DNA of 64,000 nucleotides, taken from NCBI RefSeq assembly GCF_015278315.1, contig NZ_JADIJE010000004.1:62001-126000 (forward strand), read 5' to 3'. Of this stretch, positions 1 to 64,000 are shown piece after piece (position 1 is the first letter of the stretch; every line of letters starts with the position of its first letter). The notes beneath the pieces are model-generated. The model made no database searches. It saw only the letters and a list, made by a program, of their open reading frames with translations, and was not told the origin of the DNA. This DNA is from Microbacterium ureisolvens. GTDB lineage: Bacteria; Actinomycetota; Actinomycetes; Actinomycetales; Microbacteriaceae. Both the position numbers and the translations under genes were made by a program.

Positions 1-55
1 CATCTTCGAATCGCTCTCCCGGGTCGAGGTCCGCGTGGGGATGCAGACCGTTCAT
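1..55 (-). CDS. N-terminal fragment of an unidentified protein, cut by the window edge
   Basis: An open frame starts at ATG 55 on the minus strand and runs off the window edge, giving about 18 residues (MNGLHPHADLDPGERFED). It is too short to assign to a family. Support for a real gene is its own promoter (-35 TTGACC, 17-nt spacer, -10 TATCGT) and a perfect inverted repeat just before the ATG. No clear Shine-Dalgarno is visible. It lies downstream of glgP in the same direction but behind a strong terminator, so it is a separate and probably regulated unit. A role in sugar metabolism is only a guess from the neighbour. Confidence 0.45.
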   Translation of the reverse strand, partial: MNGLHPHADLDPGERFED

Positions 56-61
56 CGTTGT

Positions 62-80
62 AAACGTACGGAATACGTTT
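62..80. promoter_or_regulatory. Candidate operator, AAACGTA-N5-TACGTTT
   Basis: This is a perfect 7-bp inverted repeat with a 5-bp spacer. It sits between the predicted transcription start (about 83) and the ATG at 55 of the leftward gene, a classic place for a repressor. The binding protein cannot be named from this window. Confidence 0.6.
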
Positions 81-89
81 TCCCGAGCG

Positions 90-118
90 ACGATAGACGA
101 CTGGTTCTCGCGGGTCAA
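90..118 (-). promoter_or_regulatory. Promoter of the leftward edge gene
   Basis: On the minus strand there is -35 TTGACC (113–118), a 17-nt spacer and -10 TATCGT (90–95), close to the housekeeping consensus. Transcription would start near 83 and read through the inverted repeat at 62–80. Confidence 0.55.
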
Positions 119-195
119 TGGATCGGGCGAGGTTATTGGAACGATTTAATGTGCCGCGGACGCGGAACTTTCGATTCTGTGCTCGGGATGAAGAA

Positions 196-241
196 GACGG
201 ATGCCCCGCCCCGGCGCAGTGCGCCGGGCGAGGCATCCGTC
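196..241 (-). terminator. Terminator hairpin after glgP
   Basis: A near-perfect palindrome has a perfect outer stem of 10 bp (196–205 with 232–241). The arms are the inverted octamer pair CGGATGCC / GGCATCCG. It starts 10 bases after the glgP stop codon. Confidence 0.75.
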
Positions 242-250
242 GTCCAGAAC

Positions 251-2812
251 TCAGGAGGCGTAGGTGACGAGCCCGAGCTCCACTGGTGACACGAGCTGCG
301 GGTGGTCGGGGCGCACGCGCACGGTGTAGCCGAACGTGCCGGTGACCGTGAGGGGCAGCGTGCCCGTGAACCTGCGCACGCCGTCGGGACCGTCGCCCGC
401 GAGCGACAGGCGGTACACCGAGTGATCGCGTGCGAGCGCGTCGTCTTCATCGGTGCGGCCGTAGAGCAGCTCGACCGCGACGTCGTCCGACGAGAGGCCG
501 TCGAGGCGGACGTCGGCGCGCACCTCGAGCACGTCGCCCGCCTGCGCCTGCTGCGGGATCCCGGAGCTGTCGACGCTGGCGATCGACACGCGGCTCCACG
601 CGCCCGTGACCCGGCTGACGAACGCCGCGACCGCGCGAGCCTGCGCGAACCCGTCGGCGCGCAGCGCGACATCGTGCGCGGCGGCCGGCACGTAAAGCCG
701 CTCGACGTAGTCGCGCACCATGCGGTCGCTCGTGGCCTTCTTGCCGAGGTCGGTCATGGTGTGGCGAACCATGCCGAGCCACGCGGTCGGGATGCCGCCC
801 TCGCGGTCGTAGAACTTCGGCACGAGCTGGTGCTCGATGAGGTCGTAGAGCGCCGCGGCCTCGGCGTCGTCGCGCTCCTCGTCGTTGGACGCGGTGTCGG
901 CCGTCGGGATCGCCCAGCCGTTCTGGCCGTCGAACCACTCGTCCCACCAGCCGTCGAGGATCGACAGGTTGAGCGCGCCGTTGAGCGCCGCCTTCATGCC
1001 GCTCGTGCCGCACGCCTCGAGCGGACGCAGCGGGTTGTTGAGCCACACGTCGCAGCCGGGGTACAGGTCCTTCGCGAGCGTGATGTCGTAGTCGGGCAGG
1101 AACACGATGCGCCCGCGCACCTTCGGGTCGCGGCTGAACCGCACGAGCTGCTGGATCAGGATCTTGCCCGAGTCGTCGGCCGGGTGCGACTTGCCGCCGA
1201 TCACGATCTGCACGGGGCGCTCGGGGTCGGTGAGCAGGCGCGTGAGCCGCTCGGGATCGCGCAGCATGAGCGTCAGGCGCTTGTACGTCGGCACGCGACG
1301 AGCGAAGCCGATCGTGAGCACCTCCGGGTCGAGCAGATCCTCCACCCACGAGGGGGTGCGGCCGCTGCCGTTTCCGGTGACGGATGCCGCGACCCGCCGT
1401 CGCGCTTCGGCGACGAGCTCGCTCTTCATCTGCTGGCGGACGCCCCAGAGCTCGGCATCCGTCACGATCGCGCGGTCGGTCCAGTCGTGCGTGTCGGTGT
1501 GGGCGTCGCCCCACGCGCGCTCACTCACGGCCTTCAGCGCCGGGTGCACCCACGTGGGTGCGTGGACGCCGTTGGTGATCGACGTGATCGGCACCTCGTC
1601 GGTGTCGACGCCGGGCCACAGCATGCCGAACATGCCGCGGCTCACCTCGCCGTGGAGCACCGAGACGCCGTTCGCGTGCTGGCCGAGGTGCAGGCCGAGC
1701 ACCGCCATGTTGAAGACGCCCTGGTCGCCGCCCGGGAAGGTCTCGAGGCCGAGGCTGATCGCCCGGCCCGCGTCGAGGCCCTGGAACAGGCCGCTGGTCA
1801 GCACGTCGGCGATGAGGTCGCGCGAGAAGCGGTCGATCCCGGCCGGGACCGGCGTGTGCGTCGTGAACACGGTGCCCGCCCGCACCTGGGCGAGGGCCTC
1901 GTCGAAGCTCAGGTGATCCTGCGTGATGAGCTCCGACATCCGCTCGAGGCCCTGGAAGCCCGCGTGGCCTTCGTTGGTGTGGTACACGTCGGGGGCCGGG
2001 CGACCCGACAGCTCCGACCACGCGCGCACCGCGCGCACACCGCCGACACCGAGGAGCAGCTCCTGCAGGAGGCGGTGCTCACCACCGCCGCCGTACAGGC
2101 GGTCGGTCACGCGACGCATGTCGTCGGAGTTCGACGGCGTCTCGGAGTCCAGGAGCAGGAGGGGGATGCGGCCGATGTCGGCGACCCAGACCCGGGCGTG
2201 AAGGCGACGGTCGCCCGGCAGGTCGAGCGCGATCTCGACGGGCGCGCCCTCGCGGTCGCGCAGCAGGGTCAGGCCGAGGCCATAAGGGTCGAGCAGCGGG
2301 TAGCTCTCACGCTGCCAGCCGTCGTCGCCGATCGACTGGCGGAAGTAGCCGGCGCGGTAGAAGAGCCCCACGCCGGTGAGCGGAACGCCCAGATCCGACG
2401 CACTCTTGAGGTGATCGCCGGCCAGGATGCCGAGGCCGCCCGAATACTGCGGCAACGAGCCGTCCACGCCGAACTCGGGGGAGAAGTACGCGATGTGGAC
2501 CGGCTTGTCGCCCTCGAGCCGCTGGAACCAGCGGTCGCCCTCGAGGTACGCGGTGAGGCGCTCGTCCTCCTCGCGGACGCGGGCGACGAACTCGTCGTCG
2601 CCAGCGAGCTCGTCGAGGCGCTCCTGGCCGAGCGCGCCGAGCATGCGGGCGGGGTTGGCGCCGATCTCGTCCCACAGCGCGGGATCCATCGAGGCGAAGA
2701 GGGAGTGCGTCGCGCGGCTCCACGACCAGCGCCAGTTGGAGGCGAGGCGGTCGAGCGGTGCGAGGGATTCGGCGAGGACGGGGCGGACGGTGAATGTGCG
2801 GATGGCCTTCAC
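251..2812 (-). CDS. glgP: Alpha-glucan (glycogen/maltodextrin) phosphorylase
   Basis: An 853-residue GT35 phosphorylase that releases glucose-1-phosphate from alpha-1,4-glucans with pyridoxal phosphate as cofactor. The N-terminus carries the DUF3417 region typical of this GlgP branch (LASNWRWSWSRATHSLF). The PLP-lysine signature EACGTSGMKAALNG is intact, with the lysine at about residue 607. An upstream open extension exists, but GTG 2812 is preferred because a TAGAAT -10 box ends 7 nt before it (leaderless), and extending further would overlap the divergent genes. It should work with the glucokinase at 19971 in glycogen and trehalose turnover. A terminator follows directly. Confidence 0.95.
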   Translation of the reverse strand: MKAIRTFTVRPVLAESLAPLDRLASNWRWSWSRATHSLFASMDPALWDEIGANPARMLGALGQERLDELAGDDEFVARVREEDERLTAYLEGDRWFQRLEGDKPVHIAYFSPEFGVDGSLPQYSGGLGILAGDHLKSASDLGVPLTGVGLFYRAGYFRQSIGDDGWQRESYPLLDPYGLGLTLLRDREGAPVEIALDLPGDRRLHARVWVADIGRIPLLLLDSETPSNSDDMRRVTDRLYGGGGEHRLLQELLLGVGGVRAVRAWSELSGRPAPDVYHTNEGHAGFQGLERMSELITQDHLSFDEALAQVRAGTVFTTHTPVPAGIDRFSRDLIADVLTSGLFQGLDAGRAISLGLETFPGGDQGVFNMAVLGLHLGQHANGVSVLHGEVSRGMFGMLWPGVDTDEVPITSITNGVHAPTWVHPALKAVSERAWGDAHTDTHDWTDRAIVTDAELWGVRQQMKSELVAEARRRVAASVTGNGSGRTPSWVEDLLDPEVLTIGFARRVPTYKRLTLMLRDPERLTRLLTDPERPVQIVIGGKSHPADDSGKILIQQLVRFSRDPKVRGRIVFLPDYDITLAKDLYPGCDVWLNNPLRPLEACGTSGMKAALNGALNLSILDGWWDEWFDGQNGWAIPTADTASNDEERDDAEAAALYDLIEHQLVPKFYDREGGIPTAWLGMVRHTMTDLGKKATSDRMVRDYVERLYVPAAAHDVALRADGFAQARAVAAFVSRVTGAWSRVSIASVDSSGIPQQAQAGDVLEVRADVRLDGLSSDDVAVELLYGRTDEDDALARDHSVYRLSLAGDGPDGVRRFTGTLPLTVTGTFGYTVRVRPDHPQLVSPVELGLVTYAS

Positions 2813-2819
2813 GCACGCG

Positions 2820-2825
2820 ATTCTA
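2820..2825 (-). promoter_or_regulatory. -10 box of glgP (leaderless)
   Basis: TAGAAT on the minus strand lies 7 nt before the GTG start, so the transcript should begin at or next to the start codon. Confidence 0.55.
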
Positions 2826-2845
2826 GGGGGAGAAGCTGGAAGCGC

Positions 2846-2872
2846 TTGCACGCGGGAATCTGGGTCTACGCT
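2846..2872 (+). promoter_or_regulatory. Promoter of the 2879 gene (leaderless)
   Basis: -35 TTGCAC (2846–2851), a 15-nt spacer and -10 TACGCT (2867–2872) precede ATG 2879 by 6 nt. The region forms a divergent promoter pair with glgP. Confidence 0.45.
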
Positions 2873-2878
2873 GGCGTC

Positions 2879-3112
2879 ATGGCCATCGCACGACTGCACG
2901 GGGGTCCGCTCGACGGACAGCTGCTGCCCCTCGAAGACCCGAACCTCGACCGCATGATCGTCCCCTACAGCGAGACGCAGGTGGTCTACGAACGTCGCGG
3001 CGCACCCGGCCGCACCGGCGAGAACGACGGACCGACCGAGGCCGAGTTCTGGTTCGTCGAAGCCGAGGACGAGATCGACCCCGACAGCGACCAGCCCCGT
3101 GAGCGCCGCTGA
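2879..3112 (+). CDS. Small hypothetical protein with LHGGPLDGQ motif
   Basis: A 77-residue soluble protein that begins MAIARLHGGPLDGQ and ends in an acidic tail. The HGGPLDGQ motif recurs in small actinobacterial and actinophage proteins of unknown function, so no role is assigned. ATG 2879 is chosen because a -10 box lies 6 nt upstream, as for many genes here. Its stop overlaps the start of the CYTH gene by 14 nt, so the two are almost certainly co-transcribed and may be coupled in translation. Confidence 0.75.
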   Translation: MAIARLHGGPLDGQLLPLEDPNLDRMIVPYSETQVVYERRGAPGRTGENDGPTEAEFWFVEAEDEIDPDSDQPRERR

Positions 3113-3773
3113 CGAGTCCCCGACGAAGGCCGCCGGCGGGGGAACCGCGGACGGCGAGGCGTCGCACAGCGTCGAGATCGAGCTGAAATTCGACGTCGAC
3201 GACCCCACGCCGCTGCCCGACTGGTCGACCTTGCCCGGTGTCGCCCGCGTGGGCGAACCGGAACCGCGCGACCTCGACGCGCAGTACTTCGACACCGACG
3301 ACCTCTCGCTGGCCCACGCCGGGTACGCGGTGCGCCGCCGCACCGGCGGACCCGACGAGGGCTGGCACATCAAGGGACCCCGCCGCGCCGACGGCGGCCG
3401 GGTGGAGCTGCACTGGCCGCTCGGACCCGCGGGTGAGATCCCGCAGGGGATCGCCGACGCGATCTCGTCCCTCGCATCCGTGACCTCGCTCACGCCGATC
3501 GCGCGCATCCGGAACAGCCGGACGGCCTACGCCCTGCAGGACGCGGCGGGTGGCGTGGTCGCCGAGTTCGTCGACGACCGCGTCAGCGCGAACGACGAGC
3601 GCGCGGGCGTCGAGCGTGCCTGGCGGGAATGGGAGTTCGAGCTCGGCCCCGCGGCGCCTGCCTGGCTGGAGGAGCGGCAGGCGCTCTTCGCCGCCGCCGA
3701 GAAGGCGGTGCACGCGGTCGGCGGCCGGCCCGCGGCATCCGATTCCAAGCTCGCCCGCACTCTCGGGCACTGA
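3099..3773 (+). CDS. CYTH domain protein (triphosphate tunnel metalloenzyme family)
   Basis: A 224-residue protein of the CYTH/TTM superfamily, whose members hydrolyse inorganic triphosphate, thiamine triphosphate or related substrates with divalent metal. After a disordered 22-residue start, the signature ExExK appears as EIELK near residues 28–32. The basic and acidic strand residues of the tunnel follow (YFDTDDLSL, AVRRRTGG, WHIKGPRR). The actual substrate cannot be read from sequence. The GTG start at 3099 overlaps the previous gene. A 15-bp bidirectional terminator separates it from lpdA, which converges on it. Confidence 0.85.
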   Translation: MSAADESPTKAAGGGTADGEASHSVEIELKFDVDDPTPLPDWSTLPGVARVGEPEPRDLDAQYFDTDDLSLAHAGYAVRRRTGGPDEGWHIKGPRRADGGRVELHWPLGPAGEIPQGIADAISSLASVTSLTPIARIRNSRTAYALQDAAGGVVAEFVDDRVSANDERAGVERAWREWEFELGPAAPAWLEERQALFAAAEKAVHAVGGRPAASDSKLARTLGH

Positions 3774-3779
3774 GCACGT

Positions 3780-3818
3780 CGAACGCCCCGGACCCTCCGA
3801 GAAGGTCCGGGGCGTTCG
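3780..3818. terminator. Bidirectional terminator between the CYTH gene and lpdA
   Basis: A perfect 15-bp stem (3780–3794 with 3804–3818) with a 9-nt loop lies between two converging genes. Confidence 0.85.
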
Positions 3819-3830
3819 TGCGCGTGCTGA

Positions 3831-5228
3831 TCAGAGGTTGATCATGTGACCTGCGAGGCCGTGGAAGGCCTCCTGCACAGCCTCCGACAGCGTCGGGTGC
3901 GTGTGGACGTTGCGCGCGGCCTCGAGAGCGGTGAGGTCCCACTTCTGCGCGAGCGTGAGCTCGGGGAGCAGCTCCGAGACGTCGGGGCCGATGAGGTGGC
4001 CGCCGAGCAGTTCGAGGTGCTCGCCGTCGGCGATGAGCTTGACGAAGCCGATGGGCTCGCCCAAGCCGTTCGCCTTGCCGTTCGCCGAGAACGGGAACTT
4101 GGCGACCTTGACGTCGTAGCCGGCGTCGCGCGCCTGCTGCTCGGTCAGGCCGAACGAGGCCACCTGCGGCGAGCAGAAGGTCGCGCGCGGCATCATGCGG
4201 TAGTCGCCGAGGGTCATGGTCTCGGTCTTGCCGATGGTCTCGGCGGCCACGACGCCCTGCGCCTCGGCCACGTGGGCCAGCTGCAGCTTCGCGGTGACGT
4301 CGCCGATCGCATAGATGTGCGGCACGTTGGTGCGCATGTGGTCGTCGATGTCGATGGCACCACGGTCGGTCAGCTTCACGCCGGTGTTCTCGAGCCCGAA
4401 GCCCTCGACGTTGGCCGCGAAGCCGATCGACATCATGACCTTGTCGGCGTCGATGGAGCCCTGGCTGCCGTCCTTGGCGGTGTAGGTCACGGTGACCTTG
4501 TCGCCCTGGTCGGTCACCGTCTCGACCTTGGTCGAGGTGAGGATGTCGACGCCGTAGTTCTTGTACTGGCGGGCGATCTCCTTCGAGACGTCCGCGTCCT
4601 CGTTCGGCAGCGCACGGTCGAGGAACTCGATGATCGTGACCTTCACGCCGTAGTTCACCATCACGAAGGCGAACTCCATGCCGATGGCGCCGGCGCCGAC
4701 GATGACGATCGACTGGGGCAGGTCGCGGGCGAGGATCTGCTCCTCGTACGTCACGACGTTGCCGCCGATCTGCACGCCCGGGAGCAGACGCACCTTCGAG
4801 CCGGTCGAGATGATGGCGTTGTCGAAGGTGACGCGCTCGGTCGTGCCGTCGGACTTCGCGACGTCGATCGTGTTCGCGTCGACGAACGAGCCACGGCCCT
4901 CGTACTCGTCGACCTTGTTCTTCTTCATCAGGTAGTGGATGCCCTTGACGTGGGTCTCGGCCACCTTGCGGCTGCGGTCCCACGCGACGCCGAAGTCGAA
5001 GTGCACGTCACCCGAGATGCCGAACAGATCGGCCTTGTGGTGGAACTGGTGGGCGAGGTCGGCGTTCTTGAGCAGAGCCTTCGAGGGGATGCAGCCGACG
5101 TTGAGGCAGACACCGCCCCAGTACTTCTCTTCGATGATCGCGACCTTGAGGCCGAGCTGAGAAGCACGGACGGCCGCGACGTACCCGCCGGGCCCCGCGC
5201 CGAGGATGGCGACGTCGTAGTGAGGCAT
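3831..5228 (-). CDS. lpdA: Dihydrolipoyl dehydrogenase (E3)
   Basis: A 465-residue FAD enzyme that reoxidises dihydrolipoamide in the pyruvate and 2-oxoglutarate dehydrogenase complexes. It shows the N-terminal FAD fold [10 protein letters not shown], the redox pair Cys41/Cys46 in [13 protein letters not shown], a central NAD fold ([13 protein letters not shown]) and the C-terminal HTHPTLSE with the catalytic His and Glu. Length is normal. A TAGGCT -10 box ends 6 nt before the ATG, so it is probably leaderless, and the TAG of that box is the stop codon of the upstream copC-like gene. GarA, which controls 2-oxoglutarate flux, is encoded 1.8 kb away. Confidence 0.96.
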
Positions 5229-5234
5229 GCTTCC

Positions 5235-5240
5235 AGCCTA
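5235..5240 (-). promoter_or_regulatory. -10 box of lpdA, fused to the copC stop codon
   Basis: TAGGCT on the minus strand lies 6 nt before ATG 5228. Its first three bases (5240–5238) are the copC-like stop codon. Confidence 0.55.
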
Positions 5241-5933
5241 GTGGTCGGCCGGGGGCTCGGAGCCGGGCCCCGAGGCCCCTCCGGACGCCTGCTCGCGGGC
5301 CGCGTCGAGGTCCTTCTCGCGCCGTGCGCGCGAGAGCAGGAGGTAGGCGACGGCGCCCAGCACGCCGAGCGCGATGATGCCGAAGATCACCCAGGGCCAG
5401 GCGTCGGCGGAGGAGGAACCGGCGTCCTCCGGCTCGAGCGCGGTGGCAGTGGGGGTCGGCGTCGCGGTCTCGACGGGAGCAGTCGTCTCGGTGGGCGCCG
5501 GCGACGCCGTCTCGGTCGGGGTCGGCGCGGGTGCGCCCTCGACGGTGAACGAGAACTCGCCCGAGATGGGGTGCCCGTCGCTCGAGACGACCTTCCACAG
5601 CACGGTGACGGCACCGGATGCCTCGCCCGTGAGCGGCTGCGTCAGCACGTTGTCGCGGACGGTCGGCGTGCCGCCGGCGAGCGAGGTGCCCGCGGCATCC
5701 GTCACCTCCACGACCGAGGCGCCCTCGTCGTCGGCGATCTCGGCGCTGAAGGTGAGCGCGAGCTCGGTGGGAAGCGCCGCCACCGTGCTGCCGGCGGCGG
5801 GATCGCTGCCCAGCAGCTCGTCGTGGGCGCTGGCGGGGGAGGCCGTCGCGAGCACGACGCCGAAGGCGGTGAGAACGGCGGCGACGAGCACTCCGAGCCG
5901 GGCTGCGAGGGGCTTGTGAAGAGTTTGTGACAT
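5238..5933 (-). CDS. copC: CopC domain secreted/membrane-anchored copper protein
   Basis: A 231-residue protein with a Sec signal peptide ending TASPASA before HDELLGSDPAAGS. This places a histidine at the mature N-terminus, as in CopC copper-binding proteins. The CopC beta-barrel covers roughly residues 37–135 and includes SSDGHPISGEFSF. A Pro/Thr-rich linker follows, then one transmembrane helix (about 185–205) and a basic cytoplasmic tail, so the domain is displayed outside the membrane. The ATG at 5933 follows a TAGGCT -10 box by 10 nt. It is divergent from the Met/Cys-rich copper-storage-like gene, which suggests shared copper control. Confidence 0.88.
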   Translation of the reverse strand: MSQTLHKPLAARLGVLVAAVLTAFGVVLATASPASAHDELLGSDPAAGSTVAALPTELALTFSAEIADDEGASVVEVTDAAGTSLAGGTPTVRDNVLTQPLTGEASGAVTVLWKVVSSDGHPISGEFSFTVEGAPAPTPTETASPAPTETTAPVETATPTPTATALEPEDAGSSSADAWPWVIFGIIALGVLGAVAYLLLSRARREKDLDAAREQASGGASGPGSEPPADH

Positions 5934-5943
5934 CACGCGATCG

Positions 5944-5949
5944 AGCCTA
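5944..5949 (-). promoter_or_regulatory. -10 box of the copC-like gene
   Basis: TAGGCT on the minus strand, 10 nt before ATG 5933. Confidence 0.5.
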
Positions 5950-5958
5950 TCCGGCTCT

Positions 5959-5986
5959 TTGATCCGGACCCTGGGAGGTCTAGCCT
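5959..5986 (+). promoter_or_regulatory. Promoter of the copper-storage-like gene
   Basis: -35 TTGATC (5959–5964), a 16-nt spacer and -10 TAGCCT (5981–5986). ATCCGG occurs twice in the region (starting near 5949 and 5962) and could be part of a regulator site. Confidence 0.55.
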
Positions 5987-6038
5987 GGCGACAGGCGGGC
6001 CCCCTGCCCGTCGTCCCCGACGCGGAAGGATCCGGCAG

Positions 6039-6443
6039 ATGGACCAGATGATGATGGGCGCCATGTCCAAGGACATGATGTCGATGCCCGGCATGGAGAA
6101 GACCATGGACATGTCGGTCATGCAGGCCTGTATGGATGCCTGCTCGGCCTGCGAGCAGGCGTGCACGGTGTGCTCCACGCAGATGATGTCGTGCGCCCCC
6201 GCGTGCATGAACTGCGCGGACATGTGCAACACGATGATGCGCGCCATGATGCGCATGCAGGGCATGAACCAGGCGACGATGATGTCGATGCTCGACGCGT
6301 GCATCGCGATGTGCCAGCTGTGCATGGACGAGTGCATGGAGCACGCCGACCACAGCGAGGTCTGCAAGATGTGCGCTCAGGCGTGCAAGGCGTGCATGGA
6401 CGCGTGCATGGCCATGAAGGACATGATGATGGCGATGAGCTGA
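6039..6443 (+). CDS. Met/Cys-rich four-helix copper-storage-like protein (Csp/DUF326-like)
   Basis: A 134-residue protein with 37 Met and 18 Cys by my count, about 41% of all residues. Cysteines occur as repeated CxxC/CxxxC pairs on predicted helices (ACMDACSACEQACTVC, CKMCAQACKACMDAC), the pattern of cytosolic Csp copper-storage proteins and DUF326 four-helix bundles that pack Cu(I) thiolates. No signal peptide is visible, so it is probably cytoplasmic. It is divergent from the CopC-like gene across a 105-bp region. The Met content is higher than I would expect for Csp3-type proteins. Copper binding is inferred from family resemblance and neighbourhood. Confidence 0.8.
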   Translation: MDQMMMGAMSKDMMSMPGMEKTMDMSVMQACMDACSACEQACTVCSTQMMSCAPACMNCADMCNTMMRAMMRMQGMNQATMMSMLDACIAMCQLCMDECMEHADHSEVCKMCAQACKACMDACMAMKDMMMAMS

Positions 6444-6504
6444 GGCTCGTCGCTGCTTCTTCGATACGCGGCGGCGCCGGACCGGCGCACCACCGGCCGA
6501 AGCG

Positions 6505-6855
6505 TCAGCCGCGCAGGACGTTGAACCGCGCGCCGCCGACGGCGAGCACGTGGTAGCGCTCGTGCAGCGCAACCGGCGTGCCGGGCGTCGCGGCCGCGGC
6601 CGCCCCCGTGCCGTTCCACAGCGCGACGGCCGACCAGTCCGCAAGGGTGCGGACGATCACGAAGCCCGAGCGCGGGTCGGATGCCTCGACGATCGCGTCC
6701 GCCCAGTCCGACGGCGTCGCCGCGGCCAGGCGCGCCTGGATGAGGTGCAGCGCGTGGCCCGGCGCGAACGAGGAGCAGGTGTCACCGTGGTCGCACATGC
6801 ACGCCGCACGCTCACGCACCTCGAGGGGCGGGATGTGGCTGTGCGGGCTGGACAC
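6505..6855 (-). CDS. Hypothetical protein with N-terminal Cys cluster
   Basis: A 116-residue soluble protein that I do not recognise. Near the N-terminus it has CMCDHGDTC, which could bind a metal. The rest is an alpha/beta stretch with DWADAIVEASDPRSGFV and ends HVLAVGGARFNVLRG. The GTG start at 6855 has a good ribosome site (AAGGAG, about 6 nt away), and TAGCCT lies about 40 nt upstream. It converges on the copper-storage-like gene; whether it takes part in metal handling is unknown. Confidence 0.65.
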   Translation of the reverse strand: MSSPHSHIPPLEVRERAACMCDHGDTCSSFAPGHALHLIQARLAAATPSDWADAIVEASDPRSGFVIVRTLADWSAVALWNGTGAAAAATPGTPVALHERYHVLAVGGARFNVLRG

Positions 6856-6896
6856 GGTGGGCTCCTTCGATGACGACGGATCGGTTGCGTCCTGCC

Positions 6897-6902
6897 AGGC
6901 TA
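6897..6902 (-). promoter_or_regulatory. -10 box of the 6855 gene
   Basis: TAGCCT on the minus strand. The transcript would have a leader of about 35 nt with an AAGGAG ribosome site before GTG 6855. Confidence 0.4.
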
Positions 6903-6992
6903 GGTGCCCGCGCCGAACGGGGCATCTCAGGCGACATGCGGCGAAACATTGCGCAAATGGAATCTGTCTCGTCGGAGCCGTGAGCGATCAGA

Positions 6993-7006
6993 TAGTCTGA
7001 ACAGAC
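6993..7006 (+). promoter_or_regulatory. garA -10 box overlapping a palindrome
   Basis: TAGTCT (6993–6998) is overlapped by the perfect 12-bp palindrome GTCTGAACAGAC (6995–7006), so a protein bound there would cover the transcription start. A GAGGAGG-type ribosome site follows before GTG 7020. Confidence 0.45.
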
Positions 7007-7019
7007 AGAGGAGGAAACC

Positions 7020-7523
7020 GTGGAGCACGACCGCCGACCCGATCAGGGCGACATCCGCCGGGCAGCCGGGGCCGACGCACACGAGTCCGATCGCGGGGCC
7101 GACACGACACAGACGTTCGGCCACGATTCCGACCTGTCGTTCGTGCCTTTCGGCAGCGAGCTCGGCGACGCCGAGCTCGACGCCATCGAGGCTCTCCCGT
7201 CCGGTGCCGCGCTCCTTCTCGTCCGCTCCGGCCCCACCGCCGGCGCCCGCTACCTGCTGGACTCCGACGTGACGACGGTCGGTCGCCACCCGGAGGCCGA
7301 CATCTTCTTCGACGACGTGACCGTCTCGCGTCGTCACGCCGAGATCACCCGCACCGGCACGACCTTCGAGCTCGTCGACCAGCGGTCGCTCAACGGCACC
7401 TACGTCAACGGCGAGCGGGTCGACCGGGCCACGCTCACCAACGGCGCCGAGGTGCGCATCGGCAAGTTCCGACTCAACTTCTTCGTCTCTCCCGCCGACC
7501 TTTCGCGAGCGGCGGAGGCCTGA
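7020..7523 (+). CDS. garA: FHA-domain regulator GarA/OdhI
   Basis: A 167-residue cytoplasmic regulator. In relatives, the unphosphorylated form binds and inhibits 2-oxoglutarate dehydrogenase through its FHA domain, and Ser/Thr kinases relieve this by phosphorylating an N-terminal threonine motif. Here that motif is DTTQTF, near residue 27. The FHA domain (about 75–160) keeps the phosphopeptide-binding residues Arg89 (GRHPEAD), Ser103 (SRRH) and the Asn of LNGTYVNGE. A candidate kinase is encoded at 24525. The stop overlaps the ftsR start by one base, as in the conserved odhI–ftsR arrangement. Confidence 0.92.
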   Translation: MEHDRRPDQGDIRRAAGADAHESDRGADTTQTFGHDSDLSFVPFGSELGDAELDAIEALPSGAALLLVRSGPTAGARYLLDSDVTTVGRHPEADIFFDDVTVSRRHAEITRTGTTFELVDQRSLNGTYVNGERVDRATLTNGAEVRIGKFRLNFFVSPADLSRAAEA

Positions 7524-8215
7524 TGCCCGCGGCATCCGCCCAGGAAAGGGCGTCGTCCGCGGGTCTTCTCAGCATCGGGCAGGTTCTGGCTCGGCTTTCG
7601 CCGGAGTTCCCGTCCCTCACCTCCAGCAAGCTGCGCTTCCTCGAGGTGCAGGGCATCGTGACGCCGCTGCGCACCGAGTCGGGCTACCGCAAGTTCTCGC
7701 AGGACGACCTGGAGCGGCTGCGGCTCGCGCTCACCCTGCAGCGCGACCACTACCTGCCGCTGTCGGTCATCCGCGAGTACCTGGAAGACGTCGACGCGGG
7801 GCGCGACCCCGCGACGCCGACCGCGGTGCCGCCGCCGTCGATCGTGCCGGCGCCGCGGCGCTACCGTCGCGACGAGCTGCTCGCCGCCGCCGGGGCGGCT
7901 CCGCAGCTGCTCAACGACGCGATCAGCACCGGCATCATGGCGGGGGCGGAGTCGTACACCGAGCAGTCGGTCACGCTCCTGCGGGCGCTCGTCGCACTCG
8001 ATCGCCACGGCATCGAGCCGCGTCACGTCCGCGCGCTGCGGCAGAGTGCGGAGCGGGATGTCGCGCTCGTCGAGTCGGCGCTGGCGCCATTGCTGCGGCG
8101 GACGGATGCCTCGTCCCGCGGCCGTGCCGGTGAACTCGCACCGGAGCTGACCCGGCGTCTGGACGATGTGCGCGCGATCTTCGTGCGCTCGGCGCTCGAC
8201 CGCATGCTGTCCTGA
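7523..8215 (+). CDS. ftsR: MerR-family regulator FtsR
   Basis: A 230-residue MerR-family DNA-binding protein. The N-terminal winged helix is at about 15–85 (SIGQVLARLSPEFPSLTSSK, LRFLEVQGIVTPLRTESGYR). A second helical part (about 105–190) probably dimerises and senses an unknown signal. The Corynebacterium homologue encoded next to odhI activates ftsZ, and the Mycobacterium equivalent is Rv1828. Coupling to garA (1-nt overlap) supports the identification. FtsZ is encoded 37 kb downstream in this window and is a plausible target. Confidence 0.85.
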   Translation: MPAASAQERASSAGLLSIGQVLARLSPEFPSLTSSKLRFLEVQGIVTPLRTESGYRKFSQDDLERLRLALTLQRDHYLPLSVIREYLEDVDAGRDPATPTAVPPPSIVPAPRRYRRDELLAAAGAAPQLLNDAISTGIMAGAESYTEQSVTLLRALVALDRHGIEPRHVRALRQSAERDVALVESALAPLLRRTDASSRGRAGELAPELTRRLDDVRAIFVRSALDRMLS

Positions 8216-8279
8216 CGGACGCAGCACCGCTGAGCCTGACGAAGCGCGCGACACGCCGACCCCCGATGGGCGGATGTCA

Positions 8280-8308
8280 TTGCCGCGAGGGGGAGCCTGA
8301 TCTAGCGT
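8280..8308 (+). promoter_or_regulatory. Promoter of the second MerR gene
   Basis: -35 TTGCCG (8280–8285), a 17-nt spacer and -10 TAGCGT (8303–8308). A GGAGGGG ribosome site lies before ATG 8338. Confidence 0.5.
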
Positions 8309-8337
8309 GGAAGTATTCGATCCGGAGGGGGAACGAC

Positions 8338-8880
8338 ATGTCCGGAGACGTAGCTCCTGGCGAGCCGTTCGGTGCTGAACTCCTCTTCACCGACGGGCTC
8401 CCCGCGATGGACGACGAGGTCGGCTACCGCGGTGCCGCCGCGGCCAAGGCGGCCGGCATCACCTACCGTCAGCTCGACTACTGGGCGCGCACCGAGCTCG
8501 TCGAGCCCACGGTCCGCGGCGCGAGCGGTTCGGGCTCGCAGCGCCTGTACGGATTCCGCGACATCCTCGTGCTCAAGCTCGTCAAGCGCCTCCTCGACAC
8601 CGGGATCTCGCTGCAGCAGATCCGCACGGCAGTCGACCAGCTCCGCGCCGCCGGAATCCGCGACCTCGCCGGAACGACCCTCATGAGCGACGGCGCCTCC
8701 GTCTACCTGTGCACCTCCAACGACGAGGTCATCGACCTCGTCAGCCGCGGCCAGGGCGTCTTCGGCATCGCCGTCGGCAAGGTGCTCCGCGAGGTCGAGT
8801 CCGAGCTCCTGGAGTTCGAGGTCGAGAAGCCCGACCCGATGGATGAGCTCGCCGTTCGCCGCGCAGCCCGCTCGGCCTGA
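8338..8880 (+). CDS. MerR-family regulator (Rv1830-like)
   Basis: A 180-residue MerR-type regulator with a winged helix at about 25–95 (ITYRQLDYWARTELVEPT, RLYGFRDILVLKLVKRLLD). The C-terminal part carries SDGASVYLCTSNDEVIDLVSRGQGVF, the layout of mycobacterial Rv1830. In mycobacteria garA–Rv1828–Rv1829–Rv1830 are neighbours; here the DUF151 nuclease gene (Rv1829) is missing between the two MerR genes. ATG 8338 is chosen for its ribosome site. It has its own promoter, so it can be expressed apart from garA–ftsR. Confidence 0.82.
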   Translation: MSGDVAPGEPFGAELLFTDGLPAMDDEVGYRGAAAAKAAGITYRQLDYWARTELVEPTVRGASGSGSQRLYGFRDILVLKLVKRLLDTGISLQQIRTAVDQLRAAGIRDLAGTTLMSDGASVYLCTSNDEVIDLVSRGQGVFGIAVGKVLREVESELLEFEVEKPDPMDELAVRRAARSA

Positions 8881-8907
8881 CCCCCTTCCCGCAACGGGGG
8901 ACCTTTT
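8881..8907 (+). terminator. Intrinsic terminator after the MerR gene
   Basis: A 5-bp GC stem (8881–8885 with 8896–8900) is followed by ACCTTTT. The stem is short but the T run supports it. Confidence 0.5.
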
Positions 8908-8980
8908 CGCGCAACCGGCGGGGGAGTACGCTCGGCGCCGGCCGCTCATCGCGGCTCCTCGCCGAGTGAGCGGAGAGACC

Positions 8981-9553
8981 ATGTTCCGCAGATCCGCCAT
9001 CGCAGCCGCGGCGATCGCCGCACTGACTCTCGCCGGAGCAGCTGCACCCGCCGCAGCCGGCGGCCCGCCGTACGTCGAGAACTGGGTCGACGAGGGCGGT
9101 GGCATCGCGCAGGAGGCCTACGCTCCGTTGTGTGAGGGGACCGTCGATTTCGAGGTGCATTTCTCCTACCGCGACGAAGGTCGCTTCCAGCTCATGGAGC
9201 GGCGCGGAGAGTTGTACGGTCAGAGCACCCACCACGGTGAGTGGACCTGGTGGAACCCCGCCAACGGTGAGTCGCTCGTGGTCCAGGTCAACGGACTCGA
9301 CCGCGACCAGGCCGTGGCGACCAACGAGGACGGCACGGTGAGCCTCATCGCGAAGAGCACGTCGAGCTTCGTCGCGCACACCGCGCACGGCGCCCGGCTC
9401 ATCGGATCCGGGGCGATCTGGGTCGAACTGCACATCGACCTCGGTCCGACCGAGAGTCCCGATGACGACGTCGTGACGGTCGTCGACGTACCGAAGGGAG
9501 TCGGTCCGGAGGGGCAGTCGTTCTGCGAGCTCGTCGCCGACGAGCTCGGCTGA
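8981..9553 (+). CDS. Secreted hypothetical protein
   Basis: A 190-residue protein with a clear Sec signal peptide (MFRRSAIAAAAIAALTLAGAAAPAAAG, cleavage near residue 27). The mature part is small, acidic and probably beta-rich, with two cysteines (APLCEGTVDF and QSFCELV) that could form a disulfide outside the cell. I do not recognise the family. ATG 8981 follows GGAGAGA. It stands alone between a terminator and a converging gene. Confidence 0.75.
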   Translation: MFRRSAIAAAAIAALTLAGAAAPAAAGGPPYVENWVDEGGGIAQEAYAPLCEGTVDFEVHFSYRDEGRFQLMERRGELYGQSTHHGEWTWWNPANGESLVVQVNGLDRDQAVATNEDGTVSLIAKSTSSFVAHTAHGARLIGSGAIWVELHIDLGPTESPDDDVVTVVDVPKGVGPEGQSFCELVADELG

Positions 9554-9559
9554 GCCGCG

Positions 9560-10774
9560 TCATCGCACCGCGGCGGCCGCCTCCTCTGGTCGCCCGGTCT
9601 TCGCAGTGAGCGCCTGACGAAGGTCGGCGATGAGATCGGCGGGATCCTCGAGGCCGATCGACAGGCGCACGAGCGCCTCGGAGGGCTTCGCCTCGGAGGC
9701 GACCGGGCGATGCGTCAGCGCGGCCGGGTGCTGGATCAGGGAGTCGACGCTGCCGAGCGAGACCGCGTGCGTGAAGAGCTGGACCGACGCGGTGAGCGCG
9801 GCCGCGGCGTCGAACCCGCCCGCCAGTTCGATCGCGATCATGGCGCCCGGACCCGTCTGCTGCGTCCCGACGAGGCCGAGCGGATCGCTCTCGGAGAACC
9901 CCGGGAAGTGGACTCGCGCCACTTCGGGGCGGGTGAGCAGCCAGTCGGCGACGACGCGCGCGCCTTCCTGCTGTGCGCGCATGCGCACCGGCAGCGTCGC
10001 CAGCCCGCGATGCAGGAGATAGGCGGCGAGCGGATGCATGATGGCGCCGGTGATCGCGCGGGTGCGGCGCAGCGCCGCGGCCAGTTGCGCGTCGCACGCG
10101 ACGACCCCGCCCACGACGTCGCCGTGGCCGCCGAGATACTTCGTCGCGCTGTGGAGCGAGAGTGCCGCGCCGAGATCGAGCGGATGCTGCAGCACTGGGG
10201 TCGCGAACGTGTTGTCGACGAGCACGGGCACGTCGCCCGCTGCCGCGACGACGGCCGCGATGTCGACGAGCTCGAGCGTCGGATTGGCGGGGGATTCGAG
10301 CACGACCAGTGCCGTGTCGTCGCGCAGGGCCGCGGCGACGCCGTCCGGCGCGCAGAACGTGGTCTCCAGCGCCAGCAGGCCCGAGGCGAGCAGATGATCG
10401 GTACCGCCGTACAGCGGGCGCACGGCGACGATGTGGCGCTTCGCGGACTCGTGCGTCAAGGCCAGCATGACCGCGGTGACTGCGGCCATGCCCGACGAGA
10501 ACGCCACGGCCTCCTCGGCGTGCTCCAGACGCGCGAGCGCCTCTTCGAACCGGGCGACGGTGGGGTTCCACAGGCGCGCGTAGACGTGGGATCCCCCTTC
10601 GAACGGGTGGCCGCCGGTCGCGAGGACCTCGTACGACAGGCCGCCGAGCTCGATGCCGGGCAGCGGATTGGTCGACGAGAGGTCGAGGGGAAGAGCGTGG
10701 ACGCCGAGGCTCGCGAGATCGTCGCGGCCGGCGTGCACGGCAAGGCTGTCAGGGTGCAGCGTCATCGATGCCAT
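9560..10774 (-). CDS. PLP-dependent trans-sulfuration enzyme (cystathionine gamma-synthase/lyase type)
   Basis: A 404-residue Cys/Met-metabolism PLP enzyme. The PLP lysine is in SLHSATKYLGGHGD, and the fold-type I features SSGMAAVTAVML and VLVDNTFATPVLQHP are intact. The C-terminal GSVDSLIQHPA and VRLSIGLEDPADLI match family landmarks. Sequence does not separate cystathionine gamma-synthase, gamma-lyase and methionine gamma-lyase reliably, so the exact reaction is left open. Start ATG 10774 or the second ATG at 10765 are both possible; no good ribosome site decides. It is monocistronic. Confidence 0.88.
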   Translation of the reverse strand: MASMTLHPDSLAVHAGRDDLASLGVHALPLDLSSTNPLPGIELGGLSYEVLATGGHPFEGGSHVYARLWNPTVARFEEALARLEHAEEAVAFSSGMAAVTAVMLALTHESAKRHIVAVRPLYGGTDHLLASGLLALETTFCAPDGVAAALRDDTALVVLESPANPTLELVDIAAVVAAAGDVPVLVDNTFATPVLQHPLDLGAALSLHSATKYLGGHGDVVGGVVACDAQLAAALRRTRAITGAIMHPLAAYLLHRGLATLPVRMRAQQEGARVVADWLLTRPEVARVHFPGFSESDPLGLVGTQQTGPGAMIAIELAGGFDAAAALTASVQLFTHAVSLGSVDSLIQHPAALTHRPVASEAKPSEALVRLSIGLEDPADLIADLRQALTAKTGRPEEAAAAVR

Positions 10775-10877
10775 GGCGATATGGTCAGTGACAACGGCGC
10801 GAAACTCAAATCACGCTCACGGAGCCGAGCATAAAGTGCGCAATGTGATCATCGAGTGAGCAGAGTGGTCACCCGCG

Positions 10878-10902
10878 CGGATGCCGCCGGGCGCGGCATC
10901 CG
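10878..10902 (-). terminator. Terminator after parA
   Basis: A perfect 10-bp stem (10878–10887 with 10893–10902) and a 5-nt loop, made of an inverted CGGATGCC/GGCATCCG pair, 7 nt after the parA stop. Confidence 0.75.
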
Positions 10903-10908
10903 TCATCG

Positions 10909-11718
10909 TCAGGAACGCGTGTCTTCGGGGACCGGGATGCGGCCGGTGCGCATGATGCGGTCCAGCAGCGAGTCGAAGTCGGCCGCGAGCTCCTGTGCCG
11001 AGTCGCCGGGCCAGATGTGCAGCGGCTTCGCGGCGCCCTGCGCCTGCTGGAGCGACGTGCGCTCGGGAAGCTGGGGCGAGAGCACGAGCGGGCCGAACAT
11101 GTCGCGCAGCTCCTTGATGCGGAACTGGTGCTCGATCGACTGCGGGCGGACGCGGTTGACCACGATCCCGAGTGGCTGGAGGCGGGGCGAGAGGCCGCGG
11201 CGGATCTCTTCGATCGCGCGCAGCGCGCGGTCGGCGGCGGCCACGGAGAAGAGCCCGGGCTCGGTCACGACGATGACGCGGTCGGAGGCTGCCCAGGCAG
11301 TGCGCGTGAGCGCGTTGAGCGAGGGGGCGCAGTCGATGAGGACGAGGTCGTAGTCGGCCTCGATGGTGGCCAGTGCCTCCTCGAGCTTCCAGACGTCGCG
11401 CACGCTCGGGTGGGGGCCGTCGAAGTTGATGGCCGACGGGCTGCCGATCATGACGTCGATCGTGCCCGGGTGCACCTTCGCCCAGCCGCTGGAGGTGATG
11501 GCCTGACGGACCGTCTTCTCCTTCGGATTGGCCAGGACATCGGCGACATTGAGCCTGCCGGCCACTTGGATGTCCATGCCCGTCGAGACGTCGGACTGCG
11601 GGTCGAGGTCGACGACGAGCGTGCGAACACCGCGGGCGAAGGCCGCCGACGCGAGTCCGAGAGTCACGGTCGTCTTGCCGACGCCACCCTTGAGCGAGCT
11701 GACGGATAGGACGTGCAC
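10909..11718 (-). CDS. Orphan ParA-family ATPase
   Basis: A 269-residue ParA/Soj-type ATPase. The deviant Walker A is KGGVGKTT (about residues 10–17), the Walker A' aspartate is in VVDLDPQSDVSTG and Walker B is LVLIDCAPS. There is no parB or parS partner next to it, so this is probably not the main segregation ParA; similar orphans position cargo such as wall or division proteins. GTG 11718 lies 8 nt after a TAACGT -10 box, so a leaderless transcript is likely. It is divergent from pyc. Confidence 0.88.
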   Translation of the reverse strand: MHVLSVSSLKGGVGKTTVTLGLASAAFARGVRTLVVDLDPQSDVSTGMDIQVAGRLNVADVLANPKEKTVRQAITSSGWAKVHPGTIDVMIGSPSAINFDGPHPSVRDVWKLEEALATIEADYDLVLIDCAPSLNALTRTAWAASDRVIVVTEPGLFSVAAADRALRAIEEIRRGLSPRLQPLGIVVNRVRPQSIEHQFRIKELRDMFGPLVLSPQLPERTSLQQAQGAAKPLHIWPGDSAQELAADFDSLLDRIMRTGRIPVPEDTRS

Positions 11719-11726
11719 AAGCCACC

Positions 11727-11732
11727 ACGTTA
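11727..11732 (-). promoter_or_regulatory. -10 box of the orphan parA
   Basis: TAACGT on the minus strand, 8 nt before GTG 11718. Confidence 0.45.
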
Positions 11733-11740
11733 CCGTCCCC

Positions 11741-11746
11741 TAGGCT
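11741..11746 (+). promoter_or_regulatory. -10 box of pyc
   Basis: TAGGCT is followed by a leader of about 38 nt with a GGAGG ribosome site before ATG 11791. Confidence 0.45.
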
Positions 11747-11790
11747 GAGAGCACACTCAGCCCCGTCCGCACCGCCGCCCCGGAGGTCGT

Positions 11791-14700
11791 ATGTTTACGA
11801 AGATTCTCGTTGCAAACCGTGGTGAGATCGCCATCCGAGCCTTCCGGGCCGCATACGAACTCGGGGCGCGCACCGTCGCGGTGTTCCCGTTCGAGGACCG
11901 TGGCTCCCTGCACCGCCAGAAGGCTGACGAGTCCTACGAGATCGGCGAGAAGGGGCATCCCGTCCGCGCCTACCTCGACGTCGACGAGATCATCCGCGTC
12001 GCCAAGGAAGCGGGCGCCGACGCGATCTACCCGGGCTACGGCTTCCTCTCGGAGAACCCCGAGCTCGCAGAGAAGGCCGCGGCGAACGGCATCGCCTTCA
12101 TCGGACCGCCGGCGAAGGTGCTCGAGATGGCCGGCAACAAGGTCACCGCCAAGCAGCACGCGGTCGCCGCAGGCGTGCCGGTGCTGCGCTCGACCGAAGC
12201 GTCCGACGACGTCGACGAGCTGCTCGGCCAGGCCGACGAGATCGGCTTCCCGATCTTCGTGAAGGCCGTCGCCGGCGGAGGCGGACGAGGGATGCGGCGC
12301 GTCGAGCGCCGTGAGGAGCTCGCGCCCGCGCTGTCCGAGGCCATGCGAGAGGCGGGCAGCGCCTTCGGCGATGCGCGCGTGTTCCTGGAGCAGGCGGTGC
12401 AGCGTCCACGCCACGTCGAGGTGCAGATCCTCGCCGACGGCACGGGAGAGACCGTTCACCTCTTCGAGCGCGACTGCTCGGTGCAGCGCCGTCACCAGAA
12501 GGTGATCGAGATCGCCCCGGCCCCCAACCTCGACCCGGAGGTGCGGGACGCCCTGCACGGCTACGCCGTCGCCTTCGCGCGCTCCATCGGCTACGAGAAC
12601 GCCGGGACTGTTGAGTTCCTGCTCGAGACCGCCGGCCCGCGCACCGGCGAGGTCGTGTTCATCGAGATGAACCCGCGCATCCAGGTCGAGCACACCGTCA
12701 CCGAGGAGGTGACGGACGTCGACCTCGTGCAGTCGCAGATGCGCATCGCCGCGGGGCAGACGCTCGCCGATCTCGGCCTCACCCAGGACCAGATCCAGCT
12801 GCGGGGTGCCGCGCTGCAGTGCCGCATCACGACGGAGGATCCGTCGCAGGGGTTCCGTCCCGACACCGGGCGCATCACGACCTACCGCTCGCCGGGCGGT
12901 GCCGGCATCCGCCTGGACGGCGGCACGACCGCGGCAGGCTCGCAGATCAGTCCGCACTTCGACTCGATGCTCGCGAAGCTCACGTGCCGAGGTCGCGACT
13001 TCCCGGCCGCCGTCGCCCGTGCGCGGCGCGCGCTGGCGGAGTTCCGCATCCGCGGCGTCGCCACCAACATCCCGTTCCTGCGCGCGGTGCTCGACGACCC
13101 GGCATTCGTCGCGGGCGACGTGAGCACGTCGTTCATCGACGAGCGCCCGCAGCTGCTCACGAGCAATCCCTCGCGCGACCGCGCGACGAAGCTGCTCGCC
13201 TGGCTCGGCGACGTCACGGTCAACCGTCCCTACGGCGAGAAGCCGCTGGCCGTCTCGCCGGGCAGCAAGCTGCCCGAGATCGACCTGGCGGTCGCGCCGC
13301 CGGCGGGCACGCTCGACCGGCTGCGCGAGCTGGGCCCCGAGGGCTTCGCCCGCGCGCTGCGCGAGCAGAGCGCCCTGGCCGTCACCGAGACCACCTTCCG
13401 CGACGCCCACCAGTCGCTCCTGGCGACGCGCGTCCGCACGCGCGACCTCGTGCGGGTCGGTCCGCACGTGTCGCGCATGACGCCGCAGCTGCTCTCGGTG
13501 GAGGCCTGGGGCGGCGCCACCTACGACGTGGCCCTCCGCTTCCTCGCCGAAGACCCGTGGGAGCGGCTCGAAGCGCTGCGCGAGGCGATGCCGAATATCC
13601 CGATCCAGATGCTCCTGCGCGGTCGCAACACCGTCGGCTACACGCCGCGTCCCGTCGAGGTGACCGACGCGTTCGTGCGCGAGGCCGCCGCGACCGGCGT
13701 CGACATCTTCCGGATCTTCGACGCGCTGAACGACGTCTCGCAGATGCGACCGGCGATCGACGCGGTGCGCTCCACCGGCACGGCGATCGCCGAGGTGGCG
13801 CTCTGCTACACCTCCGACCTCCTCGACCCGTCGGAGCGGCTGTACACGCTCGACTACTACCTGCGCTTCGCGGAGCAGATCGTCGAGTCGGGGGCGCACA
13901 TCCTCGCCATCAAAGACATGGCGGGCCTCGTGCGCCCGGCGGCCGCGGCCAAGCTCGTCACGGCGCTGCGCGAGAACTTCGACCTGCCGGTGCACCTGCA
14001 CACGCACGACACCGCGGGCGGCCAGCTCGCCACGCTCCTGGCGGCCAGTGCCGCAGGAGTGGATGCGGTGGATGCCGCGGCCGCACCCATGTCGGGAACC
14101 ACGAGCCAGCCGTCGCTCTCGGCGCTCGTGGCCGCGCTCGCGCACACCGACCGCGACACGGGCCTGAGCCTCCAGGCCGTGAGCGACCTCGAGCCGTACT
14201 GGGAGGGCGTGCGCCACCTGTACCGCCCGTTCGAGTCCGGTCTGGACTCGCCGACCGGGCGCGTGTACCACCACGAGATCCCGGGCGGCCAGCTCTCCAA
14301 CCTGCGCCAGCAGGCGATCGCGCTGGGTCTGGCCGACGACTTCGAGCTGATCGAGGACATGTACGCCGCGGCGGACCGCATCCTCGGCCGCATCCCCAAG
14401 GTCACGCCGTCGTCCAAGGTCGTCGGCGACCTCGCGCTCGCGCTCGTGGCGGTGCGCGCCGATCCGGCCGACTTCGAGGCCAACCCGCAGAACTACGACA
14501 TCCCCGACTCGGTCGTCGGCTTCATGGCGGGCGAGCTCGGTGACCTGCCGGGCGGATGGCCCGAGCCCTTCCGCACGAAGGTGCTGGCGGGCCGCACGAT
14601 CTCGATCGACATCCCGCCCCTCACCGCCGACGAGCAGGAGGGCCTCGCCGGCGACGCCGCGACGCGCCGACGCACCCTGAACCGCCTGCTCTTCCCCGGT

Positions 14701-15198
14701 CCCGCCCGCGAGTTCGAGAAGAACCGCGAGACGTACGGCGACCTGGCCGCCCTCGGCACGCCGGACTACCTCTACGGCCTCAAGCCGGGGGAGGAGCACG
14801 TCGCCGAGATCGACCCGGGCGTACAACTGTATGTGGGACTCGAGGCGATCGGCGAGGCCGACGCCAAGGGCATCCGCACCGTGATGACGACCTTGAACGG
14901 CCAGCTCCGGCCGGTCTTCGTGCGTGACCGCAGCATCAAGGTCGAGACGCGCCAGGCCGAGAAGGCCGACACGTCCAAGCCGGGTCAGGTGGCCGCGCCG
15001 TTCTCGGGAGTGGTCACCCTCAAGGCGAACGTGGGCGACACCGTCGCGGCGGGCCAGCCGGTCGCGTCGATAGAGGCCATGAAGATGGAGGCGGCGATCA
15101 CCGCTCCCGTGGACGGCGTCGTCGAGCGGCTCGCGATCGCCGAGACCGCCCAGGTCGACGCCGGCGACCTTTTGGTCGTCATCCGTCCCGCCCAGTAG
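11791..15198 (+). CDS. pyc: Pyruvate carboxylase
   Basis: A 1135-residue biotin enzyme that makes oxaloacetate from pyruvate, bicarbonate and ATP to refill the TCA cycle. Biotin carboxylase occupies about 1–450 (GGGGRGMRRV ATP loop, EMNPRIQVEHTVTEE). The carboxyltransferase barrel starts near 531 (ETTFRDAHQSLLATRVRT). The PYC/OADA domain lies at about 820–1020. The C-terminal biotinyl domain carries EAMKME with the biotinylated Lys1098. Length is standard for the single-chain form. A GGAGG ribosome site fixes the ATG. The TAG stop is also the start of the -10 box of the next gene. Confidence 0.97.
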   Translation: MFTKILVANRGEIAIRAFRAAYELGARTVAVFPFEDRGSLHRQKADESYEIGEKGHPVRAYLDVDEIIRVAKEAGADAIYPGYGFLSENPELAEKAAANGIAFIGPPAKVLEMAGNKVTAKQHAVAAGVPVLRSTEASDDVDELLGQADEIGFPIFVKAVAGGGGRGMRRVERREELAPALSEAMREAGSAFGDARVFLEQAVQRPRHVEVQILADGTGETVHLFERDCSVQRRHQKVIEIAPAPNLDPEVRDALHGYAVAFARSIGYENAGTVEFLLETAGPRTGEVVFIEMNPRIQVEHTVTEEVTDVDLVQSQMRIAAGQTLADLGLTQDQIQLRGAALQCRITTEDPSQGFRPDTGRITTYRSPGGAGIRLDGGTTAAGSQISPHFDSMLAKLTCRGRDFPAAVARARRALAEFRIRGVATNIPFLRAVLDDPAFVAGDVSTSFIDERPQLLTSNPSRDRATKLLAWLGDVTVNRPYGEKPLAVSPGSKLPEIDLAVAPPAGTLDRLRELGPEGFARALREQSALAVTETTFRDAHQSLLATRVRTRDLVRVGPHVSRMTPQLLSVEAWGGATYDVALRFLAEDPWERLEALREAMPNIPIQMLLRGRNTVGYTPRPVEVTDAFVREAAATGVDIFRIFDALNDVSQMRPAIDAVRSTGTAIAEVALCYTSDLLDPSERLYTLDYYLRFAEQIVESGAHILAIKDMAGLVRPAAAAKLVTALRENFDLPVHLHTHDTAGGQLATLLAASAAGVDAVDAAAAPMSGTTSQPSLSALVAALAHTDRDTGLSLQAVSDLEPYWEGVRHLYRPFESGLDSPTGRVYHHEIPGGQLSNLRQQAIALGLADDFELIEDMYAAADRILGRIPKVTPSSKVVGDLALALVAVRADPADFEANPQNYDIPDSVVGFMAGELGDLPGGWPEPFRTKVLAGRTISIDIPPLTADEQEGLAGDAATRRRTLNRLLFPGPAREFEKNRETYGDLAALGTPDYLYGLKPGEEHVAEIDPGVQLYVGLEAIGEADAKGIRTVMTTLNGQLRPVFVRDRSIKVETRQAEKADTSKPGQVAAPFSGVVTLKANVGDTVAAGQPVASIEAMKMEAAITAPVDGVVERLAIAETAQVDAGDLLVVIRPAQ

Positions 15199-15201
15199 CC
15201 T
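15196..15201 (+). promoter_or_regulatory. -10 box of the MinD-like gene, fused to the pyc stop codon
   Basis: TAGCCT, where TAG is the pyc stop codon. The leader is about 45 nt and carries AGGAG before GTG 15254. Confidence 0.45.
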
Positions 15202-15253
15202 GGAGGGTGGCAACCGCCCGAACACGCCGCCTTCTGCCCAGGAGAACTCCGTA

Positions 15254-17404
15254 GTGACGCCCGATCGCAACGAACACACGCCCGACGAGCCCGAGAACGG
15301 CGTGCTCTCCGAGACGGGGAGCATCGACACGACCGGCTTCGGACTTCTGGGCGGTGCGACGGCGCAGGTGAACGTCGAGCTGCCGACCGAATCCGAGGAC
15401 GACCTCGCCGACGACGACGTGATCGACGACGAGGTTCCGTTCATCGTCGAGATCCCGGCCGACGCGGACCTGCCGGTCATCGAGGCCGGCAGGGTGTCGG
15501 AGTTCGCGGAGTTCAGCACCGAGACGACCGAGGCCGAGATCATCGACCCGTCCGGCGAGCTCGAGGAGTGGACGGTCGAGGGTGAGGGCTTCGCGCCGGC
15601 GCCCGCGATCGAGGACATCGCCGATGCGGAGGTCGTGGCCGACGACACGTCGGCCGACGACACGTCGGCGCACGACGTGGTGGACGACGTCGTCGTCATG
15701 GAGTCCGCGGTCCCTGCTGACGTGGCGGACGCCGGCGTCGACGACGCGGCGGCCGCTGAGGCCGACGAGGTCGCGCACGATGCGGAAGCCGATGCGCCGG
15801 GAGCCGTCGAATCCGAGCCCGCACTCGAGGATGTCGAATCAGAGGCCGCGTGGGAGGCCGAGTCCGACTCGCGCGCCCAACCGGCGTCCGAGCAGGAGTT
15901 CGTCGCCCCGGACCAGCCCGGGTTCGCCGAAGAGCCCATGGAGAGCGCCGACGCTGTGCTTCCGGCCGCGGAGGAGCCCGTCGACGAGTTCGCCGTCGTC
16001 GACTTCGATGCGGAGGAGTTCGAGGACGCCGACTTCGACGCCGAATTCGATCCGGCCGAGTTCGACCTCGTCCTCGAGGAGGACGGCGTCGAGGCCGCCC
16101 TGGCGGAGAACGCCGCGACAAGAGACGATGTCATCGCGAACGACGACACCGCGGAGGAGCCCATGAGCGCGAAGACCCCGGCCCCTGAGGGGAGCGAGGC
16201 GAAGGGGAAGGATGCCGCCGCCGCGGCTCCCTCCGCGCCGAAGACTCCGCCCGCAGCCCCGGCGATGCCGGCCGCAGCGGCCGCCGCGGCGAAGGCGACG
16301 ACCGGCTCGACGCCCACCACGCGCCGCGAGGCGAACCACACCGGCGCGCACCCGGTCGCCGACCGTCCGGTTGAGCGCACCGCGGTGGAGCGCACCTCGT
16401 TCCCGCGCGGCGACGTGGCACTCGCTTCGAAGCGGCTCGGAGAGTTCGAAGCCGACCGCGAGACGGCCGATCTGCTGACGGCCGATCGCCTGCTGGACCC
16501 GCACCAGGTCGTGCGGCCCGAGCCCGAGGGCGCGTGGCAGCACTTCGTGTACTCCATCTCGGGCCGGCGCATCAACCTCGGCGACAGCAAGCGTGCGAAG
16601 GCCCGCAAGGAGCTCGATCGCCGGATCGCCGCTCCGCTCGTCGGCGGAGCCCGCTTCGTGCCGGTGCTCTCGCGCAAGGGCGGCGTGGGCAAGACGACCG
16701 TGACGACGCTGCTCGGCATGGCTCTGGCCGACGCGCGCGACGACCGCGTCATCGCCGTCGACGCCAACCCCGACCGGGGCACGCTGGCCGAGCGCATCTC
16801 CCGCGAGAGCGCGCGCACCGTGCGGGATCTCGTGCGCATCAGCGGCGACGTCGTCGGGTTCAACGACCTGTCGAACATCGTCGCGCGTGACGAGACGCGC
16901 CTGGACGTCGTCGCGTCCGACTCCGACCCGCGTGTCTCGGAGGCGTTCAACGACGCGGACTACCGCGATGTCGCCGCGCTGGCGGCCCACTACTACTCGA
17001 TCGTGCTCACCGACACGGGCACGGGCATCGTCCACTCGGTCATGGAGGCGACGCTCGATCTCGCCGACCAGCTGGTCGTCGTCGCGGGCCTGAGCGTCGA
17101 TGAGGCGCGCCTCGCGTCCGAGACGCTGACGTGGCTCGAGACCAACGGCTACGCCGAGAAGGTGCGCAACGCCGTCGTGGTGCTCAACAACGCGCGGCCG
17201 GGGCATCCGCTCGTCCAGCTCGACGAGCTCGAATCGCACTTCCGCACCCGCGTGCGCGCCGTCGTGCGCGTGCCGTACGACCCGCACATCGCGGCGGGCA
17301 GCGCGATCGCGTTCCGCGAGCTGCAGCCGGCGACCCGCCAGGCCGCGCGGGAGCTTGCGGCGATCGTGGTCGAGGGCCTGCGTTCGCTGGCTTCGGCGGC
17401 CTGA
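15254..17404 (+). CDS. Large MinD/ParA-like ATPase with acidic disordered N-terminus
   Basis: A 716-residue protein. Residues 1 to about 300 are very acidic and low in complexity (for example [13 protein letters not shown]), followed by an Ala/Pro-rich linker. A short conserved part ([19 protein letters not shown], about 430–450) comes next, then a MinD/ParA ATPase with Walker A KGGVGKTT at about 474–481 and the aspartate in [12 protein letters not shown]. The layout resembles EspI-like ATPases of type VII secretion loci, but no secretion genes are near. It may be a membrane- or pole-associated positioning ATPase. The def gene follows after 1 nt, so the two are co-transcribed. Confidence 0.8.
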
Positions 17405-17405
17405 G

Positions 17406-17897
17406 GTGGCCGTCCGTCCCATCCGTGTCTTCGGCGACCCCGTCCTGAAGTCCGTCAGCGCCCCTGTCGAGCAGGTCGACGACGGCGTCCGCGCCCTCGT
17501 CCGCGACCTGCTCGACACCGTCGAGCTGCCCGGCCGCGCCGGAGTCGCCGCGCCCCAGATCGGCGTGGGCCTGCGGGCGTTCAGCTACAACATCGACGGC
17601 GACATCGGGTACGTCCTCAACCCCGTCCTGGTGGAGGTGTCGGGCGAGCCCGAGCCCATCGGCGAGGGCTGCCTCTCGGTGCCCGGACTGTGGCACGACA
17701 CGGTGCGCTACCCGTGGGCCAAGGTCACGGGGACCGACCTCGACGGCAACGAAATCGTGCTCGAGGGGGAGGGGCTCCTCGCACAGGCCCTCCAGCACGA
17801 GACCGACCACCTCGACGGCAAGCTGTATCTCGAGCGGCTCACGCCCGAGGCGCGCCGTGTGGCGATGCGCGAGATCCGCGAGTCCGACTGGTTCTGA
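17406..17897 (+). CDS. def: Peptide deformylase
   Basis: A 163-residue metal enzyme that removes the formyl group from the N-terminal methionine of new proteins. All three motifs are present: [18 protein letters not shown] (metal-binding Cys) and QHETDHLDG (HExxH with two metal-binding His and the catalytic Glu). GTG 17406 starts one base after the stop of the MinD-like gene, which indicates translational coupling. A strong terminator follows. Confidence 0.95.
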
Positions 17898-17948
17898 CGA
17901 CGCCGGTCGTCGACCGGGCGAAGCGAGATCTCCCCACGAGACGCAGAA

Positions 17949-17977
17949 AGCGGATGCCGGAACCCCCGGCATCCGCT
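17949..17977. terminator. Bidirectional terminator between def and fadD
   Basis: A perfect 12-bp stem (17949–17960 with 17966–17977) and a 5-nt loop between converging genes. The arms contain the inverted octamer CGGATGCC/GGCATCCG. Confidence 0.85.
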
Positions 17978-17991
17978 CTCTGCTGTGCGGG

Positions 17992-19818
17992 TCAGCTCAG
18001 CGAGACGTTCGTCGTGCTCACCGGCACGGTGTAGATCTCTTCGATGTCGCCGGCGAAGTCGGCGAGGATCACATTGCGCTTGATGCTCATCTTCGGCGTC
18101 AGGTGACCGCTGGCCTCGGTCCACTCGCTCGCCAGGATGGTGAACTTGCGGATCGACTCGGCGCGCGAGACGTTCTTGTTCGCGTGGTCGATCGCGCGCT
18201 GCACCTCGGCACGCACGGAGTCGTGCTTGGCGGCTTCGGCGAGGGGCATGTCGGCCGGGAGGTTGTTGTTCGCGAGCCACGCCGGCAGCATCTCGGGGTC
18301 GAGCGTGACGAGCGCCGCGATGAACGGCTTCTGGTCGCCGACGACCACGACCTGCCCGACGATCGGGTTCGCGCGGATCGGGTCTTCGAGGGCCGCGGGC
18401 GAGACGTTCTTGCCGCCGGCGGTGACGATGATCTCCTTCTTGCGACCGGTGATCGTGAGGAAGCCCTCGTCGTCGAACGATCCGATGTCGCCGGTCCTGA
18501 ACCAGTCGCCGTCGAACGCCTCCGCGGTCGCCTCGGCGTTGCGCCAGTACTCCTTGAACACGTTGATACCGCGCACCTGGATCTCGTTGTCGTCGCCGAG
18601 ACGGATGCCGACGCCGGGGAGCACCGGACCGACCGTGCCGATCTTCGACTTGGTCGCGAGGTTGACCGTCGCGGGCGCGGTGGTCTCGGTGAGGCCGTAG
18701 CCCTCGAGGATCGTGACGCCGAGGCTGTGGAAGAAGTGGCCTAGGCGGGGTCCGAGCGGAGCCGAGCCCGACACCGCGTACACCACGCGACCGCCCATCG
18801 CCGTGCGCAGCTTGCTGTAGACGAGCTTGTCGAACAGGCCGAACTTGATCTTCGTCAGCAGCGGGACCTTCTTGCCGTCCTGCAGGAGCTTGGAGTGCTC
18901 GACCGCAGTGTGCGCCGCGGCGCGGAAGATCTTGCCCTTGCCGCCCGCCTCGGCCTTCTGCTCGGCCGAGTTGTAGACCTTCTCGAACACGCGGGGGACC
19001 GCGAGGAGGAACGTGGGCTTGAAGGAGCCGAGCGCCGGCAGCAGCTGCTTGGTGTCGGGCTGGTGGCCGGTCTTCACGCCCGCGTGGATGTCGAGGATCG
19101 AGATGAAGCGGGCGAAGACGTGCGCGGTCGTGATGAACAGCAGGGTCGATGCGCCGGGCGTCTCGACCACCTCGTGGAGCGACTTCGCGGAGTTGCGGGC
19201 CAGCTCGACGAAGTTGCTGTGGGTGAGGACGCACCCCTTGGGCCGTCCGGTCGAGCCGGACGTGTAGATGAGCGTCGCGATGTCGGCGCCGTTGGCGATG
19301 TTGCGCCGGCGCTCGATCTCGTCGTCGGAGACGCTCGCGCCCTCGGTGACCAGCCGGTCGAGGTCGCCGCCGTGCATCTCCCACGCGGAGCGGATGAGCG
19401 GAAGCTCGGGGCGTGCCTCGGTGAAGCGGGCCGTGTGGTCGGGCAGCTCGGTGATGATGGCGACGGCGCCCGAGTCGGTCAGGTTCCACGCGATCTGCGC
19501 GCTGGAGCTCGTCTCGTAGATCGGAACCATCACGGCGCCGGCGTAGAAGAGGGCGAAGTCGACGAGCGTCCACTCGTAGGTGGTGCGCGCGATGAAGCCG
19601 ACCTTGTCGCCCGGCTCGATGCCGCCGGCGACGAAGCCCTTGGCCAGGGCGATGACCTGCTTCTGGAACTCGGCCGCCGTGATGTCGCGCCACCCGTCGC
19701 CCTCAGGCACGGCGAACAGCGGACGATCGGGTGTCTCTTTCACGCGCTCGACCAGCAGGTCGGTGATGTTGGCCTGCGGATCGGCGGGGACGATGGCGGG
19801 GACTTCGAACTGGACCAC
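17992..19818 (-). CDS. fadD: Long-chain fatty acid–CoA ligase (FadD15-like)
   Basis: A 608-residue AMP-forming acyl-CoA synthetase that activates long-chain fatty acids for lipid synthesis or breakdown. The P-loop YTSGSTGRPKG (about 188–198), the EGYGLTETTAP motif and the FRTGDIGSFDDEGFLTITGR motif are intact. The GTG start at 19818 has an AAGGAG ribosome site. In mycobacteria fadD15 lies in the same neighbourhood as plsC and aroG, as here. It is divergent from the glucokinase gene. Confidence 0.93.
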   Translation of the reverse strand: MVQFEVPAIVPADPQANITDLLVERVKETPDRPLFAVPEGDGWRDITAAEFQKQVIALAKGFVAGGIEPGDKVGFIARTTYEWTLVDFALFYAGAVMVPIYETSSSAQIAWNLTDSGAVAIITELPDHTARFTEARPELPLIRSAWEMHGGDLDRLVTEGASVSDDEIERRRNIANGADIATLIYTSGSTGRPKGCVLTHSNFVELARNSAKSLHEVVETPGASTLLFITTAHVFARFISILDIHAGVKTGHQPDTKQLLPALGSFKPTFLLAVPRVFEKVYNSAEQKAEAGGKGKIFRAAAHTAVEHSKLLQDGKKVPLLTKIKFGLFDKLVYSKLRTAMGGRVVYAVSGSAPLGPRLGHFFHSLGVTILEGYGLTETTAPATVNLATKSKIGTVGPVLPGVGIRLGDDNEIQVRGINVFKEYWRNAEATAEAFDGDWFRTGDIGSFDDEGFLTITGRKKEIIVTAGGKNVSPAALEDPIRANPIVGQVVVVGDQKPFIAALVTLDPEMLPAWLANNNLPADMPLAEAAKHDSVRAEVQRAIDHANKNVSRAESIRKFTILASEWTEASGHLTPKMSIKRNVILADFAGDIEEIYTVPVSTTNVSLS

Positions 19819-19923
19819 GGCAGCTCCTTCGGTACCGGACGTATGTAATCTCGGGTGGATCTCATCCGAGTCTAATCCGCCGTCACATCCGGCCGAGAGC
19901 GGGTGTGGACGACGGCGCCTGGA

Positions 19924-19929
19924 TAGACT
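19924..19929 (+). promoter_or_regulatory. -10 box of the glucokinase operon
   Basis: TAGACT. Transcription would begin near 19936, which removes the upstream in-frame ATGs (19905 and 19932) and leaves GTG 19971 with its GGAGAGGGA ribosome site. Confidence 0.5.
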
Positions 19930-19970
19930 TCATGGCGCTGTCGCGCGTGCGGCGGCCGGAGAGGGAGACT

Positions 19971-20906
19971 GTGCTCAAGGTCGGCATCGACATCGGCGGA
20001 ACGAAGATCGCGGGAGGCGTCGTCGACTCCGATGGCGGCATCGTCGAGCAGCTCCGCGTCGACACCCCGACCGACACCGCCGCCCTCGCGCAGGCCGTCG
20101 TCGACATGGCCCGCTACTTCCGCGCCGCGCACGAGATCGCGGCCGTCGGGGTCGCGGCGGCCGGCTTCATCGATCGCGACCGCGCCACCGTCATCCACGC
20201 CCCCAACATCGCGTGGCACAACGAGCCGCTGAAGGCGACCCTCGAGGAGGGGATCGGCCTTCCGGTCACCGTCGAGAACGACGCCAACGCGGCCGGCTGG
20301 GCCGAGTACCGCTTCGGGGCCGGGCGCGGCGTCGACCACATGGTGATGCTCACGATGGGCACCGGGGTCGGCGGAGCGATCGTGCTGGACGGCAAGCTCT
20401 TCCGCGGCGGCCACGGCATCGCCGCCGAGCTCGGCCACATCCGCTTCATCCGCGACGGCCTCCTGTGCGGCTGCGGACAGCACGGATGCCTCGAGCAGTA
20501 CGCCTCCGGCCGCGCCCTCCAGCGGGAGGCCAATGAGATTGCCGACGGCGGCGGCATCGGCGGGGCGCTGGCGGCTCACCGTGCCGAGCACGGCAAGATC
20601 AGCGGTCCGGCGGTGTCGCGACTCGTCCTCGCCGGCGACCCGGGCGCGGCCGAGGCGCTGCGGCGCGTCGCCACCGCGCTCGGCGAGGCGTGCGGCGGCT
20701 TCCAGGCCGTGCTCGATCCCGAGCTGTTCGTCATCGGCGGCGGCGTCGCCCAGCTCGGCGACGCGCTGCTCGAGCCGATGCGCGTCGCCTACGAGCGGTC
20801 GCTGCCGGGGTATGGCGACCGCCCCGTCGCGACCTTCAAGATCGCGCGGCTCGTCAACGACGCGGGGCTCATCGGCGCCGCCGATCTGGCGGGGACAGAG
20901 GCGTAG
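19971..20906 (+). CDS. glk: ROK-family glucokinase
   Basis: A 311-residue cytoplasmic sugar kinase. It has the N-terminal phosphate loop GIDIGGTKIAGG, the catalytic segment ENDANAAGWAEYRFG and the ROK zinc signature CGCGQHGCLE. The most likely reaction is ATP-dependent phosphorylation of glucose to feed glycolysis; other hexoses cannot be excluded. GTG 19971 is chosen because the -10 box at 19924 excludes earlier starts and a GAGGGAG ribosome site precedes it. The plsC gene follows after 4 nt in the same operon. Confidence 0.9.
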   Translation: MLKVGIDIGGTKIAGGVVDSDGGIVEQLRVDTPTDTAALAQAVVDMARYFRAAHEIAAVGVAAAGFIDRDRATVIHAPNIAWHNEPLKATLEEGIGLPVTVENDANAAGWAEYRFGAGRGVDHMVMLTMGTGVGGAIVLDGKLFRGGHGIAAELGHIRFIRDGLLCGCGQHGCLEQYASGRALQREANEIADGGGIGGALAAHRAEHGKISGPAVSRLVLAGDPGAAEALRRVATALGEACGGFQAVLDPELFVIGGGVAQLGDALLEPMRVAYERSLPGYGDRPVATFKIARLVNDAGLIGAADLAGTEA

Positions 20907-20910
20907 CAGC

Positions 20911-21600
20911 ATGTTCTACTGGCTGATGAAGTACGTGGTGATCGGACCGATCGTCAAGGCGATCTGGCGCCCGTGGATCGTCGGCCGTCGCAACGTCCCG
21001 GCCGAGGGCGCCGCCATCCTGGCGAGCAATCACCTCTCGTTCGTGGACTCGATCTTCCTTCCGCTCATGCTCGACCGGCCGGTGGTCTTCCTCGCCAAGA
21101 GCGACTACTTCACGGGCAAGGGGCTCAAGGGCTGGGCCACCCGCATGTTCTTCAAGGGCACGGGCCAGCTGCCTATCGACCGCTCGGGCGGCAAGGCGTC
21201 GGAGGCATCGCTGAACACGGGCCTGCAGGTGCTCGGCAACGACGACCTGCTCGGCATCTACCCCGAGGGGACGCGCAGCCCTGACGGCAAGCTGTACCGC
21301 GGCCGCACCGGCATCGCCCGCATGGCGCTGGAGGCACACGTGCCGGTGGTGCCCGTCGTCATGGTCGACACCGACACGATGATGCCCATCGGCACCAGGC
21401 TGCCGCGGATCGTGCGCGTGGGCATCGTGGTCGGCGAGCCGCTCGACTTCTCACGCTTCGAGGGCATGGAGGGCGACCGGTACATCCTCCGCTCCATCAC
21501 GGACGAGATCATGGTCGCGCTGCAGCGCCTGGGGGAGCAGGAGTACGAGGACGTCTACGCCTCGACCGTGAAGGATCGGCTGAAGCCCAAGGCTCGCTGA
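20911..21600 (+). CDS. plsC: 1-acyl-sn-glycerol-3-phosphate acyltransferase
   Basis: A 229-residue membrane-associated acyltransferase that adds the second acyl chain to make phosphatidic acid. The catalytic HX4D motif is in NHLSFVDS (near residue 45) and the substrate motif is PEGTRS. An N-terminal amphipathic or membrane segment is visible (MFYWLMKYVVIGPIVKAIW). It starts 4 nt after glk. Together with the acyl-CoA ligase across the divergent promoter it forms a lipid-synthesis neighbourhood. Confidence 0.93.
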   Translation: MFYWLMKYVVIGPIVKAIWRPWIVGRRNVPAEGAAILASNHLSFVDSIFLPLMLDRPVVFLAKSDYFTGKGLKGWATRMFFKGTGQLPIDRSGGKASEASLNTGLQVLGNDDLLGIYPEGTRSPDGKLYRGRTGIARMALEAHVPVVPVVMVDTDTMMPIGTRLPRIVRVGIVVGEPLDFSRFEGMEGDRYILRSITDEIMVALQRLGEQEYEDVYASTVKDRLKPKAR

Positions 21601-21654
21601 CGCGGACGCTGTCACGTGAGCGTCACGCGGCGGCTGCGGCATCCGTCCCACGGC

Positions 21655-21660
21655 TAGAAT
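21655..21660 (+). promoter_or_regulatory. -10 box of aroG (leaderless)
   Basis: TAGAAT ends 6 nt before ATG 21667. The transcript should start at or next to the start codon. Confidence 0.55.
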
Positions 21661-21666
21661 CGGGGG

Positions 21667-23004
21667 ATGCTCCAGCACCTCGACGCACTCGACCACTGGC
21701 GGACCCTGCCGATCAAGCAGCAGCCGCAGTGGTATGACGTCGAGTCGGTGGCGGCGGCATCCGCAGAGCTCGCGACGCTGCCCCCGCTCGTCTTCGCCGG
21801 TGAGGTCGACAACCTGCGCGACCGCCTCGCGCGCGCCGCGTCGGGCAATGCGTTCCTGCTGCAGGGCGGCGACTGCGCCGAGACCTTCGCGGGAGCCACC
21901 GCAGAGCAGATCCGCAACCGCATCAAGACGGTGCTGCAGATGGCGGTCGTCCTCACGTACGGCGCATCCATGCCCGTCGTGAAGATGGGCCGCATGGCGG
22001 GTCAGTTCGCCAAGCCCCGCTCCAGCGACACCGAGACGCGCGGCGACGTGACGCTGCCCGCCTACCGCGGCGACATCGTCAACGGCTACGACTTCACCGA
22101 GAACTCGCGCAAGGCCGACCCCGACCGGCTGCTCAAGGGCTACCACACGGCGGCATCGACGATCAATCTCATCCGCGCGTTCACGACCGGTGGCTTCGCC
22201 GACCTCCGCGAGGTGCACTCGTGGAACAAGGGCTTCGCGCAGAACCCGGCCAACCAGCAGTACGAGCGCCTGGCGACCGAGATCGACCGCGCCATCAAGT
22301 TCATGGAGGCCGCCGGCGCCGACTTCGACGAGCTGAAGCGCGTCGAGTTCTACACCGGCCACGAGGGCCTGCTCATGGACTACGAGCGGCCGCTGACCCG
22401 CATCGACTCACGCACGAACACGCCGTACAACACGTCGGCCCACTTCCTGTGGATCGGCGAGCGCACGCGCGACCTCGACGGCGCGCACGTCGACTACTTC
22501 TCGAAGATCCGCAACCCGATCGGCGTGAAGCTCGGCCCGACCACGTCCCCCGAGACGGCGCTCGCGCTGATCGACAAGCTCGACCCGAACCGCGAGCCCG
22601 GCCGCCTCACGTTCATCACGCGCATGGGTGCCGGCAAGATCCGCGACGCGCTGCCGCCGCTGCTGGAGGCCGTGAAGGACTCGGGCGCCACGCCGCTGTG
22701 GGTCACCGACCCGATGCACGGCAACGGCATCACGACGCCCACCGGATACAAGACGCGTCGGTTCGACGACGTCGTCGACGAGGTGCGCGGCTTCTTCGAG
22801 GCGCACCGCGCGGTCGGCACTTTCCCCGGCGGCATCCACGTCGAGCTCACGGGCGACGACGTCACGGAGTGCCTGGGCGGTTCGGAGCAGATCGACGAGG
22901 CCACCCTCGCGACGCGCTACGAGTCGCTGTGCGACCCGCGGCTGAATCACATGCAGTCGCTCGAGCTGGCGTTTCTCGTGGCCGAGGAGCTCGAGAAGCG
23001 CTGA
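21667..23004 (+). CDS. aroG: Class II 3-deoxy-7-phosphoheptulonate (DAHP) synthase
   Basis: A 445-residue plant-type DAHP synthase, the first step of aromatic amino acid synthesis from phosphoenolpyruvate and erythrose-4-phosphate. Class II marks include LQGGDCAETFAG, KMGRMAGQFAKPRS, SAHFLWIGERTR and WVTDPMHGN. Length and start match the family. It ends in a 24-bp terminator. In mycobacteria aroG is a near neighbour of pknL, the same pairing as here. Confidence 0.96.
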   Translation: MLQHLDALDHWRTLPIKQQPQWYDVESVAAASAELATLPPLVFAGEVDNLRDRLARAASGNAFLLQGGDCAETFAGATAEQIRNRIKTVLQMAVVLTYGASMPVVKMGRMAGQFAKPRSSDTETRGDVTLPAYRGDIVNGYDFTENSRKADPDRLLKGYHTAASTINLIRAFTTGGFADLREVHSWNKGFAQNPANQQYERLATEIDRAIKFMEAAGADFDELKRVEFYTGHEGLLMDYERPLTRIDSRTNTPYNTSAHFLWIGERTRDLDGAHVDYFSKIRNPIGVKLGPTTSPETALALIDKLDPNREPGRLTFITRMGAGKIRDALPPLLEAVKDSGATPLWVTDPMHGNGITTPTGYKTRRFDDVVDEVRGFFEAHRAVGTFPGGIHVELTGDDVTECLGGSEQIDEATLATRYESLCDPRLNHMQSLELAFLVAEELEKR

Positions 23005-23019
23005 CCCTGCGCCCCTGAC

Positions 23020-23070
23020 GACGAGAAGATCCCGGATGCCTCGCCTCGAGGCATCCGGGATCTTCTCGTC
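23020..23070 (+). terminator. Very strong terminator after aroG
   Basis: A perfect 24-bp stem (23020–23043 with 23047–23070) with a 3-nt loop. It contains an inverted pair of the octamer CGGATGCC/GGCATCCG. Confidence 0.85.
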
Positions 23071-23089
23071 AGCGGCGGTCGATTCGCTC

Positions 23090-23147
23090 GTGAGAACGCG
23101 CGAAAGCACCGTGGGGGGAAGTCCCGGGTGCTGTCGTGACGTCTCAT
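23090..23147. repeat. Palindromic element, copy 1
   Basis: A 58-nt element. The outer stem is TGAGA/TCTCA (23091–23095 with 23142–23146). The middle stem is AGCACC/GGTGCT, extended by CGA/TCG and two more pairs. The core GGTGCTGTCGTGACGTCT at 23127–23144 is shared with the other copies. Confidence 0.7.
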
Positions 23148-23238
23148 CAGGATCGGCGGATCGGCGGATCCGGCGGATGCCGATGCCGGCCCGTGGGCTT
23201 ATTCGACCTGAGGCGGCGCAGGCACTCCCGACCCTCGG

Positions 23239-23297
23239 CGTGAGAATGCGCAATTGCACGCCGCCGGGCAGCCGAGCGGTGCAGTTGTGAGGTCTCG
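23239..23297. repeat. Palindromic element, copy 2
   Basis: A 59-nt element with outer GAGA/TCTC (23241–23244 with 23292–23295). The middle stem CAATTGCAC/GTGCAGTTG has 9 pairs with one G·T. The sequence differs from copy 1 but the pairing is kept. It lies 57 nt before the nuclease-like gene and may carry part of its promoter. Confidence 0.7.
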
Positions 23298-23353
23298 CCA
23301 GTGGGTGTGGACAGTTTTCGATGCCGGCGCCTCGGCAGCGGCAGGATGCAGGG

Positions 23354-24310
23354 ATGCCGCGCCGGATACTTCCCGCCGACCTCGACGGAATCGCCTTCAC
23401 GACCGCTGCCGCTCGCGAGCGAGGTGTCGGCCGCGGGCGCCTGCGCGGATCCGACCTCATGCATCCGCACCATGGGATCCACGTCGCCGCCGCATGTGCG
23501 AGCGACGACGGGATCATGGCGCGATGCGAGCGACTCCTCCCTGCGCTGGGAGTGGACCACTGGTTCAGTCATCGGACTGCCGCCCGAATCTGGGGAATCC
23601 CGCTGCGACCCGCCTACTCGCCCGTCGAGGGTCTGCATGTGCTGGCGGTGAACAGTCGCGTCGCGTTGCGTCACACGGGAGTCGTCGGTTGGGTGACATC
23701 CGACGACGGGGTTGGACGGCAGATGTTCGATCTGCTGCCGGTCGTGGCGCCGGCCGACGTGTGGTGCCAGCTGGCACAACGAGGCGCCGTCGTAGGAGGA
23801 GAGCAGATCGAGCACGAGTGGTTGGTGGCCGCTGCCGACTATCTGCTCACCGGCGCACGATCAGCGGATGGAACCCGTGGCGCCCCCCTTTGCACGGTCG
23901 ACGACCTGCGCGCGGCACTCACTCGACGCGGCCGGGGGCGAGGCACCGCGATGCTGCGGCGGGCGCTCGACCATGCGCGGTACCCGGTGGATTCCCCCTA
24001 CGAGACGTTCACCCGGCTCGGACTGCTGACGCACGGACTGCCCGAGCCGGTCGTGCAGCTGAGAGTCGAAACCGCAGAGGGTCCGCGCCACGCCGACCTG
24101 GGATATCCGCGGCATAAGCTGCTGATCGAGTATCAGGGCGATGAGCACCGCCGCTCGCGCAAGCGATGGCTGAGTGACCTGCGGCGCGTTCAGCTCTTCC
24201 AAGACGCCGGCTACGAAGTCTTCCTGATCGGCGCCGATGACGTCGTCCCCGACTGCTCGGCCCTCGCCGTTCGCGTGCGGCGCTTCCTGAGCCGTGAGAC
24301 CGCACGATAA
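23354..24310 (+). CDS. Nuclease-like protein: AbiEi-type winged helix plus DUF559/Vsr-like C-terminus
   Basis: A 318-residue soluble protein. The N-terminus (FTTAAARERGVGRGRLRGSD) resembles the winged-helix domain of AbiEi-type proteins. The C-terminal 70 residues look like a DUF559/Vsr-like PD-(D/E)xK fold, with HADLGYPRHKLLIEYQGDEH giving D…ExQ, and WLSDLRRVQLFQDAGYEVF. Nuclease activity is inferred, not shown. ATG 23354 is chosen over the in-frame upstream ATG at 23321 by comparison with the typical family start. It is bracketed by four palindromic elements, and its final codons lie inside element copy 3. No toxin or antitoxin partner is visible. Confidence 0.75.
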   Translation: MPRRILPADLDGIAFTTAAARERGVGRGRLRGSDLMHPHHGIHVAAACASDDGIMARCERLLPALGVDHWFSHRTAARIWGIPLRPAYSPVEGLHVLAVNSRVALRHTGVVGWVTSDDGVGRQMFDLLPVVAPADVWCQLAQRGAVVGGEQIEHEWLVAAADYLLTGARSADGTRGAPLCTVDDLRAALTRRGRGRGTAMLRRALDHARYPVDSPYETFTRLGLLTHGLPEPVVQLRVETAEGPRHADLGYPRHKLLIEYQGDEHRRSRKRWLSDLRRVQLFQDAGYEVFLIGADDVVPDCSALAVRVRRFLSRETAR

Positions 24311-24352
24311 CAGCGCGGCTCGCCGCGAGACGGTGCTGTCGTGAGGTCTGGC
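24294..24352. repeat. Palindromic element, copy 3
   Basis: It begins inside the last codons of the nuclease-like gene and supplies its stop codon. Outer AGAC/GTCT; middle CACG…ACAGC with GCTGTCGTG (2-nt bulge); apical CGCGG-CTCG-CCGCG. It is the left part of the 88-nt direct repeat. Confidence 0.7.
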
Positions 24353-24383
24353 AGCGGTTGCGAGAGGAGGGATGCCTGGGCTG
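24296..24383 (+). repeat. 88-nt direct repeat, left copy
   Basis: Matches 24433–24520 without gaps and with about 8 mismatches (roughly 91% identity). It includes the 3' end of the nuclease-like gene, element copy 3 and the left arm of its terminator. Confidence 0.75.
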
Positions 24384-24395
24384 CCGGCATCCCTC
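24367..24395 (+). terminator. Terminator of the nuclease-like gene
   Basis: A perfect 10-bp stem GAGGGATGCC/GGCATCCCTC (24367–24376 with 24386–24395) and a 9-nt loop. Confidence 0.6.
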
Positions 24396-24430
24396 ATTGA
24401 TTACGGTCCTGTATCTACGACGCCCGCTGG

Positions 24431-24489
24431 ACGAGACCGCGTGATAGCAGCGCGGCTCGCCGCGAGAGGGTGCTGTCGTGATGTCTCGC
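24431..24489. repeat. Palindromic element, copy 4
   Basis: Outer GAGAC/GTCTC is perfect, the apical stem is CGCGG-CTCG-CCGCG, and CAG/CTG pairs remain in the middle. The middle stem is weaker than in the other copies. Confidence 0.65.
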
Positions 24490-24520
24490 AGTGGTTGCGA
24501 GAGGAGGGATGCCTCGGCTG
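24433..24520 (+). repeat. 88-nt direct repeat, right copy
   Basis: The right copy of the repeat. Its start reads like the end of a second nuclease-like gene (…LDETA stop, compared with …LSRETAR stop), but no upstream gene body is left. It ends 5 nt before the pknL stop, so it may be the remnant of a deleted tandem duplicate. Confidence 0.65.
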
Positions 24521-24524
24521 AGGG

Positions 24525-26480
24525 TCAGAGGGCGGCGGCGATGCGCAGCGAGATGACGGTGCCGCGGGGCTCCATGTCGCCCGGGTCGGGCTTCTGCGAC
24601 TCGACCCGGGTGAAGGGGTCGGGGAAGGCGTCCCAGCGGTCGTCGTAATCGATGGTGAACCCGGCATCGGAGGCCGCCTGGCGCGCTTCGGCCAGCGTCA
24701 TGTCGACGAGGTCGGGCACCTCGAACAGCGGGGGACCGGTCGAGACGACAAGAGTGACGGTGTCGCCCGGGGCGAGGGCGCTGCCGTCGTCCTTGCCGAG
24801 CACGCGGATCACCCGGCCCTCGTCCACGGCATCGCTGGGCTCGGTCTGGCTCGGGTCGGCGACGGTCAGTCCCAGGCCTTCCAGTGTGCTGCGGGCCTTG
24901 CCCTCGCTCTCGCCGGTGACATCGGGGAGCGGGCCGAGCGACACCTGCAGGCGCGCGGTGTCGCCCTGGTGCACGGTGCACCCGTCGATGCAGGCGACGT
25001 CCTGCGAGCCGTCGTCCGGGGCGCCCGCCGGGCGCACCGCGACGGCGATCACGGTTCCGGACGCCGCGTCGGTGAAGAAGGTGGAGCTCTCGTCGGGCAC
25101 GCTGACGGACTGCGCCTCCAGCGCGGCGCGCACGTCGGCCTCGGGCATACCGGCGAACGAGGTGAAGGTCGCCTCGGCGGGTCCTGTCGAGACGTACACG
25201 TTCACCTCGACGGAGCGGTCGACGCGCGAGCCGCTCGGAGGGTCTGTGCGGATCACCTGGCCGAAAGCGACCTCGAGGCTGCTCTCGCCCTGCTCCACGG
25301 CGACGAGCGAGTCCTGCTCGAGTCGGGCAGCGGCATCCGCGAAGGTCATGCCGCTAACGTCGGCCACGGAGACCTGGGAGCCGGGGCCCGAGCCGAACCA
25401 CCAGCCGAGTCCGCCGGCGATGGCGGCCAGCAGCAGCACGAGCACGATGAGCCAGGCGCCACGCGAGCTGCGGCGCTGCGTGGCGCGGCGCAGACGCGAG
25501 GCGTTGTCGACCTCGTCCATCGTGGCGGTCGGGCCCGTCGGCGTGCCGGGAAGGACGGCGGTCAGCTCGCCGGTGGGCGAGACGTCGTCGCGGACGACGC
25601 CGATCGGACCGGTGCGGGCGATCACGGGGGAGATGCCGAGCTCACGCTCGATGTCGCGGAGCCGCTGGAGCATCTCGCGGGCGTCGATCGGGCGCTCGTC
25701 GGGCGACTTCTCCGTCGCCCACAGGACGAGCTCGTCGAGGGGCTCGGGCACTCCCGGGTTCTTCACGCTCGGGCGCGGCACGGAGTCGGTGGCGTGCTGG
25801 AAGGCGATCTGCATCGGCTGCTCGCCCTTGTAGGGCTGCTCGCCGGTGAGCATCTCGTAGAGCATGATGCCGATCGCGTAGATGTCGCTGCGCGCGTCGG
25901 CGGTGCCACGGGTGACAAGCTCGGGCGCGAGGTAGGCGATGGTGCCGAGCAGCTGCGCACCGGAGGCGGTGTTCGCCGTCGTCGCGCGAGCCAGGCCGAA
26001 GTCGCCGATCTTGATCCGGCCGTCCTCGGCGAGCAGCACGTTCTCCGGCTTGACGTCACGGTGCACGATCCCCGCCTTGTGGGCGGCTGCGAGCCCGGAC
26101 AGCACGGCGTCGAGGATCGACACCGCCTGCGGCACGGTGAGGCGGCGCTGCTCGCGCAGCAGCTCGCGCAGCGTGATGCCCGGCAGGTACTCCATGACCA
26201 GGTACGCCATGTCGCCGTCCTGGCCCTGGTCGAACACGTTGACGACGTGGGGATCGGCCAGTCGCGCGGCCGCGCGGGCCTCCTGGATGAACCGGCTCTG
26301 GAACACGGTGTCGTCGCTCAGATGGCCGTGCATCACCTTCAGTGCGACGCGGCGCTCCAGGCGCAGGTCGGTGGCGACGTAGACGGTGGCCATGCCGCCG
26401 CGGGCGATGCGAGCACGCACCCGGTACCGGCCGTCGACGAGACGGCCGATCAGCGGGTCCGTCTGCTGACTCGTGCTCAC
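24525..26480 (-). CDS. pknL: Membrane Ser/Thr protein kinase with PASTA domains (PknL/PknB type)
   Basis: A 651-residue receptor-like kinase. The kinase domain (about 18–285) is complete: ARGGMATVY, the lysine in VALKVM, HRDVKPENVLL and GDFGLAR. A juxtamembrane linker follows, then one membrane helix (about 345–367, AWLIVLVLLLAAIAGGLGWW) and an extracellular part with about four PASTA repeats that likely sense peptidoglycan or lipid II. The GTG start at 26480 is 6 nt after TAGACT. Position beside an Rv2175c-like gene, idsA and aroG matches mycobacterial pknL. Likely substrates in this window are GarA, the Rv2175c-like protein and Wag31. Confidence 0.93.
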   Translation of the reverse strand: MSTSQQTDPLIGRLVDGRYRVRARIARGGMATVYVATDLRLERRVALKVMHGHLSDDTVFQSRFIQEARAAARLADPHVVNVFDQGQDGDMAYLVMEYLPGITLRELLREQRRLTVPQAVSILDAVLSGLAAAHKAGIVHRDVKPENVLLAEDGRIKIGDFGLARATTANTASGAQLLGTIAYLAPELVTRGTADARSDIYAIGIMLYEMLTGEQPYKGEQPMQIAFQHATDSVPRPSVKNPGVPEPLDELVLWATEKSPDERPIDAREMLQRLRDIERELGISPVIARTGPIGVVRDDVSPTGELTAVLPGTPTGPTATMDEVDNASRLRRATQRRSSRGAWLIVLVLLLAAIAGGLGWWFGSGPGSQVSVADVSGMTFADAAARLEQDSLVAVEQGESSLEVAFGQVIRTDPPSGSRVDRSVEVNVYVSTGPAEATFTSFAGMPEADVRAALEAQSVSVPDESSTFFTDAASGTVIAVAVRPAGAPDDGSQDVACIDGCTVHQGDTARLQVSLGPLPDVTGESEGKARSTLEGLGLTVADPSQTEPSDAVDEGRVIRVLGKDDGSALAPGDTVTLVVSTGPPLFEVPDLVDMTLAEARQAASDAGFTIDYDDRWDAFPDPFTRVESQKPDPGDMEPRGTVISLRIAAAL

Positions 26481-26486
26481 GCTGAG

Positions 26487-26492
26487 AGTCTA
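26487..26492 (-). promoter_or_regulatory. -10 box of pknL (leaderless)
   Basis: TAGACT on the minus strand, 6 nt before GTG 26480. Confidence 0.55.
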
Positions 26493-26576
26493 CGGATGCG
26501 CACCTGCGAGCCGGCGGAGCGCCTCACCACGCGAGATCGTAATGTGACGCATCCGATCCGGCCGGGATCCGGCTTC

Positions 26577-27848
26577 TCAGCCGATCGCGGCCAGCCAGCC
26601 ATGAGCGGATGCCTCCCATTTGGCGTACGCATCGGGATAGGCCGAGATCTGCACGGCTTGGGCGGCCTGCGTGAAGCTCATGCCCTCCCAGCCGGGGATG
26701 TCGAGGAGTCCCCGCGTGCGCGACCCGTTCGGGTCGCCGGGACCGCCGTAGAAGACGCGGGTGGAGCGCGCCGCGTCCTGCACCTCCGCCTCGGTGCCCC
26801 AGCCGTGGCTGGGGCGCTGCTGGAACAGGCCGAGCGAGTCGCGATCGCCCCACGAGAGGTTGCGGAGCGAGGACTCCTGCATCGCGGTGCCGAGCGCGAT
26901 CGCGATGCCGTGGTTCGACACGCCGAGCTCCCGCCCGATGCGCACGATCAGCTGCGCGTTCGCCGCCTGCTCCGACGTCAGCCCGGGGATCGCCGAGCCC
27001 GCGGCCGGGATCTTGAGTGTCTGGCCGGGGTAGATGATCGACGACCAGCCGAGCCCGTTGGCCGAGAGCACCGCGTTGGTGGTGACGCCGTATCGCTTGG
27101 CGATGCCGCTGACGGTGTCGCCGGCGCCGACAGTGTGCGTGCCGGCTGAGGCGTTCGGCGCGGGAGCGGGTGCCGGCGCCGGGGCGGGTGCTGGCGCCGG
27201 AGCTGCCGCCGCGGGGGCCGCCGCTCCCGGAATCCTGATGGTCTGGCCGGGGTAGATGATCGACGACCAGCCGAGCCCGTTGGCGGAGAGCACGGCGTTG
27301 GTCGTCACACCGTGACGCTTCGCGATCGCGCTGACCGTGTCGCCACGCTGGACGGTGTAGGTGCCGGTGGCCGGCGCGGGGGCGGGCGCTGCGGGAGCGG
27401 GAGCGGCCGCGCCAGCGGCCGCCAGCTTCAGCACCTGGCCCGGATAGATCGTCGATGACCACCCGAGTCCGTTGAGCGCCAGCACGTCGGCGGTGCGCAG
27501 TCCGAAGCGCGCGGCGATGCGGCTCACGGTGTCGCCCCGCTGCACCGTATACGTGGCGGGCGCGGTGGACGTCATCACCCGCGAAACAGCCGGTGCCGCG
27601 CCGACCGGTGCCGCGGGGACGGATGCCGCGGCCGCGGGCGCCGCCGTCACCGAAGGCGTTGCGGCGGCCAGGCGGAGCGCGCTCGGCATCTGTCGCGTGG
27701 TGGCCTCGCCGGGCGCCGCTTGCGCGGGAACCGCAGTGAGACTCAGCGCGATGGATCCCACGAGGGCTGCGGGCACCCCCGCGCGGAGCGTCCGCGACGG
27801 CAAGATGCCCTGGTCGGCGTGATCACCGGTACTCCGAAGTGGTCGCAC
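26577..27848 (-). CDS. Secreted LysM cell-wall protein with lysozyme-like C-terminal domain
   Basis: A 423-residue exported protein: signal peptide (VPAALVGSIALSLTAVPAQAA), three LysM domains that bind peptidoglycan (about 95–140, 155–200 and 220–265) joined by Ala/Pro linkers, and a C-terminal domain with AMQESSLRNLSWGDRDSLG and LFQQRPSHGWG. That domain resembles transglycosylase-like regions; the glutamate in QESS is a possible catalytic residue. LysM 2 and 3 are almost identical at protein and DNA level, so one probably arose by recent duplication. It may remodel the wall near the PknL sensor. Confidence 0.85.
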   Translation of the reverse strand: MRPLRSTGDHADQGILPSRTLRAGVPAALVGSIALSLTAVPAQAAPGEATTRQMPSALRLAAATPSVTAAPAAAASVPAAPVGAAPAVSRVMTSTAPATYTVQRGDTVSRIAARFGLRTADVLALNGLGWSSTIYPGQVLKLAAAGAAAPAPAAPAPAPATGTYTVQRGDTVSAIAKRHGVTTNAVLSANGLGWSSIIYPGQTIRIPGAAAPAAAAPAPAPAPAPAPAPAPNASAGTHTVGAGDTVSGIAKRYGVTTNAVLSANGLGWSSIIYPGQTLKIPAAGSAIPGLTSEQAANAQLIVRIGRELGVSNHGIAIALGTAMQESSLRNLSWGDRDSLGLFQQRPSHGWGTEAEVQDAARSTRVFYGGPGDPNGSRTRGLLDIPGWEGMSFTQAAQAVQISAYPDAYAKWEASAHGWLAAIG

Positions 27849-27876
27849 GAGTTTCCCCCCTCAGTCGACTCCGAAA

Positions 27877-27905
27877 ACCGTGTCACGGATGTCTATTGGT
27901 GTCAA
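27877..27905 (-). promoter_or_regulatory. Promoter of the LysM gene
   Basis: A perfect -35 TTGACA (27900–27905, minus strand) with a 17-nt spacer to CACGGT. The -10 is weak. The ribosome site GAGGGGGGAA precedes GTG 27848. Confidence 0.4.
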
Positions 27906-27991
27906 CGGGTGTAAAAGGACGTGCATCCTGTGACTGATGTGGCTGGAGTCGGGTGGACTCGCGATGGGTGGGATCTGAGATAGTTGCTTTC

Positions 27992-28342
27992 GTGACCTCT
28001 GACGACGCTTCGCGCTTCGAGACCGATTGGCTCACTCTCCCCGATCTGGTGGAGGTGCTCGGCGAGCCGCTCGGCCGCGTGCGACGGCTTCTGGACGACT
28101 TCCACCTCGTCGGTTCGCGCCGCGACGGCGCCCTGAAGGTGCCGTCGGTGTTCATCGTCGACGGACACCCGCTGCCCTCGCTGCGGGGCACCGTGTTCGC
28201 GCTCCACGACGCCGGCTTCTCCGACGACGAGGCGATCGATTGGCTCCTGGCCCCGGACGACACCATCGGCGTCTCGCCGATCGAGGCACTACTCGCCGGG
28301 CGCAAGAGCGAGGTGCGCCGGGTCGCTCGTACGCTCGCCTGA
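27992..28342 (+). CDS. DNA-binding protein, Rv2175c family
   Basis: A 116-residue protein with a winged-helix part (LTLPDLVEVLGEPLGRVRRLLDDFHLVGSRRDG) and the C-terminal region seen in mycobacterial Rv2175c, the DNA-binding substrate of PknL. It is divergent from the LysM gene and 1.5 kb from pknL, keeping the Rv2175c–pknL link. GTG 27992 is used because the domain starts directly after it; no ribosome site is seen, so the transcript may be leaderless. Target DNA is unknown. Confidence 0.85.
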   Translation: MTSDDASRFETDWLTLPDLVEVLGEPLGRVRRLLDDFHLVGSRRDGALKVPSVFIVDGHPLPSLRGTVFALHDAGFSDDEAIDWLLAPDDTIGVSPIEALLAGRKSEVRRVARTLA

Positions 28343-28425
28343 CCCTTCGGCAGTCTCAGGGGCCGGGGCGGGCTCAGGGACCGGGCGGGCTAAGGGCTCG
28401 AAACGGGTTCCGGAGCGGGGCCGCG

Positions 28426-29520
28426 TCAGGTGGTGCGCACGGTCGCGGCGCGCGCGAGATCGCGCAACTCGCTCACCGCGGCATTGCCCAGTCGCGCGCC
28501 CGAGAGCGCGCGATCGGCCTCCCGCGCGTAGTCGGCGATGAGGCGCTCCACGCGCTCGAGGGCGCCGGAGTCGACGATCGTCTGCTGCAGCGACGCGATC
28601 TGCGCGGCATCGAGCGTCGGATCCCCGACGAGCTCGTCGACGATCCGGCGCGCGTTCGGCGCCAGCGCCTCGCGCGCGTACGCGATGAGCACCGTGCGCT
28701 TGCCTTCGCGCAGGTCGTCGCCCGACGGCTTGCCGGTCGCCGCCTCGTCGCCGAACACGCCCAGCACGTCGTCGCGCAGCTGGAACGCCATGCCGACCGG
28801 GTGACCGAACGCGGCCAGCGCGGCCGCCTGCGCGGCATCCGCTCCCGCCAGCGCCGCACCGATCGCGAGCGGCTGCTGGATGCTGTAGCGCGCCGACTTG
28901 AACGACGCCACGCGCAGCGCCCGCTCGGCGTGACGGTCGTCGGGCTCGGTGACGAACGCGGACTCCTCGGCGACGTCGAGGAACTGCCCGAGCGTCACCT
29001 CGCGACGCATCAGTGCGTACTGCCGGCGCGCCGCAGCCGCCCGCTCAGGGGATGTCTCGGCGAGGCCCTCTTCGAGGAGGTCGTCGCTCCACGCCACGAG
29101 GAGGTCGCCCAGCAGGATCGCGCTCGATCTGCCGAAGGCGTCGGCGTCGCCGAACCAGCCCGCCCCACGGTGCTCCGCCTCGAGCGCCCGATGGGCGGCC
29201 GGCCGGCCGCGACGGGTGTCGGAATTGTCGATGAGATCGTCGTGGACGAGCGCGGCCGCGTGGAAGACCTCGAGCGCGGCGGCGGCGGCGATGACCGGAG
29301 CGGGCGGCGAGCCGGCAGGCCCCGCGGCTTCCTCCACAGCCCTCCACCCCGCGATGCAGAAGCGGCCCCGAAGGCGCTTTCCGCCGGTGACGGCATCCGC
29401 CGCGGCCGAGATGAAGCGGGCGGCCTCGGGGCCGGCATCCGTCACCGTCTCCTGCTGAGCCGAGACGAACATGTCCACTCGCTGGGAAATGGCTTCGATC
29501 GGCTCTGCGGCGGGTGACAC
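28426..29520 (-). CDS. idsA: Polyprenyl diphosphate synthase (GGPP synthase-like, IdsA)
   Basis: A 364-residue trans-prenyltransferase that condenses isopentenyl diphosphate with allylic diphosphates to make C15–C20 precursors for carotenoids, menaquinone or other isoprenoids. The first aspartate-rich motif is DDLIDNSDTRRG. The second is degenerate as RDDVLGVFGD, as in IdsA2-type enzymes. Chain length cannot be set from sequence. The GTG start lies 6 nt after TAGGCT. The same neighbourhood (idsA2 near Rv2175c and pknL) is known in mycobacteria. Confidence 0.92.
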   Translation of the reverse strand: MSPAAEPIEAISQRVDMFVSAQQETVTDAGPEAARFISAAADAVTGGKRLRGRFCIAGWRAVEEAAGPAGSPPAPVIAAAAALEVFHAAALVHDDLIDNSDTRRGRPAAHRALEAEHRGAGWFGDADAFGRSSAILLGDLLVAWSDDLLEEGLAETSPERAAAARRQYALMRREVTLGQFLDVAEESAFVTEPDDRHAERALRVASFKSARYSIQQPLAIGAALAGADAAQAAALAAFGHPVGMAFQLRDDVLGVFGDEAATGKPSGDDLREGKRTVLIAYAREALAPNARRIVDELVGDPTLDAAQIASLQQTIVDSGALERVERLIADYAREADRALSGARLGNAAVSELRDLARAATVRTT

Positions 29521-29526
29521 GGGCCT

Positions 29527-29532
29527 AGCCTA
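29527..29532 (-). promoter_or_regulatory. -10 box of idsA (leaderless)
   Basis: TAGGCT on the minus strand, 6 nt before GTG 29520. Confidence 0.55.
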
Positions 29533-29549
29533 GTGAGGAACGGCACGCG

Positions 29550-29555
29550 TACAAT
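29550..29555 (+). promoter_or_regulatory. -10 box of the DUF3040 gene
   Basis: TACAAT, with a leader of about 22 nt containing GAGGGGGA before ATG 29584. Confidence 0.45.
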
Positions 29556-29583
29556 CGAGCCACCGAAGTACAGAGGGGGATGC

Positions 29584-29949
29584 ATGCCACTCTCCGAACA
29601 GGAGCAGCGCCTGCTGGACGAGATGGAGCGCCATCTCATGCGCAACGACGCGGATGTCGTCAGCGCGCCCCGCGATGGACGCACTCTGAGTTATCGCAAC
29701 ATCGTCTACGGCACGATCCTCGTGCTGCTGGGTCTGGGCGGCCTCATCGTGGGCGTCTCGATCCCGCAGGTGATCATCGGCGTGATCGGGTTCGTGGTGA
29801 TGCTCGGCGGGGTGCTCCTCGCCGTCACACCGGGACGCGGACCGGGCAAGGTGCGCGTCGAACCGGATCGCCCCTCGAAACAGACCAACGGCTCGTCGTT
29901 CATGGATCGCATGAACGACCGCTGGGACAAGCGGCAGGAGGAGCGCTGA
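29584..29949 (+). CDS. DUF3040 membrane protein
   Basis: A 121-residue protein that starts MPLSEQEQRLLDEMERHL, the hallmark of DUF3040. Two membrane helices follow (about 40–60 and 63–82) and then a charged tail. Relatives such as mycobacterial Rv2169c sit just before the mraZ–rsmH cluster, as here. Function is unknown; the position suggests a link to envelope growth. The ATG has a strong ribosome site, and a textbook terminator follows. Confidence 0.88.
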   Translation: MPLSEQEQRLLDEMERHLMRNDADVVSAPRDGRTLSYRNIVYGTILVLLGLGGLIVGVSIPQVIIGVIGFVVMLGGVLLAVTPGRGPGKVRVEPDRPSKQTNGSSFMDRMNDRWDKRQEER

Positions 29950-29977
29950 GCGTCCCCGCCGACTGAACCGGCACGAG

Positions 29978-30007
29978 AAGCACCGACCTTCGGGTCGGTG
30001 CTTTTTT
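29978..30007 (+). terminator. Intrinsic terminator before the dcw cluster
   Basis: An 11-bp stem with a TTCG tetraloop (arms from 29978 and up to 30003) is followed directly by a T run. It isolates mraZ from the DUF3040 gene. Confidence 0.93.
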
Positions 30008-30080
30008 GTTGCCCGCGCAACGTCTGTACCAGGCCTGAAAGGGGGTGCGGGGGAGAGACAGATCACGAATTGATAGCGAA

Positions 30081-30106
30081 GTGGAGGGAAGTGGAGTAAA
30101 GTGGCG
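30081..30106 (+). promoter_or_regulatory. MraZ operator: three direct GTGGNG repeats at 10-bp spacing
   Basis: GTGGAG (30081–30086), GTGGAG (30091–30096) and GTGGCG (30101–30106) repeat exactly every 10 bp, which is the form of known MraZ boxes. TAAAGT (30097–30102), a candidate -10 box, lies inside the array, so MraZ binding would block transcription of the cluster. Confidence 0.85.
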
Positions 30107-30146
30107 TGCAACCCGGGGGGCCGGACGAAGGGGGTGTGATGTACCG

Positions 30147-30578
30147 ATGCTTTTGGGCACGCACACACCCAAGCTCGATGACAAAGGACGCGTCATCCTC
30201 CCGGCGAAGTTCCGCGACGACCTGGGTGGGGGTGTCGTCGTGACGCGCGGACAGGACCGCTGCCTGTACGTGTTCAGCGAGAAGGAGTTCGAACGGGTGC
30301 ACGACCGCATCCGAGAGGCGCCGCTGGCGAACAAGCAGGCGCGCGACTTCCTGCGCATGTTCCTCTCGGGTGCCAGTGCCGAGAAACCCGACAGTCAGAA
30401 CCGCATCACGATCCCCCCTCCGCTGCGCGCATACGCCGGCCTGGAGCGAGACCTCGTCGTCACCGGCGTGGGCGCTCATGCCGAGATCTGGGACGCCGCT
30501 GCGTGGAACGCCTACGCAGAGGCCAACGAAGAGACTTACGCCGAGCTGGAGCAGGAGGTGATTCCGGGCCTGTTCTGA
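30147..30578 (+). CDS. mraZ: Transcriptional regulator MraZ
   Basis: A 143-residue protein with two AbrB/SpoVT-like half-domains, each with the DxKGR-type core ([17 protein letters not shown] and [18 protein letters not shown]). It forms a ring and represses its own dcw operon through the three repeats at 30081–30106. ATG 30147 gives the standard start [15 protein letters not shown]. It is the first gene of the division and cell-wall cluster. Confidence 0.96.
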
Positions 30579-30587
30579 GGCTCGTCG

Positions 30588-30670
30588 CCTGGATCCCGAC
30601 TCCCAGCCGCTCCCGCCCTGTCGCCACTTCCCCGGTGACAGGTCAGAGCGGATGGGGATCAGGGTCCAGG
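30588..30670 (+). other. Long imperfect hairpin in the mraZ–rsmH leader
   Basis: The 5' arm (30588–30625) pairs with the 3' arm (30634–30670) around an 8-nt loop. Most positions are Watson-Crick or G·U pairs, with inner stem CCTGTCGCC/GGTGACAGG. The hairpin fills most of the 120-nt spacer and ends 28 nt before rsmH. The many G·U pairs suggest function as RNA. Confidence 0.6.
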
Positions 30671-30698
30671 GGCCGAGGCCACAGCGGCCCCGTCGACC

Positions 30699-31652
30699 AT
30701 GAACCTGCGCGACATCCACACCCCGGTCATGCTGGAGCGCTGCATCCAGCTGCTCGCACCCGCCCTCGAGGGCGACGGCGCCGTCTTCGTCGACGCCACC
30801 CTCGGCATGGGCGGACACTCCGAGGCGTTCCTCGAGCGCTTCCCCAAGCTGAACCTGGTCGGCCTCGACCGCGACACCGACGCGCTGCGCATCGCGGGGG
30901 AGCGGCTGGCCCGCTTCGGCCACCGCGTGCACCTCGTGCACACCGTCTACGACGGCATCGCCGACGCCGTCGCCTCCGCGGGCTTCGCCGCGGCGGACGG
31001 CATCCTCTTCGATCTCGGCGTCTCGTCGCTGCAGCTCGACGTCGCCGATCGCGGTTTCGCCTACGCGCAGGATGCGCCGCTCGACATGCGGATGGACCAG
31101 TCCGCCGGCACGACCGCGGCCGAGATCCTCGCGACGTACGGGGAAGGCGATCTGCGCCGCATCTTCGAACGCTACGGCGAGGAGAAGCTCGCCGGCCGCT
31201 ACGCCCGCGCGATCATCGCCGCACGCGCCAAAGCGCCCATCGAGCGGTCCGGTCGTCTGGTCGAGATCCTGCAGGCCGCGACGCCGGCGGCGGTGCAGCG
31301 CACGGGGCATCCCGCCAAGCGGGTGTTCCAGGCGCTGCGGATCGAGGTCAACCGCGAGCTGTCGGTGCTGGAGCGCGCGGTGCCGTCGGCCCTCGGCATC
31401 CTGCCCGTCGGCGGCCGCATCGTCGTCCTCTCCTACCAGTCCCTCGAGGACCGCCTGATCAAGCGCGCCTTCGCGGAGGCCTCCACCTCGACGGCGCCTC
31501 CCGGGCTGCCGGTGGAGCTGCCCGAGCACGCCCCGAAGTTCAGACTGCTCGTCAAAGGTGCCGAGCTCGCCACCGAAGAGGAGCGCGCGGTCAACCCGCG
31601 TGCCACGCCGGTCCGCCTCCGGGCGGCTGAGCGAGTGAAGGACGACGCATGA
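30699..31652 (+). CDS. rsmH: 16S rRNA (cytosine-1402-N4) methyltransferase
   Basis: A 317-residue SAM-dependent enzyme that methylates C1402 in the decoding centre of 16S rRNA. The SAM-binding motif [16 protein letters not shown] (near residue 30), [11 protein letters not shown] and the C-terminal signature [14 protein letters not shown] are present. ATG 30699 gives [14 protein letters not shown], the usual family start. It overlaps the ftsL-like gene by 4 nt (ATGA). Confidence 0.96.
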
Positions 31653-32251
31653 GCACCATCGCCCACCCCACGACAGCCGCTCGACTCTCGGGAGCAGCCG
31701 CGCCGTATCGATCGGATGCCGCACGCCGGCGCCTGCGGGTCGTCGAGGCCCCCGCCCGCCGACGCCGGCCGAAGCTGTTCTACGGCGTGGTCGCGGTGCT
31801 CGGCGCCTTCCTCATCGCGGCGGCCCAGATGTCGCTGTCGATCATGACCACGCAGGGCACGTACGAGCTCGCAGCGCTGACGAAGGAGCAGCGCGATCTC
31901 ACCTACGAGAAGCAGATCCTGTACGACGATGTCGCGGGCCTCAGCTCGCCGCAGTACCTCGCGGCGAACGCCGCCGCGCTCGGCATGGTCATCAACGAGG
32001 CGCCGAGCTACCTGCGCCTCAGCGACGGCGCGATCCTCGGTCCGTCGGAGGTGGCGATGGGATCGTCGTCAGTCGACGCGATCGGCCGCGGCGCCGTGCC
32101 CAACGCACTCATCACGGACACGCCGCTGGTGACCGCGCCCGACGCGACGATCGACGGCGTGCCCGTCGACGTCGCCGCTCCGGGCGACGCCGGGGTCGGC
32201 AACACTCCGCCGCCGATCACCGACGGACTGCCCACGCCGAGCACACACTGA
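31649..32251 (+). CDS. ftsL: FtsL-like divisome protein
   Basis: A 200-residue bitopic membrane protein: a basic cytoplasmic start ([19 protein letters not shown]), one membrane helix (about 47–67, [17 protein letters not shown]), then a short coiled coil ([24 protein letters not shown]) of the FtsL/DivIC type and a long Pro/Thr-rich tail. It should recruit or activate the FtsI–FtsW septal synthase. Sequence conservation is low, so the call rests on topology and on its position between rsmH and ftsI. Confidence 0.85.
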
Positions 32252-32297
32252 GACGACACCGACGACGACGCCGAGCCGAGACGACACGAGACGCGAG

Positions 32298-34085
32298 ATG
32301 ACGACACGAAGCACGAGAAGCCCCCGCCGCCGCACCGTCGTGGCCCTCGCCGTCGTCCTCGCCGTGCTCGCCGGCTTCATCGTGAGGCTCGTCGACATCC
32401 AGGTGGTCAACGCCGACGACCACATCCAGGACTCCCTCAACACGGCCTTCGCCGGCAAGCAGACGCTCTATGGCACGCGCGGGGCGATCGTCGACGAGAA
32501 CGGGCAGACGCTGGCGGGCAGCATCCTTCGCTACGACTGCCAGCTCTCGCCCCTGCTCATCACGCAGATCGACGCGCAGGTGCTGGAGGGCGAATCCGAC
32601 GACCCCCTCTGGGCGGACGTATCGGACGATGTCGCCGCGATCACCGGACAGACGCCGGAGGAGGTGCGTGCCATCGTCGGCGACGCCCTCGCCGAGAACC
32701 CGGACTCGGAGTACGCCAAGCTCAAGAACGGCGTCTCGACGGAGCAGTTCCGCGCGCTGGCGGACCTCGGCGTGCCCTACATCACCTGCATCTCGCACCC
32801 CGCCCGCGCCTACCCGGACGGCGCGGTCGCGGGCAATCTCGTCGGCTTCCTCGGCAGTGACGGCACGCCGCAGGAGAGCCTCGAGCGGTCTCAGAACGAC
32901 TGCCTCGCGGCCACGAACGGTTCGCGCACCTACGAGAAGGGCAAAGACGGCGTCGTGATCCCGGGCACCGAGGTCGAGACCCCCGCCACGGACGGCGGCA
33001 CGCTGCAGCTGACGATCAACCGCGACCTGCAGTGGTACCTGCAGCAGCTCATCGCCGAGCAGACGCAGAACATGGCCGCGCAGCACGGCGCGGTCCTCGT
33101 ATACGAGGTGAAGACGGGCAAGGTGCGTGCCGCCGCCGAATACCCGACGGTGGACCCGAACAACGTCGACGCCACCGAGGTGGGGGATCGCACCAGTGAG
33201 ATCTTCCTCGGCACGTTCGAGCCCGGATCGACCTTCAAGGGCCTCACGGCCGCGACGGTGATCGACGCGGGCTGGCAGACGCCCGCCTCCACGGTCGTCG
33301 CCTCCAGCGAGGAGCACTTCGCCGACGGCGCCCGCGTGCGGGACTCGTTCAAGCACCCCGCGTACACCTATACGCTCACCGGCGTCCTCATCGATTCCTC
33401 GAACGCCGGCATCTCGAAGTTCAGCGAGAAGGTCGACAAGCAGACGCGCTACGACTACTTCCAGAAGTTCGGCATCGGGCAGGGCACCGGCTCGGGCTAC
33501 CCCGGTGAGGAGACGGGCCTCATCCACCCCGTCCAGGACTGGGGTGCGCAGACGACCCTCAACACGTCGTTCGGCCAGGGCGTCACCACGACGATGCCGG
33601 AGCTCGCGCGGGCGTACGCCACGATCGTCAACGGCGGAGTGCGGATGCCGCTGCAGATCATCGAATCCTGCACGAAGTCCGACGGCACCGTCGTCGAGCC
33701 CGAGCTCGCCGAACCCGAGCGCGTCCTCAGCGAGAGCACGTCGGCCGACATGCGCGAGATGCTCGAGAACGTCTTCCTCCAGGCGCCCTACGCCAAGACC
33801 GTCGCGATCCCGGGCTACCGCATCGGCGGCAAGACGGGAACCGGTGAGAAGGCGGACCTGGTGAACGGCGGCTACAAGGCCGGCGTCTACTACACGACGA
33901 TGGTCGGCTTCGCCCCGGCCGAGGACCCCGAGTACGTGGTGGTCGTCACCCTCGACGAGCCGACGAAGGTAACATCGTCTGCGGCCAACGCGACCGCGTT
34001 CCAGAAGGCCATGACCCAAGTCCTCAAGACGTATCGCGTCATGCCTTCCACGACGTCGCCGGAGCTGCTGCCCAAGTTCGGGTAG
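32298..34085 (+). CDS. ftsI: Septal penicillin-binding protein (class B transpeptidase)
   Basis: A 595-residue divisome transpeptidase that cross-links septal peptidoglycan. One N-terminal membrane anchor (VVALAVVLAVLAGFIVRLVDI), a pedestal domain, then the transpeptidase domain with the active Ser311 in STFK, the SSN motif and KTGTGE. The ATG at 32298 follows weak GAG-type spacing. The next gene is murF; murE, which usually lies between them, is absent. It acts with FtsW at 38152. Confidence 0.95.
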   Translation: MTTRSTRSPRRRTVVALAVVLAVLAGFIVRLVDIQVVNADDHIQDSLNTAFAGKQTLYGTRGAIVDENGQTLAGSILRYDCQLSPLLITQIDAQVLEGESDDPLWADVSDDVAAITGQTPEEVRAIVGDALAENPDSEYAKLKNGVSTEQFRALADLGVPYITCISHPARAYPDGAVAGNLVGFLGSDGTPQESLERSQNDCLAATNGSRTYEKGKDGVVIPGTEVETPATDGGTLQLTINRDLQWYLQQLIAEQTQNMAAQHGAVLVYEVKTGKVRAAAEYPTVDPNNVDATEVGDRTSEIFLGTFEPGSTFKGLTAATVIDAGWQTPASTVVASSEEHFADGARVRDSFKHPAYTYTLTGVLIDSSNAGISKFSEKVDKQTRYDYFQKFGIGQGTGSGYPGEETGLIHPVQDWGAQTTLNTSFGQGVTTTMPELARAYATIVNGGVRMPLQIIESCTKSDGTVVEPELAEPERVLSESTSADMREMLENVFLQAPYAKTVAIPGYRIGGKTGTGEKADLVNGGYKAGVYYTTMVGFAPAEDPEYVVVVTLDEPTKVTSSAANATAFQKAMTQVLKTYRVMPSTTSPELLPKFG

Positions 34086-34111
34086 TGTCCCGAGCTTCCG
34101 GAGTTCCCCAC

Positions 34112-35542
34112 ATGATCGCGCTCAGTATCGCCCAGATCGCCCGTGCCGTCGGGGGCGAGGTGCACCTCGCCGACGGCGACACGCCCGACACCCTCATCGA
34201 CGGGACGGTCGACACCGACTCCCGTCTCATCGAGCCGGGCGGCGTCTTCGTCGCCAAGCCAGGCGAGGAGACCGACGGGCACCTCTTCGTCGACGCCGCC
34301 GTCGAGAAGGGCGCGGCTCTGGCGCTCGTCGAGCACGTGGTCGACACGCCGCGTGCGGCATCCGTCACCCAGATCGTCGTGCCCGATGTCGTGACGGCCA
34401 TCGCGGACCTCGCGCGCGAGGTCGTCGGCCGCGTGCGCGACGAGAGCGGCGACCTGCGCGTGGTCGGCATCACGGGATCGAACGGCAAGACGACCACGAA
34501 GAATCTGCTGGCGCGGATCCTCGAGGGTGAGGGTGAGACAGTCTCGCCGAAGGCGTCGTTCAACAACGAAGTCGGCGCACCGCTGACGATGCTGCGCGTC
34601 ACCGGGTCTACACGGTTCCTCGTGAGCGAGTTCGGCGCCAGCGCGCCGGGTGAGATCGCGCGCCTGGCGGGACTCGTCGACCCCGATGTCGGCGTCGTGC
34701 TGATGGTCGGCATGGCGCACGCCGGCGGTTTCGGCGGCATCGAGGCGACGTTCCACGCCAAGTCCGAGCTCGTGAAGGCACTGCACGAGGGCGGCGTCGC
34801 CGTCCTCAACGCCGACGACGCGCGCGTCGCCGCGATGGCGCCGATCGCCGCCGAGCGCGGCGCGAGCGTGCGATGGTTCGGCCGCGGCCCCGGCGCGACG
34901 GATGTGCGCGCCGACGATGTCGTGGTGACGGCATCCGGCACGTCCTTCCGCGTCACGGCCGACGGGGTGTCGCTGCCGCTGCGCCTGCGGGTGCTGGGCG
35001 AGCACCACGTGATGAACGCACTGGCGGCGATCACGGCCGCCACGACGCTCGGGGTCTCGCTCGCCGACGCCGTCGCCCGCCTGGAGACCGTCGAGATCGC
35101 CGAGCGCTGGCGCATGCAGCCCCTGGGATCGGACCGGGTGCGCATCATCAACGACGCGTACAACGCCAGCCCCGACTCCATGGCCGCGGCGCTGCGCACG
35201 CTGGCGCAGATCACCGGACCCGAGGAGCGCACCGTCGCGGTGCTCGGCGCGATGAGCGAGCTCGGAGAGCACGCCGAGGAGGAGCACGACCGCGTCGGCC
35301 TGCTCGCAGTGCGTCTGGGCATCCAGCGGATCGTCGTGGTCGGCGACGCCGCGCGGCGGATGTACCTCGAGGCGGTCGCACAGGGATCGTGGGACAACGA
35401 GGCCGTCTTCTTCTCGACCGCCGATGAGGCCTTCGACTACCTGCAGGGCGAGCTGCGCGACGGAGACCGAGTTCTGGTCAAGTCGTCGAACTCCGCGGGA
35501 CTCCGGTTCCTCGGCGATCGTCTGGGAGAATCGTTCTCGTGA
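34112..35542 (+). CDS. murF: UDP-MurNAc-tripeptide–D-Ala-D-Ala ligase
   Basis: A 476-residue Mur ligase that adds D-Ala-D-Ala to the UDP-MurNAc tripeptide. The ATP loop GSNGKTTTK and the MurF-specific SFNNEVGAPLTMLR and NDAYNASPDSMAAAL identify it as MurF rather than MurE. ATG 34112 is chosen over GTG 34085 for its GGAG ribosome site and family start. It overlaps mraY by 4 nt, so the two are translationally coupled. Confidence 0.95.
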   Translation: MIALSIAQIARAVGGEVHLADGDTPDTLIDGTVDTDSRLIEPGGVFVAKPGEETDGHLFVDAAVEKGAALALVEHVVDTPRAASVTQIVVPDVVTAIADLAREVVGRVRDESGDLRVVGITGSNGKTTTKNLLARILEGEGETVSPKASFNNEVGAPLTMLRVTGSTRFLVSEFGASAPGEIARLAGLVDPDVGVVLMVGMAHAGGFGGIEATFHAKSELVKALHEGGVAVLNADDARVAAMAPIAAERGASVRWFGRGPGATDVRADDVVVTASGTSFRVTADGVSLPLRLRVLGEHHVMNALAAITAATTLGVSLADAVARLETVEIAERWRMQPLGSDRVRIINDAYNASPDSMAAALRTLAQITGPEERTVAVLGAMSELGEHAEEEHDRVGLLAVRLGIQRIVVVGDAARRMYLEAVAQGSWDNEAVFFSTADEAFDYLQGELRDGDRVLVKSSNSAGLRFLGDRLGESFS

Positions 35543-36651
35543 GATCTCTCCTTACCGCGGCGGCGATCTCGCTGGCCTTCACGCTCTTCCTCACTCCGGT
35601 CTTCCTGAGGCTCTTCCGCAAGTGGGGCTGGGGACAGGTGATCCGCACCCCGGAAGACATCCGCAACCCCAACCACCAGACCAAGCGCGGCACGCCCACG
35701 ATGGGCGGCACGATCTTCATCGTCGGCACGATCGTGGGCTACCTGGTCGGCTGCTTCGCCGGCAACAACCCACCGACGATCTCGGGCATCCTCGTGATCT
35801 GGATGATGGTGGGCCTCGGCGCGGTGGGCTTCATCGACGACTACATGAAGGTCCGCCAGCAGAAGTTCATGGGCCTGAGCGGCTGGCGCAAGATCGTGGG
35901 GCAGATCATCGTCACGGTGCCGTTCGGCATCGCCGCGCTGAACTTCCCCAACGAGTTCGACCAGACCCCTGCATCGCCTTTCATCTCGGTCTTCCGCGAC
36001 GTCCCGGTGCTGGGCTTCATGACGCTGGGTCTCGTCATCGGCTGGATCCTGTACCTCGCGTGGGTGACGTTCATCGGGGTCGCCTTCTCGAACAGCGTCA
36101 ATGTCACCGACGGGCTGGACGGCCTCGCGGCGGGCGCGGCCATCTTCGTCACCGGCGCGTACAGCCTCATCGCGTTCTGGCAGTTCAACCAGGCCTGCTG
36201 GGGCGGCGAAGGGCTGTCGGCGGCCGCCAAGGCCGCGTGCTACCCGACACGTGATCCGTTCGACCTCGCGATCATCTCGGCATCGTTCGTCGGCGCGCTC
36301 GTCGGCTTCCTGTGGTGGAACGCCCCCAAGGCGAAGGTGTTCATGGGCGACGTGGGGTCGATGGCGATCGGCGGCGTCATCGCCGCGATGGCGATCCTCA
36401 CCCGCACCGAGCTGCTCGCCGTGCTCGTCGCCGGCGTCTTCATCATCGGGCCCGGCTCGGTGATCCTGCAGCGCCTCTACTTCAAGGTCACCCGCGGCAA
36501 GCGCCTGTTCCTCATGAGCCCGTTCCATCATCACCTCGAGATGCGCGGCTGGTCGGAAGTCACCATCGTCGTGCGCATGTGGATCATCGCGGGACTTCTC
36601 GCCGTATCGGGTGTCGGATTCTTCTACGTCGAATGGCTTTCTCAAACATGA
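35539..36651 (+). CDS. mraY: Phospho-MurNAc-pentapeptide transferase
   Basis: A 370-residue polytopic membrane enzyme (about ten helices) that moves phospho-MurNAc-pentapeptide to undecaprenyl phosphate, making lipid I. The motifs NHQTKRGTPTMGG, FIDDYMK, NVTDGLDGLAAG, KVFMGDVGSMAIGG and SPFHHHLEMRGWSE carry the catalytic Asp and His residues. GTG 35539 overlaps murF and its stop overlaps murD, each by 4 nt. Confidence 0.97.
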   Translation: MRSLLTAAAISLAFTLFLTPVFLRLFRKWGWGQVIRTPEDIRNPNHQTKRGTPTMGGTIFIVGTIVGYLVGCFAGNNPPTISGILVIWMMVGLGAVGFIDDYMKVRQQKFMGLSGWRKIVGQIIVTVPFGIAALNFPNEFDQTPASPFISVFRDVPVLGFMTLGLVIGWILYLAWVTFIGVAFSNSVNVTDGLDGLAAGAAIFVTGAYSLIAFWQFNQACWGGEGLSAAAKAACYPTRDPFDLAIISASFVGALVGFLWWNAPKAKVFMGDVGSMAIGGVIAAMAILTRTELLAVLVAGVFIIGPGSVILQRLYFKVTRGKRLFLMSPFHHHLEMRGWSEVTIVVRMWIIAGLLAVSGVGFFYVEWLSQT

Positions 36652-38219
36652 GCTCTGACCGCCTCTCCGCACTCATCAGCTGGCACGCCGACTGGAAGGG
36701 GCTGCGGGTCGCCGTCCTCGGGCTCTCGGTCACCGGCTTCTCCGTCGCCGACACGCTCGCAGAGCTGGGCGCCGACGTGCTGGTGGTGACCGAGCGGGCC
36801 GACGAGGAGTACGAGCGACTGCTCCCGGTCATCGGCGCACGGCTGTGGACCGGCCCGCTGGATGAGGTCCCGGCCGAGCTCGTCGGGTTCTCGCCCGAGG
36901 TCGTCATCGCCTCGCCGGGCTTCTCGCCGCGGCATCCTGTCGTCTCCTGGGCACGCGACAACGACATCGCACTGTGGGGCGACATCGAGCTCGCGTGGCG
37001 CGTGCGCGACAAGGTGCTGCGCGCCGACGGCACTCCCGCCGACTGGATCCTCATCACCGGCACGAACGGCAAGACCACGACCACCCGGCTGACCGCGACG
37101 ATGCTCGTGGCCGGCGGCCTGCGCGCGGCACCGGTCGGCAACATCGGCACGCCGGTCCTCGATGCGGTGCGCGACCCGTCGGGCTTCGACGCGCTGGTCG
37201 TGGAGGTGTCGAGCCACCAGCTCTGGTACCTCGGGCTGCAGAGCTCTACCGACCCGGTCTCGCCGTACGCCGCGGTGTGCCTCAATCTCGCCGACGACCA
37301 CCTCGAGTGGCACGGATCGTTCGAGGACTACCGCGCCGCGAAGGCGCACGTGTACGACAACACGCGCGTCGCCTGCGTCTACAACAAGGCGGATGCCGCG
37401 ACCCAGGCCATGGTCGAGGACGCCGAGGTGGTCGAGGGTGCCAGGGCGATCGGGTTCGATCTCGGCGTCCCCGGTCCGAGCGACCTCGGCGTGGTCGAGG
37501 GGATCCTCGTGGACCGGGCGTTCCTGGAGGACCGGCACAAGAGCGCGCTCGAGCTCACGACGGTCGACGAGCTCGTCTCCCTCGGGCTCGCTGCCCCGCA
37601 CATCGTCGCGAACATCCTGGCCGCCGCGGCGCTCGCCCGTTCGCTCGACGTGGCGCCCGCGGCCATCCGCGACGCTCTGCGCGGCTTCCGCCTGGACCCG
37701 CACCGCATCGAGGTCGTCGCGCGGCACGCCGGGATCACCTGGGTCGACGACTCCAAGGCGACCAACCCGCACGCCGCAGCGTCGTCGCTGGCCGCCTACC
37801 CCGGCGCGGTCTGGGTGGTGGGAGGCCTCCTCAAGGGCGTCGACATCTCCGGGCTCGTGGCCGGGCGCGGCGGCGCCGCGAAGGCGGCGATCGTGATCGG
37901 ACTCGACCGCGCCGAGGTCGTCGCCGCGTTCGAGCGACACGCGCCGGCGGTGCCCGTGTTCGAGGTCGACGCCGATGAGACTGAAGGGGTCATGGCGCAG
38001 GTCGTCGAATTGGCGGCAGGGGTGGCGCGTGACGGGGACGTGGTTCTGCTCGCTCCCGCTGCGGCATCCTTCGACCAATTCGCGTCGTACGCCGACCGCG
38101 GTCGCCGCTTCGCGGCAGCCGTGAGAGAACGCTTCGGAACGGGGGACCCGGGTGACCACGACGCAGCCACCACGGCCCCGGACGACCAGGCCGACGCAGG
38201 CTCAGACGACCGAGGCTGA
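36648..38219 (+). CDS. murD: UDP-MurNAc-L-alanine–D-glutamate ligase
   Basis: A 523-residue Mur ligase. The ATP loop is TGTNGKTTTT, later motifs are NLADDHLEWHGSFEDYRAAKAHVY and DDSKATNPHAA. It adds D-Glu to UDP-MurNAc-L-Ala. ATG 36648 overlaps mraY by 4 nt. The 3' end overlaps ftsW by 68 nt in another frame, which is unusually long; the extra C-terminal residues are low in complexity (Thr/Asp-rich), so the overlap is probably a C-terminal extension. Confidence 0.94.
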   Translation: MSSDRLSALISWHADWKGLRVAVLGLSVTGFSVADTLAELGADVLVVTERADEEYERLLPVIGARLWTGPLDEVPAELVGFSPEVVIASPGFSPRHPVVSWARDNDIALWGDIELAWRVRDKVLRADGTPADWILITGTNGKTTTTRLTATMLVAGGLRAAPVGNIGTPVLDAVRDPSGFDALVVEVSSHQLWYLGLQSSTDPVSPYAAVCLNLADDHLEWHGSFEDYRAAKAHVYDNTRVACVYNKADAATQAMVEDAEVVEGARAIGFDLGVPGPSDLGVVEGILVDRAFLEDRHKSALELTTVDELVSLGLAAPHIVANILAAAALARSLDVAPAAIRDALRGFRLDPHRIEVVARHAGITWVDDSKATNPHAAASSLAAYPGAVWVVGGLLKGVDISGLVAGRGGAAKAAIVIGLDRAEVVAAFERHAPAVPVFEVDADETEGVMAQVVELAAGVARDGDVVLLAPAAASFDQFASYADRGRRFAAAVRERFGTGDPGDHDAATTAPDDQADAGSDDRG

Positions 38220-39441
38220 CAAGCCGCGGCGCGGGCTCGCCGCCCGCGTCTCGCTCGGACGCGTGTTCGCGCCGGTGCCGAGCGAGTTCCTGCTGATCGC
38301 GTCGACCGCGCTGCTGCTGACGGTCTTCGGGCTGGTCATGGTGCTGTCGGCGACCTCGGCTACGGCGACGGCCGCCGGCGAGGCGCCGTGGGAGACGGTC
38401 ATCAAACAGGCCGTCTTCGCCCTGATCGGTGTGCCGCTGATGTTCATCGCGAGCCGCCTGCCGGTCGCGTTCTGGAAGAAGATCGCGTGGCCCGCCCTCA
38501 TCTTCGGCGTCGCCTTCCAGCTGCTGGTGTTCACGCCGCTCGGGCACGGCGCGGACGGCAACCGCAACTGGATCATCATCGGCGGCTTCCAGGCCCAGCC
38601 GTCGGAGTTCCTCAAGCTCGGGCTCGCGCTGTGGGTGGCCTTCGTCCTGTTCCGCAAACGCACGCTGCTGACCAAGTGGCAGCACGTGTTCATCCCGCTG
38701 GTGCCTGTCGCCGGGCTCGCGATCGCATCGGTGCTCGCCGGCGACGACCTCGGCACGGCGATGATCCTCGTCCTGATCGTGCTCGGCGCGCTCTTCTTCT
38801 CGGGCGTCAAGCTGCGCATCTTCGTGCTGCCTGCGATCGGGGCCGCGGCCGCCGTGGCGTTCCTCGCGGTCACGAGCCCCGACCGCATGCGGCGGTTCAT
38901 GAGCTTCCTCAACCCGAACTGCCTCGACGACTACTTCAACGACTGCTACCAGCCCCTCCACGGCATCTGGGGACTGGCCAGCGGTGGCATCTTCGGGCTG
39001 GGGCTCGGCAACTCGCGCGAGAAGTACGACTGGCTGCCCGCCGCGGCGAACGACTACATCTTCGCGATCGTCGGCGAAGAGCTGGGCCTCATCGGCTGCG
39101 CCGTCGTCCTCACCCTCTTCGCCCTGTTCGCGGTCGGCGCCTTCCATGTCATCCGCAAGACCGACGACCCCTTTGTGCGTATCGCCGCCGGCGGCATCAC
39201 GGTGTGGATCGTCGGGCAGGCGCTCATCAACATCGGCGTCGTCCTGCGGGTGTTCCCCGTGCTGGGCGTCCCGCTGCCGTTCATGTCGCAGGGTGGAACG
39301 TCACTGCTCTCGGTGCTCATCGCATCGGGGGTGCTGCTGGCGTTCGCCCGGTCGCTGCCCGCATCGATCGCTCGGCGCGAGGCCAGGATCGCCGAGGCGC
39401 GCGCCGCGCGCGAGCGCGCGAAGCTGCACGCCCTGCGCTGA
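38152..39441 (+). CDS. ftsW: Septal peptidoglycan polymerase FtsW (SEDS)
   Basis: A 429-residue SEDS-family membrane protein with about ten helices that polymerises lipid II at the septum with FtsI. SEDS landmarks GADGNRNWIIIGGFQAQPSE and SREKYDWLPAAANDY plus IVGEELGLIG are present. The first 45 residues are a disordered Thr/Arg/Pro-rich tail. GTG 38152 lies inside murD; a later start would shorten only this tail, so the exact start is the uncertain part. Confidence 0.93.
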   Translation: MTTTQPPRPRTTRPTQAQTTEADKPRRGLAARVSLGRVFAPVPSEFLLIASTALLLTVFGLVMVLSATSATATAAGEAPWETVIKQAVFALIGVPLMFIASRLPVAFWKKIAWPALIFGVAFQLLVFTPLGHGADGNRNWIIIGGFQAQPSEFLKLGLALWVAFVLFRKRTLLTKWQHVFIPLVPVAGLAIASVLAGDDLGTAMILVLIVLGALFFSGVKLRIFVLPAIGAAAAVAFLAVTSPDRMRRFMSFLNPNCLDDYFNDCYQPLHGIWGLASGGIFGLGLGNSREKYDWLPAAANDYIFAIVGEELGLIGCAVVLTLFALFAVGAFHVIRKTDDPFVRIAAGGITVWIVGQALINIGVVLRVFPVLGVPLPFMSQGGTSLLSVLIASGVLLAFARSLPASIARREARIAEARAARERAKLHALR

Positions 39442-39501
39442 GCGCGCAGGCGCGCGCCCGGCCCTAGCGTTCGGGTTCGGCGCGTTCGGGGAGCGTTCGG
39501 C

Positions 39502-39558
39502 GCGTTCGGGCGCGTGCGGCGCGTTCGGGCGCGTGCGGCGCGTTCGGGCGCGTGCGGC
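39502..39558 (+). repeat. Three perfect 19-bp tandem repeats
   Basis: The unit GCGTTCGGGCGCGTGCGGC occurs at 39502–39520, 39521–39539 and 39540–39558, preceded by degenerate GCGTTCGG units from about 39466. It lies in the otherwise empty 178-bp ftsW–murG spacer. Confidence 0.9.
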
Positions 39559-39607
39559 GCGCATGGAGGGGCCGCGGTGCGCCCCGAACCCAGAGAGCCC
39601 GGCCGGG

Positions 39608-39613
39608 TAGGCT
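39608..39613 (+). promoter_or_regulatory. -10 box of murG (leaderless)
   Basis: TAGGCT, 6 nt before GTG 39620. This gives murG an entry point separate from the upstream operon. Confidence 0.5.
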
Positions 39614-39619
39614 CGGGGA

Positions 39620-40705
39620 GTGACGACGTACCTCCTTGCCGGCGGCGGCACCGCCGGGCACGTCAACCCGCTCCTGGCTGTCGCCGATGCGCTGCGGTCC
39701 CGCGATCCCGAGGCCGAGGTGCTCGTGCTCGGAACGCGTGAGGGACTCGAAGCCCGGCTCGTCCCGGAGCGCGGCTACGAGCTTCTGATCGTCGACAAGG
39801 TGCCCTTCCCGCGACGGCCGAATGCCGCGGCAGCCGCCTTCCCCGCGCAGTTCCGTCGCGCGATCGCCCAGGTGCGTTCGCACATCGCCCAGCGCGGCGT
39901 CGACGTCGTCGTCGGCTTCGGCGGCTACGCCTCGGCCCCCGCCTACGTCGCCGCGCGCCGCGAGCGGGTGCCGTTCGTGGTGCATGAGGCGAACGCCCGG
40001 CCGGGACTCGCCAACCGCCTCGGTGCACCCCGCGCCGCCGGGGTGGGGGTCGCGTTCGAGGGCACGCCGCTCAAGGGCTCGCGCGTCGTCGGCATGCCCC
40101 TGCGCCGTGAGATCGTCACGCTCGACCGCGACGCACGGCGCGCAGACGCCGCCGCGCACTTCGGCCTCGACCCGGAGAAGCCCGTGCTGCTGGTGTTCGG
40201 CGGCTCGCTGGGCGCGCAGCGCCTGAATGCCGCCTTCGGCGAGGGGCACGGGGCGGCCTGGCGCGACGTGATCGACGCGGGGTGGCAGCTGCTGCACGTC
40301 ACCGGTGAGCGGTCCGAACTCGCCGACCCGGGTGTGCCCGGCTACGCCGTCCTGCGCTACGTCGACCGCATGGACCTCGCGTTCGCCCTCGCCGACTTCA
40401 TCGTGTCGCGCGCCGGCGCCGCGACGGTCAGCGAGATCAGCGCGCTCGGCATCCCGACGGCGTACGTCCCGTACGCGGTCGGCAACGGTGAGCAGGCGCT
40501 CAACGCCTCGTCCGCGGTGCGCGCGGGAGCGGCGGTGCTGATCCCGGATGCCGAGTTCACGGGTGACCGCGTGCGCTCCGAGGTGCTCCCGCTCCTGGCT
40601 GACGAGGCGCGGCGCGCCGCGATGACGCGGGCTGCGGCATCCGTCGGCACACGCAACGGCACCGAGAACGTGGTCGCGATGATCGACGAGGCACTCGCGC
40701 GCTGA
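39620..40705 (+). CDS. murG: Lipid II synthase (UDP-GlcNAc transferase)
   Basis: A 361-residue GT28 glycosyltransferase that adds GlcNAc to lipid I on the inner membrane face. The N-terminal LAGGGTAGHVNPLLA loop, GFGGYASAPAYVAA, FGGSLGAQRLN and the UDP-sugar site SRAGAATVSEISALGIP are intact. GTG 39620 is 6 nt after a -10 box and starts at the family position. In most actinobacteria murC follows at once; here two leftward genes intervene. Confidence 0.96.
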   Translation: MTTYLLAGGGTAGHVNPLLAVADALRSRDPEAEVLVLGTREGLEARLVPERGYELLIVDKVPFPRRPNAAAAAFPAQFRRAIAQVRSHIAQRGVDVVVGFGGYASAPAYVAARRERVPFVVHEANARPGLANRLGAPRAAGVGVAFEGTPLKGSRVVGMPLRREIVTLDRDARRADAAAHFGLDPEKPVLLVFGGSLGAQRLNAAFGEGHGAAWRDVIDAGWQLLHVTGERSELADPGVPGYAVLRYVDRMDLAFALADFIVSRAGAATVSEISALGIPTAYVPYAVGNGEQALNASSAVRAGAAVLIPDAEFTGDRVRSEVLPLLADEARRAAMTRAAASVGTRNGTENVVAMIDEALAR

Positions 40706-40715
40706 CCAGCGGGTA

Positions 40716-40772
40716 CGAGAACAGGAGATCTCGCGCACGCAGGATGATCTGCGCGAAATCCTCCTGTCCTCG
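40716..40772. terminator. Terminator between murG and the GntR gene
   Basis: An interrupted hairpin of three perfect segments: CGAG/CTCG, ACAGGAG/CTCCTGT and TCGCGCA/TGCGCGA. It lies between converging genes. Confidence 0.7.
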
Positions 40773-40800
40773 ACAGATGTCCTGATCTCGGCACCGAGCG

Positions 40801-41181
40801 TCAGGCGAGGGCGGAGGCTGTGGGCTCAGTACCGCGGAGCGCCGCAGTGACCATCGCCAGCGCCTCGTCGGCGTCGAGCCGCAGCTCGCGCACCTGCGCC
40901 GCGAAGGCCGCCGCCGCTCGCTGCAGCTGCTGACGCGCGGGGTCGGCGTCGAAGGCGACGAATGTTCCGTTGCGGCCGCGGGTCTCGATGATCCCGGATG
41001 CCTCGAGCTCGCGGTACGCGCGAGCGACCGTGCCCGGCGCGATGCCGAGGTCGTCGGCGAGGCGCCGCACCGTGGGCAGCCGCGCGCCCGGCGCGAGCTC
41101 GCCCGACGCGACGGCGTCCACGAGCCCGGCGCGCAGCTGCTCGAAGGGCGGAACGGGGGAGGACGGGTCGATGACGATCAC
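40801..41181 (-). CDS. GntR-family (YtrA-type) regulator
   Basis: A 126-residue regulator: a GntR winged helix (about 8–75, FEQLRAGLVDAVASGELAPG, LPTVRRLADDLGIAPGTVARAYRELE) and the short helical tail of the YtrA subfamily. Such small regulators usually control their own operon with a linked membrane protein or ABC transporter. It overlaps the upstream membrane gene by 4 nt, so it is its second cistron. The inverted repeat at 42119–42138 is its likely target. Confidence 0.9.
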   Translation of the reverse strand: MIVIDPSSPVPPFEQLRAGLVDAVASGELAPGARLPTVRRLADDLGIAPGTVARAYRELEASGIIETRGRNGTFVAFDADPARQQLQRAAAAFAAQVRELRLDADEALAMVTAALRGTEPTASALA

Positions 41182-42098
41182 AGTGCACCTTCCGCTGAAG
41201 TCGGAGCAGGCCGGCCGAGCCAGTCTGGATAGAGATCACCGCGCAGGCGTCGGCCGTTGCTCGGGTATACGAAGGTCAGGGCGATCACTCCCCAGGTGGG
41301 CAGCTGCTGCGCGAACGAGCTGAAGAGCGCGTCCGAACCGATCCACACCGCGCCGAGCGCGAGCGCGAGCGCCATCCACGCGGTGAGCGCCGCCGAGAGC
41401 CGCACCGATCCGAGCGCGGTCGTGCGCAGCGCGTCATCCCAGGCGAGCTCGAGAGTGTCGCTGGCAGGCTGCGGCTGTGCAAGCACCCGGCGCTCGATGA
41501 ACGGCATCGCCACGAACACAGCCACCGCCCCGATCGTGGCGAAGACGGCGGTCGCGGCGAACGCCGGCTCCACATCCTCGGGTCGCGCCGCACGTCGGAC
41601 GACCATGAGTCCCACCGCCGCCGTCGCGATTCCGCCGAGGATCCACGGCAGCAGGCGGGGGAAGGGGCCGAGGTAGTCGGCAGTGCGCAACGCGCGTGGC
41701 CGAGCGATGCGCGGTGCCGCGGGCGCCGGATGGAACAGTCGCTCGCGGATGCTCACGACCGCCGAGACCAGACCGGTCGCCACCAGTATCACCATGACGA
41801 CGATGAACATGAACGTGACGGTGGTCGCCACCGGCGTGAGAAGGAGCGGGGAGAGAGCAAAGGTCGTCACGACCATCGTGAGGGAGGTCGCGATGCTCCC
41901 GGTGCGCAGGCGTCGCGCCACCGATTCACGAGTCGCCTCGGTGCCGTAGGGCAGGCGCACCCGCATCGAGAAACGGTCTGCCGCGGCGTAGGCCGCGCGA
42001 CGAGCTGAGACCGAGATCGCGATGATCGTCAAGACGACGAGCAGGATGGCCAGAAAGGCGGCGTTGAAGGCGAGGGCGAAGGGCGGGTCGACGTCCAT
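41178..42098 (-). CDS. Multi-pass membrane protein of unknown function
   Basis: A 306-residue protein with about seven hydrophobic helices (for example at 10–30, 70–90, 92–115, 150–170, 180–200 and 225–250) and no recognised catalytic motif. ATG 42098 lies 6 nt after a -10-like CACAAT with a perfect -35 TTGACA, so the transcript should be leaderless. It forms an operon with the GntR gene and sits, facing left, between murG and murC. Sensing or responding to envelope stress is a guess from this position. Confidence 0.8.
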   Translation of the reverse strand: MDVDPPFALAFNAAFLAILLVVLTIIAISVSARRAAYAAADRFSMRVRLPYGTEATRESVARRLRTGSIATSLTMVVTTFALSPLLLTPVATTVTFMFIVVMVILVATGLVSAVVSIRERLFHPAPAAPRIARPRALRTADYLGPFPRLLPWILGGIATAAVGLMVVRRAARPEDVEPAFAATAVFATIGAVAVFVAMPFIERRVLAQPQPASDTLELAWDDALRTTALGSVRLSAALTAWMALALALGAVWIGSDALFSSFAQQLPTWGVIALTFVYPSNGRRLRGDLYPDWLGRPAPTSAEGAL

Positions 42099-42104
42099 AG
42101 CTCG

Positions 42105-42138
42105 ATTGTGCCGGGTTCTGTATCAATGTGTCAATACA
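42105..42138 (-). promoter_or_regulatory. Promoter and candidate GntR operator of the membrane protein/GntR operon
   Basis: On the minus strand, -35 TTGACA (42129–42134), 18-nt spacer, -10 CACAAT (42105–42110). An inverted repeat TGTAT-N10-ATACA (42119–42138) covers the -35, as expected for an autorepressor. Confidence 0.6.
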
Positions 42139-42200
42139 AAGTGTGCGGTCGAGCCCCGAGCGGCCCAGCGCGCCGGGGCCGCGGCATCCGTCGCCCAACT

Positions 42201-42206
42201 TAGACT
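42201..42206 (+). promoter_or_regulatory. -10 box of murC (leaderless)
   Basis: TAGACT, 9 nt before ATG 42216. It restarts transcription of the dcw genes after the inserted operon. Confidence 0.5.
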
Positions 42207-42215
42207 TGACCGGTC

Positions 42216-43640
42216 ATGATCAGACCCGATCTCAGTCTCCCCATTCCCGACGACATCACCGCCGCCCACTTCATCGGAATCGGCGGATCCGGCATGTCGG
42301 GACTCGCTCGTATGTTCCTCGCGCGCGGCATCCGCGTGTCGGGCTCCGACCGCGCCGACAGCACGGCGCTGCGGGAGCTCGCCGCCCTCGGTGCGACGGT
42401 GCATGTCGGGCACGACGCCGCGAATCTGGGCGACGACGTCGACACCGTCGTGCACACCGGGGCGATCTGGCCGGAGAACCCTGAGTTGGTGCTCGCCAAG
42501 GAGCGCGGGCTGCACGTGATCCACCGCTCGCAGGCGCTGTACTGGCTCATCGGCGGTCGCCGTCTGGTGTCCGTCGCCGGCGCGCACGGCAAGACCACGT
42601 CGACCGGCATGATCGTGACGGCGCTGCGCGACCTCGGAGTCGACCCCACGTTCGTCAACGGCGGGGTCATCGCGCAGCTCGGCGTCTCGAGCGGCAGCGG
42701 TCAGGACGAGCTCTTCATCATCGAGGCCGACGAGTCGGACGGCACCTTCCTCCTCTACGACACCTCCATCGCGCTCATCACGAACGTCGACCCCGACCAC
42801 CTCGACCACTGGGGCACCCGCGAGGCGTTCTACGCCGCATTCGCGCGCTTCGCGAACGAAGCCCGCGAGGCGGTCGTGATCTCGGCCGACGACTCCGGGG
42901 CGAAGCTCGTGACCGAACAGCTCACGCACCGTCGTGTCGTGACCTTCGGCGAGGCGCCCGACGCGACCGTGCGCGTGAGCGACATCGTGACCGACGGCCC
43001 GGTGGCGTTCCGCATCACCCACGATGGCAGCACGGTCGAAGCGCGCCTGCCTGTGCCCGGCGCCCACAACGCGATCAACGCCGCCGGCGCGGTGGCGGTG
43101 CTCCTCACGCTGGGCCACGAGCTCGAGCCCGCTGTGCGTGCGGTCGAGGGCTTCGCGGGCACGGTCCGCCGCTTCGAGCTGCACGGCGTCGAGCGCGGGG
43201 TGAGCGTCTTCGACGACTACGCGCACCACCCGACCGAGGTGGCCGCCGCCCTGTCGGCGGCGCGCACGGTCGTCGGCGACGGGCGCATCATCGCGATCCA
43301 GCAGCCCCACACCTACTCCCGCACGCAGGAGATGTACCGCGAGTTCGCACAGGTGCTCGAGGAGTACGCCGACCACACGGTCATGCTCGACGTCTACGGC
43401 GCGCGCGAAGACCCGGTTCCGGGCGTCACGGGTGAACTGGTCAGCGGCGCGTTCGACGATCCGTCTCACGTGCACTTCGTGCCGGACTGGCAGGAGGCGG
43501 CGGACTACACCGCGTCGGTCGCGCGCGACGGCGACTACGTGATCACCCTCGGCTGCGGCAACGTGTACCTCATCATCCCGCAGGTGCTCGACGCGCTCGG
43601 CCGCTCGGGCGCCGCACCGGCGAAGAGCGGCGCGGAGTAG
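42216..43640 (+). CDS. murC: UDP-N-acetylmuramate–L-alanine ligase
   Basis: A 474-residue Mur ligase that adds the first amino acid of the peptidoglycan stem. The N-terminal [13 protein letters not shown], the ATP loop [25 protein letters not shown] and [15 protein letters not shown] are intact. It has its own -10 box because the leftward GntR operon separates it from murG. ftsQ follows after 5 nt. Confidence 0.96.
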
Positions 43641-43645
43641 CCCGC

Positions 43646-44773
43646 ATGCGTCGTCCCTCGCCGTTGCCGCAGCCGCCGGTCGCCTCGCGCGGCACGGCGG
43701 AGGTGGGCGCGTCGAAGCGGGCGACTCGCAACCAAGGCGACGCCGAAGACCTCACGGGCGCGCGCGGGGAGCTGACGCCGGATCCGCTCGAGAGCGCCGG
43801 CCGTCCGCGCGGGGCGAGTCCCGACGCCGCGGAGACGGATGCCGCAGCACTCGCCTCCGGGCCGGGCTCCGACGACACGGACCCGGCGCCGGTCATCCCG
43901 CTCACCCCGGGGCTCGCCGGTGCGCCGAAGCCGCTGCCCGGAAACACCTCGTCCGAGAGCGCGGAACCGGTGGAGGCGGCGGATGACGCCGACGGATCAC
44001 CTGCCGGTGAGGTCGGGTTCCGCGAGGTGTGGAAGGCCGCCCGCGCCCGGCGCAAGGCGCTGCGCGCCGAGGTCCGCCGCTTCACCGTGCGACAGCGACG
44101 CCGGCGAGCGGTCTGGGTCGGGGCTGCGGCATCCGTCCTCTTCCTCGCCCTGGGCACGGTCGGCGCGGCGTACAGCCCCCTGTTCGGGGTCGAGAAGATC
44201 TCGGTCGTCGGCGCGCAGCAGCTCGCCGAGGACGACGTCGCTGCGGCGCTGTCGGGGCAGCTCGGCACGCCGCTGCCGCTCGTCGATGAGAGCGCCGTCA
44301 AGGCGGAGCTGATCGCCTTCCCGCTGATCGAGACGTACGCGCTGGAGGCCCGGCCGCCGCACGAGCTGGTGGTGCGGATCGTCGAGCGCACGCCCGTCGG
44401 CCTCGTCGAGACCCGCGCCGGGTACACCCTCGTCGATGCGGCAGGCGTCGCGCTGTCGACCACGGCCACGCCGAGCGCCGGCACGCCGCTGCTGACGATC
44501 ACGGGCGGCGTCGACTCCGACGCCTTCACCGCGGCGGGCCAGGTGATGCGGTCGCTCCCGGCCGACATCCGCGCGCAGGTCACCGAGGTCACCGCCTCGA
44601 CGCCCGACGACGTTACCCTCTCCCTCGGCGGCACCAACACGCAGGTCGTGTGGGGGAGTGCCGAGAACTCCGCCGACAAGGCCGTGGCGCTGCAGGCCAC
44701 CATGGCCGCGCGCCCGCCGTCGGACGTCTACTCCTACGACGTCTCCTCGCCCCAGGCGGTCGTCGTCCGCTGA
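43646..44773 (+). CDS. ftsQ: Cell division protein FtsQ
   Basis: A 375-residue bitopic divisome protein: a long disordered cytoplasmic part (about 1–150), one membrane helix (about 152–172, WVGAAASVLFLALGTVGAA), then a POTRA domain (FGVEKISVVGAQQLAEDDV) and the FtsQ/DivIB beta domain. It links early and late divisome proteins. ATG 43646 follows murC by 5 nt. No ftsA follows, as usual in actinobacteria. Confidence 0.92.
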   Translation: MRRPSPLPQPPVASRGTAEVGASKRATRNQGDAEDLTGARGELTPDPLESAGRPRGASPDAAETDAAALASGPGSDDTDPAPVIPLTPGLAGAPKPLPGNTSSESAEPVEAADDADGSPAGEVGFREVWKAARARRKALRAEVRRFTVRQRRRRAVWVGAAASVLFLALGTVGAAYSPLFGVEKISVVGAQQLAEDDVAAALSGQLGTPLPLVDESAVKAELIAFPLIETYALEARPPHELVVRIVERTPVGLVETRAGYTLVDAAGVALSTTATPSAGTPLLTITGGVDSDAFTAAGQVMRSLPADIRAQVTEVTASTPDDVTLSLGGTNTQVVWGSAENSADKAVALQATMAARPPSDVYSYDVSSPQAVVVR

Positions 44774-44994
44774 CCTCGCGCGCGCTCGGCACGCGCTCGG
44801 CGCCCGCTCAGCGCGCGCTCGGCGCGTGCACCGCAGAGGCCGACTTGGCGACCGGATGCCGCGACACGCCGATGCGGTCCGGGTCTCGGCGCGCTGTCCG
44901 CTTACTTTCGAGTCGAGGAATTGCATACCGGGCAATTCTTTATACCTCTACTAGAGGTTGAAGGTTTAGAAGGTCCAGGGCTACGGAGGCCGGC
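44774..44994 (+). promoter_or_regulatory. ftsZ leader and promoter region with two inverted repeats
   Basis: This 221-nt spacer begins with low-complexity GCGCTCGG repeats and then becomes AT-richer. GAATTGC-N7-GCAATTC (44918–44924 with 44932–44938) and ACCTCTA-C-TAGAGGT (44944–44950 with 44952–44958) flank the candidate -10 region around TTTATACC (44939–44946), with TTGCAT (44921–44926) as a possible -35. A GGAGG ribosome site precedes ATG 44995. FtsR is a plausible regulator, but its site is not known to me. Confidence 0.55.
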
Positions 44995-46146
44995 ATGAGC
45001 CAGAACCAGAACTACCTCGCCGTGATCAAGGTCGTCGGCGTCGGCGGCGGCGGCGTCAACGCGGTCAACCGCATGATCGAGCTCGGTCTGCGGGGCGTCG
45101 AGTTCATCGCCATCAACACCGACGCCCAGGCGCTGCTGATGAGCGACGCCGACGTCAAGCTCGACGTCGGGCGCGAACTGACCCGAGGGCTCGGCGCAGG
45201 TGCCGACCCCGAAGTGGGTCGCCGCGCCGCGGAAGACCACGCCGAGGAGATCGAAGAGGCGCTGCGCGGCGCCGACATGGTCTTCGTGACGGCGGGCGAG
45301 GGCGGTGGCACCGGCACCGGCGGCGCCCCGGTGGTCGCGAAGATCGCCAAGTCGATCGGCGCCCTGACCATCGGTGTCGTGACCAAGCCCTTCTCGTTCG
45401 AGGGCCGCCGGCGCCAGCAGCAGGCCGAGTCGGGCGTCGCTCGACTGAAGGAAGAGGTCGACACCCTCATCGTGGTGCCGAACGACCGGCTCCTCGAGAT
45501 CAGCGACCGCGGCATCTCGATGATCGAGGCGTTCGCCACCGCCGACCAGGTGCTCCTGGCCGGTGTGCAGGGCATCACGGACCTCATCACGACGCCGGGT
45601 CTCATCAACCTCGACTTCGCCGATGTGAAGTCGGTCATGCAGGGGGCGGGGTCGGCCCTCATGGGCATCGGCTCGGCGAGAGGGGCGGACAGGGCGATCA
45701 AGGCCGCCGAGCTCGCCGTCGAGTCGCCGCTGCTGGAGGCCTCGATCGAGGGCGCGCACGGCGTGCTGCTGTCGATCCAGGGCGGTTCCAACCTCGGCAT
45801 CTTCGAGATCAACGACGCCGCCCAGCTGGTCAAGGAGGCGGCGCACCCCGAGGCCAACATCATCTTCGGAACGGTGATCGACGACACGCTCGGCGACGAG
45901 GTGCGCGTCACGGTCATCGCGGCCGGCTTCGACGGCGGCGAGCCGCAGGCGCGCATCGAGCCGATCGCGGCCGCCCGCGTGGTCTCGACTCCGGCCCTGC
46001 CGGTCACGCCGGCCGACGAGGCGGCCAAGGACCGCGACGTCGTCGAGCAGCCCGCGGTGCCGGTCACGGTCGGCGCGGTGACGGAGTCGTCGTACGACAC
46101 CGCCTTCAGCGACGACGACCTCGACATCCCCGACTTCCTCAAGTAA
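44995..46146 (+). CDS. ftsZ: Cell division protein FtsZ
   Basis: A 383-residue tubulin-like GTPase that forms the Z ring. GTP-binding motifs [14 protein letters not shown] and [16 protein letters not shown] are complete, and the NFADVKS-type segment ([14 protein letters not shown]) carries the catalytic T7 loop. A flexible linker ends in [11 protein letters not shown], the C-terminal peptide that binds SepF and other partners. GGAGG fixes the ATG. yggS starts directly after the stop. Confidence 0.98.
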
Positions 46147-46827
46147 GTGCTCGCGGAGCGCCTCGCGGCGATCGATGAGCGGATAGCGGATGCCGCACGC
46201 GCGGCGGGCCGCGATCCGTCCGAGCTCACCCGCATCGTGGTGACGAAGTTCCATCCCGCCGCGCTCGTCGAGGAGCTGTACGCCCTCGGTGTGCGCGACG
46301 TGGGGGAGAACCGGCAGCAGGAGTTCAGCCGCAAGGTCGGCGAGGTCGGACCCCTCGCCGGCCTGCGCTGGCACTTCATCGGACAGGCGCAGACGAACAA
46401 GGCGCGGGCGATCCGGGGCGCGGCATCCGTCGTCCACTCGCTCGACCGCGCGCGCCTCGCCGACGCGCTGCACGCGGCCGCCGAGCCAGGGGAGGCCCCG
46501 CTCGACGTGCTGCTGCAGGTGAACCTGACGGACGACCCCGGCCGCGGCGGTGTCGCTCCCGACGAGCTCGAAAGCCTCGCGACGCACGCCGCAGGGCTCG
46601 CTTCTCTCCGCGTCCGCGGAGTCATGGCGGTCGCCCCGCTCGACGAACCGCCGGCCCCCGCCTTCGAGCGGCTCGCCCGGCTGGCGGGCGTCGTGCGCGG
46701 CGTCGTGCCCGACGCCGACTGGATCTCCGCGGGCATGACCGCGGACTTCGCCGAGGCGATCGCCGCGGGCGCGACACACCTGCGGATCGGATCGGCAATC
46801 ACCGGCCCCAGACCAGAACGCGGTTAA
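46147..46827 (+). CDS. YggS-family PLP homeostasis protein
   Basis: A 226-residue PLP-binding TIM-barrel protein (YggS/PROSC family) that balances free pyridoxal phosphate; the family shows no clear enzymatic activity. The PLP lysine is in [10 protein letters not shown], and [24 protein letters not shown] and [20 protein letters not shown] are typical. GTG 46147 abuts the ftsZ stop with no gap, so it is translationally coupled. The yfiH-like gene found here in mycobacteria is absent. Confidence 0.92.
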
Positions 46828-46830
46828 CCT
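46825..46830 (+). promoter_or_regulatory. -10 box before sepF, fused to the yggS stop codon
   Basis: TAACCT, whose TAA is the yggS stop. ATG 46839, 8 nt downstream, would be a leaderless start; ATG 46860 has a GGAGG ribosome site. Confidence 0.45.
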
Positions 46831-46859
46831 CGGAACAGATGAGCACTACGGAGGATCAG

Positions 46860-47324
46860 ATGTCGAACCCGCTCAAGAAGACCATGGTGTACCTCGGACT
46901 CGCGGACGAGGAAGAGGTCTACGAAGAGCCGGCGCCGCAGCCGCGTGCTCGCAAGACCGAACAGGTCGTCGAGAAGCCCGCCGCTCCCGTGACGCCCATC
47001 CACCGGCCGGCGGTCGTGCGCCAGCCCGCGCCCACGGCCATCAACGAGATCCTCACGGTGCACCCCAAGCAGTACCGGGACGCCCAGATCATCGCGGAGA
47101 ACTTCCGTGACGGCATCCCCGTCATCATCAACCTGTCGCAGATGAGCGACGCCGACGCGCGCCGCCTCATCGACTTCGCGAGCGGGCTGTCGCTGGGGCT
47201 CTACGGACGCATCGAGCGTGTCACGAGCAAGGTGTTCCTGCTGTCGCCCGAGAACGTCGCCGTGTCGGGCGACGGGGCGGTCGCACAGGCGGATCCGGAG
47301 TCGGTTCCGTTCGCGCAGCCGTAA
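46860..47324 (+). CDS. sepF: Cell division protein SepF
   Basis: A 154-residue membrane anchor for FtsZ. The N-terminus [19 protein letters not shown] is the amphipathic membrane-binding helix. A disordered linker follows, then the SepF core (about 65–145, [38 protein letters not shown]). ATG 46860 is preferred for GGAGG and the family start; ATG 46839 would add seven residues. In organisms without FtsA, SepF tethers the Z ring. Its TAA stop is part of the -10 box of yggT. Confidence 0.94.
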
Positions 47325-47327
47325 TCT
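47322..47327 (+). promoter_or_regulatory. -10 box of yggT, fused to the sepF stop codon
   Basis: TAATCT, with TAA being the sepF stop. GTG 47334 follows after 6 nt, a leaderless arrangement. Confidence 0.45.
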
Positions 47328-47333
47328 GGCTAC

Positions 47334-47633
47334 GTGGCAGTCGTCCAACTCATCGCAGCGATCCTCAATCTCGCGCTGCTGCTCTATGTCTTCGTGTTGC
47401 TCACCCGGCTGATCCTCGACTGGATCCCGTTCTTCAACCGCGAATGGCGCCCGCGCGGTGCCGGGCTGGTCGCCGCGGAGATCGTCTACACGGTCACCGA
47501 CCCGCCGATCAAGCTGTTCCGCCGCTTCATCCCGCCCCTGCGGGTCGGCGCGATCGCGATCGACTTCGGCTTCGCGCTGACCATGCTGCTGTGCTTCATC
47601 CTGCTCAGCGTCACCCGCACGCTCGCGGGCTGA
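47334..47633 (+). CDS. yggT: YggT-family membrane protein
   Basis: A 99-residue protein with two membrane helices (about 5–27, LIAAILNLALLLYVFVLLTRLIL, and 72–95) and the YggT signature VTDPPIKLFRRFIPPLRVG between them. Its role is unclear, but it is conserved between sepF and wag31 across actinobacteria and other Gram-positives. GTG 47334 follows the -10 box by 6 nt. Confidence 0.92.
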   Translation: MAVVQLIAAILNLALLLYVFVLLTRLILDWIPFFNREWRPRGAGLVAAEIVYTVTDPPIKLFRRFIPPLRVGAIAIDFGFALTMLLCFILLSVTRTLAG

Positions 47634-47664
47634 AGGCGCTCCCGACCCGACCCGCCGGTCGTCT

Positions 47665-47694
47665 TCGACACTCTCAGAACCGATGACTATGCTT
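47665..47694 (+). promoter_or_regulatory. Promoter of wag31
   Basis: -35 TTCGAC (47665–47670), 18-nt spacer, -10 TATGCT (47689–47694). The leader is about 70 nt and carries AAAGAGG before ATG 47771. Confidence 0.5.
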
Positions 47695-47770
47695 TGCTGA
47701 TACGAACGGCCGCCAGCCGGCGGCCGCCCCGACATCGGCCAGCGACCAGACGCTCGAAAGAGGAATCACC

Positions 47771-48343
47771 ATGGCATTGTCCCCCGATGACGTCGTCACC
47801 AAGCAGTTCCAGCACGTCCGCTTCAAGGAGGGTTTCGACCCGGATGAGGTGGACGACTTCCTCGACGAGATCGTCGTGGAGTGGCGCAAGGCCCTCGCCG
47901 AGAACGAGGAGCTGAAGGCCAAGCTGGCGGCGTACGAGTCGGGTGGTGCTCCCGCGCGTGCCGCCGAGCCGGCTCCCGCCCCCGTCGCCGAGGCCGCCCC
48001 GGCCACCGGCGCCGCCCCCGCCGCGAGCGCCGGCATCATCGAGCTGGCTCAGCGTCTGCACGACGAGCACGTCGCCGAGGGCATCGCCCAGCGCGACCAG
48101 CTCATCTCCGACGCCAAGTCGCAGGCCGCGTCGATCGTGTCCGAGGCCGAGACCCGCGGTCGCGAGGAGCTCGCGAAGCTCGACCGCGAGCGCACCGTGC
48201 TCGAGGGCCGCATCTCCGAGCTGCGCAACTTCGAGCGCGACTACCGCGCCCAGCTACGCAGCTACATCGAGGGCAAGCTGCGCGACCTCGAGACCTCGGC
48301 GACGACGTCCGGCGCACAGCCGGTCTCGGCGCTGGGCCTCTAG
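47771..48343 (+). CDS. wag31: Polar growth scaffold Wag31/DivIVA
   Basis: A 190-residue coiled-coil protein that marks cell poles and guides wall synthesis. The N-terminal DivIVA domain is clear (LSPDDVVTKQFQHVRFKEG, DPDEVDDFLDEIV), followed by an Ala/Pro linker (about 62–85) and a second long coiled coil (about 90–175). It is shorter than the mycobacterial protein. It has its own promoter. Kinases such as the one at 24525 phosphorylate Wag31 in relatives. Confidence 0.95.
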   Translation: MALSPDDVVTKQFQHVRFKEGFDPDEVDDFLDEIVVEWRKALAENEELKAKLAAYESGGAPARAAEPAPAPVAEAAPATGAAPAASAGIIELAQRLHDEHVAEGIAQRDQLISDAKSQAASIVSEAETRGREELAKLDRERTVLEGRISELRNFERDYRAQLRSYIEGKLRDLETSATTSGAQPVSALGL

Positions 48344-48346
48344 GCC

Positions 48347-49156
48347 TTGACGCGCCGACCTCCCCTTCGTCAGGCGGCGGCCGGCACCATCATCGCGATC
48401 CTCGCGGTGCTGGTGCTGGCCGCCGACCAGTTGGCGAAGTACCTCGCCCTCGAGAACCTTCCCTACCAGGAGCCGGTCGAGGTCCTCGGGGACTTCCTGA
48501 GCTTCTATCTCACGCGCAACCCCGGCGCCGCCTTCTCACTCGGCGAGGAGGTCACCTGGATCTTCACGATCGCGCTGGCCGTGGTCGCGGTGGTCATCGG
48601 CTGGCTCGCCGCCACCCGGGTGCGCTCGCGGCTGTGGGCCGTCACGCTCGGGCTTCTGCTCGGCGGCGTGCTGGGCAATCTCACCGACCGGCTGTTCCGT
48701 GATCCCGGCTTCGGCGTCGGCCACGTGGTCGACTTCATCAACACGCCGTGGATGTGGTTCTTCCCCGGCATGTCACCGGCGATCTACAACGTCGCCGACA
48801 TCTTCATCGTGTGCGACATGATCGCGATCGCACTGCTGGTACTCGTGGGGGTTCACATGGACGGTACGCGCGACAACGACCGCAAGGAAGAGAACGAGAG
48901 CGCCGGCGACGAGACGCTCCTCGGCGCCGAGGGCGACCAGTTCGCGTCGGGCGGCACGGTGGAGGGATTCGGCGACGAGTTCCCCGTGGCCGACCCCGAC
49001 GCCGGCATCCCCGCCGCCGAGCGCGGGCTGCCTCCCCTCAGCGAGGGCGAGCAGCGCGCGGTGGAGGCGGAGGCGGAGCGCGAGGCCGAGGAGTACGAGG
49101 CCGGTCGCGAGCCCGGCCACGACAACGGACGCTCCGGCTCCGGCGCCCAGCTCTGA
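48347..49156 (+). CDS. lspA: Lipoprotein signal peptidase with acidic C-terminal extension
   Basis: A 269-residue membrane protease that cuts signal peptides of lipoproteins. The usual core (about 1–170, four helices) has [21 protein letters not shown] and YNVADIFI, which carry the two catalytic Asp residues. About 95 extra residues follow, acidic and disordered ([17 protein letters not shown]), which is longer than the usual 160–200 residues. TTG 48347 starts 3 nt after the wag31 stop. Substrates in this window include the CtaC lipoprotein. Confidence 0.93.
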
Positions 49157-49157
49157 C

Positions 49158-50078
49158 GTGGAATCGCGGAGCCTGCCCGTTCCCGACGGCCTCGACGGCG
49201 CGCGCGTCGACGCGGCGCTGGCGAAGATGCTCGGCTTCTCGCGCACCTTCGCGGCAGAGATGGCCGAGGCCGGCGGCGTGACCATGGACGGACGCACCCT
49301 CGCCAAGTCCGACAAGCTCCGCGGGGGCGCGTGGCTGGAGGTCTCGTGGGCGCCGAAGGAGGAGCCCCGGGTCATCCCGGTCGACGTGCCCGAACTGGGT
49401 ATCGCGTACGACGACGACGACATCGTCGTCGTGGACAAGCCTTCCGGCGTCGCCGCCCACCCCTCGCTCGGCTGGGAGGGTCCCACGGTGCTGGGCGCCC
49501 TCGCGGCCGGCGGGTTCCGCATCGCGACGACGGGCGCCGCCGAGCGTCAGGGCGTGGTGCACCGCCTCGACGTCGGCACCAGCGGACTGATGGTGGTCGC
49601 CAAGACCGAGCGCGCCTACGTCGCGCTCAAACGCGCCTTCAAAGAGCGCGAGGTCGAGAAGATCTACCACGCCGTCGTGCAAGGACACCCCGACCCGCTC
49701 GTCGGCACGATCGACGCGCCCATCGGCCGCCATCCGTCGCACTCCTGGAAGTTCGCCGTCACCCACGACGGCAAGGACTCCGTCACCCACTATGAGACGC
49801 TCGAGGCGTTCCCCGGCGCCTCCCTGCTGGAGATCCACCTCGAGACCGGGCGCACGCACCAGATCCGCGTGCACATGGCCGCGCACCGGCATCCGTGCGT
49901 CGGCGACCCCCTTTACGGCGCCGACCCGACGCTGTCAGCGCGCCTCGGCCTCACCCGGCAGTGGCTCCACGCGCGCGAGCTGTCGTTCGAGCACCCGACC
50001 ACGGGGGAGTGGGTCACGTTCACCTCGGACTACCCGGCCGACCTCGCCCACGCGCTCGACGTGCTGCGCGGCGACTGA
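49158..50078 (+). CDS. rluD: 23S rRNA pseudouridine synthase (RluD/RluA family)
   Basis: A 306-residue enzyme with an N-terminal S4 RNA-binding domain ([21 protein letters not shown]) and a RluA-type catalytic domain with [18 protein letters not shown], where the Asp is catalytic. The C-terminal [13 protein letters not shown] and [10 protein letters not shown] are typical. It converts uridines of 23S rRNA helix 69 in relatives. GTG 49158 follows lspA by 1 nt, the common lspA–rluD pair. Confidence 0.95.
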
Positions 50079-50088
50079 GTCCGCGGGC

Positions 50089-50565
50089 TCAGCGACCGCC
50101 CTCGAAGCGGGCGAGAGCGTCGTCGGCCACGGCGGCCTCGATGCGGCGGCGCATGTCGGGCAGCACGAGCTCGCCGAGCGCCGCGACGTCGTACCAGCCC
50201 ACCTCGGTCATCTCCCCGTCGGCCGGATACGGCTCGCCCGACACCCAGCTGCAGCGGAACGTGATGTCGAGGTAGTCGCTCTGGTCGCCGTTGTCGTAGG
50301 TGACGCGGGGGATCTGATGTACCCACGCCAGGCGCTCGACGCGGCACACCACGTCGGCCTCCTCGAGGGTCTCGCGCACCGCCGCGTCGGCGGGCTCCTC
50401 CCCGGGATCGACGATGCCCGTGACGGGGGTGAGGTGCCCGTTGTCGCTGCGCCGGCCGAGCAGCACCTTGCCGTCGCGCAGCACGACGGCGGTCACTCCG
50501 ACGAGCGGCAGGGGATGGGTGCCGACCTTGCTGCGCAGCTCCAGCACGAAGTCAGGGGTGGGCAT
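50089..50565 (-). CDS. NUDIX hydrolase
   Basis: A 158-residue protein of the NUDIX family, which hydrolyses nucleoside diphosphate derivatives. The NUDIX box is GIVDPGEEPADAAVRETLEEADV: the metal-binding REx2EE core is present, while the usual last Gly is Asp and one aliphatic position is Thr. Substrate unknown. ATG 50565 lies 6 nt after TAGGGT. It converges on rluD with only 10 nt between stops. Confidence 0.9.
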   Translation of the reverse strand: MPTPDFVLELRSKVGTHPLPLVGVTAVVLRDGKVLLGRRSDNGHLTPVTGIVDPGEEPADAAVRETLEEADVVCRVERLAWVHQIPRVTYDNGDQSDYLDITFRCSWVSGEPYPADGEMTEVGWYDVAALGELVLPDMRRRIEAAVADDALARFEGGR

Positions 50566-50571
50566 GCGTCA

Positions 50572-50577
50572 ACCCTA
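50572..50577 (-). promoter_or_regulatory. -10 box of the NUDIX gene (leaderless)
   Basis: TAGGGT on the minus strand, 6 nt before ATG 50565. Confidence 0.5.
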
Positions 50578-50707
50578 CGGGCGGTCGGCCCGGCACCGGC
50601 GCGGGTCACCGAGGTGCCGACACGTGATGCCGACCGTGTTGCGGACACGGGACGCCGACGTGCCGACGCCGATGCGGGATGTCGGATGCCTCGGGCAGAG
50701 TGTCGTC

Positions 50708-51277
50708 ATGGCGATCGAAGTGCGTCCGGCCACGGTGTTCGAAGACGTCGCGACGATGGTCGGGCCGAAGAAGCCCACGTCGAACGTGTGCTTCTGCCTG
50801 AGCTACCGCATCCCCAGCAAGGAGAACCTCGCGCTCAAGGGTCCCGAGCGCGCTGAGCGGGTGCGCAGGCTCATCGACGAGGAGGGCCCGATCGGCGTGC
50901 TCGCGTACGACGGAGACGAGGTCGTCGGCTGGGCGGCCGTCGCGCCCCGGTCGCGCACCCATTTCGCGACGTTCCGCAAGATCCCCCACGTCGACGAACA
51001 GGACGCCTGGTCGCTGTGGTGCTTCCGTGTCCGGCCGGGCCATCGCAAGAAGGGCGTCATGCACGCGCTCATCGACGGCGCCGTCGAGTTCGCGCGCGAT
51101 CAGGGAGCGCCGGTGCTCGAGGGGTACCCGGTCGACAACGGCGGTGAGAAGGTCGATCTCACGATGGCGTACGTCGGCACCCGTCGCCTGTTCGAGCAGG
51201 CCGGATTCGTCAAGGCCGCCGACACCGAGTCGGTGCTGTCGGGGTTTCCGCGCGTGTTGATGCGACGCGACCTCTAG
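50708..51277 (+). CDS. GNAT-family N-acetyltransferase
   Basis: A 189-residue acetyl-CoA-dependent acyltransferase. The fold shows VGWAAVAPRS (strand 4), WCFRVRPGHRKKGVMHALIDGAVEFA with the acetyl-CoA pyrophosphate loop (RPGHRKKG), and a C-terminal FEQAGFVKA. Near the start is NVCFCLSYRIP, seen in a subgroup of unknown substrate. The TAG stop is also the first half of the -10 box of the DinB-like gene. Confidence 0.9.
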   Translation: MAIEVRPATVFEDVATMVGPKKPTSNVCFCLSYRIPSKENLALKGPERAERVRRLIDEEGPIGVLAYDGDEVVGWAAVAPRSRTHFATFRKIPHVDEQDAWSLWCFRVRPGHRKKGVMHALIDGAVEFARDQGAPVLEGYPVDNGGEKVDLTMAYVGTRRLFEQAGFVKAADTESVLSGFPRVLMRRDL

Positions 51278-51280
51278 CTT
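51275..51280 (+). promoter_or_regulatory. -10 box of the DinB-like gene, fused to the GNAT stop codon
   Basis: TAGCTT, where TAG is the GNAT stop. GTG 51288 follows after 7 nt. Confidence 0.45.
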
Positions 51281-51287
51281 GGGACGC

Positions 51288-51737
51288 GTGAACGAACTCC
51301 TCCGTCGCCGCCTCGCGCGCGCCAACACCCTCTACCTCGACGTCGTCGACGCGGTCACCGCCGACCAGCTCGGCTCGCGCCTGGCAGACCTTCCGTCCGA
51401 CACGTTCGGCCATCAGCTGTGGTGCGTGCTCGGCGCGCGCGAGAGCTACCCGCGTGCCGCCCGGGCGGGGGAGTGGCAGGGGTTCACGAGTCCCGTCACT
51501 GCGGAGGAGACGACGGATGCCGCAGCCCTGCGCGCCGCCTTCACGCAGACCGCGTCGGACGTGGACGCGTGGATCGCGGGGCTCGACGCCGAGGACGAGA
51601 CGTCCTTCACCTACGCCCTCGCGCTCCTGGAGCACGAGACGCAGCACCACGGTCAGCTGATCCGCTTCCTGTACGGACTGGGCATCGAGCGGCCGGAGTC
51701 GTGGCAGCGGCAGTACGCCCTCGACGAGGAGTTCTGA
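51288..51737 (+). CDS. DinB/YfiT-like four-helix protein
   Basis: A 149-residue protein with the DinB-like four-helix pattern. Likely metal-binding histidines are in SDTFGHQLWCVLGARESY and EHETQHHGQLIRFLYG. Members include thiol-dependent transferases, but many have no known activity, so none is assigned. GTG 51288 is preferred over TTG 51279 because the -10 box TAGCTT ends 7 nt upstream and overlaps the earlier codon. Confidence 0.82.
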   Translation: MNELLRRRLARANTLYLDVVDAVTADQLGSRLADLPSDTFGHQLWCVLGARESYPRAARAGEWQGFTSPVTAEETTDAAALRAAFTQTASDVDAWIAGLDAEDETSFTYALALLEHETQHHGQLIRFLYGLGIERPESWQRQYALDEEF

Positions 51738-51791
51738 GTCGCGCCAGGTCTATCTTCGACATGAAGATGAACGCCGGCGCCGAGGGGTAAC

Positions 51792-51816
51792 CTTCACCCT
51801 CGACTCGAGGGTGAAG
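51792..51816. promoter_or_regulatory. 25-bp perfect palindrome of MerR-operator type
   Basis: Two 12-bp arms (51792–51803 and 51805–51816) around one central base. The arm CTTCACCCTCGA resembles MerR-family operators (ACCCTCGA-N-TCGAGGGT). It lies between the DinB-like gene and dnaE with no MerR gene beside it. Confidence 0.6.
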
Positions 51817-51879
51817 CGACCTTCCCGCCAGAGTCGGCGGACACCCGGCGAGGCCGGCGGGAGTGTCTCCGGCCGTTCG

Positions 51880-51885
51880 TAGACT
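51880..51885 (+). promoter_or_regulatory. -10 box of dnaE (leaderless)
   Basis: TAGACT, 7 nt before GTG 51893. It decides the start: the longer reading from 51863 would begin upstream of the transcript. Confidence 0.55.
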
Positions 51886-51892
51886 CGAAGAC

Positions 51893-54800
51893 GTGGCATC
51901 CGACTCCTTCGTCCATCTGCACGTTCACAGCGAGTACTCGATGCTCGACGGGGCGGCCAAGATCGGCGCCATGACGCAGGCCGCTGCCGAGTACGGGATG
52001 CCGGCGATCGCGGTCACCGACCACGGCAACACCTTCGCCGCATTCGAGTTCTACCGGGCCGCGCAGGCCGCCGGCGTGAATCCGATCATCGGGCTCGAGG
52101 CCTACGTGACCCCGGGCACGCATCGCAGCGACAAGTCGCGTGTGGCGTGGGGCACGCCCGAGCAGAAGAGCGACGACGTCTCGGGCTCGGGCGCGTACAC
52201 CCACATGACCCTGTGGAGCGAGAGCACCGCGGGCATGCACAACCTCTTCCGGCTGAGCTCGCTGTCGAGCATGGAGGGGTATTACTTCAAGCCGCGCATG
52301 GACCGTGAGCTGCTGCAGACGTACGGCAAGGGGCTGATCGCCACCACCGGCTGCCCCTCCGGCGAGGTGCAGACCCGCCTGCGGCTCGGGCAGTACGACG
52401 CCGCGCGCGCGGCGGCGGCGGAGTTCCAGGACATCTTCGGCAAGGAGAACTACTTCGCCGAGATCATGGACCACGGGCTGCCGATCGAGCGGCGGATCAT
52501 GTCCGACCTGCTTCGGCTCGCGAAGGATCTCGAGATCCCGCTCGTCGCGACCAACGACTCCCACTACACGCACCAGCACGAAGCCGACGCGCACGCCGCG
52601 CTGCTGTGCGTGCAGTCCGGCTCGACGCTCGACGACCCCAACCGGTTCAAGTTCGACGGTGACGGCTACTACATCAAGACCGCGCAGGAGATGCGTCAGC
52701 TGTTCCGCGACCATCCCGAGGCGTGCGACAACACGCTCCTCATCGCCGAGCGGTGCAAGGTCGAGTTCAACACGTCGGCGAACTACATGCCGCGCTTCCC
52801 GGTGCCCGACGGCGAGACCGAAGACAGCTGGCTCATCAAAGAGGTCGAGCGCGGCCTGCACTACCGGTACCCCGGCGGCATTCCCGACAAGGTCCGCAAG
52901 CAGGCCGAGTACGAGACCGGGATCATCCTGCAGATGGGCTTCCCCGGGTACTTCCTGGTGGTCGCCGACTTCATCAACTGGGCGAAGGACCACGGCATCC
53001 GCGTGGGGCCGGGACGCGGTTCGGGTGCGGGATCGATGGTCGCCTACGCGATGAAGATCACCGACCTCGACCCCCTCGAGCACGGCCTGATCTTCGAGCG
53101 GTTCCTCAACCCCGACCGCGTCTCGATGCCCGACTTCGACGTCGACTTCGACGACCGTCGCCGCGGCGAGGTGATCGATTACGTCACCGAGAAGTACGGC
53201 TCCGAGCGCGTCGCGCAGATCGTGACGTACGGCACCATCAAGTCGAAGCAGGCGCTGAAGGACGCCGGCCGCGTCCTCGGCTTCCCCTTCAGCATGGGGG
53301 AGCGCCTGACCAAGGCGATGCCGCCGCCCGTGATGGGCAAGGACATGCCGCTGGACGGCATGTTCGACCCGCAGCACCCGCGCTTCAAAGAGGCGGTGGA
53401 GTTCCGCACGCTCATCGAGACCGACCCCGAGGCGAAGACGGTGTTCGACCGGGCCCTCGGACTCGAGGGCCTCAAGCGCCAGTGGGGCGTCCACGCGGCT
53501 GGCGTGATCATGTCGTCGGAGCCGCTGCTCGACATCATCCCGATCATGCGGCGCGAGCAGGACGGCCAGATCGTCACGCAGTTCGACTACCCGTCGTGCG
53601 AGACCCTCGGGCTCATCAAGATGGACTTCCTGGGGCTGCGCAACCTCACGATCATCTCGGACGCGCTCGACAACATCCGGCTCAACCGCGGTGAGGAGCT
53701 CGACCTCGAACACCTCGCCCTCGAAGACCGTCCCGCGTACGACCTCCTCACCCGTGGCGACACGCTCGGCGTGTTCCAGCTCGACGGCGGGCCCATGCGG
53801 TCGCTCCTGCGCCTCATGAAGCCCGACAACTTCGAAGACATCTCCGCCGTCATCGCCCTGTACCGGCCCGGACCCATGGGTGCGAACTCGCACACCAACT
53901 ACGCGCTGCGCAAGAACGGGCTGCAGGAGATCACGCCGATCCACCCCGAGCTCGAGGAGCCGCTGAAGGACATCCTCGACACGACCTACGGCCTGATCAT
54001 CTACCAGGAGCAGGTCATGGCCATCGCGCAGAAGGTCGCCGGCTTCTCGCTCGGACAGGCCGACATCCTCCGCCGCGCCATGGGCAAGAAGAAGAAGTCC
54101 GAGCTCGACAAGCAGTACGAGGGCTTCTCAGGAGGAATGAAGGAGCGCGGGTTCGGCGATGCGGCGATCCAGGCGCTGTGGGACATCCTCCTGCCGTTCT
54201 CCGACTACGCCTTCAACAAGGCGCACTCGGCGGCCTACGGCCTCGTCTCCTACTGGACCGCGTACCTGAAGGCGCACTATCCCGCCGAGTACATGGCCGC
54301 CCTGCTCACGAGCGTCGGCGACTCCAAGGACAAGATGGCGGTCTACCTGAACGAGTGCCGCCGCATGGGCATCAAGGTCCTGCCGCCCGATGTCGGGCAG
54401 TCGATCCGCTACTTCGCGGCCGTCGATGAAGACATCCGCTTCGGCCTCGGCGCCGTGCGCAACGTGGGCGCCAACGTCGTCGACGCGATCGTCGAGGCGC
54501 GCACCGACACCACCTTCACGTCCTTCCACGACTTCCTCTCCAAGGTTCCAGTCCACGTCGCCAACAAGCGCACGGTCGAGTCGCTCATCAAGGCGGGGGC
54601 GTTCGACTCCCTCGGCTCGACCCGGCGCGCGCTCATGGAGGTCCACGAGGACGCGACAGAGGCTGCCGTGCTCGACAAGCGCCGCGAGGCCAACGGCGAG
54701 GTCGGCTTCGACTTCGACTCGCTGTGGGGCGACGACGAGCCGCAGCAGGCGGCGAAGGTGCCCGAGCGGCCCGAGTGGACGAAGAAGGACAAGCTCGCGT

Positions 54801-55411
54801 TCGAGCGCGAGATGCTGGGCCTGTACGTGTCGGATCACCCGCTCGCCGGCCTCGAGATCCCTCTGGCCAAGCACGCGTCCACCACGATCCACGACCTGCT
54901 CGCCTCGGAAGACGTCGGCGACGGCGACCAGGTCACCATCGCCGGGCTCGTCACGAGCGTGCAGCATCGGGTCGCGAAGCAGAGCGGCAATCCCTACGGC
55001 ATGATCACCGTCGAGGACTTCGACGGCGAGATCACGGTCATGTTCATGGGCAAGACGTACACCGAGTTCCAGCACATGCTCCAACCCGATTCGATCCTCG
55101 TGGTGCGGGGCCGGGTGTCGCGGCGCGACGACGGCATGAACCTCCACGCGCAGTCGGCGTTCACCCCCGACCTCGGGGCGATGGACGAGTCGAGCTCGCT
55201 CGTTCTGCTCATGCCCGAGCGTCGCGCGAGCGAGGCGCTCATCGGCGAGCTGCTGCAGACGCTCAACCGGCACGCGGGCGACACCGAGGTGTCGCTCAAG
55301 CTCCACAGCGGCGCCGTCGCGAAGGTCTTCGAGGTGCCGCACACCGTGCGGATCACGCCGGATCTGTACGGCGAGCTGAAGGGTCTGCTGGGGCCGCAGT
55401 GCCTCGGCTGA
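51893..55411 (+). CDS. dnaE: DNA polymerase III alpha subunit (DnaE1)
   Basis: A 1172-residue replicative polymerase. The N-terminal PHP domain HLHVHSEYSMLDGA keeps the metal-binding histidines, consistent with its proofreading role in actinobacteria. The catalytic palm carries PDFDVDFDDRRRGEV. The helix-hairpin-helix and OB domains lie in the last third (ITVEDFDGEITVMFMG). Length matches DnaE1. The start is set by the -10 box at 51880. Confidence 0.97.
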   Translation: MASDSFVHLHVHSEYSMLDGAAKIGAMTQAAAEYGMPAIAVTDHGNTFAAFEFYRAAQAAGVNPIIGLEAYVTPGTHRSDKSRVAWGTPEQKSDDVSGSGAYTHMTLWSESTAGMHNLFRLSSLSSMEGYYFKPRMDRELLQTYGKGLIATTGCPSGEVQTRLRLGQYDAARAAAAEFQDIFGKENYFAEIMDHGLPIERRIMSDLLRLAKDLEIPLVATNDSHYTHQHEADAHAALLCVQSGSTLDDPNRFKFDGDGYYIKTAQEMRQLFRDHPEACDNTLLIAERCKVEFNTSANYMPRFPVPDGETEDSWLIKEVERGLHYRYPGGIPDKVRKQAEYETGIILQMGFPGYFLVVADFINWAKDHGIRVGPGRGSGAGSMVAYAMKITDLDPLEHGLIFERFLNPDRVSMPDFDVDFDDRRRGEVIDYVTEKYGSERVAQIVTYGTIKSKQALKDAGRVLGFPFSMGERLTKAMPPPVMGKDMPLDGMFDPQHPRFKEAVEFRTLIETDPEAKTVFDRALGLEGLKRQWGVHAAGVIMSSEPLLDIIPIMRREQDGQIVTQFDYPSCETLGLIKMDFLGLRNLTIISDALDNIRLNRGEELDLEHLALEDRPAYDLLTRGDTLGVFQLDGGPMRSLLRLMKPDNFEDISAVIALYRPGPMGANSHTNYALRKNGLQEITPIHPELEEPLKDILDTTYGLIIYQEQVMAIAQKVAGFSLGQADILRRAMGKKKKSELDKQYEGFSGGMKERGFGDAAIQALWDILLPFSDYAFNKAHSAAYGLVSYWTAYLKAHYPAEYMAALLTSVGDSKDKMAVYLNECRRMGIKVLPPDVGQSIRYFAAVDEDIRFGLGAVRNVGANVVDAIVEARTDTTFTSFHDFLSKVPVHVANKRTVESLIKAGAFDSLGSTRRALMEVHEDATEAAVLDKRREANGEVGFDFDSLWGDDEPQQAAKVPERPEWTKKDKLAFEREMLGLYVSDHPLAGLEIPLAKHASTTIHDLLASEDVGDGDQVTIAGLVTSVQHRVAKQSGNPYGMITVEDFDGEITVMFMGKTYTEFQHMLQPDSILVVRGRVSRRDDGMNLHAQSAFTPDLGAMDESSSLVLLMPERRASEALIGELLQTLNRHAGDTEVSLKLHSGAVAKVFEVPHTVRITPDLYGELKGLLGPQCLG

Positions 55412-55484
55412 CGGACAGGTGCGGTCGCGGCGGCGGATGTCGCCGCGTCTCGCGTGGTCTCATCGGCGTCTCATGCGCCGTGGG

Positions 55485-55490
55485 TAATAT
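55485..55490 (+). promoter_or_regulatory. -10 box of the 55533 gene
   Basis: TAATAT, one of the most AT-rich -10 boxes in the window, followed by a leader of about 35 nt with GAAGGGAAG before GTG 55533. Confidence 0.5.
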
Positions 55491-55532
55491 CAGGTCGACG
55501 CGGGCCTCGGGAGCCCGCCGGAAGGGAAGATC

Positions 55533-56648
55533 GTGACGGACGAGCAGCAGAGCGGGCCCACCGACGAAGCGCCGGCGGCCGACGAGGCGCCGCAGTACGG
55601 GGTCGGGCCGTTCTCCATCCGCGAGGTCGCCCTCGCGGGAACCTGGATCGTCGCGTTCGTCGTGTCGTTCTTCCCGATCTACGGCGAGGTCGGAAGCGGG
55701 CCCTCGGTCTGGAGCAGCGGCATCGACTGGGTGCTCACCATCGGTGTGCCGACGGTGGCCGTCTTCCTCGTCGTGCTCCGCCGTCTTTCGCCCCAGGGCA
55801 TCCGTCGCGTCGGATCGCTCGGCATCGACCAGTTCGCATCCGTCGCCTTCTCGGTCGCCACCGTCCTGTGGCTCACCATCATCTGGAACTCGTTCATCAC
55901 GCTGGCCAACCACCGTGAGTTCCTCGCGACCTGGGTCGTGTGGGTCGAGTTCTTCCTCATGCTGGCGGGCGTGCTGCTGACCGCCTTCGCCCCGTTCATC
56001 GCTCCGTTCGCGCAGGACTTCCGCGACCGGCCGGAGGTGCCCGCACACCGCAACGCGCGCCCCGTCCGTCCGGTTTCGCCGCGGCCCGCGCCGGTGCGTC
56101 CTGAGCCCGCCGAAGAAGCCGAGCCCGCGCCGTACGCCGAGGCCGCCCCCTACGCCGCCGGCGCCCCGTACACGGAGGGCGTCTTCGACGGCGCTCCGGC
56201 CGGGGCTTACGGCGCTCCCGGAGAGACCCGCGTCGATGAGCGGCCCGCCGAGGCTCGGGCATCCGACGACTTCACCACCACGGTGCTCCCCGTCGACCGC
56301 CAGGAGACCGACGTCGTCGCGCCGGACGAGATCATCGCCGCCGACCGCGACGTCGTCGAGGAGCCCCGCGCCACGGAGCCCGCACACGCACGCGAGTCGT
56401 TCGAGCACGTGGAGAACCCGTCATCGACCGTCGAGCCCGCTGCGGCGACCGCTCCGCAGCACCAGGCATTCTGGGCGCTCGTGCCCGAGGAGCGCGACGT
56501 CGTCGACGAGATCGGCATCCCCGTGTTCCGCATCGGCCCGACCGCGTGGGCGCTCGTGATCGAGGACCGCGGCGACGCGTTCGTCGTCCGTCACGAAGAC
56601 GGTCGCATCGGCTACCTGCACGACGTCTCCGGCGTCACGCGCGGCTGA
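55533..56648 (+). CDS. Membrane protein with long acidic cytoplasmic tail
   Basis: A 371-residue protein that I do not recognise. Residues about 28–165 contain four membrane helices (LAGTWIVAFVVSFFPIYG, VLTIGVPTVAVFLVVL, AFSVATVLWLTIIWNSF and VEFFLMLAGVLLTAFAPF). A long Pro/Ala/Glu-rich disordered tail ends in a small conserved region, FWALVPEERDVVDEIGIPVFRIGP…DAFVVRHEDGRIGYLHD, possibly a protein-interaction domain. It sits between dnaE and hisD. Confidence 0.78.
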   Translation: MTDEQQSGPTDEAPAADEAPQYGVGPFSIREVALAGTWIVAFVVSFFPIYGEVGSGPSVWSSGIDWVLTIGVPTVAVFLVVLRRLSPQGIRRVGSLGIDQFASVAFSVATVLWLTIIWNSFITLANHREFLATWVVWVEFFLMLAGVLLTAFAPFIAPFAQDFRDRPEVPAHRNARPVRPVSPRPAPVRPEPAEEAEPAPYAEAAPYAAGAPYTEGVFDGAPAGAYGAPGETRVDERPAEARASDDFTTTVLPVDRQETDVVAPDEIIAADRDVVEEPRATEPAHARESFEHVENPSSTVEPAAATAPQHQAFWALVPEERDVVDEIGIPVFRIGPTAWALVIEDRGDAFVVRHEDGRIGYLHDVSGVTRG

Positions 56649-56666
56649 TGGCGCGCGCCCGCGCGG

Positions 56667-56672
56667 TACCGT
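56667..56672 (+). promoter_or_regulatory. -10 box of hisD (leaderless)
   Basis: TACCGT, 6 nt before ATG 56679. Confidence 0.45.
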
Positions 56673-56678
56673 AGACGG

Positions 56679-58016
56679 ATGCTCCGGACGATCGACCTGC
56701 GCGGGCGCACGCTCTCTCCCGCCGAACTCCTCGCGACCGTTCCCCGTGCCGCAGCGGCACGCGAAGAGGCACTCACGACGGCCGCCCACATCGTCGACGA
56801 CGTCGCCGCGCGCGGCGAGGCCGCCCTGCGCGAGCAGGCCGAGCGATTCGACCGCGTGACGGAGCACGACATCCGCGTCCCCGCGGCGCACCTCGACGAA
56901 GCGCTCGCGGAGCTCGATCCGGATGTGCGCGCGGCACTCGAAGAGGCGATCCAGCGTGTGCGCGAGGCGTCCGCGGCTCAGGTGCCGGCGCCGACCGTGA
57001 CCGAACTCGGACCGGGTGCCCGCGTCACGCAGCGGTGGCAGCCGGTGCGCCGCGTCGGGCTCTATGTGCCCGGCGGCAAGGCGGTCTATCCCTCGAGCGT
57101 CGTCATGAACGTCGTGCCGGCTCAGGTCGCCGGAGTCTCCGAGATCGCGCTCGCATCACCGCCGCAGAGCGAGTTCGGCGGACGGGTGCACCCGGTGATC
57201 CTCGGGGCGGCGAAGCTCCTCGGCGTCACGGAGGTGTATGCGATGGGAGGGGCCGGAGCCATCGGCGCCCTCGCGCACGGTGTTCCCGCGCTCGGGCTCG
57301 AACCCGTCGACGTCGTGACCGGGCCGGGCAACAACTTCGTCGCGGCCGCCAAGCGTGCGGTGGCGGGAATCGTCGGGACGGATGCCGAGGCCGGCGCCAC
57401 CGAGATCCTCGTGGTCGCCGACGAGACCGCCGATGCCCGCCTGGTCGCAGCCGACCTCATCAGTCAGGCCGAGCACGACGAGCAGGCCTCCGCGGTGCTC
57501 GTGACGACGTCGGAGCGCCTCGCGGACGACGTCCTCGCGGACATCGGCCCACGAGCCGCGGCGACCCGGCACGCCGATCGCGTCGCCGCGGCGCTGGCCG
57601 GCCCGCAGTCGGCCGTGGTGCTCGTCGACGACCTGGCCGCCGCCACAGCGTTCAGCAACGCCTACGCCCCGGAGCACCTCGAGCTGCACCTCGCCGATCC
57701 GCGCCCCGCCGACTTCGTCCACGCGGGTGCCGTCTTCGTGGGCCCCGACTCCCCGGTGAGCCTCGGCGACTACCTCGCGGGCAGCAACCACGTGCTGCCG
57801 ACGGGCGGTCAGGCGCGCTACTCGTCCGGCCTCTCGGCCGCCACGTTCCTCCGGCCGCAGCAGGTCATCGAATACGACCGCGCGGCCCTCGCCGTCGTCC
57901 GCGACGCGATCGTCACGCTCGCCGAGGCCGAGGCGCTGCCTGCCCACGGCGAGGCCATCACGGTGCGGTTCACCGGTCGCCCTGCGCACGAGCCGGGCGC
58001 GGAGAACCCGGCGTAG
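56679..58016 (+). CDS. hisD: Histidinol dehydrogenase
   Basis: A 445-residue zinc enzyme that oxidises L-histidinol to L-histidine in two NAD-dependent steps. Landmarks: RVGLYVPGGKAVYPSSVVMN, VTGPGNNFVAAAKR, ADLISQAEHDEQAS (metal and catalytic residues), YAPEHLELH and SNHVLPTGGQARYSSG. It stands apart from other his genes here. The TAG stop begins the -10 box of nrdR. Confidence 0.97.
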   Translation: MLRTIDLRGRTLSPAELLATVPRAAAAREEALTTAAHIVDDVAARGEAALREQAERFDRVTEHDIRVPAAHLDEALAELDPDVRAALEEAIQRVREASAAQVPAPTVTELGPGARVTQRWQPVRRVGLYVPGGKAVYPSSVVMNVVPAQVAGVSEIALASPPQSEFGGRVHPVILGAAKLLGVTEVYAMGGAGAIGALAHGVPALGLEPVDVVTGPGNNFVAAAKRAVAGIVGTDAEAGATEILVVADETADARLVAADLISQAEHDEQASAVLVTTSERLADDVLADIGPRAAATRHADRVAAALAGPQSAVVLVDDLAAATAFSNAYAPEHLELHLADPRPADFVHAGAVFVGPDSPVSLGDYLAGSNHVLPTGGQARYSSGLSAATFLRPQQVIEYDRAALAVVRDAIVTLAEAEALPAHGEAITVRFTGRPAHEPGAENPA

Positions 58017-58019
58017 GCT
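58014..58019 (+). promoter_or_regulatory. -10 box of nrdR, fused to the hisD stop codon
   Basis: TAGGCT, where TAG is the hisD stop. ATG 58029 follows after 9 nt. Confidence 0.5.
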
Positions 58020-58028
58020 GTCTCTGCC

Positions 58029-58520
58029 ATGCACTGCCCGTTCTGCCGTCACGCCGATTCGCGCGTCATCGATTCGCGCACGAGCGACGACGGTCTCAGC
58101 ATCCGTCGCCGTCGTCAGTGTCCGCAGTGCGGCGGCCGCTTCACGACGATCGAGACCGCCAGCCTCAACGTCATCAAGCGCTCCGGGGTCATCGAGCCGT
58201 TCAGTCGCGAGAAGGTGATGTCGGGCGTGCGCAAAGCCTGCCAGGGGCGGCCGGTGACCGACGCCGACCTCGCGGTGCTGGCTCAGACGGTGGAGGAGAG
58301 CGTGCGCCAGACTGGCGCTTCGCAACTCGACGCGAATGAGATCGGACTGGCGATCCTCGGCCCGCTGCGTGAACTCGACGAGGTCGCGTACCTCCGCTTC
58401 GCCAGCGTCTACCAGGCGTTCGACTCGCTCGAGGACTTCGAAGCGGCGATCGAGCAGCTGCGCGTCGACCACGGCCGCGCGCCTTCGCGCGACGCGGGCG
58501 CCGCGGCCGCGACCGAGTGA
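58029..58520 (+). CDS. nrdR: Transcriptional repressor NrdR
   Basis: A 163-residue zinc-ribbon and ATP-cone protein that represses ribonucleotide reductase genes when dATP is high. Zinc ligands are Cys3/Cys6 and Cys31/Cys34. The ATP-cone follows ([23 protein letters not shown]), then [17 protein letters not shown]. No nrd gene lies in the window, so its targets are elsewhere. The -10 box makes it independent of hisD. Confidence 0.97.
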
Positions 58521-58525
58521 CCGGA

Positions 58526-58531
58526 TAGCCT
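58526..58531 (+). promoter_or_regulatory. -10 box of pyrD (leaderless)
   Basis: TAGCCT, 7 nt before ATG 58539. Confidence 0.5.
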
Positions 58532-58538
58532 AAGAGGG

Positions 58539-59564
58539 ATGTATCCCCTCCTCTTCCGCACCGTGCTGTCGCGCATGGATCCCGAGTCCGCCCACCACGC
58601 CGCGATGGCCGTGATCCGGGTGCTGGGAGTCCCGCCCTTCTCGTGGGCGGCTCGCGCCGTCACGCGGCCGGCCCCCGAGCTCGCGACCACGGCCCTGGGC
58701 CTGACGTTCGCCTCTCCCTTCGGCGTCGCTGCCGGCTTCGACAAGGATGTGAAGGGCGCCTCGGGCCTGTACGCTCTGGGGTTCGGCCACGTCGAGGTCG
58801 GGACGGTGACGGCGATCCCGCAGGACGGCAACCCGCGTCCGCGGCTGTTCCGCCTCATCCCCGACCGCGCCGTCGTCAACCGCATGGGCTTCAACAACCA
58901 CGGTGCCGAGGCCGCCGCCGCGCGCCTGCGCTCGTTGCGCAAGCGCTCGCGCCGGGCCGTGCTGGGCGTGAACATCGGCAAGAGCCGCGTGGTCGACGTC
59001 GCCGACGCGACCACCGACTACGTGCGCAGTGCCACCCTTCTCGCCCCGCTCGCCGACTACCTCGTCGTGAACGTCTCGTCGCCCAACACTCCGGGTCTGC
59101 GCGGGCTTCAGGCGGTCGAGACGCTGCGCCCGCTTCTGGAAGCGGTGCGCGATGCTGCCGGCTCCACCCCCCTGCTGGTGAAGATCGCCCCCGACCTGCC
59201 GGACGACGAGGTCGTCGCGGTCGCACGCCTGGCCGTCGATGCGGGCCTGGCCGGCATCATCGGGACGAACACGACGATCTCGCGCGAGGGACTCCAGACG
59301 GATGCCGCGACCGTCGCCGCCGCGGGGGAGGGCGGCCTCTCCGGCGCGCCGCTGCGGCAGCGCGCGCTGGAGGTGCTTCGGATCCTTCGCCAGACGGTGC
59401 CTGCCGACTTCTGCGTGATCTCCGTCGGTGGCGTGGAGACCGCCGCCCACGTGCAGGAGCGGTTGGATGCCGGAGCCACCCTCGTGCAGGGCTACACGGC
59501 CTTCCTGTACCGCGGGCCGCTCTGGGCGCGCCAGATCAACCGGGGTCTGGCCAAGCCGAGCTGA
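58539..59564 (+). CDS. pyrD: Dihydroorotate dehydrogenase (quinone, class 2)
   Basis: A 341-residue FMN enzyme of pyrimidine synthesis that passes electrons to the quinone pool. Class 2 marks: an N-terminal amphipathic membrane part (MYPLLFRTVLSRMDPESAHH), GVAAGFDKDVKGA, NRMGFNNHGAEA and NVSSPNTPGLRGLQ with the catalytic Ser. The end has VGGVETAAHVQERLDAGATLVQ. It converges on the DUF3043 gene. Confidence 0.96.
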   Translation: MYPLLFRTVLSRMDPESAHHAAMAVIRVLGVPPFSWAARAVTRPAPELATTALGLTFASPFGVAAGFDKDVKGASGLYALGFGHVEVGTVTAIPQDGNPRPRLFRLIPDRAVVNRMGFNNHGAEAAAARLRSLRKRSRRAVLGVNIGKSRVVDVADATTDYVRSATLLAPLADYLVVNVSSPNTPGLRGLQAVETLRPLLEAVRDAAGSTPLLVKIAPDLPDDEVVAVARLAVDAGLAGIIGTNTTISREGLQTDAATVAAAGEGGLSGAPLRQRALEVLRILRQTVPADFCVISVGGVETAAHVQERLDAGATLVQGYTAFLYRGPLWARQINRGLAKPS

Positions 59565-59601
59565 GCAGCGCCCTGCCCACGCCCGGCCTCTGTCGGGCGG
59601 C

Positions 59602-60183
59602 TCAGGCCGGCTTCTGGCCGCGCTTGACCTGCGGCTTGGGCAGACGGAGGAAACGCATCTGCACGGTGCGCATGGCCGCGTACCAGCCGAGGCCCTTCTC
59701 CATCTTGTCGGCGCCGAACTTCCGCTTCACGGCGCGCTTGACGGTGATCGACGTCAGCACCATGTCGCCGATGACGAAGAAGATGAAGATCCACAGACCC
59801 ACGAACGCGTAGTACTGCAGTGCGGCGATCGGCAGGAACGTCGCGAGGATCACGAGCACCATCGCGGGCATGACGGCCTCGCCGAGGTGCCAGCCGGCGT
59901 CCACCCAGTCGCGCACGAACTTGCGCTGCGCCCCCTGGTCGCGGGCCGGCAGATAGCGCGGGTCGCCGTTGGCCATGCCGACGCGTGCCTTCTCGCGCTG
60001 CGCAGCCAGGTCCGCCTTGGCACGGGCCTTCGCCTCCTTGGTGTCGGCGACGAGCGGGCGCTTGCGCGCGGCCTCCTGCTCGGCGCGCGACGGGGTGGCA
60101 CGCCCCTTGCCGACGGGTGCGCCGTTCAGGACGGTGCCCTCGGAGGGAACGTCGTTCGGCACGGATTCGGAGTTCTTGGCCAC
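59602..60183 (-). CDS. DUF3043 membrane protein
   Basis: A 193-residue protein of the DUF3043 family: a charged N-terminal region (residues about 30–90, ARKRPLVADTKEAKARAKADL), two membrane helices (about 107–127 and 130–150, VLVILATFLPIAALQYYAFV and GLWIFIFFVIGDMVL) and a basic tail. Function unknown. GTG 60183 is used because a GAGGAT ribosome site precedes it; GTG 60216 lies too close to the -10 box. Confidence 0.85.
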   Translation of the reverse strand: MAKNSESVPNDVPSEGTVLNGAPVGKGRATPSRAEQEAARKRPLVADTKEAKARAKADLAAQREKARVGMANGDPRYLPARDQGAQRKFVRDWVDAGWHLGEAVMPAMVLVILATFLPIAALQYYAFVGLWIFIFFVIGDMVLTSITVKRAVKRKFGADKMEKGLGWYAAMRTVQMRFLRLPKPQVKRGQKPA

Positions 60184-60217
60184 GGGTGATCCTCGATGTG
60201 CAGAGAAGGGGTGCACT

Positions 60218-60226
60218 TAAGATTAC
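60218..60226. promoter_or_regulatory. Overlapping back-to-back -10 boxes
   Basis: TAAGAT on the plus strand (60218–60223) lies 7 nt before ATG 60231. TAATCT on the minus strand (60221–60226) serves the DUF3043 gene. They share three bases, so polymerase probably cannot use both at once. Confidence 0.5.
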
Positions 60227-60230
60227 CCGC

Positions 60231-61631
60231 ATGACCTCAGAGCTCACTCGCCAGGATGCCGTGCGCGATGCCGCGGCCACCGGCATCCCGTCCGCCCTCG
60301 CCGATCTCGGCAATCTCGTGCGCATCCCCTCGGTCGCCTTCCCCGGATTCGACGTCGCGCACGTGCAGCGCAGCGCGGAGGCGGTGGCGGAGCTGGTGCG
60401 GGAGACCGGCCTGTTCGAGAACGTCGAGATCCTGACGGCGGTCGTGCCCGAGACGGGGGAGCAGGGCAAGCCCGCCGTGCTCGCCACCCGAGCCGCGCGC
60501 AACGGGCGCCCCACGATCCTGCTGTACGCCCATCACGATGTGCAGCCGGTCGGCGACGAGTCGCTGTGGGAGTCGTCGCCGTTCGAGCCGACCGTTCGCG
60601 GCGGGCGCCTGTACGGCCGCGGCGCCGCGGACGACAAGGCCGGCGTCATGGCGCACCTGGCCGCGCTGCGCGCACTCAAGGAAGGAGTCGGCGAGGACTT
60701 CGACCTCGGCGTCGTCCTCTTCTTCGAGGGCGAGGAGGAGGCGGGCTCGCGCTCGTTCGCGCGGTTCCTGTCCGACAACGCCGACGCTCTGCGCTCCGAT
60801 GTGATCGTCGTCGCCGACTCCGGCAACTGGGACGACAAGACCCCGGCGCTGACGGTGTCCCTCCGCGGCAACACGCGATTCACGATGCGCGTGCGCACCC
60901 TCGAGCACGCCTCGCACTCGGGCATGTTCGGCGGAGCGGTGCCCGACGCCATGATGGCGACCATCAAGCTGCTGGCCACGCTGTGGGACGAGGACGGCGT
61001 CGTGGCGGTGGAGGGCCTGATGGAGCGGGAAGCCGACACGCCGCCGTACAGCGAAGAGACGCTGCGCGACGAAGCCGGGCTCCCCGAGGGCGTCTCGCCG
61101 ATCGGCCGCGGCACGATCCTGAGCCGCATCTGGAACAAGCCGTCGATCACCGTGACGGGCATCGATGCGCCGAGCGTCGTCAACGCGTCGAACACGCTGA
61201 GCCCCGAGATCGCGGTGGTGATCAGCACGCGCATCGCGCCCGGCCAGACCGCCCGGGACGCCTACGCGGCGATCGAGGCGCACCTGCGCGCCCTCGCGCC
61301 GTTCGGCGCGCAGCTCGAGTTCAGCGACCACGACTTCGGCGACGGGTTCCTCGTCGACACGTCCGGCTGGGCGGTGGCGGCCGCTCGCGAGGCCCTGCAT
61401 GAGGGATACGGCGTCGAGTCCGTCGACATCGGCGTCGGAGGGTCCATCCCCTTCATCGCCGACCTCGTGCGCGAGTTCCCGGGCGCCCAGATCCTCGTGA
61501 CCGGCGTCGAGGACCCGCACGCGAAGGCCCACAGCCCCAACGAGTCGCTGCATCTGGAGACGTTCCGCAACGCGGTCGCGGCCGAGGCGCTGCTCCTCGA
61601 GAAGCTGGACCGGCGCGCCGGGCAGGCCTAG
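60231..61631 (+). CDS. M20-family dipeptidase/metallopeptidase
   Basis: A 466-residue zinc peptidase of the M20 family. Metal-binding motifs are LLYAHHDVQPVGD, GRGAADDKAGVMAH and EGEEEAGSRSF, and the dimerisation domain lies between about 200 and 330 (LEHASHSGMFGGAVPDAMM). Dipeptidase is the usual annotation, but the substrate is not set by sequence. ATG 60231 follows TAAGAT by 7 nt. Confidence 0.92.
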   Translation: MTSELTRQDAVRDAAATGIPSALADLGNLVRIPSVAFPGFDVAHVQRSAEAVAELVRETGLFENVEILTAVVPETGEQGKPAVLATRAARNGRPTILLYAHHDVQPVGDESLWESSPFEPTVRGGRLYGRGAADDKAGVMAHLAALRALKEGVGEDFDLGVVLFFEGEEEAGSRSFARFLSDNADALRSDVIVVADSGNWDDKTPALTVSLRGNTRFTMRVRTLEHASHSGMFGGAVPDAMMATIKLLATLWDEDGVVAVEGLMEREADTPPYSEETLRDEAGLPEGVSPIGRGTILSRIWNKPSITVTGIDAPSVVNASNTLSPEIAVVISTRIAPGQTARDAYAAIEAHLRALAPFGAQLEFSDHDFGDGFLVDTSGWAVAAAREALHEGYGVESVDIGVGGSIPFIADLVREFPGAQILVTGVEDPHAKAHSPNESLHLETFRNAVAAEALLLEKLDRRAGQA

Positions 61632-61638
61632 GCAGGCA

Positions 61639-61666
61639 CGAGCCCGGCGAGGACACGCCGGGCTCG
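61639..61666 (+). terminator. Terminator after the M20 peptidase gene
   Basis: An 11-bp perfect stem (61639–61649 with 61656–61666) with a 6-nt loop. Confidence 0.8.
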
Positions 61667-61690
61667 GAGCCTCCTCCCGGCGGGCGCGCG

Positions 61691-61696
61691 TAGAAT
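61691..61696 (+). promoter_or_regulatory. -10 box of erpA
   Basis: TAGAAT, followed by a leader of about 70 nt that contains an 18-bp palindrome and GGAGGAG before ATG 61773. Confidence 0.5.
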
Positions 61697-61724
61697 CGAG
61701 GCATCCCGCCGCCGGCAGTGGACG

Positions 61725-61742
61725 ATCGACCGATCGGTCGAT
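61725..61742. promoter_or_regulatory. 18-bp perfect palindrome in the erpA leader
   Basis: ATCGACCGATCGGTCGAT is its own reverse complement. It lies about 20 nt after the predicted transcription start and could be a repressor site or an mRNA hairpin. Confidence 0.6.
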
Positions 61743-61772
61743 GCAACCGGGCGGCCCGTCCGGAGGAGTGCC

Positions 61773-62138
61773 ATGACCGACACCGCACTGACGACCGAGC
61801 CGACCGCGCGCGACCACGGTGTGCTGCTGACCGACGCCGCCGCCGGCAAGGTCAAGAACCTGCTGGAGCAGGAGGGCCGCGACGACCTGCGGCTGCGCGT
61901 CGCCGTGCAGCCCGGTGGCTGCAGCGGCCTGATCTACCAGCTCTACTTCGACGAGCGATACCTCGACGGCGACAAGACCGTCGACTTCGACGGCGTCGAG
62001 GTGATCGTCGACGACATGAGCGTCCCGTACCTCGACGGCGCCACGATCGACTTCAAGGACACGATCTCCGAGCAGGGCTTCACGATCGACAACCCCAACG
62101 CGGCGGGTTCGTGCGCGTGCGGCGACAGCTTCCACTGA
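61773..62138 (+). CDS. erpA: Iron-sulfur cluster insertion protein ErpA
   Basis: A 121-residue A-type carrier that delivers Fe-S clusters to target enzymes. The three cysteines are present: GGCSGLIYQL and the C-terminal CACGDSF. A strong GGAGGAG ribosome site precedes the ATG. Its place before the cytochrome oxidase genes matches the mycobacterial order (Rv2204c near ctaC). Confidence 0.95.
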   Translation: MTDTALTTEPTARDHGVLLTDAAAGKVKNLLEQEGRDDLRLRVAVQPGGCSGLIYQLYFDERYLDGDKTVDFDGVEVIVDDMSVPYLDGATIDFKDTISEQGFTIDNPNAAGSCACGDSFH

Positions 62139-62181
62139 CAACGCGTCGCCGCCCGATCCGCTAACGATCGGGCCACTTTTC

Positions 62182-62222
62182 CGGCGGGTCCGGTGCGCTT
62201 CGAATGGCGCCCGGGCCCGCCG
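62182..62222 (+). terminator. Intrinsic terminator after erpA
   Basis: An 11-bp stem with one T·G pair (62183–62193 with 62211–62221, extended by 62182/62222) is followed by TTTT. Confidence 0.8.
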
Positions 62223-62285
62223 TTTTCCGTCTGCGCGACACGATCCAACCTGGGGGGATGGCCTGAATCCCCTGGGCGCTTGCCC

Positions 62286-62291
62286 TAGACT
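62286..62291 (+). promoter_or_regulatory. -10 box of ctaC
   Basis: TAGACT, with a leader of about 30 nt carrying GGAAAGG before GTG 62328. The -35 is poor. Confidence 0.45.
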
Positions 62292-62327
62292 GGCGAGAGT
62301 CCTGATTCGTGATCGGAAAGGTGCACC

Positions 62328-63230
62328 GTGCCTTCGAAACGCCGTATCCGCTGGGCCGTTCTCCCCATCGGGATCGCAACGGCAGCAGTCCTCGCCGGAT
62401 GCACCCCGACCGAGCTGCACGGCTTCCTCCCCGGGTTCACCGAAGACGGCCAGCCGGCCACCAACCACACCGACATGGTCGCCGGCCTGTGGGTCAACTC
62501 GTGGATCGTGCTGCTCGTGGTCGGTGTCATCACGTGGGGTCTCATGGGATGGGCGGCGATCGCCTACCGGCGTCGCAAGGGCCAGATGGGCCTGCCGGTG
62601 CAGCTGCGCTACAACATGCCGATCGAGATCTTCTACACGATCGTGCCGCTGATCCTCGTGATCGGCTTCTTCGCCTTCACGGCGCGCGACCAGACGATCC
62701 TCGAGACCCAGTACGGCGACGAGGCGGATGTCGAGATCACCGCCATCGGCAAGCAGTGGTCGTGGGACTTCCAGTACGACGGCGAGACCGACGACGACAC
62801 TGTCTGGTCCATGGGCGTCCAGGCGCAGACCGACGAGCGCGGCGACATCATCAGCGAGTTGCCCACGCTGGTCCTTCCGGTCGACCAGAAGGTGCAGATC
62901 AAGCTGCAGTCGCGCGACGTGATCCACTCGTTCTGGATCATCGACTTCCTCTACAAGAAGGACATGTACATCGGCAAGGACAACTTCTGGTCCTTCACGC
63001 CGACGCGAGAGGGCACCTACGCCGGCAAGTGCGCCGAGCTGTGCGGTGAGTACCACTCGATGATGCTCTTCAACGTCGAGGTCGTGAGCGAAGCCGAGTA
63101 CGAGGACTATCTCGCCTCGCTCCGCGACGCCGGCCAGACCGGTGACATCAACGACGAATACGATCGACTGCAGAACCTTCCCGGCACGGGCGGTTCGGCC
63201 AATGAGAACGTGGAAGAGGTGGACCACTGA
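62328..63230 (+). CDS. ctaC: Cytochrome c oxidase subunit II (lipoprotein)
   Basis: A 300-residue subunit of the aa3 terminal oxidase. The N-terminus is a lipoprotein signal with lipobox LAGC (Cys near residue 25). Two membrane helices follow (about 55–80 and 102–122), then the extracellular cupredoxin with the CuA site [12 protein letters not shown] (Cys, Cys, His and Met ligands). LspA in this window would process it. Its stop overlaps the ctaD start by one base. Confidence 0.96.
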
Positions 63231-64000
63231 TGGCGACGACGCTCCCTCTCCAGGAGACGTCCCAGGGGCGTCCGACGACCCTGCCGCCGCGGCAGGCGGC
63301 TCTGCTCAGCGCTTCGCGCGTCGAGCAGAAGGGCAACATCATCGTCAAGTGGATCACCTCCACCGACCACAAGACGATCGGCTACCTGTACCTGATCTCC
63401 TCCGTCATCTTCTTCCTCCTCGGGGGAGTGATGGCGCTGATCATCCGTGCTGAACTCTTCGAGCCCGGGATGCAGATCATCCCGACGAAGGAGCAGTACA
63501 ACCAGCTCTTCACGATGCACGGCACGATCATGCTGCTGATGTTCGCGACCCCGCTGTTCGCGGGCTTCGCGAACGCGATCCTGCCGCTGCAGATCGGAGC
63601 ACCCGACGTCGCCTTCCCGCGTCTGAACGCGTTCGCCTTCTGGCTGTTCCTGTTCGGGTCGACCATCGCGGTCGCCGGCTTCCTCACCCCGCAGGGTGCG
63701 GCGTCGTTCGGCTGGTTCGCGTATCAGCCGCTCGCGAACGCCTCGTTCTCTCCGGGTGCGGGCGGCAACCTCTGGATGCTCGGCCTCGGCATGAGCGGTT
63801 TCGGCACGATCCTCGGCGCCGTGAACTTCATCACGACGATCATCACGATGCGCGCGCCGGGCATGACCATGTGGCGCATGCCGATCTTCTCGTGGAACAC
63901 GCTGGTCACGAGCATCCTGATCCTCATGGCCTTCCCGGTGCTGGCCGCCGCGATCCTGGCCGCCGCGGCCGACCGCGTGCTCGGCGCCCACATCTACGAC
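63230..64000 (+). CDS. ctaD: Cytochrome c oxidase subunit I, N-terminal part (cut by window edge)
   Basis: The first 257 residues of the haem-copper oxidase core. The start of the domain [16 protein letters not shown] and the helix-[23 protein letters not shown], with the His ligand of low-spin haem a, are visible. The copper-B histidines lie beyond the edge. ATG 63230 overlaps the ctaC stop by one base, so the two are coupled. Confidence 0.95.

Follow-up and report, generated by a model that had tools for sequence, protein, structure and literature searches.

To our knowledge, uptake sequences are on record for two families only, both of them Gram-negative. The DNA uptake sequence (DUS) of Neisseriaceae is found on both strands and its inverted pairs serve as terminators; the uptake signal sequence (USS) of Pasteurellaceae has about one copy per kb. 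In Neisseriaceae the DUS is a word of 10–12 bases with about 900–5,900 copies per genome, its dialects have an invariant shared core, two dialects can exist in one genome and some related Neisseriaceae are without DUS (PMC3630211). The USS of Pasteurellaceae consists of a 9-base core plus an extension, and its two dialects share an inner core (PMC12616744). Transformation of Micrococcus luteus needs both tad clusters, comEA-comEC is present as well, and the combination of Tad with ComEA/ComEC is frequent in actinobacteria; the term 'uptake sequence' occurs 0 times in the text of this Flp/Tad paper (PMC4322843). HIP1 of cyanobacteria is an octamer in very many copies, and other words replace it in some genomes (PMC4390886). 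In the titles and abstract openings of openly licensed papers we found no uptake sequence described for Actinobacteria or Microbacteriaceae.

The octamer GGCATCCG resembles each of these systems in part. Like the DUS, the words of Microbacteriaceae are abundant, occur in dialects that mostly share a core and are missing from some relatives. Unlike the DUS, their hosts are high-GC Gram-positive bacteria, the core is GGATG/ATCCG and not CTG, and the shared candidate machine is a Tad pilus and not a type IVa pilus; the receptor of the Neisseria DUS is ComP, whereas a receptor in Microbacteriaceae is only postulated. A core plus extension, dialects and ~1 copy per kb are shared with the USS, but the extension of GGCATCCG is without A/T tracts, dialects are more numerous and change within one genus, and the phylum is different. 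Microbacterium ureisolvens has comEA-comEC and two Tad loci, as does Micrococcus luteus. The likeness to HIP1 is that of an octamer in very many copies, swapped for other words in some genomes. HIP1, however, is a palindrome discussed together with methyltransferases, while GGCATCCG lacks symmetry and 34 of 37 genomes have no methyltransferase of the D12 class.

Excess of GGCATCCG in Microbacterium ureisolvens

In the window, i.e. the whole 64-kb stretch of DNA that was analysed, there are 54 exact copies of GGCATCCG (29 plus, 25 minus) spanning positions 198–59306. A Markov model of second order, built on the window, expects 8.1 copies, and the excess is therefore 6.7-fold. The strong excess of the original prediction stands, while its figures (53 copies, 28/25, about 5 expected) do not. 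Outside four inverted pairs, exact matches on the plus strand are found at 1454..1461, 3734..3741, 5694..5701, 7531..7538, 12904..12911, 14869..14876, 17202..17209, 21638..21645, 21756..21763, 25332..25339, 28834..28841, 29392..29399, 29434..29441, 34357..34364, 34930..34937, 40636..40643, 42183..42190, 42327..42334, 44128..44135, 46422..46429, 49888..49895, 51895..51902, 52994..53001, 55797..55804 and 56258..56265. Those on the minus strand are at 1381..1388, 5615..5622, 6678..6685, 8103..8110, 18602..18609, 20483..20490, 23174..23181, 26606..26613, 27620..27627, 31713..31720, 33642..33649, 37390..37397, 40545..40552, 40995..41002, 43836..43843, 44853..44860, 46187..46194, 50683..50690, 51514..51521, 57379..57386 and 59299..59306.

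The near-equal strand distribution claimed for the window holds across the whole genome. Specifically, the 4.49 Mb genome of Microbacterium ureisolvens has 3,450 copies of GGCATCCG (1,761 forward and 1,689 reverse) as compared to 193 of the reversed word (95 and 98), which is 17.9 times as many. In a 0.40 Mb sample of the genome, the Markov test gave 304 copies of GGCATCCG against 50 expected and 125 copies of GACGGATGCC against 3.6 expected, and the top z-scores of all octamers belong to GGCATCCG and its one-base shift. The left flank prefers G (67%) and C (77%), the right flank T (48%) and C (60%), and the form GC-GGCATCCG-TC is often met; the extension of the core noted earlier thus exists, only it is partial. 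These counts confirm that over-representation of GGCATCCG is real and larger than first reported.

Regarding the coding context, 210 of the 304 copies in the 0.40 Mb sample are inside called genes, which rules out an intergenic repeat family of the REP/BIME type. The density of GGCATCCG is 1.1 per kb in intergenic and 0.64–0.70 in coding DNA. Bias of the copies toward gene ends is weak in the Microbacterium ureisolvens genome and not clear in the single-contig genome G049. In 60 synonymous shuffles of the called genes of the sample, 48 copies of GGCATCCG and 3.5 of GACGGATGCC are expected, against 210 and 81 observed. The motif survived this codon-aware control, which had been named beforehand as able to refute it, and an artefact of codon usage, dipeptides or composition is refuted. 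The excess of GGCATCCG is independent of codon usage. Reading frames of the 210 in-gene copies are restricted as described before: 73 read GAT-GCC, 62 GCA-TCC, 37 GGC-ATC-CG and 38 fall in the other three frames. GCA and GAT were rightly thought to be disfavoured, since they make up 6.4% of the Ala codons and 17.3% of the Asp codons, respectively.

Four inverted pairs had been proposed to be terminators (at 196, 10878, 17949 and 23020), and all four are present with predicted folding into hairpins. The hairpin at 198..239 (copies at 198 minus and 232 plus; −47.6 kcal/mol) is 3' of a minus-strand gene ending at 251, and the one at 10878..10902 (10878 minus, 10895 plus; −24.2 kcal/mol) is 3' of a minus-strand gene ending at 10909. 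The third, at 17951..17975 (17951 minus, 17968 plus; −38.3 kcal/mol), is located between convergent genes. The fourth, at 23033..23057 (23033 minus, 23050 plus; −50.4 kcal/mol), follows the 3' end of a plus-strand gene at 23004, position 23020 being the start of a longer stem in the predicted fold. Distances to the called gene ends are 6–28 bases and fold energies −24 to −50 kcal/mol. Pairs within 40 bp have predominantly the CGGATGCC..GGCATCCG form, 18 versus 2 of the opposite form in the 0.40 Mb sample and 15 versus 0 in G049.

Dialects within Microbacteriaceae

Abundance of GGCATCCG is a trait of the family Microbacteriaceae. Its density reaches 1.04 copies per kb among the sampled members, and none of 188 non-Microbacteriaceae actinomycete genomes is above 0.16 per kb. 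Several GGCATCCG-poor genomes have a related word instead (AGC-ATCCG, GCC-ATCCG, CGC-ATCCG, AGG-ATCCG or GCGCCTCC), and in some relatives GGCATCCG is replaced or joined by such words. All of these are asymmetric and non-palindromic, as is GGCATCCG; a palindromic dialect word, CGGATCCG, is present in G043, G057 and G092. By whole-genome counts the dialect words have about 780–3,180 copies in their own lineages, and most of them also exceed the codon-aware control, mainly in their own hosts. The ATCCG core is common to most dialect words, and the g36 word shares only CTCC(G). Of 43 further genomes in which dialects were looked for in a sample, 10 gave no related word there and have GGCATCCG at or below 0.16 per kb. 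Judged from the sequences, lineage-specific dialects in a single family, most of them with a common core, are the strongest likeness to uptake sequences.

At 80–91% identity, orthologous sites of GGCATCCG are kept 1.36–1.75 times as often as composition-matched words; below 80% identity the retention is uneven. The sites are maintained, but with turnover. Counting the motif in related genera and testing conservation of its sites between strains had been suggested with the original prediction. In a HisD tree the dialect labels come from one 21-kb locus each and carry too little weight; 28 of 73 loci have no label, and the tree serves only to place the genome of the window. Direct comparison of Microbacterium ureisolvens with its relatives gives too few sites to follow dialect replacement.

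Strand orientation and alternative explanations

Chi sites are expected to be oriented with replication, and species-specific versions of Chi are known. It is possible, if unlikely, that GGCATCCG is a Chi-type recombination hotspot that a RecBCD, AddAB or AdnAB-like nuclease reads on a single strand in double-strand break repair. The octamer length and the high genome frequency agree with this, and the HIP paper names Chi among the kinds of short word that are over-represented (PMC4390886). However, the G-rich strand, defined by GC skew as a noisy guide to replication, has 145 of 304 copies in the 0.40 Mb sample (145:159) and 165 of 321 in G049 (165:156), which is far from Chi-like bias in a test of moderate power. 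Split by contig halves, the strands of G049 have 88:80 and 66:87 copies, not perfectly even. The strand-skew comparison proposed earlier has given no clear bias and speaks against a recombination or segregation signal strongly oriented with replication, though the test is only moderately strong. Neither inverted-pair hairpins nor dialect change inside one genus is expected of Chi.

Slightly less probable is an orphan DNA methyltransferase site or HIP1-like iterated word that is maintained on epigenetic or repair grounds. HIP1 has similar or higher densities, and its replacement words in some cyanobacteria are, in cases, matched by a methyltransferase (PMC4390886). One dialect word, CGGATCCG, is palindromic, but GGCATCCG and the main dialect words are not. 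The D12 methyltransferase family (Dam), to which FokI and AlwI types reading GGATG and GGATC also belong, was found in three of the 37 genomes searched and is absent from that of Microbacterium ureisolvens; Dam/FokI-type methylation was rejected on these grounds.

We give the same low credence to a role in chromosome organisation, in which a nucleoid or condensation protein would bind the word. Even spread of the word would suit it: copies counted in 20-kb stretches at 20 points of G049 have a variance/mean of 1.16, the first four points being somewhat richer (86 of 321 copies). Strong strand skew is lacking, and known chromosome organisers have tens to hundreds of slowly changing sites, whereas the dialect of this word changes within a genus. 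That GGCATCCG arises as a side effect of codon or dipeptide usage, base composition or terminator hairpins has the two dominant frames and the 3' hairpins in its favour but is practically ruled out by the synonymous shuffles, the in-gene location of most copies and the excess of dialect words mainly within their own hosts.

Competence genes and the putative uptake signal

The Microbacterium ureisolvens genome has comEA-comEC, two Tad/Flp loci and one type IVa pilus cluster, and the search for comEA/comEC and type IV pilus genes advised at the outset was therefore positive. ComEC is present in 50 of 50 genomes searched, including those with little or no motif, and is ruled out as a motif predictor. 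With 31 candidates scored per larger genome, PilB-type matches near E 1e-138 were found in 21 of 50 genomes, and type IVa PilB is missing from six of 20 strong-motif genomes (G042, G005, G115, G183, G137 and G199); G042 and G115 are two of the richest in motif. The type IVa pilus was rejected as the necessary machine, since only 14 of the 20 have PilB-type matches. No tested gene tracks the motif, because ComEC also occurs in motif-poor genomes and PilB is absent from some rich ones.

As regards the depletion in foreign DNA that would be expected of an uptake sequence, three low-GC atypical pieces of the genome have GGCATCCG at 1.5–2.3 times expectation as compared to 4.3–9.5 in the other 20. 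With the shorter word GGATGCC the contrast is less marked, 1.7, 2.3 and 3.1 times as compared to 2.8–7.1 elsewhere. These GGCATCCG-thin pieces are also the lowest in G+C, and Pfam named three of ten proteins scanned in two of them. Three Microbacterium phages (80 kb) have 13 copies of GGCATCCG versus 7.0 expected, a slight excess and not a deficit, and Gordonia and Rhodococcus phages have 4 versus 8.1 expected. Two of the three Microbacterium phages look like close relatives, and the dialect of the hosts may be a different one. One protein of the window, scanned with PADLOC, gave no match.

Our results suggest, with a probability of about 0.6, that in Microbacterium, and in many Microbacteriaceae besides, GGCATCCG is a DNA uptake signal that marks DNA as the cell's own in natural transformation. 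The likeness to uptake sequences seen originally is upheld by the density of the word, its symmetry between strands and independence of codon usage, the restricted reading frames, the hairpins at 3' ends, the dialects and the competence genes; the chromosome or recombination signal offered along with it is not upheld in strongly replication-oriented form. The putative signal probably has as its reader a pilus of the Flp/Tad kind, like the one that serves transformation in Micrococcus luteus. A pilin of this machine, or of the type IVa pilus in genomes that have one, would bind the word on double-stranded DNA outside the cell. The bound DNA would then be pulled inward by the pilus, and ComEA and ComEC would let a single strand through into the cell, to take the place of the homologous stretch by recombination. 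Fragments bearing the word would enter more often, and word-bearing alleles would spread at the expense of alleles without it. Such molecular drive could lead to thousands of copies wherever coding constraint permits. Inverted pairs would be put to further use as 3' hairpins, and DNA acquired recently would contain few copies. With a changed receptor specificity another dialect would arise, and the earlier word would decay.

We see an even chance that this is the first self-recognition DNA uptake system outside Proteobacteria, in which a Flp/Tad pilus receptor would read an ATCCG-anchored word in at least six dialects and dialect change would set gene-exchange partners within Microbacterium. 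If this is true, the two Gram-negative cases would be joined by a Gram-positive one in which a single genus has several dialects, and this would mean an independent origin of the trait. The third case would also be a fresh system for working out receptor rules, and selection could be tested against molecular drive by comparing sister species with different words. Transformation of Microbacteriaceae may then become practical if a single short word is attached to the DNA.

An over-represented octamer independent of codon use

The Microbacteriaceae genome that contains the window (G000, 4.49 Mb; its HisD protein falls inside Microbacterium and adjoins M. jejuense, M. ureisolvens and M. yannicii) carries the octamer GGCATCCG 3,450 times, or 0.77 per kb, while the reversed word occurs 193 times. 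We counted 54 exact copies in the window, which confirms the excess of the original prediction and corrects its figure of 53. Among all octamers in 0.40 Mb of G000 (own sample) the two highest z-scores under second- and third-order Markov models belong to GGCATCCG and its one-base shift GGATGCCG. Some 10-mers are up to 35-fold above the Markov expectation (GACGGATGCC, 125 vs 3.6). The predicted extension of the core is also present, in weaker form, as GG-Y-C-GC on the left and T-C on the right. Among variants of CGGATGCCG in the own sample, changes within GGATG do not exceed expectation, with one exception of 1.5-fold. Replacement of one or the other C after it by T is 2.9 times as common as expected, and at the two end bases several changes exceed expectation 2- to 6-fold. 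The strict core of the motif is therefore GGATG (CATCC), and its edges are tolerant.

Codon use as the cause of the excess, the refuting explanation named beforehand, is ruled out. When synonymous codons were shuffled within the 332 called genes of the own sample, with every protein and codon count preserved, 48 genic copies of GGCATCCG were expected (sd 4.8, 60 shuffles) and 210 observed; for GACGGATGCC the values were 3.5 and 81. Six control octamers (one-off or reversed) gave ratios of 0.5 to 1.2, and the common composition word CGACGCCG a ratio of 1.5. GCA and GAT are rare in G000, as had been suspected (6.4% of Ala and 17.3% of Asp codons, respectively); motif copies in the own sample nonetheless contain 62 GCA and 73 GAT codons. 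Motif density is 1.11 per kb in intergenic DNA and 0.64 in genes of the own sample, and 1.12 and 0.70 in G049, a relative with a single closed chromosome.

Hairpin pairs, chromosomal spread and retention of sites

At distances of up to 40 bp, inverted pairs CGGATGCC..GGCATCCG are far commoner than the opposite form, with counts of 18 vs 2 for the own sample and 15 vs 0 for G049. Of the four window pairs proposed as terminators, the pairing and the position near gene ends (6-28 bases beyond) are confirmed, and predicted folding energies are -24 to -50 kcal/mol. Along the G049 chromosome the motif is spread near randomly (variance/mean 1.16 over 20 points), the first four points being somewhat richer. 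A preference for the G-rich strand, part of the proposed skew test, was not found in G049 (165/321) or in the own sample (145/304); the strands divide 88:80 and 66:87 in the contig halves of G049.

Conservation of sites was followed in 44 of 80 loci, those of GGCATCCG type from Microbacterium, in pairs that are not independent. It held at 80-91% identity, where exact retention of motif sites is 1.36-1.75 times that of composition-matched octamers; at 82-83% identity, for example, 1,433 of 3,259 sites (44%) are retained vs 25% for matched octamers. At lower identity the ratio varies without a trend: two-percent bins from 70 to 79 give 1.07, 1.54, 1.06, 1.04 and 1.31. This pattern may be read as maintenance of sites with turnover.

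For depletion of the motif in foreign DNA the figures are mixed. In the three lowest-G+C of 23 own pieces GGCATCCG is 1.5-2.3 times expectation vs 4.3-9.5 elsewhere, and GGATGCC 1.7-3.1 vs 2.8-7.1. One of the three contains a ParA-like gene. L014, a low-GC own piece that is poor in the motif and has such a gene among mostly unrecognised ones, resembles a plasmid or integrated element. Three Microbacterium phage stretches hold 13 copies vs 7.0 expected, and four from Gordonia or Rhodococcus phages 4 vs 8.1.

Distribution and dialects in Microbacteriaceae

Every one of the 59 genomes sampled for the genus contains GGCATCCG, at 0.09 to 1.04 per kb (from rounded genome sizes). In the family sample (249 genomes, 85 genera) many genomes are rich, such as G115 of genus g58 (2,030+2,011), and others are near background. 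Genus g52 is depleted: G109 has 22+21 copies vs 61+54 of the reversed control. The class-wide sample comprised 197 genomes, nine of them Microbacteriaceae. High density is a Microbacteriaceae trait, since the 188 genomes outside the family reach at most 0.16 per kb (G470). A record titled Planococcus sp. APC 4015 (L055) carries GGATGCCG, its hisD locus falls inside Microbacterium, and it is probably a mislabelled or mixed assembly.

Samples of 20-60 kb from each of 43 additional genomes were searched for over-represented words. Several GGCATCCG-poor genomes have a word that retains ATCCG with altered preceding bases. Counted on both strands of 57 genomes, AGCATCCG reaches 1,308 in G050 (557 for GGCATCCG) vs 354 in G000, and is also high in the GGCATCCG-rich G042 (1,028) and G005 (849). 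AGGATCCG reaches 1,735 in G062, 856 in G043, 872 in G057 and 777 in G145 (G000, 270), and GCCATCCG 1,970 in G032, 1,900 in G038 and then 699 in G183 (G000, 290). In 31 genomes, again on both strands, CGCATCCG is highest in G054 (3,181), G035 (3,056) and G084 (2,602), followed by G149 (1,801), G131 (1,643) and G160 (1,395), with 644 in G000. GCGCCTCC, which has only CTCC in common with the other dialect words, occurs 2,566-3,062 times in all four g36 genomes tested and 628 times in G000; the next highest count, 1,376 in G103, is yet below its reversed control.

Synonymous shuffles (20 each) agree with the genome-wide counts: CGGATGCT in G050 (25 vs 2.4 expected), CGGATGGC in G032 (34 vs 9.2), CGGATCCT in G062 (32 vs 3.0), CGGATCCG in G057 (20 vs 2.6) and G092 (20 vs 3.5), CGGATGCG in G149 (29 vs 5.7) and CGGAGGCG in G093 (33 vs 14.1). 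Outside their own hosts most ratios are near 1; exceptions include CGGATGCG in G160 (20 vs 5.0), CGGATGGC in G054 (10 vs 2.6), CGGATGCT in G049 (36 vs 15.8) and G115 (6 vs 0.9), and CGGATCCT in G043 (16 vs 4.2).

By our reading, a related word was not found in 10 of the 43 samples, from genomes with at most 0.16 GGCATCCG per kb (G103, G109, G091, G177, G108, G074, G215, G076, G089 and G126). Samples of 20 kb have little power, since no clear word emerged from those of G002, G004, G022 and G248, whose genomes contain 1,082-1,990 copies of GGCATCCG. The 40-kb sample of G038 (L204-L205) yielded TGCAGGAC (13 vs 1.0), with no obvious relation to ATCCG words, and GCCATCCG was visible there only in the genome-wide count. 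In 60 kb of G154 (genus g15, L114-L116) no ATCCG word was seen; the palindrome GATCCGGATC occurs 12 times vs 0.1 expected. The similar ATCCGGAT occurs 12 times vs 0.8 in a record named Frigoribacterium sp. JB110 (L100).

Competence genes and the proposed uptake role

The competence and pilus genes by which the prediction could be checked are all found in G000. Its comEA and comEC are flanked by genes read by eye as leuS and holA. Roughly 6 kb to the left of the window, within the adjoining piece L189 (contig 30, 42001-62000), is a type IVa pilus cluster. In it Pfam identifies three N-methyl pilins, PilD, PilM, PilO, PilT and PilB, and pilN and pilC are assigned by position only; its pilin-related products are a pilA-like protein, two minor pilins and a large pilin-like protein. 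There are also two Tad loci (L226, L227). The first is directly upstream of topA and has a TadE of Rv3655c type; the second encodes TadE- and Tad-domain proteins and a Flp-sized 67-aa protein, for which no match was found among Pfam and NCBIfam models.

ComEC is present in all 50 selected genomes, motif-rich and motif-poor alike. The ComEC open frame of G154 and G264, at 574 aa, is a short one that lacks the start of the Competence domain. In G109 and G178 of genus g52, GGCATCCG, AGCATCCG, GCCATCCG and CGCATCCG are all below the reversed control in the presence of ComEC, and these genomes are a natural negative for comparison. Type IVa PilB was found in 21 of the 50 genomes and T2SSE-family ATPases in all 50; the remaining ATPases are taken to be Tad ATPases from size and score. 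Because PilB is missing from 6 of 20 motif-rich genomes and T2SSE ATPases occur in all 50, the Tad pilus would be the shared candidate uptake machine. Transformation of Micrococcus luteus is served by two tad clusters with comEA/comEC, a combination frequent in actinobacteria (PMC4322843).

The word family is real and not a codon artefact. No earlier description of it was found in the open-licence literature searched. The iterated cyanobacterial word HIP1 is a palindrome discussed alongside methyltransferases (PMC4390886); here the D12 methyltransferase class occurs in 3 of 37 genomes. Two dialects of the uptake sequence are described for Pasteurellaceae (PMC12616744). For Neisseriaceae, PMC3630211 gives about 900-5,900 copies, an invariant inner core, two dialects within one genome and family members without any, and the words of Microbacteriaceae follow the same pattern. 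The dialects of Neisseriaceae are stated there to hinder exchange between species. On nearly all sequence tests made, though with mixed figures for depletion in foreign DNA, the word family resembles DNA uptake sequences, to which it may belong. With a probability of about 0.6, the best-supported reading of these words in Microbacteriaceae is a role in DNA uptake, one of those originally proposed.
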